Of a DNA stretch of 64,000 bases, positions 1 through 64,000 are shown piece after piece; the stretch's first letter is position 1; the number at the start of each line of letters is the position of its first letter. The stretch is from Paramacrobiotus metropolitanus (lineage: Eukaryota; Tardigrada; Eutardigrada; Parachela; Macrobiotidae). Under the pieces are notes generated by a model that saw only the letters and a list, made by a program, of their open reading frames with translations, made no database searches and was not told where the DNA came from. The position numbers were made by a program, and so were the translations under genes. Location of the stretch: contig NW_026570221.1 of the NCBI RefSeq assembly GCF_019649055.1, forward strand, positions 744,001-808,000, given 5' to 3'.

Positions 1-944
1 GTTAATTGTAATAATAAATAGATAACATAAAAAAAGTGATTTCTATCGTAAATGTACAGATAACGTTAACGCATATTTAGTGCGGAAGTTGCGCTATGAA
101 CAACTGCATATGGCCACCACACAATGCCTTACACAATTCCTGTTAAATATATAGGTAATTATATAGGACACAAGTTAATATTTTATAATTTTTATCGTTA
201 GAGTATGATTTCAATGGGTAACTGGCATGTACTAGCCATGCCGAATGAGTGTAAAGCGTAAATAGTATGGCATCCGCGCCGTGGTATGAAATAAGAAGTT
301 TGGCGTAGTCCGTGAAGTTTATTTGTCGCTGTGCTAATGCGATGGAAATTACGGGACAAACTTGTTTAGTCTTGTCCACCGAGTCCAACGCGGATGACAA
401 TAAAGTGTTTACCGATGACGACATGTTGCATACACGATGGAAGAGTGACAAGTGACATGTCCTGACCTAATGCACCCGATTAGCCGCGGCGCATGCAGCG
501 TGCACTGACCACGCCGCAATATCCGCCCGCAGCCTTCCTGCTACGACCGGCCACGGCACGCGCTGACCTCGCCGAGGCCGCTTCATTTATCTACGGAACA
601 ATCGCGACGATATCGACGTGTTTTTAATTAACCTAGGTTATACTATGGACTATACACGGAGCAGTAACAAGACCGGCTTGCCGCTGATTGCGCCGCACAT
701 AACTGCCAACATACACTGCACATCATGGCGCCCAACACGCTCTCTCGCCTTGCGCTTCAACATAATAACACAATTAATCAAAAAAAGAAAACACACTGTC
801 GCGTAAGAGAACAAGTTAACCGCTGACCGGCAGCGGTCGGCCCCGTCCGCACGACAGCCACGCACAGGATCCAAACAAACAACATCCGGTCCGGGAATGG
901 GGGGAAGAGTAGGGAAAACGGGGGCAGGGTGAGGGTGGTGGTGT
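1..944. other. Intergenic, no gene recognised
   Basis: Short open frames occur on both strands, but none has recognisable protein features or splice context. The stretch 460-600 is GC-rich and 870-944 is G-rich. The latter is the 3' flank of the minus-strand gene ending at 945. No RNA gene or clear repeat was seen. Confidence 0.5.
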
Positions 945-3426
945 TTAGCCGCTGTAGCTGGTGCCCGGGGAGGGTGAGGGCGAGTACGAGTAAGATGACG
1001 AAGGCGATGGCGAAGGGGACATGGGAGAGGGGGAGGGAGAGTAGGAATAAGAGGATGGCGAGGATGGCGAGGAGTAGGAGGTTCCTGGCGTGTAGGATCC
1101 GCCCGGAGTCGAGCCGCCCGGGGAATTGCTGCCCATGAACACCGGGTATATGGGGTAGGGGATGTAAACCACGGGGGCCACGGCGCTGCTGCCGCTGCTG
1201 GTGGTGGTGGTGGTGCTGCCGCAGTTGCTGAGGACGCTGGTCAGGGTCGAGGTCGACGAGAGCTGTAAATCGGAATATATATTATTCGGCTGTTCGACGG
1301 GGTTTCTTAGATTTCTTAGGTTTCTTAGATTTCTTAGGTTCTCTTACCACGCCGGTACGGGTGACGCGATAGATGGTGGAGCCGCAGAAGTAGACGAGAA
1401 TGTCCAGGCTCGATACGTAGGTCACCGCGCTGCAGTTGATGTAGGGGCTCGTGCCGATGACGCCGGGTGGGGTGATGCTGATGCCGCTGGTGGTGTTGCT
1501 GCCGCAGTTGAAGAGGTAGCCCAGTGGCAGACCCACCACGAACCCGTCACCGTCTGCAAGTAGAAAATTGTTGTTGTTTAGCGAGCAAAATGATTATGTA
1601 AAAACATTTTTAACATGAATTATTATGTGTTTGTAATACTGATATCATTTATTTGACTCGTGTGTGTTGCGGCTAAAATACTCACCAAGATGGTAGATAG
1701 TGGTGGAGCCGCCCACCCGGAAGGCCTGGTTGGGGGTACCACCCACACCAAGGTTGGTGTTGAGGTTGGGGCCGGAGCAACTGATAGAGCTGGTGCGGTA
1801 GCTGGTGGTGTAGTATTGGTCGTTCAGCTGTCAATTATACACGATACTCTTCATTCCGTTAGAAACAAACGAAATATGCACTGTTTACCGAGAAATGTGA
1901 GTATTTCACAATGTTACATCACCGTAATTTTTGAATTATTTCAGCATAATTGTATATACTGTATGCAGTAATTTGTATTAAGCGGATCATATACTTTATA
2001 TTTTCTTACTACATTTGTAAACTATGTCAATTAATTTATTTTATAATTTAGTTAGAATTAGTTTAATTTATTTTCGATGGACATACGTTGAAGAAGACGA
2101 CATCGCAGTTGCCGTTGACGGTGGCTTCCGAGAGGTCACGCGTCACACAACCGCCGCTGATGGCCGACAGCGCAATGGGTCCGGCACGCAGGGTCATGGC
2201 GCCGGTGCTGGAGACGTCGTACAGCCACACGTAGGCGCCGGATGCGATGTAGACGGTGCCGTTGCACAGCGTCCAGGCGGCGTCGATGCTGCCGGTACAG
2301 ACGTCGTTGGTGGAGGGCGTGGTCGTGCCCAGCTACACATATACCAGACGTTGGTTAATCAGGCAGAATGACCATCGTGCATATATATCGCTCTTGCGCC
2401 GTAATAATAATAGTAATAATAATAATAATGATAATAATTATAATATTTTGCAGCACAACGCGGCGCTTACATAGACGCAGCAGGTGGTTTCGAAGAAAGC
2501 CGGCGCAATGTTCAAGCAGTCGAAGGTGGGCGATTTAGTGTAGCCGTCGGGGCAGCGACCCGAGGGAATGGGGCGGCGGGAGAAGTAGTTCAGGTCGTAC
2601 GTTTCGATCAGCGGCAGATCCGGGTAGTTGCAGTAGTTGCGGTCGTCACCGCCGCAGGCGATCGGGTAGTTGGTCGGGATGGAGGCCACATTGTATGCTA
2701 AACAGGGACGAAATATTATACAATGTTTATTTAGCCATAGCCGGTTCACAGAACAAGCCGGCGCTGATGGACACTAATTAAAATATGATTCAATATTTAA
2801 ACACTGAAAAAAACAGCTAACATCAAAACGAAGTGATACGTTCAAGCCGGTCCATTTAATTATGGGCGGTTTTGAGACTCACTTAATTTCCGTAGTTGCT
2901 TGATTTTTCTCCGCCAAAAATGTACTTTAATGCTTAATCTGTTATCGAAAGAAATGGGCTTATGAAAATGCACATTATCTAGATAAAATTAAAAAGTGTT
3001 TGGCGAACTTTATTTAATGTGGAAATTACACGATAAAAATGTTGATATTTAATTTCTCAATATGTGCAAGGCGAGCTTCGCTCAACAAACATGATCAAAT
3101 GAAGAATTTGTCCCAATTAACATGGGAAGGGACCGTGCACACGATAAAATATTTCCGACGGTTAAAGAAAATGAATAAGAAAATTAATTTTATACCGTTT
3201 TTTTGCCGGTATTGTGCGGTTACTTACTGAAGTTGGCGAAACCGTTGAGGGAAAATATGGATAGCGGGATGGACTGACGGCCCTCGCGCCCGTTGGCGGC
3301 CGCCCCTTCGACCGCCTGCTCCGGCTCGGCGATCTCTTTGAGGTAGTTGTAGAAGGCGCGCGCGTCACTGGCCAGCGCTGTCCTGACTGTGCAGAGGAGG
3401 ACGAGGGAGAAAATTTTGAGTATCAT
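945..3426 (-). CDS. Secreted Cys-rich protein with Pro/Ser-rich tail (six exons)
   Basis: I do not recognise the family. Joining 3426-3228, 2697-2471, 2332-2087, 1827-1686, 1553-1348 and 1262-945 gives a 445-residue open frame; every junction is GT-AG and all phases agree. It starts with a hydrophobic signal peptide (MILKIFSLVLLC, residues 1-19). Exon 2 (residues 67-142) holds six cysteines and ends in a CC pair followed by VY, loosely like the modules of the neighbouring family. Exons 3-5 have paired cysteines and short stretches such as DAAWTLCNGTVYIASG and YFCGSTIYRV that resemble beta-propeller (hemopexin-like) blades, but this is only a resemblance. Exon 6 encodes a low-complexity tail of SPSPSP and SYSY repeats after YIPYPIYPVF. 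It is probably an extracellular or matrix protein. The intron structure is inferred from sequence alone. Confidence 0.75.
1302..1345. repeat. TTTCTTAG(G/A) minisatellite in intron
   Basis: About five near-perfect copies of a 9-base unit (tttcttagg / tttcttaga) fill half of the 85-bp intron 5 of the secreted-protein gene and abut its donor site. A longer array of the same motif occurs at 24.69-24.86 kb. Confidence 0.8.
2401..2435. repeat. (AAT)n microsatellite
   Basis: Interrupted TAA/AAT triplet run inside intron 2 (2333-2470) of the secreted-protein gene. Confidence 0.85.
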
Positions 3427-6400
3427 TGTGAAATATGGATTGGATCGACACAGAATCCGGATGTATCCAATCAGATCAATGGTAATCCCGGGCCCGGCCG
3501 AATGAACACCGGCTCCGCTGGCAGAACGGGACAGAATAGCGTGTTAATCCCTTAACGTATGGATCCTCTCCCTAGTGAAGCGTATGCGTGACCTTTCGAT
3601 GCAACAGGGCCGAAGCTTAAGAGCAAAGACGTACCTGTTGCTGCAGCACAAGAGCGCAGTCGTGAATCCGTCAATGAGAAGAATGATGAAATAAATAAAG
3701 CGGCGGAGACTCGAAGATGCGGCGCGTGTCTATCTATGTCTAATTGTGATGCGGCAATGGCGCTCTACATGACCTGATAAGCGGTACGCGTTACGCGGAA
3801 CAATTAACGCCGATCGCTGTATCAACACGCCCGCTTTGACAGATCGAATCTCCGGTGTATATGAATGTGTGTCTGTATATATTAGATTTTTCTATCAGAA
3901 TATAATGTATGCCCGGTAAGAGGAAATGCTGGCCAGTGTTTGATTGCTCATTAAGTAGTCAGCGGTGAGAATTGTCTGGAGGCCATCACGGCCTATAAAA
4001 CGAACATGCTGCTGTGTATGTGTGTACATGATGCGGCGATCAGCGAGAGCAGGAGACGGCAAAGATTAATGGCCAGTGTATGTCTAATGTAAGAGAAGAT
4101 GCGAGCGGAGGTTTGTAGGTAGCTAGTTCCTCCTTCCTTCCATCATGTTTCATCAGAGATGTATCGACGCTCATGCGCAGATGTAGGTAGCGATGCCGAC
4201 AAGTGATCCGTCGGACGCCGCACAGGGCACCGCATGTCACCTACTTTCGGTTTCTTCTTCTTGCGCGCCGGATATATGCAGTGCGCGCATGATTTCTATC
4301 TGCCGTCAAAATCAGGACTTGTCGGTGTTTATCGCGCTGCATATATACCGCCGATCCTTGCCACAACACTGTATATCATCGCCACAGCCGCTATGATATG
4401 CTGTTTACCGTTTGCATTGTGTGTTTACGTAACGCCCGCTTGTCAACCCGCGCTGGCCTGCTTACATGTGACACCGTCTAATTGGTGCAGCGTCGTCAGT
4501 GACGTACCAATACTCGCGCGCGCACAAAGTGGATATTTGCATGTTCACTCTCGCTGCTCATTCGGATCTAACCAGAGCACACACAGTCGCGCTGTCAGTG
4601 CATGTATGATCGACATAGGTTCATATACCGCTCGCATCTGCATGTACGTGGGATGCCCGGAGTGACCTTTACTGCTGACCGCGTATTTTGTCACGATTCG
4701 CCAGACACTGCGTCATCGTAAGGGAAAATGTCCAGCAGTTGGCTGTAGCGCCAAGTTGCGCAATCAGAACAGGTTACGGGCCGTTGTTCAGAAATTACCC
4801 GTTTCAATGTCAGTGCGCGTAGCGCAACATCACACATAAAGTGCTCTGTGTACAGAGCGCACCGCCTATTCTTTTCCCATTAAACTAAATATCCCAAAGC
4901 AATATTACAGCCGGCATTACGGTACTGAACATCCGTCAGAAAATCAAATTAATAGAACTGATATCAGCTGACCGATCCCGCTGTTTTACTCTTGGATCTC
5001 ACTTAAACATAGTAACCTGGTACATCAACCATAACTAGGCTTATCTGCTAAACGTTTTGCCAACACGCACTCTTAACGAATGCTTTTTACAGTACTGTTT
5101 TTTTAAAAATTACTAGTATATGTACACTTCTGAGATTTAACTGAGTTTAACTGAGATTGTCTTATTATAATTTAATAGAAACAGTGTATATATCTGTGTT
5201 GCTGAATCAATACAAGACGTCAAACGGTAACGAACGATTTCAAAAGATTACAATGCGAGCAGATGTAACAAAGTTATCGTTACATCTTAGAGCGATATTC
5301 TTCTGTTTTTTTCACGGAAAACGCATATAAATATGAAGACTAATTACTGTAATTTTAACATCGCGCTTTCATTCTACGATACTGTAATGTAATTTTAAAT
5401 GGTCATATGAATGCGTGCACGTGTAGAGCGTGAAAGAGGCCGGTCTACAATGAGCCTTTGGAGACATGTGTTTGCATTTGCATCTTCTGCATCCTGTTTT
5501 CGAAGTCCTAAGCGCTTCTTAAGAGCATCGTTATAATACTATGTATCTGCAAGTTTCTGAAAATCCCCAATTTTCTCCATACGAAGTATTCATTTTTGTC
5601 GCAGAAAGCTACTTTATTAATTTTTCAAACCACATGCGTTTCTGTAGTCAAATACACAGCCGTAAAAAATTCGTATAAACGTCGGTGTGAGATCACAATT
5701 CCTGTTGTGCACGTTCGGTTGGGGGAAAATGCGTGAACTGACGACTGCACGTAGGTTGGAAAAGGATCAAGGTCGCTAGTAAACTATGACTATGATTATA
5801 AGACGCGACAAACACCGGATCGTAGCGCAGCCAGATCGCCGGTCAAATTTTGTTAGAATATCGCCTACAAACGAATGAAGAACAGGAACGTAAAAATAAA
5901 ATGTCCGGTTTGCAACAGAACTGGACAACTTCCGATAAATGTACGCCGTCAGGTTGCGCTGAGGGTAAACTGGTCGGAACAGGTCACAACAACATGGGGA
6001 ACCGCTTAGACAACATTCATGCGCTTTATGAAACACTTTACACTACCACACCGAGCGGTTGAAATTGCTAAAATCGCCGGAATGCCCTGCGTTTTCTTGA
6101 ACATTATGTTAGACTGTAAAGTAAAATGGTTTCCGGAAGCATCTAGGTTTGCTTTTAAGAAAGTCGCTCCGCGCTTTCGGAATTAAATTAAATTAAAGTA
6201 CTATGGTTGGGACACAAACTTTACTGTACTATCTATCAGCTGATAAGGGATGCGCGGGTGCGCACGTCGTAATTATCGAATGCCGCATAACTTTCAATTG
6301 ACTTACACAGGCTGACACAACAGTTAAGCTAGAAACCAGCGTTTCACACCACCGTCTTCTTCATCTTCACCAGTATTACCGTAACATGCGGCGCATCGCG

Positions 6401-7072
6401 AATTCAAGGCAGTCGCAATACCTACACACGCCATGACTTCCGCATGAAGAACGCCCCAGAGGCACATCTTTAAATTACTGCGAAACGAAATACATGTCAA
6501 ATAACGCATACGACCAAGCAGTCATCTGTAACGTGGACGGCGTTCTCACCGGCAAACACTGCACTGACTGCCGAATTCCATTCTGAAGTAATTTGCGTAA
6601 ACCCGAAAGCCTTATTTTGCTCGCACACTGTTTTATCATACTACAATGTATTTTACCGACATTCGGTGTACCGTATAGATGCCAGTACGGAAACGTTACA
6701 TAATATATTAGTATGTTTCATGGTAAGGTTTTCCTAACAATATACTAGGGTGTTCTACTTTTCGTGACCTTTCGAAACCGCACGATCCGAATTAAGTTAT
6801 CACTGTTATAAACAGATTACGCGTACATATATTACAATTTGCATAATATTAAAATAAAAGGCATAACGGGAATTTAACAGAAAAAATCCGATGGGGGTAA
6901 GAAAAAACCACAGCTCGCTTGTCACAACGTGTATACAACAGAAACTTGAATGCTCAAAATGAAACACAAACGAGAACAAGAACGCTTTCATCCAGAAAAG
7001 TCATCCGCATCCGCCAATCCAATTAGGAAACAACAGGAACTAACCCTTCCTCATCTACATCTTCAGTTCCCC
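3427..7072. other. Intergenic region between two secreted-protein genes
   Basis: This holds the upstream region of the 945-3426 gene and the 3' flank of the 7073-12981 gene. Open frames, such as 4234-4665 plus, lack homology I can recognise and lie in GC-rich promoter-like DNA. Around 5960-6040 there is similarity to a block near 33.97 kb (both contain acaacattcat after a similar lead), so at least part is dispersed repeat. No RNA gene was seen. Confidence 0.5.
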
Positions 7073-10000
7073 TTAGAGCGCATTGATGGCCCGGCCCAGC
7101 TCGTTGACCGCCACCGCCGGTCCGCCGGTGTCCGTGAAGCAGCACCAGTGTCCCATCTTACACTGCGGCGACTTGGAGACCCGCTGGTTCTTGCAGCGCA
7201 CCCGCAGGTCGCGCGTCGGCATGCACAGGCCGTTGGTGATGTCCGGCTTGCTGTTGGGCGTGCACTGCGTCTCCCCGCTGGCCACTTCCGGGGTCGCGGG
7301 GACCTCGGCGGTCAGGACCGGCGGTGGTTGGGTGGCGGCCGGGGGTTCCACGATGACGTTGGACTCGGCGGGGTCGCTAAAGCAGCACCAGCTGCCCATG
7401 TCGCAGTCCATGGAGGGCGAGGCCTTCTGGTCCACGCAGCTGGAGCGCAGTTCCCGGATGGTCATGCACTTGCCGTCCTTCACGGCCGGGTTGGAGTTGG
7501 GCGAGCAGATCTTCACCGGCATCTGCACCGCCGCCACGATCACGGAGACGCCGTCCTTGTTGGGGGAGGACACGCTGACGGAGGCGCCGCCCTGGGCGGG
7601 CGGATTGACGTTGACGGAGACGGCGGGTTGGGAAGGGTTCGGGAGGTTGACGTTGGGTTGCTGCTGGTTGGGAGGGTTCCCGTTAGATTGTTGCTGGTTA
7701 GGGAGATTCACGGGAGCTTGGTTGTGGTTCTCCTCGCCTTGGGAAACGCTGACCGACACCTGCGGGGGGTTGACGTTCGGCTGCTGGTTCGGGAGGTTCA
7801 CCGGCGGCTGTTGGACGTTGACGGCGACCTGTGGAGGGCTAACGTTCTGTTGCTGCTGTTTATCGTTGGATGCCTGGTCGATGGTCACGGACACCTGGTT
7901 CTGGTTTCCGGATTGGGCGGAAGCCGATCCGGCGGCGCTGGCGCCCTGTCCCTGTCCGACACTGACGACCAACTGACCATTTCCGGTCGGGACCTGCACT
8001 TCCACCTTCTTGGAGACGTCCGAGGCGCCGTTCACCTGGTTGGCAGTGTCGCTGACCTTGCTGGCGTCACCGGCCGCGCTGTCCGCGCCGGCCACGTCAT
8101 CGTAGCAGCAGAAGCGGCCGAAGGAGCAGTCCTTGGAGACGGAAGCTTTCTTTTCGATACACTGGACACTGAGCTGGCGCATCGTCAGACAGATGCCGTT
8201 GTGGACGCTGGGGTTCTCGTTCGGAGTGCAACTGACCACTCCCGGAAGTTTGACATCGGTTCCGGAGCCTGTTCCCTGGTTTTTGTTCGCGTCAGAGCCG
8301 GCGCCGGAATCGTGGTTGTCGGGCGCCACCGCTTCCTTGTTGACGGTCTGGACGTCGGCGGGAACGATGGTCTGGACGGCCGGTTGCGGCGCTTGTGCCG
8401 GGGTCACGTTCTCCGGGAAGATGCAGCACCATTCCCGCGCCTGGCAGTCATCGGATTTGGCGGCGGCGCGGGCTTTGCATTCCTTGGCCAAACCGGATGT
8501 GGAGACGCACTGGCCAAGTTGGGCGCGGTTGCTGTTGGGGTGGCACTGTTTGATGGCGAAGGATTCCGCGGACGGTTGCGCTGCTTGTTGGGGTTGTTGA
8601 ACAGGCGGCTGTTGAATCGGTGGTTGCTGAATCGATGGCTGTTGAACCGGCGGCTGTGGCTGTTCCTGTTTGGTCTCCGTCGGGGCTTCCGACGCGGAGA
8701 AGCAGCACATTTCCCCGCTGGCGCATCCCGACGCCATCTTCGTCATACTGAGCGATCGGCATTCGGAGGACAGCTGGGATTTCTGGACACACTTGCCGGT
8801 CACCCCGGGGCGATTGGATGGTTGACAGCTGGCGCGGCTGCCGACTTGCTCGCGGTTGGGAGCCGGGCTGGCGGCGTACGGGGCATAGGTGGTGGTCACC
8901 GGCGCGGGTGTCGGGCCGCCTGATGGTGGCGATGGGGTTGGGCTGCCGGAGGGAGGTGCTGGTGTCGGGCTTCCGGAAGGCGGGGCTGGTGTTGGGCTGC
9001 CTGACGGCGGAGCCATAGTGGGACCGGGAGTAGGCCCCGGAGTTGGTCCGGGAGTAGGCGGCGGACCTGGAGTCGGACTTGGTGGTGCCGGAGTGGGACT
9101 TGGCGGAGCGGGTGTTGGGCTTCCGGAAGGAGGAGCCGGTGTCGGGCTTCCCGAGGTTGGTGCGGGAGTCGGGGTGGGACTTGGTGCCGGTCCTGGCCCG
9201 GGTGTTGGGCTAGGCGCCGGAGTTTGTCCGGGTGTAGGCGCTGGTGTCGGTCCGGGAGTAGGCGACGGGCCTGGAGTGGGACTTGGTGGAGCGGGTGTCG
9301 GGCTTGGTGGTGCCGGAGTCGGACTAGGTGGCGCGGGCGTTGGACTTGGAGGTGCCGGTGTGGGACTGGGCGTCGGTCCGGGTCCGGGTGCCTGCGTCGG
9401 GCTGGGGCTGGGTGTCGGTCCTGGTCCTGGTGCCGGTGTCGGGCTACCTGACGGCGGGGCCGGTGTGGGACCTCCGGAAGGCGGTGCGGGTGTCGGGCTA
9501 GGACTAGGCGTCGGCCCCGGTCCGGGTGCCGGTGTCGGCACATTCAGAAAACAACAGAACTGACCGTTAGCGCACTGATTGGACTTGGACATCTGTTTGC
9601 CGCGACAGTTAGTCGTCAGCATGTTTAGATTCCAGCACACGCCGTTTGTCACCGTGGGGTTGCTCAGCGGCGAGCAGGCACCGCCATTCATCGGGGTGGT
9701 GGTCACCGGACCCGGTGTCGTCGTCACCCCGCCAGCGGGAGGTGTCGAGCCGGATCCCCCGGACGCCGTAGACCCTCCGGGAGTCTGCGTGGTCCCTCCG
9801 GGCGCCGGTGTCGGGCCATTCCCGCCTCCTCCGGGGCTGGCGGTGGTTGCCGTTGACGGGACGTTAAAAAAGCAGCACTTTTGACTGGGTCCGCAGTCAG
9901 AGGACAGTGACAACTGCAGGGTCCGGCATTTTTGGGCGATTTGGGAGTCATTGACGCAGACGCCGTTCTTGACGGACGGTTGGGTGCGGGGCGAGCAGGC

Positions 10001-12981
10001 CTTGCCGGTCGGGAGGTAGGGCCCGCTAGTGGTACCGGTGCCGCTTCCACTGCCGCTTCCGCTGCCGTAGCCACCGCCCGTGGCGGTCCCGGTGTTGCTG
10101 CTGCTGCCATAGCTGCCACTCGTGCCGCTCCCGGTGCCGGTACCGTAGCCGCCCGAGGAGGCGGCGTTGTTGTTGTAGGCGTCGCTGTACACGTTGGAGG
10201 CGTCCGAGTCGAAGAAGGAGTCGTCTACGGAGGGCTCGTAGCTGGGGAACATAAACTCGATGTCCATCGGGCCAAAACCGTTGGGTGGTGCTGTGAATAG
10301 GACTTGTTAATTTTTATGTAAGGTTTCTTAAGTTGGTTTCTTAAGGGGATCCCTGTGAGATGAAAGTGGGTCTGGCAAAACATGAATAGGTTAAAAACAA
10401 CTGGAAGATCATTGTTTCCATTGTTCTGACTGCATGCGCAAAGGGTTTGGCTACACAATGGTGTACTGCGATCTTGTCTACGCTCTCTCTGGACAGAGCT
10501 ATTCAAGAAACAAAGGAAAAACTTTGAATTCAAAAGTCGAATGAGAAAGTTTTTTCAAATTAGATGTGATACACATCATTGGATGTGTTTTAGCCTAGAA
10601 AGCTTATATTCTCCAACATGCTAATAAAAAATGTTGTTAGTTTACAAAAAAATCGAGAAAAACACTTTTTGAAAAGTGTTTTTTTGAGTTTATTCAAACA
10701 TGCCTTATTGAACTATGGCAGTGTCTCGGTATATAAGATTTCTAGAAAATAACACATTATCTGATGCCCATTTGGAAAGTGTAGCAAGTTTTACAATGGA
10801 GTTATCGATTTTTAAAGCCATTTCACAAGTTTTTGGAAAACGGCAGCTGAATGAAAGGCTTGCTGACTGACCGGCAGCAATGTGTGGCAGAGCCGGTTAC
10901 CCAAGCCCGCGTTTTGCAGGATAGAGATCAGACAGAGCATAGCTAGAGAGGGAAGAATCAGCTTGGCTCCGGCCACAGGACAGCATGAGGCGTTCTGTTC
11001 TGCTGTCCAGGCCTATCTGCCATGCGGCTGGCCATGGCTAGCCGATAACATCATTGCACTTACTTCGCCTATGCTGACCCGGTCTTGTTTTTTTACTAAT
11101 AACTTATGATCGCAATACAATATATCCCATCGAGACATACTATTTGAAAGCCCGAAAAATTTCCTACAAGCTGATGTTAATATCGATAACCCATTTATAT
11201 GAATGTCATCTCATAGTGATCCCCTTAAGTGATGCGGCATTAAGGTAAAAATCGCTTCATCAATGAAGCTACCGACAAAATTGAAAAAAACTTTCTATGC
11301 GCTTTTGTTCCATAAAAAACTGCACAAAAAATTCATACGAGTAGCATGAGAATTTAATAAACAATATATATTTGATTAATAAAGACAATGGATATCTAAG
11401 AAAGATAAAAATATTTGTATAGAAAAAAGTCTATTAAATTTTACATTTTTTTTTAGATGAAAAACTATCTACAGTCTGAAGTTCGGTGCTCGATAAAACA
11501 TTCCGCAGCTCGATGCAACTATAAACTGTTTAAACTATAAACCTCAGTTGTTTTTCATTAGTGTCTATCAGCGCGGTCTCCTTGTTATGCTAGTTCGCTG
11601 TTGCCTGAATAAAAGTAAAATAAAGTGTTTTAAAACTACTCCGTTAGACTTTTTATATACAGATTCAATACGATTTTCCAGTTAATCTATTTTAGCAGAA
11701 AATCCCATAACAACGCCCATTAAAGCGTGGATGGTTGTTATGCAAGTTTTATAGAAGTCGATATTGCATAAATGCATTGATAATATTTTTGTCCTTCTGT
11801 ATACATACAACTTTAGCTAAATCCGCTTATTACGAAAACCATAATATTATTTTCATGAACATCAGTAAGTACTATAAATGCCGGTAATGCCAATCAGAGG
11901 AAAATGCTAAAAAACTGCGCAGTCTAACTCGTCACGGATCGAATAGCAATCCGTAGCGTTATTAGGGTTAACTACCCTGTCCATCACTTGTCAAGAAGAT
12001 GCAGCGTCTTTCGAAAGAGTCGGAAAAAAAGCTTTATGTAGAAAAACAGTCCGAAAACTACCGCATCGCTGTATCGATACATAGTGGCTAGAACGTTATT
12101 TCTTGAACTTACATGGCGGCCGCGGCATCTTCGGCATTTTGTTGGGGTCATTCTCGTAATTGCCAATGTTAGGCTGCGGCATCGGCCGGGGCGGTCGCGG
12201 CGGCACCGGCGGATTCGGCAGCGCTACAATCAGATGAAATGCACTTTGCAAACTTTATCAAATTATTCCGATATATATGTACATAAAGTTATAATACAGT
12301 AATTATGACAATCGTGTGCAATTCAACCGGAGACAAGAACTACAATGAATACTTTAAGAAACTTGATGCTAATTTTCCGGTTGGCTTCCTTTAAACCCTT
12401 TGAAAGGATAATAATTGAAATATAACAGCGCATTAACTGCCAATAAATTGACGTAAATAGTTGCAGTTATTCCAGATATAATCGTAGTTCTGCAGCAAAC
12501 ACTGAATATGATGCATTCGATTACCGGTATAATAATGTCAGTTCCGTATATTAGTGTTTACGAACACATTTGGCGAATAATCTTTAGGAAATTAAAATAA
12601 AATACATAAAAATGATTTTATTGCAAAATTGATTCTATCAAATACATGGACGCGCGAAATGTTTGGCCAAATATTCGGGAGCTGCCCGAAAGTCGGTGAG
12701 GTTAAAAAGAGACAGGATAACTGTCGACAACGGCAGACCGCAGACGTACCTATTTTCACCCGCTGTTGGGAATTTTGATTAATATCCATGGAGTTGAACA
12801 TGTAGTCGAAGTTGTCCTGATAGTTATCGTTACTGCTCGTCCCGTAGGCCGAGGAGGAGACGCTGTTGTAGGAGGAGCCCGGGGAGGAGTAGGCGCGGGC
12901 GCTCTTGCGCGCCTTGACGGCGGCGCAGACGCCCAGGGCGCAGGTCAGCAGGAGGAGCGTTGCGCACGCGCGCCCGCCCAT
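7073..12981 (-). CDS. Secreted multi-module six-Cys mucin-like protein (intact family member, three exons)
   Basis: The exons 12981-12750, 12223-12113 and 10290-7073 join in phase at GT-AG sites to a 1186-residue protein. Residues 1-21 ([20 protein letters not shown]) are a signal peptide. Exon 1 continues Ser/Tyr/Asn-rich and exon 2 is Pro-rich. Seven modules of pattern C-x(11,12)-C-x9-C-x10-C-x5-CC lie at residues 213-254, 320-361, 603-644, 697-737, 802-843, 1043-1084 and 1124-1165. Modules 2 and 3 are separated by about 240 residues of PTPAPPSP-type repeats, likely O-glycosylated. Modules 5 and 6 are separated by a Gln/Asn/Val-rich linker. The pattern with its final CC is CLIP-like in outline but spaced differently; I know no named match. 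Long open frames on the opposite strand are codon shadows. It probably belongs to an extracellular matrix, cuticle or gut lining (inference). A second in-frame ATG lies upstream at 13038, but paralogues support the MGG start. Confidence 0.88.
8890..9545 (-). repeat. Coding minisatellite for the Pro/Thr linker
   Basis: Repeats of 6-30 bp encode [16 protein letters not shown] and PTPGPGPTP units between modules 2 and 3 of the secreted protein. The region is open in several frames on both strands because of its codon periodicity. Its length is likely to vary between individuals. Confidence 0.85.
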
Positions 12982-13008
12982 GCTGGCGACGGGATGGTGT
13001 GGAGGGAA

Positions 13009-13017
13009 AGCGCGGGC
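13009..13017 (-). promoter_or_regulatory. GCCCGCGCT box upstream of the intact family member
   Basis: The sequence reads GCCCGCGCT on the minus strand, 28 bp before the ATG at 12981. The same box lies 30 bp before the ATG of four array copies, followed in each by GTCGCCA just before the start. It could be a core-promoter or 5' leader element. Confidence 0.6.
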
Positions 13018-14947
13018 AGCACGCAAATCACAATACAATCAGATGGGGGTGTGAGGTATCCGGCTGGAACAGGGACTCTCATGCAGCGCCAGACAATCGT
13101 ATTATACAGGTACAGGTTATACTATTGTGATTGTCTGGTTAATTAAGTGTGCCGCGCGAATGACACCACACGGATCCGCTGCAGCGATGGATGTGACTGT
13201 GGCCTTAAAGCTGCATTTTGACCCGCAATCCGCGCTTAGTATTCTTCTGCCTCGTCAAGTTCACGATCACTGTACTGTACTATCAGGTATGCTGTGTGTT
13301 GCATGTGTGATTAATGGCCGGTACGGATGGTGATATGCGGAGCGGCTGCGTGCGTCGGATTTGGCGGAAAAAGAGAAGAAGATACACACCGCACTCGACA
13401 ACACCGTACATACAGCACACAAGAACCACAATTCGCCCGCGGGCCACCAACAAACAGATACCGTCAGCCGTATATCGATTGTCGATTGATGATGGTCAGA
13501 AACGGAAATTATTCATATTCACCGTTGTTGACTAATTTCTGTCCAACTGACCTACAGAGCACTGCGGCCAGTGAACACGGCGCGATCTCTCATCGGCAGC
13601 CTAGTTCCACTTTTTGCCCTATCGCTGCTAACCGTATCAACACCAACCCCACCGACAACAGTTAAACTAAAGTTGATCACTGGTAATGTGCGGATGTCTG
13701 TCTGTGTTCGGGCACCGATTTACGGATTTACATGAGCCCGATACAAAAGAGTCGGGTTCGTCATGCACTGCCATCCCTTTCCCAGATTAGGCATTTTATG
13801 CGGGAATAACACGCTTCGCACGGCAGTGAAGCTTTGATTGTTCGTTAAAGCGACGGAATGTGCGCGTGATGTGATGATAGAAACAACCAGCGAGGGGTAC
13901 ATTGAAACCGGAAGTCAGCCTTCATACATGTGGCTATGTTTACCATGCGGCATGCGTGCCGTTCGTATCTGTACGGCGAGCGAAGACTGCGCAATGTCCG
14001 CTATCAGGTCGATGAACGGCGTACACGGCCATATTCTGGTAACAGGCAACGAATACGCCGTCTAACGCAGGCATGTCAGAGGCGGACCATCGGCTAACAC
14101 TTGGACAACACTGCTTCTAAGCCGGTGTAAATACAGTTAACAGCCACGGCTTTAATTTGCGAAGGCCATTGCCAATATAATGTTGCCCATAATTACCACA
14201 GAAACAATCCAGCTAATTCTCGAAATTTAAATCAGTCATAAAAATCAATTCACTTTCATAAGAAACCATTCATAAAAAACCTCACACACCTTCATACAAA
14301 TCAGTTCACTTTCGCTAATTGTATAAAATCATTTGCAGTTGTACTACCTCAGTATACAATACATAAAAATATAGTATAGTTTTAATTTTTTTCCACGTCG
14401 GAGTGAGGACTGTATGAACAATATTAGCATATATTTCTCTACTTGAAACCTTCCCAAAATTAATGCATGGTCGGTAGTGGGTACTTCATCAACATTACCG
14501 AATAGGCGAATACAAATTACCGTAAAGCGCATCACAGGTAGACTGCATGGTAAGTACAGAGTACATATACAGATACAAATAGTGACGAAAGACAACTGGT
14601 CAACACTCAACACTAAAACCGGTTTAATACGCGCGCGAAAATGTATACCGCAGTTCGCAGTAGCATGTTAAAAGCGCTGTCACGGTGTATGAGCTTCATT
14701 CATAGTATACGCTGCCACCCGAAGGAGGACACACTTAGCGCCTTTTGTCCGCCAGTTGCACAAGCAAAAGCGGGAGATCCATGCTGCGCCACTGTGCGAG
14801 AATGCGGTGGCATGCGGACGGCGGCTACATAGGGCGTCATGAGATCGTGTTTCTGATTGAGATATCATTCATAACGTACCGGCTCCGCCGTCCGGACACA
14901 CCCGACGCTCACCGTGTCGGCGTAACAGCGGCGTTATCATGATACAG

Positions 14948-15038
14948 TACATTAATCTTGAATAATATTCAAGATTAATGTATCATGCACCTTGTTGCAC
15001 CAAAGGTCACATATATATAAATGTGACCTTTGGTGCAA
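14948..15038. repeat. Two adjacent perfect hairpins
   Basis: Arms 14948-14963 and 14967-14982 are perfect 16-bp inverted repeats with a 3-base loop. Arms 14995-15012 and 15021-15038 are perfect 18-bp inverted repeats around an 8-base AT loop. Perfect arms in otherwise decayed DNA suggest recent origin or selection. Confidence 0.8.
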
Positions 15039-15351
15039 AATCAAATACTATATTGTCCCGATTTCTGGGTTGTTTGGCACTGAGAAGCTGTCCGTTCAAA
15101 CACCGTGTTATACAACCGATAATTTATCAATGCGAAAGAGAGTTCTTTTCGGGAAGGAACTCGGCGCCAAAGAGCATGCTAATGCAACAATTGCTAATCA
15201 GATACTAAGTCGATACTTGCTAATCAGATAAACGATACTAAGTCTTAATACATTTTTGTAAATCCAGTGTTAAATTCTAATTAAAATTGAAAGTTAAGAA
15301 TAATCTTCATTGGGATAAGTCCAATGTACCACAGACGACAGAATGCAGCTA

Positions 15352-15400
15352 TAATACAAAGGACGCTCCAAAAGTAAGTTTCGCTATTTTGCCTCCCTGC
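15352..15400. repeat. Putative transposon end, copy 1
   Basis: Contains acaaaggacgctccaaaag followed by taagtttcgctattttg. The same block recurs in the same orientation at 16483-16532. The composition resembles mariner-type termini, but no transposase was found. Confidence 0.4.
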
Positions 15401-16482
15401 CATCTGAAGTAATGTACAACAGATATATTTTTTGTTAAATAAGCAATTATGTGAACTAACCAGGAAAATAAGAATCAAATGGTCTGATGAAAAACGGGAG
15501 AAAGGAGAAATAAAATGGCTCGTGCCGCTTTTTCAGTTTGTCCACGGACTTTTTAAAACCCGATTCATTCTTGCATCACTTCCGCCCGAGTCAAGTTTTC
15601 GACAATGAATTAAAAGTGTTAATAGCAAATTGTATGCCTAATATTTCTCTAGTCGCAGATCATCTTGGAAAGTTCAAGAGCCTGAGTAAAAATTTTTTTA
15701 CTTGGGACACCACATTTTGTCTTGTTCAGCCTTCTCGCTCCTATGAATTCAAGAGTCTTTGCTTCAATGAAAAGAACATTTTATGCGCATCTAAGATACC
15801 AATTGACTTTAAGTTACAGCGAGGACAATAATTTTTTCCCATTAAATTTAGATTTTTTCAGCGTCTGGAAGTAGGGCAGCTTTGTGGGTTTTGCTCCTAG
15901 TCATCGATAGTTTCTATTTTCCCAGAAAAACATTATGGGTAGGTTCTTTTGTTTATTAATTGAGATTAGAAGAGAGAAGAATACTCAACTTGTGGACGCT
16001 TAGTGCGTTACAAAAAGTTAAGAGGATGTTTGAGAAAAATTGCAAAAACTGTCTTGCCATCCAACAAGCCCAAGATCAAAGCAGAGATGCGGATGGTCGC
16101 GGGCAAGGTTGCTGACGGTGTAGTAAGACCATTAACCGGAAAATTGGTCACCGGTCTTACTACCCCGTCAATATCCTTTCCAGCATCTGGAAGCCATCAA
16201 ACAGTATCATCAGTTTTGGAACTATCGGTAAATTATTATTATTACTTTTTTCATGATGCAAAAGTGTCCATTATTATACAATCTAAATACAGTGATTTAA
16301 GAAAATTAAATAGCAGTCTCTGAATGATAGATTGTTTCTTTGTAGCTGTGTATGCATTTAAAACAGGTATGAATCTAAAAAAGTAATGATGTTTCCGATC
16401 ATGTCGGGTCAAACTGTATGCTGACAGCCGCCTGTATATCTTTCTGTAAGTACATATTATAGCTTCTCCCTGTAAGTACATA

Positions 16483-16532
16483 CAAAGGACGCTCCAAAAG
16501 TAAGTTTCCCTATTTTGTATCTCCCAGCACAA
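16483..16532. repeat. Putative transposon end, copy 2
   Basis: Near-identical to the block at 15352 (acaaaggacgctccaaaag), in direct orientation about 1.1 kb away. Direct rather than inverted orientation points to two separate insertions or a duplication. Confidence 0.4.
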
Positions 16533-16548
16533 AGGCCTTTAGCTGTTA

Positions 16549-16911
16549 TTATCCATACAGATATAAATGCCCTTCACTAAGGAACCGAAGAAAAATATAA
16601 CTTAGTTTAAGTACAATCAAATGGAAAGAATTGCCAAAAAAACCATCGACCACTTTTCGCACTTGTGCCACGGATTTTACGCACTCCCGGGCCAAATGTC
16701 CAAACTTCCCGCACTTATAACAACTGCGTTGACCTCTTGGGGTTTGGCTTCCCTGTAAGACCACTCCCTCCAGGTTTAGCCGTAGCCGGTCGACTCGCCG
16801 ACTCTCCATCCTCACCGCTGAACGGATTCCGTCCAAACGTGCGGTCCAGCACAATCGTAGTGGCAGAGCTGCCCCACGCCTAACGACCGGTGCGGAGCGC
16901 TCCGCGGTCAT
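16549..16911 (-). mobile_element. Retroelement gag-like fragment with CCHC zinc knuckle
   Basis: A 120-codon open frame contains CYKCGKFGHLAREC (at 16722-16681), a canonical C-x2-C-x4-H-x4-C zinc knuckle, preceded by a basic Arg-rich stretch. Zinc knuckles of this type are typical of retrotransposon nucleocapsid proteins. No protease or reverse transcriptase follows on the minus strand, so this is a fragment. A cellular CCHC protein is possible but less likely in this repeat-rich gap. Confidence 0.6.
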
Positions 16912-17404
16912 TCCACTTTAGTTGTCAGCTGTCGACATTTCTTCGCCGAACGACCACTCCAACATCAATCTCTCCCTTAATCCGGGACGAGCAACAGCTG
17001 AAATACACCGTTACCGTCTAATACCGGTCCACGGTTTCGGCACCAATTATTGTAAGGTCACTAAACTTAGTCAACCCGTAAACCAGCGTGTTCTTCTGTC
17101 ATCCCTTAATGTTCAACAGTCCGCAACACACTGGCCTTTATCGTAAAACATAAATCTCTTATATAGCTTTTTTACAACAGTTATCATCCACAGGATCTGT
17201 GGGAATATGTTAGCGCCCATCAGATGTCGGGCCAAGCACAGTGAACGCGCATGACACAACATGCCGATATAAATGTACTGTACTTTAATTTCAAGCATAG
17301 CTTGGACGTCAACTATCGGACATAGTATACACAAACATAAAGACTTAGTATCCATGCGTGACGTGACAACAAGTTTTTCAAGCCGGTCTAAAATCCTTTG
17401 ACCC

Positions 17405-17500
17405 CACAATGTTATAAAACACAACAAAAAGGTTTTGGTAGTGCGTGAAAGCGAAAGTTCTCGTGTGTGTATACGAATTTGGTGCCTTGTACGGCTGTAC
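17405..17500 (+). repeat. Dispersed repeat A, partial copy
   Basis: Matches the 3' part of the repeat seen at 24003-24170: ttataaaacacaac, then gtgcgtgaaagcgaaag, then an acgaatttggtgcc block. Confidence 0.55.
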
Positions 17501-18639
17501 CCACCATTCGCGTAATTAAGGACTTTGTTCTAGCGTACTATGTAATGCTAACAGCCTAACACCATTAATTTGGTTTTATTTCAATGTTTGCACTAACTTT
17601 TGGATTTCGATACGTATACGCTCTGCTAAAAGGTTCTTGGCATGGCATTTTGCCATAATCATTACTTAAAATACAATTATTCGTTTTTCAAGTCTAACGC
17701 TAATAAATTTTTATACAGCGGTGCAATTTTCTCTACAGTATACATAATTGCGTGCATTTTAAGGATGTTGTTCTGTAATTTGTTCGGTAAAATATCATGT
17801 GGACAGAAGGCTGTTACAGGATTTTATACATTAACCTTCACATTAGGGTGCAATGAACATACCCGACTGTCCAAACTCATAACGCTACTGGCATCACACG
17901 GAATTTTAAAATAAATCCAAGTTTAAAACACACAGCATCCAGTACGAGTACGAGTACGCGCATATATTTGTTTATTTCCAGTATCTTGTTGTTTTAGGTT
18001 TGTTGTAGTGATGTTTGTTTTTCTTTTTTACGAATTTTTCTGATTTGCTACGTGTACTAAATCCAACTGTCCACAAATATCAGCTATGGATCTAGTCGCC
18101 AGAGCTTGTTATAATGCTGCTAGGGACGCAGCAGTCAAGTCATGTCAGGAGGGAATTTCTGTTCTGGAATTTCTGTTCTGTGACTTAAAATTGTGAAGCA
18201 CTATGATCTTTTAAAATGTGGTTGAAGATACGCTAGTTTTTTGTGGACCGTAATTTGTCGAAACAGACGTTGAAAATACTTGGATATAACATTTTTGTCA
18301 AAATAAAATTTTCTGTAAAGTTAGTTCCCAGGTGTTCATCGCACCCAAATGTCCTCGTAGTAAGGATTCGTTAGTAAACTGGGCCTGATAATTACGCGAT
18401 AATTATATTAAATAACAGGTAATTGTATAATTAATAATAACATGTAACTGTATAATTAATACAATAATTGTCAAATTGACAGGTGTAATTGGTAATTATT
18501 ACCAGTACATCGCCATTTACCAGTATCTTTTTAACTATCACCGGGGTTTGCGGTCGTCGTTAATGTCGTTTCCCAGACCGCCGTAAAGCAAAACAACTCT
18601 TTCCACCCTACACCCATCGCTAATTGAAAAACCGCTGAC

Positions 18640-19180
18640 CTTTACCGCGCACTGTTAGGTCGTGCCAGGAACTGCACCGACCAGTGCTGATGCTCGGTTC
18701 GACCACAGGCGTACATAATGTCACCTCGGAGGTCCGCTATACCGTCCTCGGGGTCATCTCTGCAATGACGACGGGCGGGGCCTGTGTCTCGACCGGAGTC
18801 CGCTTCGTAAAGAATTCGCGCACAACGGACTGTGCCCAGGTTGACACTGCGAGGAGAAAATGAAGCGTTGACCTTTACAGTGAACGGTTTACTGGAGCTT
18901 CGCTGTGCACTCACCGTGGATGACGCCCAATTCGGCGTTAGGCTTGCAGTGCGTCCCCTCGGAGGTCGAACGGGGGCACCGCGGTGGTATAGCCGGCGGG
19001 CGGGGGCAGCCAGGTGTTCGTTCTCCTGAGGTTTTGGACAGGATGAAGAAGACAACACCAGTCTGTTTTCTGCACTGCGGCGGCTTGGAGATCCGCTGAC
19101 CGTTGCAGCGCGACGGCAAATCACCGAAAGGCTACACAAGCCAGTGGTGGGGTTGTGTTGGCTGCTATCCGTGCAGCATA
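18640..19180 (-). pseudogene. Relic of the six-Cys module family
   Basis: The minus strand carries degraded modules spread over different frames. CNGQRISKPPQC resembles the C3-C4 part of the last module of the array copies (CKGQQVSKSPQC). A further upstream half, HCKPNAELGVIHGEC, is followed by CKGQRFIFSSQC. Stops and frame changes are frequent. It lies just 3' of the 19902-22663 copy and is probably the tail of an older unit. Confidence 0.6.
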
Positions 19181-19901
19181 TCGCCTTGGAGGCAGGGCCC
19201 CCTCCGGCGGGGACTGCAAACCGGTAAAATCATGTGAATGCGAAAAGTGTAAGTACTGGGGATCCGTCCGACGATGCCGTGTCGACGACGCCAGTACCGA
19301 ACACCACTTGTCCTTCACCCGCCCTGCCCACGGAGCTGACCTCGACGAAAGTGTGGTGACATCCCTTTCGCCTCAATGTTTAAATTTTGACCGTAAAATC
19401 GTGTGCCCGGGCTTGCACTTTGTGTTATCAAATAAGAAATCCTAAAACAGTACGGTAACTGACGCTGTACATGTGCATTCTATTTTAGGGTTTTTCATAA
19501 TGCTTTCCTCGGTATGTTATTTTTCAGTGTCTTGTCTTACGCATGTCCATGTCGATTTACAAATGATGAAAATTTAGACATCGAAAAAAGGCGATCAGAT
19601 TCGTCAGTATCATTCGTAATCTTCATGGCGGTTCGTGTGCACAACATACAGTCCTGGCCACAAGATTAGAAGATAAATTCTGCGCTATGACACGCAATTC
19701 ATTTCCGGCAAACCAGTTTCCCAATTCGGTTGGATATGTTGTACTGACCACAGATTCCGAACCTTCTCAGTTATTAATGTTTTTAATTTTTCGGTGTATA
19801 ACTAAACGAAAGTTATGTATACGACATTTTCAACCCCTCTCGAACTGTCCCGCGTGGAAGTTTACAATCACAACAAGGCCGTCAAACTAGCGTGCCCCAG
19901 T
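19181..19901. other. Spacer between module relic and array copy
   Basis: No gene recognised. The last 40 bases, just 3' of the stop at 19902, match the 3' flank of the 30470-32596 copy (both include caaactagc and gccccag), showing that duplication included 3' flanking DNA. Confidence 0.5.
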
Positions 19902-22663
19902 TTATTTTCTCGGGTGAGGTGTGCTGACCGGCTGCGGGCCCGTCACGTCGTGGGATAGGGCGGAGTCATGGTAACAGCACCACTGTCCCGTTGTACATTG
20001 CGGCGACTTGGAAACCTGCTGACCTTTACAGCGGACCCGCAGGTCGCGCGTCGGAATGCACCGACCGTTAGTGATATCCGCTTTGCTGTCGGGCGTGCAC
20101 TGCGGGTCCTCCGTTTCGGTGGTCACTGCGCCTGTGTGGTTGGACAGGGCCGATGTGTTGGTCATTTCTTTCTGCAGTTTCTCCACTAGGGCGTTGAAGA
20201 TGCCGGAGATTTCGAACCCTTCGAAGAGGCAGCACCAGCTGCCCATGTCGCAGTCCATGGAGGGTGAAGCCTTCCGGTCAGTGCAATCGGAACGCAGCTC
20301 CCGGATGGTCATGCACCTGCCGTCCTTCACGTCCGGGTTGGAATCAGGCGAGCAGGTGCCCACTTCCCGAGGTTTGGAGGTGGTACTGCCGCCGCCTGTG
20401 GGGGTGGCGTTGTTGGAATCGTCCGCGTCGGAACCGGAGGCGTTAAAGCAGCACCACCTCCCGCTATCGCAGTCCTTGGAGGGTGACGCCCTCTGCTGGT
20501 CTTCCACGCAGTTGGAACGGGCCTCCACGGTGGTCAGGCACTTGCCGTTCTTGACGGCCGGGTTGGAAAAGGGCGAACAGGTCTTCACCGGCGTCTCCAT
20601 GGATGCCTCGGTCACCGATACGGCGTCCTTGTTGGTCGAAGTCACGTTGACAAAGACGGCGTCCCTGGCGGGCGGGTCGACGCTAGCTAAGGCGGACGGT
20701 TGGGAGGGATTTGGGAGGTTGGTGTTCGGCTGCTGCTGGTTTGGAGAGTTCCCAGTGACCTGTTCTTGGTTCGGGAAGTTGCCCGGAGCCTGACTGGAGT
20801 TCTGCGCGCCCTGGGAAGCATTGACCAACCATTGTGCCGGGTTGGCAGCTGCATACTGCAGTTTTTCATTGCTCTGAAGGCTTCCGAAGATGCGGTTGCC
20901 GGACTCGACGGCGCCTCTTCCTTGTCCGACGCTCACGCCCATTTGACCACTTCCGGTCGGGTCTCGCACTTCCATCTTCTCAGAGACCTCCGCAACGTCG
21001 GTGATCTGGTTGGCGGTGTCGTTGACCTTACTGGCATCACCAGCTTCGCTCTCGGAGACGGTCACGTTAGCGTAGCAGCAGAAGGTGCCGTAGGTGCAGT
21101 CCTTGGACACGGACGCGTTCTTCTTGCTGCACTGGACACTGAGCTGACGCATCGTCAGGCACACGCCGTTGTGGACGGTCGGGTTATCTAAGGGCGTGCA
21201 GCTGACCAGCGCCGGGAGGCTGACGTTGGTGAATGCTAACTGTGCCACTTGTGCAGCTTGTACCAGGGTCACGGTCTCCGTGGTGACGTTCTCCCGGAAA
21301 ATGCAACACCATTCGCGTGGATGACAGTCGCCGGATCTGGCGGCGGCGCGCCCTTTACACTCTGTGACCAAATCGGATGTGGAGATACACTGGCCCCGTT
21401 GGGTGTGGTTGCTGGTGGGATGGCACTGTTTGATGATCAAGGATTCCGCGGGCGGTTGCGTTGGTGGCTCAGGTTGCTGGGCCGTCGACTTATTGTCGGG
21501 CTCATCGGGTTCTTCGTCGTCGATACTGGACAGCACCGGGGTACTAAGATCCGACGCCCCGGTTGTTGGCACGGTGGTCTGCTGAACCGGAGAATCCGTC
21601 GGTTCCGGCACGGTGAAGCAGCAGATCTCCGCTGCGCTGCATCCCGTCGCCAACTTGGTTAGGCTGAGGGCACGACAAATTCTGGGACAACTGGGTCACG
21701 AGGGCACATTTGCCGGTCACCCCGGGGTGGTTGGTCGGGTGACAGATGGTGCGGTTGTCCATGGCGGAAGTGACACCCGATGATGAAATTGTCGTTGACG
21801 AACCCTCCGAAACTGGCGCCGAAGTCATTGTGGACTTCGGTGTTGCTGAGGACCCAGTTGTCGGTTTCGGCCCACCCACGAAACAGCAGAACTGGTGTGT
21901 TGCGCACTGGCTGGACTTGGACATCTGCGTACGGCGGCAGTTAGCCGTCAGCTTATCCAGGTTCCAGCAGACTCCGTCCGTAACCCAAGGGTGGCTCAGC
22001 GGCGAGCAGGCGCCACCGTTCTGAGGCGTCGTGGCGTTCGGTGCCTGCGTTGTCATCACCTCGTTGTCATCGTCTCCGCCGGCATCTCCGGATAGTGTCG
22101 AACCGGACCCCCCGGACGCGGTCGACCCTCCGGACACCCGTGTCGGACTTGCAGGCCTGGGCGTGCTAACTCCGGCACGGGAGGTGGTCGATGATCCCGG
22201 TTCATCGTCAAAGCAGCAGTGTTGCTTGGGTCCACAGTCAGAAGATAGAGATAGCTGCCGGCCCTTACATTTTCTCTTAATCTGATTATCCCAGACGCAG
22301 ACGCCGCCCTTGACGGTCGGCTGGGTGCGGGGCGAGCACACTTTCCCGGCTGGGAAACGAAAGATAGGACGGCGAGCGCTAGCGCTGCTGTAGCCGCCTG
22401 CGGAGGCAGCGACGTTGCTGTAGATGGCATCCAAGTCGGAATTGGAGGCGTTGAAGCAGCACCAACTGCCCGTGACGCAATCCCGGGAGGGCGCCGCCTT
22501 CTCTTGGTCGCCGACGCAGCGGGAACGCACCTCGGAGACGGTCATACACGTGACACGTACCGTTCGTGGTGTTCGGGTGCGAGGTGGGGATGCAGCTGCG
22601 GGCAGTGCAAACGCCCAGGGCGCAAGTTAACAGGATGAGCGTTGCGCATACGCGCCCGCCCAT
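19902..22663 (-). pseudogene. Array copy 1: nine-module six-Cys secreted protein with two frameshifts
   Basis: Starts at the conserved ATG (22663) with a signal peptide ([20 protein letters not shown]) that runs straight into the first module, with no intron. Modules lie at 22456-22594, 22213-22338, 21883-22008, 21618-21744, 21303-21425, 21075-21200, 20448-20579, 20229-20354 and 19974-20099; the stop is at 19902. Two lesions break the frame. A 7-bp tandem duplication (22546-22552 and 22553-22559) falls inside module 1. One extra A near 21676-21680 falls inside module 4. Between them the frame is clean and the cysteines are kept, so inactivation looks recent, or the lesions could be assembly errors. 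It keeps the upstream box and leader. Confidence 0.82.
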
Positions 22664-22692
22664 ACTGGCGACAGTGTAAATTGTGGAAGGAG

Positions 22693-22701
22693 AGCGCGGG
22701 C
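22693..22701 (-). promoter_or_regulatory. GCCCGCGCT box, array copy 1
   Basis: The box lies 30 bp before the ATG at 22663. An AT-rich TATA-like stretch (plus strand tataaag, about 22717-22723) lies 15-20 bp further upstream. Confidence 0.6.
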
Positions 22702-22839
22702 TACCAGTGTCCACTGTATAAAGGGATCAAGTATTTTGAAACTGTACTATGCAAGCGAGCGATGCCTCCTTCGGTGTCGCAGTATACTGATTAGTGAACC
22801 TAAACGACGTCTCCAGTGAAGAAGAAATTTTTCTTAGCT

Positions 22840-23020
22840 TTTTGAGTCTCTGAGTTAATACGCGTGATGAGTGAGTAATCCATCAGTTGAATGTGCAACC
22901 CGGAACTCAGCATTCAGTTTATCGCACGTATGTGGTGGTCTAACCGGTCCGTAGCCGGACGCGCTACGAATTAAGTACCGGTTCGTTGAACGGCGCACGG
23001 CCGGCAGCTTCTTATCAGGA
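22840..23020. promoter_or_regulatory. Shared upstream block, array copy 1
   Basis: Contains caacccggaactc, then gtggtctaaccggtcc, then cggttcgttgaacggcgcac. It is closely similar to blocks upstream of the other array copies. It may be a regulatory region carried by duplication or the end of an old repeat. Similarity between copies 1 and 3 is continuous from here to the ATG. Confidence 0.5.
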
Positions 23021-23086
23021 AGCGCAGCATTGTTTGAGCCAAAGGAAAGAAAAATTTTTTTATAAAAACAAAATTTTGCCAAAATT

Positions 23087-23951
23087 GTCCTAAAACTTTT
23101 AAAATGAAAAATTCTTCTTCAGATGACTCACACAATTTTTCTGACAGCATATTCAGAATCAGCGACATCGATTCACCTAGAAAAAGTGTTCAAAATGCAA
23201 AAATAAGAGTTTTGTTAATGGCGCTATTGCAGCCGCCCAAGGTTATTGGGGGGCGTATGGGGGCCCGGCAGTCAGAAATTTTTCTTTCAAAAAAAATTTT
23301 GAAAAATGGTTTCTGTATCAGAAAAATGCGCTGAAAATTATCCCGAGGTCAGATTCGCTCTAAAAAAAAGTCCCGAGGTCGATGGGGGTCTCGTTTAGTC
23401 ACTGTTATGGACCGATCTCCCTCAAATTTTGCACGTAAATGCACATAACCACGAAGAACGTTTTTACACCGATCCACTGTTCTAGCATGTTTTTCAAATT
23501 TTAAAATGAATTTCAAAAAATTTAAAATTCTTTTTAAAATTTGAAAAAAATCATGGAACTCTTGGTCGGTGTAAAAACGATCTTCATGGACATGCGCATT
23601 TACGTGCAAAATTTGAGGGAGATCGGTCCATAACAGTGACTAAACGAGACCCCCATCGACCTCGGGACTTTTTTTTAGAGCGAATCTGACCTCGGGATAA
23701 TTTTCAGCGCATTTTTCTGATACAGAAACCATTTTTCAAAATTTTTTTTGAAAGAAAAATTTCTGACTGCCGGGCCCCCATACGCCCCCCAATAACCTTG
23801 GGCGGCTGCAATAGCGCCATTAACAAAACTCTTATTTTTGCATTTTGAACACTTTTTCTAGGTGAATCGATGTCGCTGATTCTGAATATGCTGTCAGAAA
23901 AATTGTGTGAGTCATCTGAAGAAGAATTTTTCATTTTAAAAGTTTTAGGAC
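23087..23951. mobile_element. 865-bp foldback (long inverted repeat) element
   Basis: The outer ~380 bp of each arm (from 23087 and from 23951 inward) are inverted and practically identical: both arms encode the same 76-residue frame without a difference. The centre (about 23450-23590) is an imperfect palindrome of AT-rich sequence. No transposase and no clear target duplication were seen. A related diverged core lies at 59280-59515. Transcription would give a long double-stranded RNA. Confidence 0.85.
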
Positions 23952-24002
23952 TTTTGGTTCACCTGAATGCATTTAAACTTTTTGATTTTCTAATAGCCAT
24001 AA

Positions 24003-24170
24003 CTCCCGAACCGGATGTTGCGCGCACAAACGGTTTTCTCGCGCCTGTGTATACAAATCATCTGGCTACAAAATGTCATAAAACAAAAGAAAAAAGGATT
24101 TGGGAGTGCGCGAAAGTGAAAGATTTCGTGCATGTACACGATTTTGGTACCATGTACCGGGCCACTTCCC
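24003..24170 (+). repeat. Dispersed repeat A
   Basis: Begins with ccggatgttgcgcgcacaaac, contains aaaatgtcataaaac and gggagtgcgcgaaagtgaaag, and ends with tgtaccgggccacttccc. Other copies lie at 17.4, 24.34, 33.3, 39.5 (minus) and 59.6 kb. Confidence 0.7.
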
Positions 24171-24339
24171 TAAAGCCAAAATTGGGACAAAATAATTCCT
24201 CAATAATATGAAAAAGTGAAATTATTCAAGTTTGATAATCACTTAAAGTGACTTAATAGACGGTCGATAATACTCGATCGTGTATTTTTTTATAAAATCG
24301 AACGAAAATCGGTTTGTTGATGAGCTTCTTTGTACAGTG

Positions 24340-24510
24340 AATTTCATTTCATGTTGCGCGCATAAACGGTTCTCAATGTACAACTACACTAATCATATGT
24401 GGCTACGAATTGTCATACAAAACTATGCGCAAAGCGTTCAAAGTATGTGTGAAAGCGACCGCTTCCGGGTTTGCTACGGGAATTCGTTGCCCATCACCGG
24501 GCCACTTCCC
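24340..24510 (+). repeat. Dispersed repeat A, second copy
   Basis: Contains atgttgcgcgcataaacgg, a ttgtcatacaaaac block and accgggccacttcccg, in the same order as the copy at 24003. The two form a loose tandem pair. Confidence 0.65.
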
Positions 24511-24692
24511 GTACAACTAACAGCTCGCACGCATCTGTACAGTATTAGTATACGAATAACGAAGACAACACACATGATGCCGATGTCGATGTATTTTACA
24601 GCTTTAAGTTATACAGCTTTAAGTTTAAGTTATTTAAGTTGATTGTATACACGTAAGAGATCTAAGATATTTAAAGCCTTCAATTAACTATC

Positions 24693-24860
24693 TTAGATTT
24701 CTTATGTTTTCGTGGGTTTTCTTATTTTCTCAGGTTTCTTAGGGTTCTTAGTTTACTTAAAGGATTTCTAAGGTTATTCCTAGGTTATTTCTAGTTTTTC
24801 TTGGGTTATTCTTAAGTTTCTTAGGTTATTCTTAGGTTTCTTAGATTATTCTTAAAGTTT
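24693..24860. repeat. TTCTTAGG-type minisatellite
   Basis: Degenerate tandem repeats of ttcttaggt / tattcttagg units, the same motif as in intron 5 of the gene at 945-3426. It abuts a module relic. Confidence 0.75.
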
Positions 24861-24869
24861 TTCTCAAGT

Positions 24870-25148
24870 CGCTGAAACAACAGCACCTGCCACTGCTGCA
24901 GACCCTGTAAACCGTGGCCTTCTGGCCGACACAGCGGTAATGAGGATCTAGGTATTCATACACCGCCCGTTGTTGACTGCGGGTTGGACGGAGAAATGGA
25001 GCCTGTCGATCCCCCGCAGGAGTAAATTGGTGTCGGACCCTGGCGGCACCGGCTGGTTCATGGGCATGCCGTGATTGTCCGGCAGCACAACTTTCTTGGC
25101 GTCGGGCGTAGCCGGCAATGGTGATTGGGGTCGTGTAGCGGACGTCAT
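24870..25148 (-). pseudogene. Relic of one six-Cys module
   Basis: One frame reads QPAVNNGRCMNT (the C2 region of a module). After a frame change it reads YRCVGQKATVYRVCSSGRCC, keeping C3, C4 and the CC pair with family spacing. The remainder is unrecognisable. It is a decayed unit between array copies 1 and 2. Confidence 0.6.
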
Positions 25149-25389
25149 TGCCCCGTCCGTTTGGAAGATAAGATCACGCCTTGCCGTGGCATTGTTGCTG
25201 CCCGGGTCGGCGATGTTGTTATTTTAGGAGGCAACGTTTCCAGGTTCGAATGTTAGTATAAACCGGGGTTGGAGGCCGAGGTCTGTGTCTTGCATAATCA
25301 ATTAATAAATATGCCAGTGCTAATTGCTCAGTGCTAATTGCTCGGTATTAGCCGTTTTAGTGGTTTTGATCTATTGCTGTGAGTTCTGT

Positions 25390-26736
25390 TTGATAGTCGG
25401 TCCAGAACAAGATTCACCGCATCGCAATGATGGCAGATCACTCAACGGTAGTGATGGAAAAACTAAGCTAAACTAAATTCGGTTAAACTAAAAACTTGGT
25501 TAAAAGAGTCAGCCGCCTAAATCGGCTTGGTTAAAACTTTTAGTCAACTAAATTTTCTTGGCTAAAACATTTAGTGACTAAAAGTGGTTTGGTTAAAATT
25601 CTTAGTCGGTTAACCAAAGTAAGCGGAAACTAATAATCATAATTCTTATAATTATAATTTTTTTTTCATATGATTTTATTTTCATACGGTTTTATGTACC
25701 CAGATCATGATACTGATGTTGCCTACTCTAGTATCGGCATTTATGAACCATCCGTAAAACCCAAGCTACAGCTAAAGTTTGAAGTCAAGTCAAGAAAGTC
25801 ACAAAAATTAATTTCGCAGCATTTAACCCGTTAAATTACCCGTTAATGTTATGGTAATAAATTGGGACAGTAAAATAAAAAAACAGGCCGTAACGACGGT
25901 GGTTGATTGTAGCTGATAAAGGGCCCGGTTAGGCAGAATGTCACGCTGTCAACCGCCCGCATACGCATACTGTATGCCGCATGCAGCAGCAAGCGGCTGT
26001 ATGCGGCATACAGCCGCTTGCTGCCTGCATGCAGTCGGCAGCTGCGAAAGACCCCTACGCCCGGGTGGAGATTATATACAGCTCCGTACTTGAGCGATAT
26101 ACGTAATTTTGCCAAACTTCATTGGGAAAAACTACCAATAAATAAAATTGGTTAACCGCGATTAACTTTCAAGTTTTAGTAGCTAAAATTGACTCGGTTA
26201 AAACTTTTAGTCAACTAAAAGTTCATGACTAATTTTTTTAGCTGCCTAAAATTGGTTTGCTAATTTTTTTAGTTTTAGCCAGGTTAACCGACGTTAACCG
26301 ACTAATTAGTCGGCTAATTTTAGTTTTTCCATCACTACTCAACGGTCGTGTTCTCAACAAGGAAGGAGATGCCGGCAGCGGCTTAGATTTGTTATGCCAC
26401 TAGCGGCAATTAAAAGGGAAACGACCACGAAAGTTTTCACTTCTCGCCCTCAAAAAGACGTTTTTGTAGTAACAGTAATTTTTATGACACTAGGAAGCCA
26501 AAACAATTTCTTTACACTGGAACCACTGGCGCAAAAGCCGTTTATGCATGCAACATTCGGTTGGGTAGTCATGGCTCATGGCTGTAAAAAAATTTCAAAA
26601 AGTCGTCTCATTATGGACCGATCGTCTTTAAATTTTGCAGTGCATTTAAGTGCGGAAGTCGTTTCTACAGCCGTCTGCAATCCAGCAAGAGCTTCAAAAT
26701 TTGTTTACATTATAATTGATAATTTGTACAACATTT
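25390..26736 (+). mobile_element. Dispersed repeat B, interrupted by the hAT element
   Basis: Sequence left (gtccagaaca near 25400) and right (cgtgttctcaaca, then cactagcggcaatt, then ttatggaccgat, ending tgtacaacat at 26733) of the hAT element matches the continuous copy at 34130-34645. Its right end joins the broken 3' end of array copy 2 at 26737, so it likely caused or followed that truncation. Confidence 0.65.
25449..26337. mobile_element. Non-autonomous hAT-type DNA transposon (889 bp)
   Basis: Terminal inverted repeats tagtgatggaaaaactaa (18 bp, perfect) bound the element. Direct 8-bp target duplications ctcaacgg lie at 25441-25448 and 26338-26345. The termini and 8-bp duplication fit the hAT superfamily. 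Subterminal ggttaa and ttttagtc words recur in both arms. The middle contains a perfect 18-bp-arm palindrome around 25990-26030. No transposase is encoded. It is nested in another repeat. Confidence 0.9.
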
Positions 26737-27872
26737 GATTCATCGTCGTCGATGGTGGACAGCACCGTCGTAATTTGATCGGACGCCCCGCTTGCTGGCG
26801 CCTGAGTTTGCTGAACCGGCCACTTCGTCCCTGCCGACGCGGAGAAGCAGCAGATCTCTGCTGTGCTACATCCCATCGCCCTCTGGGTCAGACTGAGGGC
26901 ACGGCATTCCTGGAATAACCGGGTCCTGGGGACACATTTGCCGGTCACCCCGGGATGGTTGGTCGGATGGCAGATGGGGCGGTTGTCCGCGGCGCTGGAC
27001 GATGAAATCGGCGTGGATGAGCCATTCGTAGAATCCTGCGTCAGACCCTCCGAAATGGATGCCAAGGTGGAAGTCACCGGCGTCACTGAGGACCCTGCTG
27101 TCGGTGTCGGCCCATCCACGAAACAACAGAACTGGCCGCGTGCGCACTGCTTGGACCTGGACATCTGTTTCCCGCGGCAGTTAGCTGTCAGTTTATCCAG
27201 GTGCCAGCAGCCTCCGTCCGTCACCCAGGGGTTACTCAACGGGGAGCAGGCGTCACCGTTTTGAGGCGTCTTGTTGTTCGGTGCCGGTGTCGTGCTCCCA
27301 TCTCCGCCGCCGGCATCCCCGGACAGCGTCGAACCAGAACCCCCGGTCGCGGTTAACCCCCCGGGCGCCGACGTCGGTCTTCTGGAACTGGGCGCGGTAA
27401 CATCGTCGCGGGATCTACCATTGTCAAAGCAGCAGTGATGGCTGGGTCTACAGTCGGCGGAAAGGGAGAGCTGCAGAATCCTGCATTTTTGGGCAATCTG
27501 CTGATCCAGGACGCAGACGCCATCCTTCACGGCCGGCTGGGTGCGGGGCGAACACGCTTTACCAGCTGGAAGATAACGGAAAGGACGGCGCGTACTAGCG
27601 CTGCTGTGACCACTCGGGAAGGCAGCGACGTTATTGGAGGTAAAATCTGAGCCGGAAGCGGAGTCATTGAAGCAGCACCAACTGTTCGTGACGCAATCCC
27701 GGGAGGGCGCCGCCTTCTCCAGGTCGCCGACGCAACGGGAACGTAGCTCGAGTACCGCCATACACGTGCCGTTCGTGACTGCTGGGAAGGAGGTGGGGAT
27801 GCAGCTGCGGGCAGTGCAAACGCCCAGGGCGCAGGTCAGCAGAAGGAGCATAACGCGCACGCGACCGCCCAT
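26737..27872 (-). pseudogene. Array copy 2: truncated four-module six-Cys secreted protein
   Basis: The open frame runs from the MGG start (27872; an in-frame ATG also lies at 27878) through a signal peptide and modules at 27672-27803, 27429-27554, 27123-27248 and 26847-26972. After TIDDDESN homology stops at 26737, and 13-14 codons of dispersed repeat B follow to a stop at 26694. The downstream modules found in copies 1 and 3 are missing. The 5' leader is also lost: the ATG directly follows a TATA-like gtttcatatgatc stretch, without the GCCCGCGCT box and GTCGCCA leader. The four remaining modules are intact, so a short secreted product remains possible if any transcript starts upstream. Confidence 0.75.
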
Positions 27873-28254
27873 GATCATATGAAACGATCCGAATAAGAAT
27901 GTCTAGTTGGAGAAAACACAGTGATGATGATAGTTAGCTCCAAAGCGCGATTAGGACAATAATATCAAGACACAGTTTCGGTCAAACAAAAAAAAACCTT
28001 CTCTATAGTCTACAGTACCGATAGAACTGAACCGCCTAAGAAATATTCTGTTAAAAATTCTTGTCTGCGTATAACTAACCTTGCCGGTTTATAGTGGAAT
28101 CCTCTTTCCGCTGTCTACGAAGAATCTGAAACAGTCAACGTTAGTACTGGAGACGTCGTTCACAGAGAAAGATCATTAGTTGCGTTTCATCAAATGAGTC
28201 GTTTTCATATTTCTCTTAGTCGGTGCGCCTGCTGACAGGTGAATTTTCAGTCGG

Positions 28255-28390
28255 TCAGTTGAGCAGTGTCCAACCCGGAAGTGACGGCAGTAAATCGCAC
28301 ATACCTGCTATCTGTGTGGTGGTCAAACCGGTCAGTAGCAGAAGATGGTGCAAATCGCTTAGCCGGTTCACTGAACGGCGCACAACAATT
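28255..28390. promoter_or_regulatory. Shared upstream block, array copy 2
   Basis: Contains ccaacccggaagt, then gtggtcaaaccggtcag, then ccggttcactgaacggcgcac, matching the blocks upstream of other copies. It lies 390-510 bp from the ATG. Confidence 0.5.
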
Positions 28391-30469
28391 TTAACGGATC
28401 AACAAGATTTTAAAAACTCTGAGAAATTGTTACGAAAATTGTTTTTTCTCGGGACGGTACGTTCTTCGCTTCCAAATACAGAAAAACCCTGTGTTTTGTA
28501 AAAAAAAGGTATTTAGAACACTATGTAGAGCCCTGCACGAGCCGAGCCGCATGCTAACGTAACCTAAGTTGCATGCTAACGTTTTCAAAAAATATTTTCA
28601 TCCGAAAAGGTCAATATGCGATGCTGTTTCTCCGCATTCCGACTAACTCAGCCGGCATTGTTAAAGCTTACCAGCGCGTGCAGAAAACGTTTAAATGATG
28701 AACACGTTTACGAGGGCATATCGCAAGAAGTATTTTTTCCCCACGCAATAAAAGGCCGGTAAGTCAAGCAGTTGTTTCTGTGAGGAAATTCCACCCGCTT
28801 CATCAGCCGTTAGCGCATATAGCCCGGAAAGAAAGAAATTCCAGAAACTTTAAATGCCATTAGTTGTACAAAAAGCCTCATTATCGACGGATTTTCGTCA
28901 AATTCTTTGCACGTAAAAAAAACCTCCGTATCGAGATCACTAATGTCATACAGAGAACCTCGACTGAGTCGACTCTATCATTATCCATGATATTTTAGAA
29001 TGAATTTCAATTTTTATGCATGTTGACGAATTTTTGCACCATGTTCAGTACCGGGTCACTTCCTTTAATGCTGTTTTCTTCATTTTCTTCATGGCGTTTA
29101 TTTCTCTTTTTTTATCGTGAAATATTTTAGACATTGATCGTATTCCCGTGATGAGAAAATAATCACTGTTCAGAATGCAAAGTATAAAGTTGCTGTATCG
29201 AAAAACTAGCAAGAAATCAACTCATATCTATAGTGTTAACTTTTAATAAAATCCGCAAAGTTTTGATGGCAATTTTGCGTGTACACCCTGTAAATGAAAA
29301 ATCCAACGATAAACCGAAAGGTAATTAGGCAGTGATGAAAAAGCAAACAGTGCGGGCACCTTGCCAATGCAAGAGGGCGGTACGAAAGATGTACTGCGTG
29401 ACAGGCAAAGCGCTCGCGGGACATTTCGGCGTGGGACATTTCGTCCTCACGTTTTTCGTCGCAGCTGCTAATTTGTTCTGGGTCAACTCGTTTTGCAGCC
29501 GTTTCGTTCTACGAATTTGGTAGCGCGATTTTTGGGAGTAAAAAAAAAAATTATCGACAGGAAAAGGTAACGAACGAACAGTCATATTGCTATTTGCCAA
29601 AGAAACGCAGTTTTACATGCTCGAGAAAACATTTTAAAAAGTCTGCTATGTTTCAAGAAGTACAAAAAACGCACATAAAAAAGCTTGATTATTAAGGAAA
29701 AAATTCAAATTAACTCATTGCCTACAGCACCAGCCTACAGCACCAGTCGAAACATCGCCTGATGGCAAGTCCTCAAGCTTTAAGCCGCTACACTACGAAA
29801 TTTCTCTAAATAACGGAGCGTTTATGTCGTGAAAATGTTATAACCAAGTACAGTTGTACTCGTAGCATGGCACTAAGTATTAGTTTAATTACGTAGATCA
29901 TGAGTATAGTGGACAGCATCTCGAAAAAAGTATTAACAAACCAAATAAAAAAGTGACAAAGTATTATGTACCTATTATGGAGGTTGACTGCGTTGTACAA
30001 TGATTATGCATTATATTAATTTTTACATTCACAATTTTTTTCCGTTGAACCGCAGACAGTGCTGGGCACTACAGAGTCAGTTCACTAGACAAGTTAAGCT
30101 TATTAAAGCGAATTTTGATTCTATATCTCAACGTTGTCTTCGGCATCAGATACAATAATGCCACATCGAAATGTCTGTACAGTTATACAAACGTTACGAT
30201 ATTTCGAGAAACATCCAAAATCACTTGCGTAATGCGTAATCTTCGTGCTGGTTTACTATTTGTACAACATTGACATCATTTAGCGGTGACGTAGGATGCA
30301 GAATTACAGATACGTAAATACTGCATAAGCACCCGGTTGGTTTACCGGGCATTAAAGCTTACTGCCCGGGGAAAATATACAGTACTACTACAACAAGGCT
30401 AGGGCGACAAACTAGCATGCCCCAGCTTATTTTTTCGGGCTAGGTGTGAGGACAGCCACTTATTCCGTC
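28391..30469. other. Intergenic spacer with repeat debris
   Basis: No gene recognised. Fragments related to dispersed repeats occur near 28.88 kb (aaattctttgcacgtaaa), 29.05 kb (agtaccgggtcacttcc) and 29.79 kb (cactacgaaatttctc). Two tandem copies of cagcaccag lie at about 29726-29748. The final 80 bases match the 3' flank of array copy 1. Confidence 0.45.
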
Positions 30470-32596
30470 TCACTGGGGTGCGGAGACGGTACTTTGGACT
30501 GTGCTGCTGCCGCCCGGGAAACCGGCGACGTCGTTGGAGACGTCCGAGGCGGAATCGGAGGCATTAAAGCAGCACCAGTTACCGCTATCGCAGTCCCGGG
30601 AGGGTGACGCCCTCTGCGGATCTTCCACGCAGTTGGAGCGGACCTCCGCGACGGTCATGCACTTGCCGTCCTTGACGGCCGGGTTGGAGGTCGGCGAGCA
30701 GGTCGTTCCCGGCATTTGCACGGCCGCAACGATCACCGACACGCCGTCCCTGTTTGGCGGGTGCGCAGGGTTTCCGGCGGCCTGCTGTTTGTTCGGCAGG
30801 TTCACCGGAGGCTGGCTCTTCACCCCCTGTGAAACATTGACCGGCCATCGTGCCGGGTTTGCAGCTGCATGTTGCTGTTTCTCATTGCTCTCCACGCTTC
30901 CCGAGACCTGGTTGCCGGACTCGGCGGCGCCTGTCCCCTGTTTGACGCTGACGTCCAACTGACCACCTCCGGTCGGGTCCCACACTTCCACCTTCTTGGA
31001 GACCTCCACAGCACCGGCGCCCTTATCGGCTGCGGCCACGTCATCGTAGCAGCAGTAGCTGCCGGAGGTTCAGTCCTTGGACATGGACACGTTCTTCTTG
31101 TTGCACTGGGCGTCAAACTGCCACACCCTCAGACAGACGCCGTTGTGGACGCTCAGATTATCTAAGGGCGTGCAGCTGACCAGCGCCGGGAGACTGACGT
31201 TGTTGACTGCCGATTGCGTCGCTTGCGCCAGGGTCACGTTCTTTGCGATGACGTTCTCTGGGAAGATGCAGCACCATTCGCGTGGATGACAGTCATGGGA
31301 TCTGGCGGCGGCGCGGGCTTTACATTCCTTGGCCAGACCGGATGTGGAGACGCACTGGCCCCGTTCGGTGTGGTTGCTGGTGGGATGGCACTGTTTGATG
31401 GCGAAGGACTTTGCAGGCGGTTGTGTTGTTGGCTGGGGTTGTGGAACCGTCGACTGATTGTCGGACTCATCGGATTCATCGTTGTCGATACTAGACGACG
31501 CCCCGGCCAATGGTGCTTTGGTCTGCTGCACCGGAGACTCCGTCGTTTTCGGCGCGCTGAAGCAGCAGATCTCTGCTGCGCTACATCCCGTCGCCCTCTT
31601 GGTCAGGCTGAGGGCACGGCATTCCCGGGATAACTGGGTCACGGGGGCACATTTGCCGGTCACCCCGGGGTGGTTGGTCGGGTGACAGATGGTGCGGTTG
31701 TCCGCGGTTGTAAGGCCGGATGACGAAATCGTCGTTAGCGCGCCATCCGAAAGCGGCGCCGAGATCGTAGTGGACGTCGGCGTCTGTGAGGACCCAGTTG
31801 TTGGTTGCGGCCGACCCACGAAACAGCAGAACTGATGTGGTGCGCACTGGTTGGACTTGGACATCTGCGTACCGCGGCAGTTGGCCGACAGCTTATCCAG
31901 GTTCCAGCAGACTCCGTCCGTCACCCAGGGGTTACTCAACGGTGAGCAGGCGCCACCGTTTTGAGGAGTGGCGGTGTTCGGTGCCGGCGTTGTCGTCACT
32001 TCGTTGTCATCATCACCGTCGGCACTTCCGGACAGTGTCGCACCGGATCCTCCGGACACCGTGGGCGTGCCGAGTGCCGGCATCGGACTTCCAGGACTGG
32101 GCGTGGTCATGCCGGCACGAGAGGTGTTCCATGTCCTTAAGTCAGTGTCAAAGCAGCAGTGTTGGTTGGGTCCACAATCAGCGGACAGGGAGAGCTGCAG
32201 GAGTCTGCATTTTCTCGCAATCTGGTTATCCAGAACGCAGACGCCGCCTTCCACGGTCGGCTGGGTGCGGGGCGAGCACACTCTACCAGCTGGAAGACGA
32301 CTGATAGGACGGCGAGTACTAGCGCTGCTGTAGCCACCCGCGGCGATGGCGATGTTGTTATCAGCAGCGTCCGATTCGGAAGTGGAGTCACTGAAGCAGC
32401 ACCAAGTGCCGGTGACGCAGTCTCGGGAGGGTGACGCCTTCTCCTGGTCGCCGACGCAGCGGGAACGCACTTCTTGGACGGTCATACACGTGCCGCTCGT
32501 GACAGCCGGGTGGGAGGTGGGGATACAGCTGCGTGCAGTGCAAACGCCCAGGGCGCAGATTAAGAAAAAGAAGGTAGCGCACACGCGCCCGCCCAT
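30470..32596 (-). pseudogene. Array copy 3: seven-module six-Cys secreted protein with one Cys codon replaced by TGA
   Basis: A single intronless frame runs from the MGG start (32596) to a stop at 30470, with signal peptide MGGRVCATFFFLICALGVCT. Modules lie at 32396-32527, 32153-32278, 31823-31948, 31562-31687, 31268-31390, 31049-31174 and 30569-30700. The only break is TGA at 31072-31070, exactly at the fourth cysteine of module 6, where copy 1 has TGC. The frame after it is unchanged and keeps its cysteines. Relative to copy 1, the last two modules are deleted and the tail is GGSSTVQSTVSAPQ. It is either a very young pseudogene or a protein ending early at 31070. Selenocysteine recoding is conceivable but unsupported. 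Promoter box, TATA-like element and upstream block are intact. Confidence 0.82.
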
Positions 32597-32625
32597 AATG
32601 GCGACGCGGTAAAGGTCTGCAGTAA

Positions 32626-32662
32626 AGCGCGGGCTCCCAGTGTCCACTCACTTAAATATAAC
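32626..32662 (-). promoter_or_regulatory. GCCCGCGCT box and TATA-like element, array copy 3
   Basis: The box (32626-32634) lies 30 bp before the ATG at 32596. A good TATA-like sequence, gttatatttaag on the minus strand (32651-32662), lies about 20 bp further upstream, so transcription may start near the box. Confidence 0.6.
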
Positions 32663-32809
32663 GGAATCAAGTATTATGAAATATTACCAGGCAAACGATT
32701 CGTTCGTTCTTCAGCGCCGCAAATATACTGATTAGTGATTCTGATCGACGTCTCCAGTTAAGAAGAAACTTTCATAGCATTTGAATTTCCGAGTTAATGC
32801 GCGTGATGA

Positions 32810-32950
32810 GTGAGTAATCCTTCAGTTGCTTGTCTAACCCGGAACTCGGCAGTCAGTTTATCGCGCGTATGTGGTGGCTTAACCGGTCCGCAGCCGGATG
32901 CGCTACGAATTGACTACCGGTTCGTTGAACGGCGCACGACCGGCAACGGC
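32810..32950. promoter_or_regulatory. Shared upstream block, array copy 3
   Basis: Contains taacccggaactc, then gtggcttaaccggtcc, then cggttcgttgaacggcgcac. It is highly similar to the block upstream of copy 1, about 230-350 bp from the ATG. Confidence 0.5.
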
Positions 32951-33309
32951 AGCTGCTTCTGATCAGGAACGCAACATCAATCTACAGCACATTACATACA
33001 AACAAGCGTCATTATTTCAAAAACCGGCATATACAACTGTGCAGGAGAATTTCAACCTGTCGTGTCGCCGAATGATGCCAACAACATCTTCTCATACTTT
33101 TGAATGACGACGGCGCCTTCATTTAGCATACAATTTTCGGGTGAATCGTAACGGGGACAAAGATAAGTTCTAAAAAAATATGCAAACAAGAAATTATTAT
33201 ATACGATTATTACATAATACACCGTCGAGGAAGCTCGATGCGCATCTTTGATAATACTCGGTTGTGCAGTTTCCGAATAAAATCTGAAGATAATCAATTT
33301 GATGACGAG

Positions 33310-33490
33310 ATTCTTTTTATTTCATGCTGCGCGCAGAATGGGTTTCCACGTCAACGCACGCTAAATATACATGGCTATGCACGCTAAATATGGTAAAACA
33401 ATGCAAAAAGTTTGTAAGAGTGAGTGTAAAAGCGACAGTTTCCGTGTTTGTTACGGGAATTTGTTGCCCATTACCGGGTCACTTCCCTTA
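33310..33490 (+). repeat. Dispersed repeat A
   Basis: Contains tgctgcgcgcagaatggg and gagtgtaaaagcgacagtttc, and ends attaccgggtcacttccc, matching the copy at 24340-24510. Confidence 0.6.
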
Positions 33491-34129
33491 AAATTACTGG
33501 TGGGGTTATACTAACTTTTACTGGCTGGTCGTGCGTGGAACTATATCGACAAATGCGGATGCTGGATTCGACCCATGCCGGGCAGTTTGTCCCGGTGTCC
33601 CGCTATTTTGTCAACCGTCCCTTCGTCGAACAGACATGTTGTCCAACCGTCACGACTTCTAGCAAGTGTTTAGCTAAACCATCTTTAGCTATTAACACGT
33701 TGCTCATAAGCATCGCAGCTGGAATTGCTTATACAGCGCTTCCAAGGAGCAAACGGCTGTTCAGGTTGGAAAAGGTCACGAAGCAGTTATTATCATCATT
33801 GCCAGAATCGAAATCGAAATACCAGTCTACTGTGCGGCCAGATCGCAGGCCTAACTTATTAGAACGTCGTCCCGTAAGAACGGAAGAGGAAATGAAACCG
33901 AGATCAGGTTTAGAAATTAAATGGTCAGCTTTCGATAATGTGTCTAGTCATTATATGCTCTTGGGGAACTGGTCAAAACATGTACTCACACATAGACAAC
34001 CGCATGGACAACATTCATCCGCCTTAGTATAACTGATCAGTCTATCGAGCGTACGTGCAAACCGGAACTCCAGGGTCACCTTAACACCTTAGAGCCGGCC
34101 ATACTGACGTCGTATGACCACTGACAACC
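33491..34129 (+). other. Unrecognised open frame in repeat-rich spacer
   Basis: An open frame to 34032 (up to 194 codons from 33448) contains one hydrophobic stretch (LAINTLLISIAAGIAYTAL). It begins inside dispersed repeat A, and its end shares acaacattcat-type sequence with 6.0 kb. I see no family signature; it may be part of a repeat rather than a gene. Confidence 0.25.
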
Positions 34130-34645
34130 GATCCAGAACAGGAATCGTTACATGGCAAATGGCTGAACGGCCGTGTTCGTAACAGGGAAGGGGATGTCGG
34201 CAGCAGCCTACAATACAGTCTGAATATTTTTTATGGCCACTAGCGGCAATTGAGGAAATTGACCCGGCAAATTGTATCTACAACTTCGTGATACTTGCAC
34301 GAAAGGTTTCACTTTCTCGACTCCCAAAGACTTTTTTATATTGGCAGTATTTTTTATGACTTCATGTAGTCATACGATTTCGATACTCTGGTGTAACAGC
34401 CGTTTATGCGTGTAGCATTCGGTTGGGACGTTATGAGTGTGAGGAAATTCCAGAAAGTTTACCGCATTCACATGTATGAACACCTGGCCTCACCATCCGC
34501 ACCAAAAAGTTTCCTTATGGACCGTTCTTCTTCAAATTTTGTCTGAAAAGGCACGTAAGTAGTTTTTACAGCGGACCAAGGCTCTAGCATAGGCTAGAAA
34601 TCTTGTTCACATTACAGTTGATTATATGTACAACATCCGCAATAC
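34130..34645 (+). mobile_element. Dispersed repeat B, uninterrupted copy
   Basis: Contains gatccagaacaggaatcg, cgtgttcgtaacaggg, cactagcggcaattgagg and ttatggaccgttcttc, and ends tatgtacaacat. The same order is seen on the two sides of the hAT element at 25.4-26.7 kb, so it serves as the empty-site comparison. Confidence 0.6.
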
Positions 34646-34726
34646 AGCCACCGACACCGGCATCATAATGAAAGTACCACGCGCTGCAATTACACACCGT
34701 TCATTTTCCGTGCACAAAACATCCCG

Positions 34727-36156
34727 CTAGTCAACAATCATTACAATGGCACAGAATACTCGATATAAGCCAACAGCTTTTGTACACTGTTGGAAAAAGA
34801 GTGCCGGCCGCTGCTCGCTGCTCCAGGACGCCGTGGGACGCGGTGGCGTCGGCGCAACAGCACCAGTCTTCGCTTGTACAGTGCGGCGAGCTTTTGACCG
34901 ACTGTTTCTTACAGCGGACCCGGAAGTACCGCGTCGGCATGCTCTAACCGTCGCTGCTGTCCGGTCTTTTGTCGGGGCTGCACCGCCTCCGGGGTACTTT
35001 CGGCGGCTGAGAAGGACGGGATGGCCCTTTTCAGGTGATCCAAGAATTCCATGACGCCGGCGAGATGACTGAAGCAGCACCAACTGTCCTTGTCACAGTC
35101 CATGGAAGGAGACACCTTCTGCTGGTCTCCGAAGCACCGCAAACGCATCTCGGGTATGGTCATACACTTGCCGTCGAGGGCGGCGGGGTTTGATTCGGGA
35201 ATGCAGTGGCCTACCGGATGTATGGAGTCGTTGCTGAATCGTGACTTCTTGGACGCACTGGAACCGACGGTGTAGTTGCCGTGCAGCACCACGTTCCTTA
35301 CAGTGGACGCTTCGATCGATGGCTATTGGGGCTGGGGAAGTGGCGACTGGGAAGTAGACACCGGCGTCGTGCCCGATCCAGTATTCGGTGTCGGCCTAAT
35401 CACAAAGCAGCAGAACTGGTTGCGCTCGCACTGTTTGGACCTGGACATCAGTTTACCGAGGCAGTTAGCCTTCAGCATGCGCAGTTGCAAACAGACTCCG
35501 TCCGTCACCAAGGGGGTACTCAACGGGGAGCAGGCGCCACCGTTTTGAGGCGCCGGCGTCGTAGTTCCTTCGTGTACGTCGTCGGCACCTCCGGGCAGCG
35601 TCAAACCGGACCCTCCGGACGCAGCCGACCCTCCGAGCTCCGGCTTCGGACGTCCAGGTTTGAGCGTAGTAACACCGGCACGGAAGGTGGTCGATGCTCT
35701 AGGGACATTATCGAAGCAGTAGTATTGGTTGGGCCCACAGTCGGAGGACCGGGATATTTGAATGGTCCTGCATTTGCTGGAGATGTGGATGCCATCGACG
35801 CAGACGCCGTCCTTAAATGTCGATTGGGTGCGGGGCGAGCACGCTCTGTCGGAGAGATCTTCATCGACACGGTCAGCACTAGCGCTGCTGTAGCTGCCCG
35901 CGGGGCGGCGGTCTGGTTGTTGGTGGCGTCCGAATCAAAACTGGAGTCATTGAAGCAGCACCAACTGCCCGTGACGCAGTCCCGGGAGGGCGACGCCTTC
36001 TCGTGGTCGCCGACGCAGCGGGAACGCACTTAGGAGACGGTCATACACGTTCCGTTCGTGACAGCCGGGAGGGAGGAAGGGATGCAGCTGCGCGCTGTGC
36101 AGATGCCCAGGGCGCAGGTTAACAGAAAAGAAAGTAGCGCACGTCCGCCCGCCCAT
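34727..36156 (-). pseudogene. Array copy 4: heavily damaged six-Cys secreted protein
   Basis: The MGG start (36156) is followed by a frameshift within the signal peptide, so the Leu-rich core is read out of frame. Module 1 (35955-36086) has TAA in place of a Glu codon. Module 2 (35716-35841) has Tyr-Cys in place of Cys-Cys and sits in another frame. Module 3 (35407-35532) is intact. Next come a copy-1 module-8-like unit (35074-35205) and a last module (34857-34982) with TAG at its second-cysteine region. The middle four modules are absent. Tail sequence runs to about 34731. Clearly a pseudogene. Confidence 0.8.
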
Positions 36157-36185
36157 GCTGGCGACGGAGTAAAGATCTGTGGTAG

Positions 36186-36194
36186 AGCGCGGGC
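36186..36194 (-). promoter_or_regulatory. GCCCGCGCT box, array copy 4
   Basis: The box lies 30 bp before the ATG at 36156, with the GTCGCCA leader between, although the coding part is dead. This gives an unconstrained reference for the element. Confidence 0.55.
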
Positions 36195-36584
36195 TGTACA
36201 CCATGCTCAAGCGGTCATAAAAAAGGATCCGAATAAGAAACGTCTTGCTGGACGAAACAAAGAGATGTCTCACGTAGTAAGTTCCAAAGCGCAATGAGAA
36301 CAAGAATATCTACTCTAGGCAATCAATCACAATTCACAAACACCTTCTCGACACTGCCGATACAGCTGAATCGCCTAAGAAAAATTAAATATTCGGTGGA
36401 AAATTCTCCTGCCATGGAATAAGTGATCTCGCCGGTTTATAGCGAAATCCTCTTTCCGCTTGCGGTCTATGAAGGAACTGTTGTAATTTGCCTCAGCACT
36501 GGAGACATCGTTCACAGATTAAATCAATCACTTGCATCGTCTTCACATTTCTATGAGTCGGTGCGCCCGCTGACAGATGACTTT

Positions 36585-36725
36585 TCAATCTGTCAGTTGA
36601 ATTATGTCCAACCCGGAAGTTGGAAAGCAGTATATGGCACATATGTAGTGGTCAAACCGGTCAGCAGCAGAATGTGCTTCGAATTGGCTGCCGGGTTCGT
36701 TCAACAGCGCACAAAGATTTCAACG
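36585..36725. promoter_or_regulatory. Shared upstream block, array copy 4
   Basis: Contains ccaacccggaagt, then gtggtcaaaccggtcag, then a gttcgttcaacagcgcac-like part, 430-570 bp from the ATG. The plus frame 36423-36752 across it is similar to one at 28223-28501, which probably reflects DNA homology only. Confidence 0.5.
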
Positions 36726-36934
36726 GATCAACAACAATTTTACAAATTCTGAGGGATTGTTACGAAAATTGTTTTTTGCTCAGCAAGGCACTTTTTTCGA
36801 TTCCTAATCCCGAAAAATCTCATCTTTTGTAAAGTACTCGCAGATAGAATACTAACCCAATATGCCTAAAGATATTTTTATCTGGAAAGGTGAATAGGCA
36901 GAGCTATTTGTCCGTATTCTGACCGACTCAGCCG

Positions 36935-37070
36935 GAATTTGTCCCGTAATTTCCGCCGCAATTACGGGGCAATTCCGGGACAATTACAGGACAAATTACG
37001 GGGCAATTTCTACCGCAATTACGGTAATCCGTAATACTACTTTGTCCCGTAATTTCTAGCGCATCAACAC
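36935..37070. repeat. Cluster of TTGTCCCGTAATT palindromic repeats
   Basis: Several direct and inverted copies of gtcccgtaatttc / attacggggcaatt are packed into about 130 bp, forming alternative hairpins. It lies between array copies 4 and 5. Confidence 0.75.
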
Positions 37071-37260
37071 ATCGAAAACTGCAGAAGTCAAGGGTTACGC
37101 CAAACTCCATACCACGGCGCACTACGCCCCACTAAACATGCTCTACACGCATCTGGCATGCCTAATGTATGCCAAATATCCATCTAAACTATAAACGATA
37201 CTATAGACCTTTAATGGGTATCACATGTAAGTACAGAATGAGTACTAAAACAAACGAGAT

Positions 37261-37700
37261 TTAAAGCAGAAACACTTCCTCAATGCTATCCTGCTCGGGG
37301 ATTGTACCCATAACACATATCGCGTTTCCCCGTTGCATTTGGATAGATAACCGCTGTCTAAAAAACTCTTTCGCCTGTTTCTGGCCTGTAGCAGAGGCGA
37401 TACCGTTTCCGACCTTTCGCACTAAAAGTTTAGTCCCGTTACTCCATGGGCCATAAATTTCGAGCGCTGCGGTGGTGAAATTGTATCTCGATTGCATCCA
37501 GGCATGTTTTGCCAGTTTTCTTCTTTCTGCTTGTTCGGCTACAGCCCCAACGTTTAGCGAAGGTGCGCTCAGTGTACGAAGCTACAAGTGTATCGACGCA
37601 CGTCACGTCCACTGCTAGCGGTTTTCCCGTTCTCACGGTACTAGTGTGATCACATCCGGCCTCTTGTTACCTTTCGCGGATAGACCTTTCGGTTCCATTC
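37261..37700 (-). mobile_element. Retroelement C-terminal fragment with RPD...DVT motif
   Basis: Across three frames the minus strand reads KRPDVITL, then GKPLAVDVTCVDTL, then AEQAERRKLAKH, then FRQRLSIQMQRGNA and a stop. This order (RPD, AVDVT, AE.RK..K, RLS..QRGNA) is what I know from the C-terminal part of many invertebrate retrotransposon polyproteins, resembling a PD-(D/E)xK nuclease core. At least two frameshifts make it a dead fragment. Three shorter copies of its last part lie at 37.9, 38.9 and 58.2 kb. Confidence 0.6.
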
Positions 37701-37919
37701 TTGCGGGGAAACCGGCCGTCTTTAACCCGCGAGTGAACTGCCCACTAACTATAAAATATCACTAGAAATTATATAATATTAACTTTTCTTCTTTATAATT
37801 AGATATGCTGGGAGTAGTGAATTTATTATTGTGGTGGACGCAGTGCAGTGTGGACTTTAAGATTGACCTTTAAGAAGTATCATGATGCGAGTACAAAATA
37901 AGTACCAAACAAAACAGCA

Positions 37920-38020
37920 TTATAAAACAAACACTTCCTCCATGCTATCCTGATCGGCGATCGTACCCATCACACAAATAACACAAATCACGTTTTCCCG
38001 TTGTATTTGGATAGATACTC
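37920..38020 (-). mobile_element. Short copy of retroelement C-terminus
   Basis: Reads LSIQIQRENVICV, an ICV duplication, then MGTIADQDSMEEVFVL and a stop. It is a diverged duplicate of the end of the fragment at 37261. Confidence 0.6.
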
Positions 38021-38300
38021 ACAATCGTTCATAGCGCAACTTCGCGCTAAATACCTAAATACTTGTACGCGCTAAACACCTTCGCGATTGAAATTACGGG
38101 CAAGCTTGGACATCACAGCATCCACAGTAAACTGTATACAGGACAACACCTCCTTTCGGCGCACGGCTGATATGCAACTGATATTTATTTGAAAACTACT
38201 TCCCCGTTATTATTCTGTTACTGTCAGAGATTCCATTCTACAATTTCGTCCTACCAGTTCAGCAAATCATCTACAGTTTGTTTTGTTTTTTGGTTTGATG

Positions 38301-38444
38301 GACGCAGCGCGAACGCACCTCCTGGTCGGTCATACACGTGCCGTTCGTGACGGTCGGGTGGGACGTGGGGATACAGCTGCGGGCAGTGCAAACGCCCAGG
38401 GCGCTGGTTAGCAGGAGGAATATAGCGCACACGCAGCCGCCCAT
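38301..38444 (-). pseudogene. Array copy 5: signal peptide and half a module only
   Basis: From the MGG start (38444) the frame encodes a signal peptide (MGGCVCAIFLLLTSALGVCT) and the first three cysteines of module 1, to VRSRCV. Homology then breaks at 38301 and unrelated sequence runs to a stop at 38271. The 5' box and leader are intact. It is the outermost remnant of the array. Confidence 0.75.
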
Positions 38445-38473
38445 GTTGGCGACGGTGTGAATGTTTGGGGAAA

Positions 38474-38482
38474 AGCGCGGGC
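38474..38482 (-). promoter_or_regulatory. GCCCGCGCT box, array copy 5
   Basis: The box lies 30 bp before the ATG at 38444; a TATA-like gcataaaatc (minus strand, about 38506-38515) lies roughly 25 bp further upstream. Confidence 0.55.
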
Positions 38483-38882
38483 TGTGCGTGCACACAAAAC
38501 TCAGCCGATTTTATGCAAGGAGATTCGAATGTACGTGTATTATCTAGAAGAAAGGAAACGATGCCGGCGAATCTCTTCATTCAGCGCCGCAACATCATTT
38601 ATTTTTCATGCATTATACTGCGAAAAGCTACACCAGTACCGCGACTTAGTTTTTCAATAAACAGAGCATCAGTCTTTACGTTACCGATAACTAAAGCAGC
38701 ATTGCCTCGTTGATATTCGGCCTGAAATGCCTACTTTCAAATCTCGCCAGTTGGTAAGGAAATTCTCTTCTTGACCTCTTTGACAAAACTTATTGAAAAG
38801 AAGTATTTTTCTGAGCATTTAAGCCAACTGTATGTTTAAGCCAATTTTGCTACAAACCGGCGACATCCGTAGCCTCGAGTAT

Positions 38883-38975
38883 TTAAAACAGAATATTTCT
38901 TTGGCTATTCAACGGGGTAACGCTGCTTCTGTAATTGGTACTGTTGAAAGTGTTGTTTTGTTTAATCGTAAATAG
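38883..38975 (+). mobile_element. Short copy of retroelement C-terminus
   Basis: Reads LKQNISLAIQRGNAASVIGT, then VESVVLFNRK and a stop, aligning with the RLS..QRGNA end of the fragment at 37261 but on the other strand. Confidence 0.6.
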
Positions 38976-39059
38976 ACCTTGATATTGTTATCGAGCCATG
39001 GAAATAAAGTGCATCAACAGTATGTGCCTTTGAGTCGGCGCAAATGCTGATAGACTATT

Positions 39060-39175
39060 ACAAAACCCGTCAGGCGAGTGTCCAACCCGGAAGTCGGCAG
39101 CCGCTACATGGTAGATGGCCGCGGTGGTCAAACCGGTCGTCCGCGGCAGGATGTCGGTGTGTTGAACGGCCCACG
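39060..39175. promoter_or_regulatory. Shared upstream block, array copy 5
   Basis: Contains ccaacccggaagtcgg, then gtggtcaaaccggtcg, then gttgaacggcccacgg, the most distant (620-730 bp from the ATG) and most diverged of the blocks. Confidence 0.45.
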
Positions 39176-41049
39176 GTCAGCTGCTTCTTCTCATCAGCGG
39201 AGTATACACTGTACAGCATCCCAGAATCAGTACTACTGATTCAGTAGTGCGACGAACGGCAAGCACGAGTAATTCCTCTGCTGCGTTTTAAGAATTTTAC
39301 GACATTGGCGTATCGGGGCGGTGCCGCTTGTTATATGTACGGGTGCAGTTATCTGAGACGTGCGAGTAATGGAGATTGACCAGATAAGGTTGTTTGAGCG
39401 TACCGGCGACTAACGTGATGAGGTCATCCTCTGGTTTTCTGAGATTTCGGTCTTGAATTAAGGAAAATGGCAGGGTACATGCTTTCAAAAATGGTACACA
39501 TGCACTCTAAAAATTTTGCTTTCGCGCACTCCGAATCACTTTGTCGTAATACTTTATGTCATTCTAAAGCTATAATTATGATTTGTAATTTTGTACACAT
39601 GGTTCTGAAAACCGTTTACGCGAGGAACATCTGGTTGCAGAGATATGGCGAACTAAATAACTAAATGTAAGAATCTGGCCCGTAGTCAATTACTGACCTT
39701 TGTGGCCATTAATTGACAAAAAAAGGTCATTAACTGACTATGAACGTAGACGTACGAGTGGAGATTGTAATGTAATTTGCCAATGCATTACAGGCGCGAC
39801 TGGTAGAACACAGCATGGCAACAATAAATAACCACCATAATAAATACGACCACAAAAGGTCACTGCAGGAGGGATTGTTTTCAGCACAATGCTGTTTATT
39901 AAGGTGTAGGAGGAGACTAGAAGTTAAGTGACCCGGTACGTTCATTTTTCACGCACATTTTTGCATTGTTTTATGACATTTTGTATGCCTTAGCGTGAAC
40001 ACCCAATGTGTGCGAACGATGATTAGGCAGTTTTGGCTCATACAAAATTCCAACAAGTCCAAATGCAATCTGTTGTACCAAGTCTCGGCGGACAATTTCT
40101 TTAAATTTTCGCATGTAAATCCACAAAAGACTTTGTACAAAAATCGTTCATACACCGAACCGCGGAATTTTTCTAAAAATTTAAAGGGAATTATAAGATA
40201 TCAGGCACGAATTTTAACATCATGTGTCGGGTCACTTGCCTTAACACGTGAAGTGAAATAACATATGAACATGTGAATCATTGATTTTGTTGTAAAATAT
40301 GTCAGCCTTTCATAATTTTTCCCCAGTCTGAAATCGTGAAGGTGATATGTCTGAAGTGAAATCGTTGTTCAAGTACACAATTACTGTTCGGAAAAAAACC
40401 AGCTGACAACACGCATAAACAGACCCATCGACGATCTGTCGGTTATACCAAAAAGTGCAGATATCTCGGCAATAAAGGAGCGATACGAAAGATTTATTGA
40501 GACAAAAAAAAGGAAACCTGTAACCAAAAAAATGCAGCGTACAACGACCAACAATCACCGACTTCACTCCACCGGATCAACACACCGTTGCACCACTAGA
40601 ATAAAATTTCTACAAGAATAAAAACCAGCGAGGCGTCGCGAGACAAATGAGCGAGAGCAGAAGATTCAATGGGCAAAACCCAGATCCGAAGAAACCATGT
40701 AAAATGAATCAAAAAACTGATACGACCGCGATCCGCACATAGACCCACGCCCATCACCGACCACGAGATAAAATTAACGTTCTAAGGCAGAACCCGCCCA
40801 TCCCCACCATCCCGGTCCATCCACGCCATGACGTCACACAGACACCGGTCGGTGAGGGATCCCGCAGGCGTACACACAAGAAAATAAAAGTGGAGCGATG
40901 GAATTTGAATTCTATTCCCGTATCACATCAGTGGTCGTCGGGGGTACAGCCCACAAATAGACGGATTTTGTTTTCTACACGACGCAGATTTCGAATGGAT
41001 GGGAGATTCATCGGTCTCCGTGGGGTGAGAGAGATGCGAGGAGGCTGTT
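39176..41049. other. Intergenic region with dispersed repeat A pieces
   Basis: 39500-39650 is dispersed repeat A on the minus strand (ctttcgcgcactccg, then ttatgtcatt, then aaaccgtttacgcg). 39920-39995 and 40165-40250 hold further partial copies in mixed orientation. 40600-41049 is the 3' flank of the Gq alpha gene with no gene seen. Confidence 0.5.
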
Positions 41050-50121
<9,072 letters not shown>

Positions 50122-51617
50122 CTTGTCCACCCGAAGCTCCAAACGAAAATTCAAACGGCCATCCACAAAAATCAGGAAAATTCCCAAACAAAAATTCAGA
50201 ACTATTCGTCACCACCGTTTCCCCTCTCAACGGACCATCCTACAAACACCACCACGTCAAACCACAACCGCAAAAAAACACCGTATCAAAATACACAGGA
50301 AGAAGCGGGACAATTTCGGGATAACGTAAGCAGTCGGGAATTCAGATAACCTAGGTGCTCAAGAAAATTTCAAACGTCGAATACGACGCGATGAAGATAC
50401 TGCGGTGGTGTTAAATAATGGAGAGGCTGGTGAACACACACATACACCGACACACGACAGGGAAAAGACGGCGCGAGAGGAGCGGGTGAAGTACACTTGA
50501 GCTAATTGATGCGTAACTGATTCAATCAACAATTACCGCGCGAGTACCATACCTCGTAGTCGTAGACAACACGTGTGGTGCGTACTGGCACAGCACACAC
50601 TGCAAATTCGCCAATCAGCGTCACCGTGCTTTTGTCCGCGGGAGAGTCTCACCGCGCTCCAGCGTCAGCACGGGATAAAATAACACCGCGGCGTCAGGGA
50701 GAAAATCATTCCAGTGAAATTTAACGAAAGCGTTATCTTATCAACAACAACAAGTTAACAACATACGCGTTTCTTGTGAAGGCTGCGAAGCAGAAATAAA
50801 TCTGCGCACAGGTGATTTACGCCGTACACGCTGCATTTACACCTCCATACGACGGATAACGCGGCGCAGCGGGTAGATACTCCGCTGAGTGTATGTGCTG
50901 GCGGGCAGCGGTACAGGGAACGTGGTGGCTAGCCCGTGCCTGCTTGTCAAACTTGTCGTAACATGAATGCACGGCTAGCCTCGCTACACCACACCGCTTC
51001 CGGTGTAATTTCTGGTTTTTTTTCGCATCAGTGTTTTTCTCGATTACCGTATGAAAGGAATTAATCTTCGGGGTATGGAACGTTGTGACGTGGTCGTCAT
51101 TTATTACGCATTATGTTTGTGATGTCGTAGCAGCGATCAACTGGATTAACATGAGCCGGAATGTTTTGCACTGGATTATTAATGCCGAGCGAAATTCCTT
51201 CACCGGAAGTTGCATATTCTAACGCTGACCAGCAACAAGTTGTCGACCACTTTTTTTGGAAATAATTTATTTTTTGATTGCCAGTTATATTTTATTTCTT
51301 ATCTTTGTTATTGTGGAAATATAAATAATTATAGTCACTTCTTTTTCAGCTGCCAGTTTTGTGTTTGTGTTGTGAACGTATCAACAAACTCCCATTATTC
51401 ATTCGCCAATTAATTTTTATTATTTGTATTGTGGAAATATCCTTAACCATATTTTCTATCTTTCTTTTATTTTTTCGTTTCTTATATATTGTGGAAATAT
51501 CATTCGACCCATCATGATCATTCCATCAAAAACGCACAAAAACAGCGAGGGAGTGAAATAGTCGTAATTCCTTCAAAACAACGGAAAGAAGTGGTAAACT
51601 GGAATTAATTCGATGTT
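50122..51617. other. Gq alpha upstream region and RidA 3' flank
   Basis: Holds the presumed promoter and 5' leader of Gq alpha (50.12-51.0 kb, moderately GC-rich). 51.2-51.5 kb is T-rich and contains three copies of attgtggaaatat (near 51310, 51430 and 51488). No gene recognised. Confidence 0.5.
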
Positions 51618-52901
51618 TTATTTGGGCAGGACGGCGATGGCTTCGATCTCGACGCGGGCGTTCTTAGGCAACGCGGCCACCTGGTAGGCGGCGCGGGCCG
51701 GCGGATCGCGCGGGAAGAAGCGCGCGTAGACTGCGTTGACGGCCTGGAAGTCCTGGATGTCGGCCAGCAGCACCGTCGTCTTCACCACGTGCTGGTAGTC
51801 CGCCTGGCCGGCGCGCAGGATGGCGCCCAGATTGGTCAGCGCCTGCTCGGCCTCCTTCTCCACGCCGCTGCAATGACACGCACCACGACACTCAGTAACA
51901 GCCGGTACGAGCACTGAAGTACTGTACGCAGGAAGGCAGCGACCAATGTTATTTTACATCAAACATTATATTTATTAGTATTATTTTCCATCTAATAATA
52001 ATAATACAGTACATTAAACCATCAGCTAATGATACAGAGCAAGAGCGGATACATAATTAAAGCAAAATGTACAATAATATTAATGTGGCACGTCCAGCAT
52101 AACACCCATTAATAATAGAATAAATACAGAAATGATATCGATATAAAATACATATGAAACGGAAAAAAATTGCGGAAAATTCAAAATACTCATACTGGTT
52201 GCACTATCATTAAATTAATTAATCACCACCACAGGTCTGATAAACTCGTTCCTAAAGAAATGAAATAGACCTATCCGCCATGTCGGCTGTTTTTAGTTTT
52301 AACATTTTTAACCGATCTAAATTATTTAGGATTTTCGATGAATTGAATTATTTATCAAATCGCAATATCTGACTAACCAAAATATGTTTGCTGGAAATAT
52401 TTACTCAATATAATATTTAGCAAATAATTTGCGGTGTGTACGGCTGATTTCTCTTACCCGCTAACCAGGTTGCCCGACGCGGGATCCATGCCCAGTTGGC
52501 CGGAAATGTACATCATCCCGCCGGCTTGCACGGCATGACTGCAAACAACATTCAAGAACCATCACATTTTGAAGTATTTTCCATGTTTCGGTCAGCGACC
52601 ACAAGGCTCGCACAATTCTTAATGCTTATCCACCTAGCGTTCCAGATACGTTCTTCTTCGGTGCAGTAGATGGTGCGGGGAGTTTATTTCACGGGGGGTG
52701 CGCCCCTGCGTAGCACAGATGCGCCATCGCATGGCCATTCTTCGGGAAAGAAACTCCCGCACACACAATCTGCATCGACTTCATGTACATGTATTGTACC
52801 TAGTTTGCCTATCATGATCACATTCGTCCTCACCTGTACGGACCGATGGCGGCCGGCGCGCTCGGCGATGTAACGCAGACTTTAGGGGAATCCTGGGCCA
52901 T
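51618..52901 (-). CDS. RidA / UK114 family enamine-imine deaminase
   Basis: Exons 52901-52834, 52538-52458 and 51867-51618 join at GT-AG sites to 132 residues, the usual family length. The family landmarks are in order: [47 protein letters not shown], then [21 protein letters not shown], which holds the substrate-binding Arg and the signature. RidA proteins hydrolyse reactive enamines and imines such as 2-aminoacrylate to 2-oxoacids and ammonia, as trimers in cytosol or mitochondria. The stop codon TAA lies within an AATAAA hexamer (CCC AAA TAA AAC), so the poly(A) signal may overlap the stop. It is transcribed divergently from the HIT-family gene. Confidence 0.96.
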
Positions 52902-53689
52902 TTTACTGCGGTAGTTGAAGGTAAGGTACGGTGTGGTGGAGAGGGAATGCGAGCAAGGGAAACAGCTGTTGCTGGGTTGACAAACAGCTGATCGGCGCAG
53001 CACACGGGCAATGGACTGGTACAAACGCATGCGCTCGGCTAGGCGAATAATCCTACTGAAATTTATCAGGTAATTGCGGCAGGTTCTGGTTTCTGAGTGT
53101 GGAATGATAACGCCTATCACCAACCGAATCAATTTTGATTTACGATCAATCTGATTATCTTCAAAGATGAAATCATCGACGACGACGAGATAAACTGAAA
53201 TTCACATCAAAAGATGCAGGATAAAAATACATTTTTTTGGCCGTAGAAAATGTTGTGTTTAGTGTCAGAGCGTAACGTGGCGAAGCAGTCAGGGAATCTG
53301 TCAGCCTCGCATTTCCCTTTTTCGCTGTTATCTTCAAATTTTTTTTCGTCTAAAATTCTGAATGCATAAATGTCTTGTTAAACTGCAATGGTTGTGTAAT
53401 TTTTTATGCTATAATCTTTCTCTGTTTTCCTCTTGAATGGATGGATAAAGTGAACAAAATGCTCCTTCGTGGCAGAGATTTGAGAATCTCGAGCAACCCT
53501 TTCCGGGTCGGCTCAGCTCGCCACTTTCTCTCCACCATCTCAGATCGCTGCCCGCACTGTGGTTGGACGAGCGACCGATCACACTGAATTTTTCGTTTTC
53601 GCTGTTCAGTTTTCTTCTTTCTGTTTTGTCACTTTTGTGTGTTTTTCGTCTCGAAACTTGTGTTTTTCTGTACGTATTCGCTCTTGATT
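52902..53689. promoter_or_regulatory. Divergent promoter region, RidA / HIT-family gene
   Basis: 788 bp separate the RidA ATG (52901, minus) and the HIT-protein ATG (53690, plus). No other gene was seen, so this region must carry both promoters. The stretch 53.58-53.69 kb is pyrimidine-rich (ttttcttctttctgttttg), fitting a leader just before the ATG. No firm TATA box. Confidence 0.5.
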
Positions 53690-55076
53690 ATGGCGCAGCA
53701 CACGTATCCTCCCGACGAGCAGTTCCGCTTCAGCCTGCTCAAGTCCATGTACGACCCGGCCATCCAGATGTACCGCGACGATCAGATCGTCATCGTCCGC
53801 GAGCGCAAACCCAAAGCCAGCATCCACTACCTCATGCTGCCCCACGAAGCCATCGACACGGCGCGCGATCTGCGCCCCCACCACATCCCGCTGCTGCGCC
53901 ACATGCTGCAGAAGGGCAACGAGTTCGCCGATGAGTTTGTGCGACCGCACACCCATTATCCGGTGATTCTGGGATTCCACACCATCGCCACGTTCATTCG
54001 CCTGCACATGCACATCATCTCCACGGATTTCAACGGACCAGGTACGGTGGGATTTTCCCAGCTTATTTTCCACAAATTTTGTTTGCTAATTGCGGTTTTA
54101 TTAGTAAAAAATCTTCGGAAAACATTGCGAAGAATAAAGGAATTATCTGTCTTGCGCAAAGAAGTAATAATAAATTTATATGATTTTTTTAAAATAATAA
54201 TTAAATAATAGTTAAGAATAATAATTATGTAAAAGTAAAACATTCAAAAAATGCGATCATTAAAGGAATCAGCCGTCTGGCCCGTCTTGGACGTTAGTTG
54301 ACTGTATTAATAAGAGTATCATTTTCTTATTTATCAGTAATAAATTTCAGAAAATCTGTAACATTTTGGAAAATATAGACTTACTCATTCTACGCTAAAG
54401 CTGTGTATAGCATGATTTGCATCGAATCGAGTCGACAATGAATGCATGTCGTAAGAATATTGCTTTATTTGACTGGACAACTACTTTTGAACGTATTCCC
54501 TGATTTGTTTCATTTTTTATCTTTGTTATTTCCTCTATTCCCTGAATTATGTATTTGTGTTTGTATTGCTTACTCTCTGAATTACATATTTTTTTTTTTG
54601 ATTTTTTTGAATTCCTGGATTTATTTTTTATCTTATGACTATTTTAATCTTCTACCGAGGAATTATTTTCTAATTTAATGTTTACTTATTTCCCCGCAGG
54701 CGGTGAAACGTCCGGTGATTATCGGGAATTCGTCCACCGCGAGCTGTGGGTGGAGCCGGACCGGGCGATCTACCTGCTAGAACGGGAAGGCCGCATCCCG
54801 GTGAACGAGGAGCTGTGCCGCTCCATCAAACTGAGCCCCACGGAGCCCATGCCCTGCTACTTCTGTAAGGAACGCTTCATCTACATCCCTAAACTGCAGA
54901 AGCATCTCATGACGCACGAGGAGGAACTGCACCGGAAAGACCAAGCGTTCAAGACAGATTGCCGCTACTGTCGACCGGTGCCCATGTTCTTCAAGCGGAA
55001 TAAGAGACTTTTCTTGTCGGCTGCGGTGGCGGGAATGGTCGTCAGTGGCGCCTCGATTGTCAGCAAGATGTTTTGA
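53690..55076 (+). CDS. Aprataxin-like HIT-domain protein with C2H2 zinc finger
   Basis: Exons 53690-54041 and 54700-55076 join at CCAG|GTACGG and CCCCGCAG|GC to 242 residues. Residues 10-117 form a HIT fold: HYLMLPHEAI, then HHIPLLRHM, then LGFHTIATFIRLHMHIIS. The zinc finger C170-x2-C173-x12-H186-x3-H190 follows, as in the C-terminus of aprataxin, which removes AMP from abortive DNA ligation ends. In the triad HxHxHxx the first His is replaced by Arg104; the catalytic middle His106 and His108 remain. The N-terminal FHA domain of vertebrate aprataxin is absent. The last 20 residues are hydrophobic (LSAAVAGMVVSGASIV), possibly a tail anchor. Function on nucleic acid or small adenylates cannot be told apart from sequence alone. 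Confidence 0.88.
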
Positions 55077-55988
55077 AATTTATTTGCATTTATATGACGA
55101 AATTTTAATTGTACAGTGTACTGAAGACTGTGATAATGTGCGTTGCTTCTGGCTGCTGAAAAGTAGAAATGAAAAACTGGCAGAATCTCTTGTAAACGGT
55201 GCGATTAACGTATTGCTGATGCTGTGTACAGAATGATAACTTGTGTATTGTGGAGCAAAAAATATGTCACGATGTGGCCTGTGGTGTGTCGCACAAGGAA
55301 CTTCCGATTGCATTTTATTAAAAATAGAATTATTTAATACAGTAAGGGAATTAATCAACTTTGGCGCAATAATTGCCTAATTTCCTCGTACAATTAGTAT
55401 TTATTACAAATTTGTGTATCAAATTCTTGTAATACGAGATCATACTGACTCATATAGTCTTGGCGTTATTCAAATACGTAGTTTAATGATAAATTTACCA
55501 AATTCGTCATTCTTTCAGTAAAGTTGCCTTTCAATATTTCAATATAGTTCTGGGTTTTTTTAAATAGTTTAGTTGCTTTGTAATAATTACAAAATAGCTA
55601 GAGTCCGAATTAATCCGTCATTAAAATCCAGCTTCCGGTTGCATATAAAAAGAAATAAAATTTTTATTTCCTTAATTAGGCAATGCATTTTAATTAGAAG
55701 TTCATAATAATTTCCTAAGGAAATTATTCATTTAAATCATCAATTTCTTCCGGGAGGATTTGTATTTTTTATTCCCGTTTTTTTCAAACGACTTAATTAA
55801 AATCAATCACGGAAGGCCGTGTATACAGTACAACACAGCATACGACGCATCTTAATGGAGAAACATTTCACAACACAACCGAGTCAAAATGAATTCGGCA
55901 TCCGGCTACACGTAGGTAGAATTATTTCTAGCATGAATCAAAAAGCACACCGTCTGGCTGAAGAGGGAACACGGGCTAACCGCTGATA
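55077..55988. other. Convergent 3' spacer, HIT-family gene / IF1
   Basis: Holds both 3' untranslated regions. An attaaa at about 55318 could serve the HIT-family gene. The rest is AT-rich, with aattaggcaatgcattttaatt-like near-repeats around 55.68 kb. No gene seen. Confidence 0.5.
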
Positions 55989-57036
55989 TCAGCGGGATCC
56001 GTCGCGGTCCAGTGCGGCCTGCTTGCGGGCGTCCTGCTCGGCCTTCTTGGCGGCCTCCTTGTGGCGCTCGATGGCGTCCTTGTGGGCGCGGATCTGCTCC
56101 TCGTGGAACTTGATCTCCGTGTTCAGGTGGCCCTTGTAGTCGTCCAGCTGCTGCTTTTGCTACATACATACAGTACATCAACAATAATTCCTTTTTTTAC
56201 ATGTATAAATGGCTTTATCGGCGAAAAATAACTAGCAAAACTACAAAAAATTATAGCACGGATTATTTGCAAAATGCTTAATTTATAAGTAATTCTTTAT
56301 CTATAATAATAATGATTTATATACGATAATTAGTTTATACTGTAAAAAATCATAAATAATAACACGTAAACCATAAAAATAGACCTGTAAATAATTTCAG
56401 TCAAAAAATATGTCTTCAATAAATATTCGATTAATAATGACATTATTTTCTAAGTCAGAAAGAACGGAGGGAAACCGAGATAAGCTGCTATTACTGCAAT
56501 AAAAAAATTCCGCGTAATAATCGCTGGTTGAGAGGTAAAACCGACACTTCGACAGCCAACAGCGCATTAGAAAAACGGGTATCCATACCAGTTTGCGGAA
56601 GAACTCCTCCTCGCGCGCCGCTTCAATCTTGCCCATGGCGCCGCCCGCCTCGCGGATACTGCCGCCGCCACCACCACCCTGCAGTCCGGAATATAATGAA
56701 ATAAATGCGCATGAAGAATTCAAGTAAAACTCCACCTATTTTAATAAACAATAATAATACCGAAAAAATAAGATCGCCATTATTAATAAAAAATTATTTT
56801 TTAAAAATAATTAGTATTGATTTACCAAGTAATTTTTTTAAAATTTTCCAATCTGCAAGCAGTCAGCTGCATCATCGCTGAGCAATAACAGAAGAAAAAC
56901 AGTGAGAAAAAAAATTAGTTTGAATATGTCGAAGCAGCAGAACAGTGAAAAACCATCAGGAAAGGTAAATTTGTGATTATCCTTAGGTCCTTGGACGTAC
57001 CTTGCCCGCTCCGCTGCCCCATTCACCCGACGCCAT
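55989..57036 (-). CDS. Mitochondrial ATP synthase inhibitor IF1 (5' end incomplete)
   Basis: Exons 57036-57001, 56678-56589 and 56159-55989, all phase 0 with GT-AG borders, encode 98 residues from the ATG used here. The diagnostic inhibitory segment GSIREAGGAMGKIEAAREEE (residues 18-37) is followed by FFRKL and a long charged coiled coil with regularly spaced His and Lys (HEEQIRAHKDAIERHKEAAK). IF1 binds the F1 catalytic head at low pH and blocks ATP hydrolysis. The frame is open upstream of the ATG (LQLARG) back to an acceptor at 57056, and QLARG looks like a mitochondrial cleavage region. A further 5' exon with the targeting start probably exists; I could not locate it with confidence. The Gly run GGGGG before SIREAGG is coded at the exon edge. 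Confidence 0.9.
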
Positions 57037-58216
57037 CCCGCGCGCCAACTGCAGTCTGCAAATTAAGTAAATTCAACGTCTATAAAAAATGACTGATCCT
57101 GGGCACGAGGGCACTTAAATTCTATCAGCTCTTTGCTTTCGTCATGCGCTGAAAACCTGTCACAGCTGATCAACACTAAATCACACCATGGACCAACTAC
57201 ATGTGCCAGATTACTGAGCACAGTGCCTAAGAAAACCCCTGCAGCAGCCAAACCCAATTCTCTTGCGAGAAACACAGGAGATGTTTGTGCCTGTGACTAG
57301 AATATCCTACCCGAGTCGGGCCCGAAGAACCGATGACGAATTCATACAGCGCAGTGCCATTACGATGCAATAATGACGATTGATCCTCTCCAATCCGCCA
57401 GACAAAATATACGCAGCTCTCCGCTCTTCTGCACCCAACTACTGATCAAAGACAATTTTAAATATAATTTGCACACTTTGTCTCGCAGTTTAAATTTTTC
57501 TAATCAGAGCAATTCAACAAGAAAAAACAGAAAATAATCCAAAACAAACATTATTATCCGGTGCAGGAGATCGGTTCACCCATTTTGCACAGCACAGTTG
57601 GCCATTCCATCGCCATTTGTGCTGTTGGCACTGGAATGCTAGATACAGTGATTACGTGTACAGTACGAATATCCCCGTGTACAGAGTATGTGCAATTAAT
57701 TTTTAAGTCTGTATATGCTTGTAATTATTGTCCTGAAAAGCGAAAACTGTTGTATTGTACAATATTGAACATTAAAGTATTCTGTTCATTATCATTGCTG
57801 TTTCCGAACTTTACATAATTATTATCATAATATGGAAGTGTTTTTCATGCAAAAAAATCAGAAGTATTTATGATAAATAAATAATAAATAAGTAAATTAA
57901 ACAGCCTAAACTGTAGAGCGCAAACGTATTATAATAACTAAAAAATGTATATGCCGAAAACATGCACGTCTTTCCAAATTTTACTGCAGTCTGTAGGTAA
58001 CGATTAACGAACGTCGTCGGATATACCATTGATGCCACTGCACTACGAAAACACTCATTATGATGTGACGTTGAAAATGCACATCTGGCCTTAGTTGCTG
58101 ACCATACCACCCATTAAACACTGGTAGCAACTACCGCATGAAGTCAATTAATACTTTTACCGTTGAGGAAAATGGCTCGCTACAACTTTACCTTGCCATT
58201 AATTTTCTCTAATCTG

Positions 58217-58342
58217 CGCCAGAGCTTCAGCATCGAAATTCAACGTGGAAACGCGGCATCCATCTTGGGAACGGCACCAGTCTCGGCTAATTTAAATCAA
58301 ATGTTCTATGTGATTCGGCCATCTGTTTCCACTGTCTGTTGA
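58217..58342 (+). mobile_element. Short copy of retroelement C-terminus
   Basis: Reads RQSFSIEIQRGNAASILGTA, then a FYVI-containing end and a stop, aligning with the end of the fragment at 37261. It is open throughout but short. Confidence 0.6.
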
Positions 58343-59279
58343 TGCTGTGTGATGTTTCATTTTGAAACGTTGGCTTGATAACTTTGTACTTGTTTGTGAA
58401 AAACTTCTACCAATAATACTGTTATCACTGTACAATATACAATACTTTTATGGATACGAATGTACAATACGTACTTGAAAGTAAGAGTAATCTGAAATTA
58501 AGCTGGCTCCTCAGTTACGTTGAAGTCGAACTAAGCGCTTGTGCGTATGTCAGCTTAACGCCGGTAATAAAATGTCTAATAATAACAAGTTATAGAAAAC
58601 TATAAAATTGTAACTACTGCCAAACTACTAAAATATCGTACGACACTTGTATCATGGCAGTTAATTTAGTTCACCATGCATACTTGTATAACGATAAGCT
58701 GTACAAGTATGTAGTACTCCGTATGTACACACTTGCACCAAAATTAATATTTTCATAATTATTATGACTAGAAACAAAATACTTACATTCCAAAAATGTA
58801 GATAGAAACAAAATACTTACATTTCGACGCTGTATATAGGTACATAAAACCGAGCCCCAACAAAATTATATTCTTTGTTGTATCTTATACCACCAGTTAA
58901 TTTACGTCAACATATGTATATTACTTATGCAGTAACACAATTAAGCTGTTGACTGAAAAGCATTTCTTCACACGTAAAACTTGGAAGCACATCCATCCAG
59001 GCACCATCGTCCACTGGTTACATGCAAGTACCGTTTTAGGCGATAACTAATATAAATTACTCTATTTTAATTGTGCTGTTGGTATAAAAAAATTGAAGTA
59101 TAAAAGTTGATGGGATACGGCATTCGTGATTTATACATAGTTATTTTTCGTCCCTTTAATTAAGTACCATATAATATACTAATGTATAGAGTAATGTATT
59201 CGAACTTTTGTACGACATCATTCGGAGGGTGGTCAACAAGTTTCTTCACGGGAACAGTGCCGGTACAATGCATGGTAGG

Positions 59280-59515
59280 TTATGAATCGATCCTCTCCAA
59301 ATCTCAAACGAAAATTAACGCGCAACAACAAGAATTACATACATCGAATCAGGACCTTTCCACCATGTTTTCAAAATTTAAAAGAATTTCGACAAATTTT
59401 CGAAAAAATAATAGAATCCTATGATACATGGATGTAAAAACGATCTTTATGCTGGTGCATGGGCGTCGTTATGCAAAATCTGAAAACAGATCGGTTGATT
59501 GTAAGACTTTTAGTC
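59280..59515. mobile_element. Diverged copy of the foldback core
   Basis: Starts atcgatcctctccaaatc and ends aacagatcggttgattgtaag, with gtaaaaacgatctttatg and a central ttcaaaatttaaaagaattt palindrome, the same arrangement as the centre of the 23087-23951 element. Confidence 0.6.
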
Positions 59516-59584
59516 TGGTATGCACTTCCAGCTGATCTGTGTGTGCAGACTTTGGAATTTCATTTCACCCTTGTAACGGTTCCC

Positions 59585-59930
59585 GACCGGATGTTGCGCG
59601 CATAAACGGTTTTCGCGCCAAGGTATTATGCAAACTGATTTGGTTACACTCGTACAAAGTAGAATGTCATAAAGCGACACAAAAAAAGTGTTGGAGAGTG
59701 CGCGAATGTGAAAGTTTTCGCACATGTGCTCACATCGAAACACTTCCGGTACATAACTTTCCGACCGGATGTTACGCGCGAAAACGTTCTTCACGCCTAC
59801 GTATACAAATCGTTTGGCTACAAAATATCATAAAGCAATACAAAAACGTATTTGGGAGTGCCCGAAAGGGAAAGTTCCCGTGGATGTGCACGAATTTGGT
59901 GCTATGTACCGGGCATTGGCAATTAAAATC
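59585..59930 (+). repeat. Dispersed repeat A, two tandem copies
   Basis: Two successive units each start gaccggatgtt(g/a)cgcgc, contain tcataaagc(g/a)a and agtgc(g/c)cgaa, and end in acttccggtacat or atgtaccgggcattgg. Confidence 0.7.
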
Positions 59931-60728
59931 CCTTAAAGAAACTATTCACAAGGTAAAACACGGTGGTCAGCTGAAATGGCTGGCGTAACGTTAACAACCA
60001 TCTTTATTAATTACCACATTAATAATTAGTTTTATTCAATCAGCTGTGAATACGCTAATTTTACGCTAAGTGCTAATTAGCCTTCGCACACCTTTAACAC
60101 GTACGTAAAAGTTAATTAAAATGGGTTCGACGCGCCTGGCTGACCTGTCACATTAGCGCTGGCTCGTTTTTTTGTCAGAATCTGCATCGTGTAAAATGAG
60201 AGAAAATGTTTTCCGGCCGTCGGCTTTGTGGTCGACGTGAAAGTGAACGCAACTGCACCGCGGTGAAAACTGGAGCGCGCGTTGACGACCGGCAAGCTGT
60301 GTTCGCTTAATTGGCCGCGGCTCCTACGTGCCATTTTGCGCTCTGTTTGTAACACCGCACAAAACAAGACCTTCGAACAGCACACTCGCTAACTGACCAC
60401 AGACAAATCCGCATTAGTTACCGGCACTAATTTCACGCTAGCGTTTTGTTTGTTCAAGTAATTTATTCACTGATTAATAATCTGGTGGGAAGTGTGCATT
60501 AAAGTCAACGCGTTTACACAGTCAAAAAGCAGATCTACGATCTTTAAGGCAAAAATTAACAAACAGTCGCACTTAAGCACACAATGGAGTCAGTTTTTAT
60601 TCAACTAACACCGCGCGGAATTCTAATACCGGATTGACACAGAAAACATAATTGCCGTATAAAATGCTGCGAACAATTACGTAACCGGCATTTGGACGTT
60701 TTTTTTCAGCGGGTTTACAATTTACAAA

Positions 60729-61148
60729 ATGTTTCACACGATGGATATTATCAGTGTGATAGTATTGGGATTAGCTGCGATCATCCTACCCGGCGAATCC
60801 GGCCCAGCCAACCGTCAAATGCCGATCCCCACATCCACGGGAAAACCGCACGTGGTCAACGTGACCGAGTGCCATCCGGCGGTCCTGCCGCCCATCACCA
60901 ACCCCGGCTTTTGCTCCAATCTCCTGGATCTGGATGCGTTCTGCATGTTTTTGGAGGTCGCCGAGGCGCCCGAGTGCAGTGTGTTTATTGGGAATTACTG
61001 CTGCTACCGTACGTATCGATCCTCTCCAATTTTTAAACGAAAACGCGCATTAACAAGAAGATCGTCGTTACACCGAAATCCGCATCACTGGGCTGTAGCA
61101 CAGTTAAACTCTCTTAAAATACGATTCTTTATTAACACTTTTCTGTAG
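60729..61148 (+). CDS. Small secreted protein with one six-Cys module
   Basis: The ATG at 60729 (a second in-frame ATG lies at 60741) opens a hydrophobic signal peptide (IISVIVLGLAAIIL). One module follows, C-x13-C-x9-C-x10-C-x7-CC (60870-61004), close to the modules of the minus-strand family but with longer first and last spacings. After CCYR a GTACGT donor (61009) may start an intron. Otherwise the frame runs 46 codons into sequence resembling the foldback repeat (atcgatcctctccaa) and stops at 61148. No downstream exon was recognised. It is probably an extracellular protein and a distant, separately located relative of the array. Confidence 0.6.
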   Translation: MFHTMDIISVIVLGLAAIILPGESGPANRQMPIPTSTGKPHVVNVTECHPAVLPPITNPGFCSNLLDLDAFCMFLEVAEAPECSVFIGNYCCYRTYRSSPIFKRKRALTRRSSLHRNPHHWAVAQLNSLKIRFFINTFL

Positions 61149-64000
61149 CGGTCAACCTTTAAGGAACCGAATTAACTCGGATATGTGCTGTAACATAGAC
61201 TCTTTATAACACTCGCCTCTTTATGAACCGTATATATATATATATATATATATAGTTACATATATACTTTCCGAGGAAACCGAATATAGCTTAACCAGTG
61301 TACATAGAGAGGGTTTTGAATAGCCAGCTACGGTTAAATACAGTTGCATTTAAATAACGGGATGCAATATGATAAAATAGGAATCTCAACAGAATATTCC
61401 TGTTTTATCAGACTTAACTCTTAATCATACTTTGAAACGATCGCTAAGCGAAGTTAGTAAATTTGTAATTTTAAACGTATTACAGAAGCATGTTGCTACT
61501 GCCTTAATGCTGCATTTATAAAAATATCGGTATGCTCCCCCATCAATAATAAACATATGAGTCATAGTAATATCGGTACATTCATTTAGACGTTTACTTA
61601 GACGGGAAACGTATGGATCACAATCACCCTTAAATCAGTGTTTTTTTTGTCTTGAAAAAGACAAAATTTGTCCTGAAGTATTTTGTCGCAAGCCGACATA
61701 ACAGAACAATTTTGTCGGTACAAATTGTGCCCTCCGCCCCCATCGTTGCGGCTGTTTTCTAAATATTTTATTATGCGTACTATTGATTGTATTCTGTAGT
61801 ACGATACTATTACAGTAACTTTAATGAGCTTGTGCGGATTCTTTTGTATGGGCGCTTTTCTTTATTAATCAGCAGGGCGATTTAGATTTAGTAGTTGTAC
61901 ATGTGGTGTATGTATAAATGTTGGAAGAACAGTTTTGACTGATACAGAAATGGCACCCGCAACGACCATTTAATTATTCCGGCAACGAACATTTAGTTAA
62001 TTTTGGGTAAAATTATATTCATCCTTTCCTGGAAACAAAATTTTGCTGACTGCGTTCTCCGGACAGCTACAGGTTTCTGTGTGGATGATTTGTACAAACC
62101 ATCCACTCCAGTTACCCTTGATTAGAATAAAACTCGTGGTTCGATTGGGAAGCAGTTAGAGATTCATAACGGTGCAATTCGCACAATAACTGTGCAACAA
62201 TTCGCTGCTTTCCAAAGCAAAGAAATAAGCATCAATTCGTAATAAAATGCGGCTGCACTGTTCAAACGATTTCAAAACCTTTGCCTAAAAGACGCAGTGA
62301 CACAGCCTGATGCTCCCGGTTGTTATCCCAATAAATTAAATAGATCCATATGAGCTGCGGCTGATAATTATTTATTCGGAAATGTAAGACCAGTGAAATC
62401 AAAGATTCAGTGGTGCAGTGCGGTATGAAGCTTGCGATCGACTGAAATATCAAGTTTGAGTTTGCATCGCGCTGACAACTTTTGCCGCGCAATGGAACTT
62501 TACATATGGCGCATTGAGCCGTTGCGACGCGACTCCGTGTGAAATCCTGATAACTTGTGATAAGAGATTTTTTGATACCAGTAATATTATCACGGACGCG
62601 TCCGTGCGCGTCTGCTATGGGAGTTATTAACTGTTTAATGTCTTCTGTTAATTAATCATATGGTTAATGAACGGAAACAGGAAAAATGAAATGAAAAACG
62701 TTTTACAGTACTTTCGTGGTGTTCGTTATATACCGTAAGCACGGTACAAAATAATCTGGGTACAAAATAATCTGTGTATTAATACAGTAATCTGTGTATG
62801 CACGTACACAGATTATATTGTACCGTGCCGTAAGTATACATATACAGTAATATAAGTAAGCATATAGCGATAACATGGGTACATATGTTGTGTGTAAGTA
62901 TGTGTATCGAGCTAAATTTAGCTAGATTAGTTGCTTTACCGCCGGTATACCAGGTATTTTGGCTTTTGACGTAATTTATTGCCATATATCACAAGATCAT
63001 AAGAGCCGTTATTTTAAAATTTAGCAGTAAGTGCTATGGAAAAAAGCGGACCGTTTCGGTTTTGTGCTTACCGATTAGGAATCGGTTTAATTTACAGTCA
63101 CAAGGCGATTATGTTTTTAATGTATTTAAGTAATCACCGTTATCGGTTAGTATTTCATGGCGCATGTGAAAAATTACATATGCGGATATGCCGACTTTCA
63201 TTCACAGTGTCTAATTATTTTTAGCTGCTCCCAAAATTCAGAAGTCCATAGGTCATACTATCTCTGTTATTGTGCGTATCAGTCTGCGTAGATCTCTCTC
63301 CAGATTTGTGAAGTGATATTTATAAAGTGATATTATATGAAGTATTTTAGATGTTTATACGAAGTGCTGTTCTACACCTCATTATATAAGTACGTATATG
63401 CAGATGCATAATGATGCATACTGCGCCTTATACATAATTACTGATCAGAGGCAGATTTTATAACCAACTATCAAGAACAAAATATGAAGAAAAAACCTAA
63501 TATTTTAAGGTACTTGTACACCAAGATTCATAGAGGTTTTTCCGTGTATACTACTCGTATTTTATGGAGGTTTATCAATATTATAATAGCGTTTTTTTAA
63601 TAATGCGGTCGAAAGTCCCGTTACGCATTATAATTATTATACCACGTAGGTGCGCGACAAAAAACGCAAAATGGGTGACTGGAAAGTGCGGCTGATCACC
63701 CTATTTTCCCAGTTTTTCACAATGACGATGCATGAGAGCGTATCCCTTTTTAAAAATTAAAAAAAGGAAAAAATTTTAATGTAAAACATAACAAAAAATC
63801 AAGTATATAAAAATACACAAAGTGTATGCAACTGAGCTTTTGTCGATAAAATACAGGATTACTAGTAGGTATGTGTATAAGATAGCTGCCGATAGGTGCT
63901 TGGCATCTGAAGTCAGTCTTTGTATTTTCGTACAAAATCTGCCAAGCCACGACAATACTCGTGCGAAACGAGATAAAATTATAACTGCTAAGGCGTTATC
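61149..64000. other. Intergenic, no gene recognised
   Basis: AT-rich, with a TA microsatellite and short palindromes near 62.76-62.82 kb (repeats of aatctgtgtat and its inverse). No coding, RNA or transposase signature was seen. Confidence 0.5.
61231..61254. repeat. (TA)12 microsatellite
   Basis: Perfect TA dinucleotide run of 24 bases. Confidence 0.95.

Follow-up and report, generated by a model that had tools for sequence, protein, structure and literature searches.

The window analyzed here (G000:C1:744001-808000), a stretch of 64,000 nucleotides from the tardigrade Paramacrobiotus metropolitanus, carries on its minus strand a tandem family of genes built from a module with six cysteines, the last two of which are adjacent. 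In a six-frame scan of the window, 26 in-frame, stop-free modules of this kind were found between positions 7139 and 35532, and the strict pattern C-x10..12-C-x9-C-x9..12-C-x5-CC occurred 26 times in the window, as compared to none in 100 dinucleotide shuffles. These counts bear out the tandem six-Cys family that an earlier note, made from the letters of the sequence, had described at this locus, including its composition of one intact gene and five damaged copies, to which our analysis adds relic fragments. The maximum of nine modules given there was likewise right, as copy B holds all nine module positions (slots 0 to 8), and the near-identical signal peptide was recovered in A, B, C, D and F; in copy E it can still be read across a frame shift.

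The intact gene, gene A (7073-12981, minus strand), comprises three exons; its predicted product of 1186 aa has a hydrophobic N-terminus and contains seven modules. Its putative splice sites show GT/AG borders, and the reading frame is unbroken across the three exons. Exon 1 (12981-12750) encodes the predicted signal peptide, exon 2 (12223-12113) is Pro-rich, and exon 3 (10290-7073) contains the seven modules, which correspond to slots 1, 2, 3, 4, 5, 7 and 8 and lie on the minus strand at 7139-7264, 7382-7507, 8105-8230, 8423-8545, 8702-8827, 9551-9676 and 9872-9997 (iterated-profile E values from 1e-7 to 1.6e-16). The linkers of gene A, which amount to 873 aa when the first 20 residues are omitted, consist to 42.7% of Pro, Ser and Thr and contain no Cys; the one between slots 2 and 3 (8828-9550, minus strand), mucin-like and rich in Pro, Thr, Ser and Gly, is encoded by tandem-repeat DNA. 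The gene stops 21 aa past the last module, and no serine protease homolog (SPH) domain follows the array in frame.

A separate gene that encodes one module behind a hydrophobic N-terminus, absent from the earlier note, was detected by the six-frame scan on the plus strand at 60663-61148. Matches of its protein to EGF chains had E values of 0.63 or worse and were disregarded. Relatives of this gene were observed at C1:4255287 and on contigs C30 (two), C33, C62 (four) and C116.

Damaged copies and their history

All five damaged copies lie on the minus strand. Copy B (22663-19902) retains the signal peptide and nine slots, of which slots 0 and 3 are frame-shifted, and copy C (27872-26694) retains the signal peptide and slots 0-3, followed by unrelated sequence and stops. 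Copy D (32596-30470) consists of the signal peptide and slots 0-6, with slots 7-8 absent; in its slot 5 the codon of Cys4 is TGA, where the relatives have TGC. Selenocysteine is a conceivable reading of this codon; copy D bears other damage as well. Copy E (about 36195-34857), in which slots 0, 1, 2, 6/7 and 8 are recognizable and slots 3-5 are missing, has a TAA in slot 0, frame shifts and the loss of one Cys, and of copy F (about 38495-38280) the signal peptide and one half of slot 0 are left. Relic module fragments were found on the same strand at 18623-19131 (profile E values of 6.7e-7 and 0.003).

In a FastTree analysis of the module sequences (about 42 columns, slot 0 being left out of the clade test), slots 1-5 each formed a clade of only their own slot across copies (4, 5, 3, 3 and 2 modules, respectively, with supports of 0.81 to 1.0), and this grouping of slots between copies indicates that whole genes were duplicated with their module order kept. 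Slot 6 formed no exclusive clade (three members within a clade of five), and the support for slot 7 was 0.58. Slot 8 grouped with the last module of an array on contig C26 (support 0.875; 69% identity for gene A and 52% for copy B), and the window family and the C26 array probably have a common C-terminus.

Pairwise dN/dS values ranged from 0.20 to 0.43 in 10 of 10 comparisons (Nei-Gojobori, 42-251 codons), which used modules that are in frame and of equal length in both copies, with linkers and frame-shifted or partial slots omitted. The modules were under purifying selection before decay, and on these values we reject diversifying selection between the copies; the changing selection that the earlier note had proposed was not supported. 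Together with the by-slot grouping of slots 1-5, the dN/dS values indicate that the copies are whole-gene duplicates that diverged under constraint and later decayed. Retro-copying of gene A is unsupported, since in the copies the signal peptide is followed directly by slot 0, a slot absent from gene A.

A genome-wide module family

The searched genome comprised 169.8 Mb in 533 contigs, and the family was listed by searches with the window proteins and, across the stretches retrieved, with a local iterated profile (E <0.01). At least 164 module rows were found in the window and 16 loci at this threshold, and the module family is thus not only real but larger than the earlier note said. Its largest array, C26:1003263-1032154 (29 kb), holds at least 98 module rows, 96 of them of 36 aa or more, which fall into two blocks of 21 and 77 rows with a gap of 6.5 kb. 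Contig C14 carries at least eight modules in two frames (two and six), and isolated modules occur on C1, C6 (two), C30 (two), C33, C62 (four), C68, C102 (two), C107 and C116. A decayed copy on C36 resembles the end of C26. When copy D was used as query, no C1 match outside the window cluster was found among the matches listed. Six short peptide patterns each, searched in bacterial/archaeal and in viral contigs by a method that finds close relatives only, returned no relative. Neither the module nor a tardigrade clip domain was seen among the papers listed in a survey of the literature outside subscription papers and preprints.

The last frame of C26 closes 26 aa past its final module without an SPH domain in frame. 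Likewise, no protease was found within the module-bearing frames of the window gene, C26, C14 and the single-module genes, a result that covers these frames and not their downstream exons. A Pro-rich exon with a phase-1 start (two bases between AG and the first codon) is found in five of eight genes, namely the window gene, C26 block 2, L010, L013 and L016, and is not clear in C26 block 1, L011 and L012. Since phase-1 introns are common after signal peptides, we regard this shared exon as supporting but not decisive.

Module architecture and predicted fold

The six-Cys pattern with adjacent Cys5 and Cys6 is complete in 138 of 158 module rows, a count that omits the six rows of the decayed C36 copy; the remaining 20 rows are truncated or disrupted by damage, have no Cys1 within the match or contain an additional Cys. 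The spacing between Cys2 and Cys3 is 9 in 136 of the 138 full modules, as the earlier note had claimed, and 11 in the other two; the value of 5 occurs in none. Between Cys3 and Cys4 the spacing is 9-12 in all 138, and between Cys4 and the CC pair it is 5 in 127. The module profile has a length of 42 positions.

The fold prediction proposed in the earlier note yielded confident models: with 27 window modules as input, AlphaFold2 reached a pLDDT of 91.7 for one module and of 90.9 for another. Both models have a strand at Cys2 and a seven-residue helix that ends before Cys3, followed by a short strand and by a last strand that holds the CC pair; the second model has an additional first strand at Cys1. 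Comparison of the two models with the PDB by Foldseek and VIA-align gave no noteworthy match and no clip fold for either, a result that says little for a chain of 48 residues and that had no positive control beside it. No significant family match was obtained when the modules were compared with Pfam. Weak matches to Phage_NinH, EB, Dickkopf_N, PRY and DUF7043 were scattered over one or two members each and are attributed to chance. The description of the family as unnamed therefore stands as far as Pfam is concerned, but the idea of a wholly unknown kind of domain is unsupported, as relatives of the module precede protease-homolog domains.

Module-bearing genes with a serine protease-like domain

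These relatives are the modules at C6:1602069 and C6:2121105, which have the Cys2-Cys3 spacing of 11 and lie N-terminal to a serine-protease-like domain. In one gene (L010) a single open frame of 468 aa contains both the module and the start of the protease (RILNG ... CGGALIDDIHVITSAHC), with about 117 residues between them. This module frame matches PF00089 (Trypsin) at 4.4e-7, and the next exons match at 2.9e-10 and 0.023 (below the cut-off). In the other gene (L011/L021) the module lies 45 residues ahead of RILGGLEAF in one frame, as read by eye, and the L011 module frame has no Pfam match; downstream follow a His exon (Trypsin, 2.3e-4), an Asp exon and a Ser exon. At both genes the exons are presumably joined in this order.

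Both C6 genes have the active-site sequence DTC-x2-DGGSPL-x-C (CMRDGGSPLIC in L010 and CDLDGGSPLVC in L021), in which the catalytic Ser is replaced. For the active-site exon the best PDB match is 2b9l, a prophenoloxidase activating factor that we take to be PPAF-II, in both genes, with E values of 3.8e-7 (next match 0.0011) in one and 0.00027 (next match 0.003) in the other. None of the three start and Asp exons ranks 2b9l first, the best PDB matches being TMPRSS2 for the L010 start, acrosin for the L010 Asp exon and trypsin for the L021 Asp exon (2b9l second). When one active-site exon was searched against the genome, which contains at least 162 trypsin-like matches at E <=0.001 (150 of 449 candidates scored), the other C6 gene was the best non-self match (7.2e-10), followed by a weak match on C47 (5.1e-4). 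PPAF-II is counted among the inactive clip-A SPHs (PMC11172050), and the honey-bee proteins SPH37 and cSPH42 carry GDGGSP (PMC1761132, Table 1).

The C6 modules appear to be the same module as that of the window, given the genome-wide six-frame protein searches in both directions and the scores of a window-only profile. From the C6 side, L010 matched slot 3 of copy D at 1.2e-5, and L011 matched the same slot at 3.7e-5 and C26 at 1.7e-6; in the reverse direction, copy D matched L010 at 6.2e-5 and L011 at 6.6e-4. Moreover, a profile made of 26 window modules only scored the C6 modules at 18.7 and 28.3 bits, each above 500 of 500 shuffles with fixed Cys.

Relationship to clip domains

In arthropods, the clip domain is a regulatory domain with three disulfides, paired 1-5, 2-4 and 3-6, that precedes serine proteases and their inactive homologs (clip-SPs and clip-SPHs). 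Direct similarity of the module to such domains was weak. In an hhalign comparison with three PDB clips the probability was 4.6%, with an E value of 0.0087 over 15 columns; the local score was reached by 4 of 150 shuffles with either profile, and the global score by 10 of 150 shuffles with the window profile and by 150 of 150 with the larger one. When the window profile was compared with the PDB clips individually, 2 of 498 shuffles reached the score of 2ike, 3 of 498 that of 2xxl and 283 of 500 that of 2ikd. Searches with PF12032 (CLIP) gave no match in the genome and are uninformative, as no control genome gave a match either. PF18398 (CLIP_SPH_mas) had four genome matches, none significant (best 0.205) and none at module loci, and when compared with the modules it matched one C107 module (1 of 119) at a non-significant 0.76-0.78.

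Given its weak direct similarity to the clips of arthropods and the null outcome of the fold searches, the assignment of the module to the clip domains rests on architecture. By the working rule applied to insects, which takes six Cys, the last two adjacent, in a position N-terminal to a protease or homolog (PMC1761132 and PMC11172050), the two C6 modules qualify as clip domains, and the protease-free copies would belong to the clips by their homology to these two modules. The module probably works like a clip domain and descends from one, and the likeness to CLIP domains drawn in the earlier note is better founded than it was there, now that two relatives are found N-terminal to protease-homolog domains. 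We consider it reasonably likely that the module is a divergent clip-type domain that was multiplied, in a tardigrade, into protease-free proteins of the bead-on-string type.

According to this model, the same module stands ahead of the protease-like domain in the two clip-SPH-like C6 genes. It would also have been multiplied without a protease in the same frame, to 7-9 units in the window, 21 and 77 rows in C26 and 2 and 6 in C14, and into small single-module proteins. Each bead may be a small, rigid docking unit held by three disulfides, and stiff Pro/Ser/Thr linkers, probably O-glycosylated, may keep the beads apart. The products, that of C26 presumably being secreted as well, could then act as multivalent extracellular binding scaffolds in which each bead offers a docking surface that a clip offers once; cuticle, eggshell, gland secretion and body cavity are candidate sites. 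At the window locus itself, duplication of whole genes has produced a cluster with one gene still intact and five decayed copies.

Three other explanations have to be weighed against this model. The module might be an independent six-Cys domain, born in tardigrades and fused upstream of an SPH by chance, with its clip likeness due to convergence. Such an origin would account for the lack of any significant sequence or fold match to a clip domain and for a Cys2-Cys3 spacing that is 5 in none of the 138 full modules. However, in the two genes with 2b9l as the best match of the active-site exon the module precedes the SPH-like domain, it has G-x-C at Cys2 and a P near Cys1 in common with the PDB clips, and two of the three PDB clips scored near the top of their shuffles, so that we regard chance fusion as unlikely. 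The multi-module proteins might also have a part in an immune clip-protease cascade of the body cavity, as decoys or as docking platforms to which many members of the cascade bind at once, since clip domains may act in protein-protein interactions or in the regulation of protease cascades (PMC4676143) and the genome retains SPH-like genes that bear the same module. The block of 77 rows in C26, the Pro/Thr-rich linkers and the lack of an in-frame enzyme look more structural, however, and dN/dS values of 0.20-0.43 give no sign of diversifying selection; a role of this kind seems rather improbable to us.

Finally, the damage in the window could reflect assembly errors in working genes, in which case the cluster would consist of six functional genes. 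The published assembly was built from Nanopore reads with nanopolish and Pilon (PMC8277472), part of the frame shifts could indeed be such errors, and the low dN/dS among the copies would also be expected of functional genes. In contrast, the nonsense codons (TGC to TGA in copy D, TAA in copy E), the 3' truncations in copies C, D and F and the Cys lost in copy E are not readily produced by polishing errors, which makes six functional genes very unlikely.

If the module is indeed a divergent clip-type domain, a domain that regulates immune and developmental proteases in arthropods would have a second use as a repeat unit in another phylum. More tentatively, and with some doubt on our part, tardigrades might have detached the clip from its protease and built from it giant extracellular fibers that are protease-free and carry up to about 77 clip-type beads; in that case, a clip-SPH system with Ser-to-Gly homologs would predate the split between arthropods and tardigrades, and an immune regulatory domain would have been turned into a structural building block. 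Pfam annotation overlooks the module because no Pfam model matches it. The family would help to date the clip-SPH system and provides a list of probable secreted tardigrade proteins of the cuticle, eggshell, gland or hemocoel for localization.

Comparison with known systems

The arthropod clip domain (PF12032; 2ikd, 2ike and 2xxl) resembles the module in its six Cys with the last two adjacent, in the G-x-C at Cys2 and the P near Cys1, in a length of about 40-50 residues and, at two module loci, in the position N-terminal to S1 domains. The size of the module and its Cys3-Cys4 spacing of 9-12 are within the ranges given for clips in the literature, 30-70 (37-55) residues and 8-17 in group 1, respectively (PMC1761132, PMC4676143). 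In contrast, the Cys2-Cys3 spacing is 9 or 11 in the module and five in most clips (PMC1761132), there is no significant profile or fold match, and at the remaining module loci the frame of the module contains no protease.

The clip-SPH 2b9l is the best PDB match of both C6 active-site exons and resembles them in the replaced Ser and in DGGSP, although the remaining exons of these genes have better matches among other S1 proteins. The masquerade-type multi-clip SPHs (PF18398, bee cSPH41) differ from the window and C26 proteins, which are without an in-frame SPH and carry 7 to about 77 modules as compared to five. Nevertheless, the described bee protein, 5[clip + low-complexity Ser/Thr-rich linker]-SPH, has clips spaced by low-complexity Ser/Thr-rich linkers in a manner similar to the tardigrade arrays, and this masquerade homolog, the one exception named for the bee, shares with the module a Cys2-Cys3 spacing other than five (PMC1761132).

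Sequence features of the module cluster and its surroundings

The damaged copy D carries a TGA codon at 31070-31072 (-), exactly at the codon for Cys4 of module slot 5, which is TGC in its relatives. Between the intact gene A and copy B, a stretch at 16670-16725 (-) was seen by eye to read CYKCGKFGHLARECVK, which we take to be CCHC zinc-knuckle-like and which is perhaps a retroelement remnant, and an inverted repeat, likewise seen by eye, flanks TTGCACCAAAGGTCACAT at 14950-15040 (-) and possibly represents a small transposon. Ordinary neighbours within the window are a G-protein alpha exon at 42513-42974 (-) (PF00503, 1.1e-20) and a HIT/DcpS_C protein at 53588-54208 (+) (2.5e-23).

Module-bearing loci outside the cluster

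On the strand opposite to the cluster, a small one-module protein with a hydrophobic N-terminus is found at 60663-61148 (+). The C4-CC spacing of its module is 7, and the protein is a member of a single-module subfamily with relatives on contigs C1, C30, C33, C62 and C116 of the P. metropolitanus assembly (G000). A module locus outside the window lies on contig C26 (1003263-1032154), where module matches in long open frames form two blocks (21 and 77), apparently two giant predicted genes. The decayed copy L015 on contig C36 (153.8-157.0 kb) shows likeness to the C-terminal modules of this C26 array.
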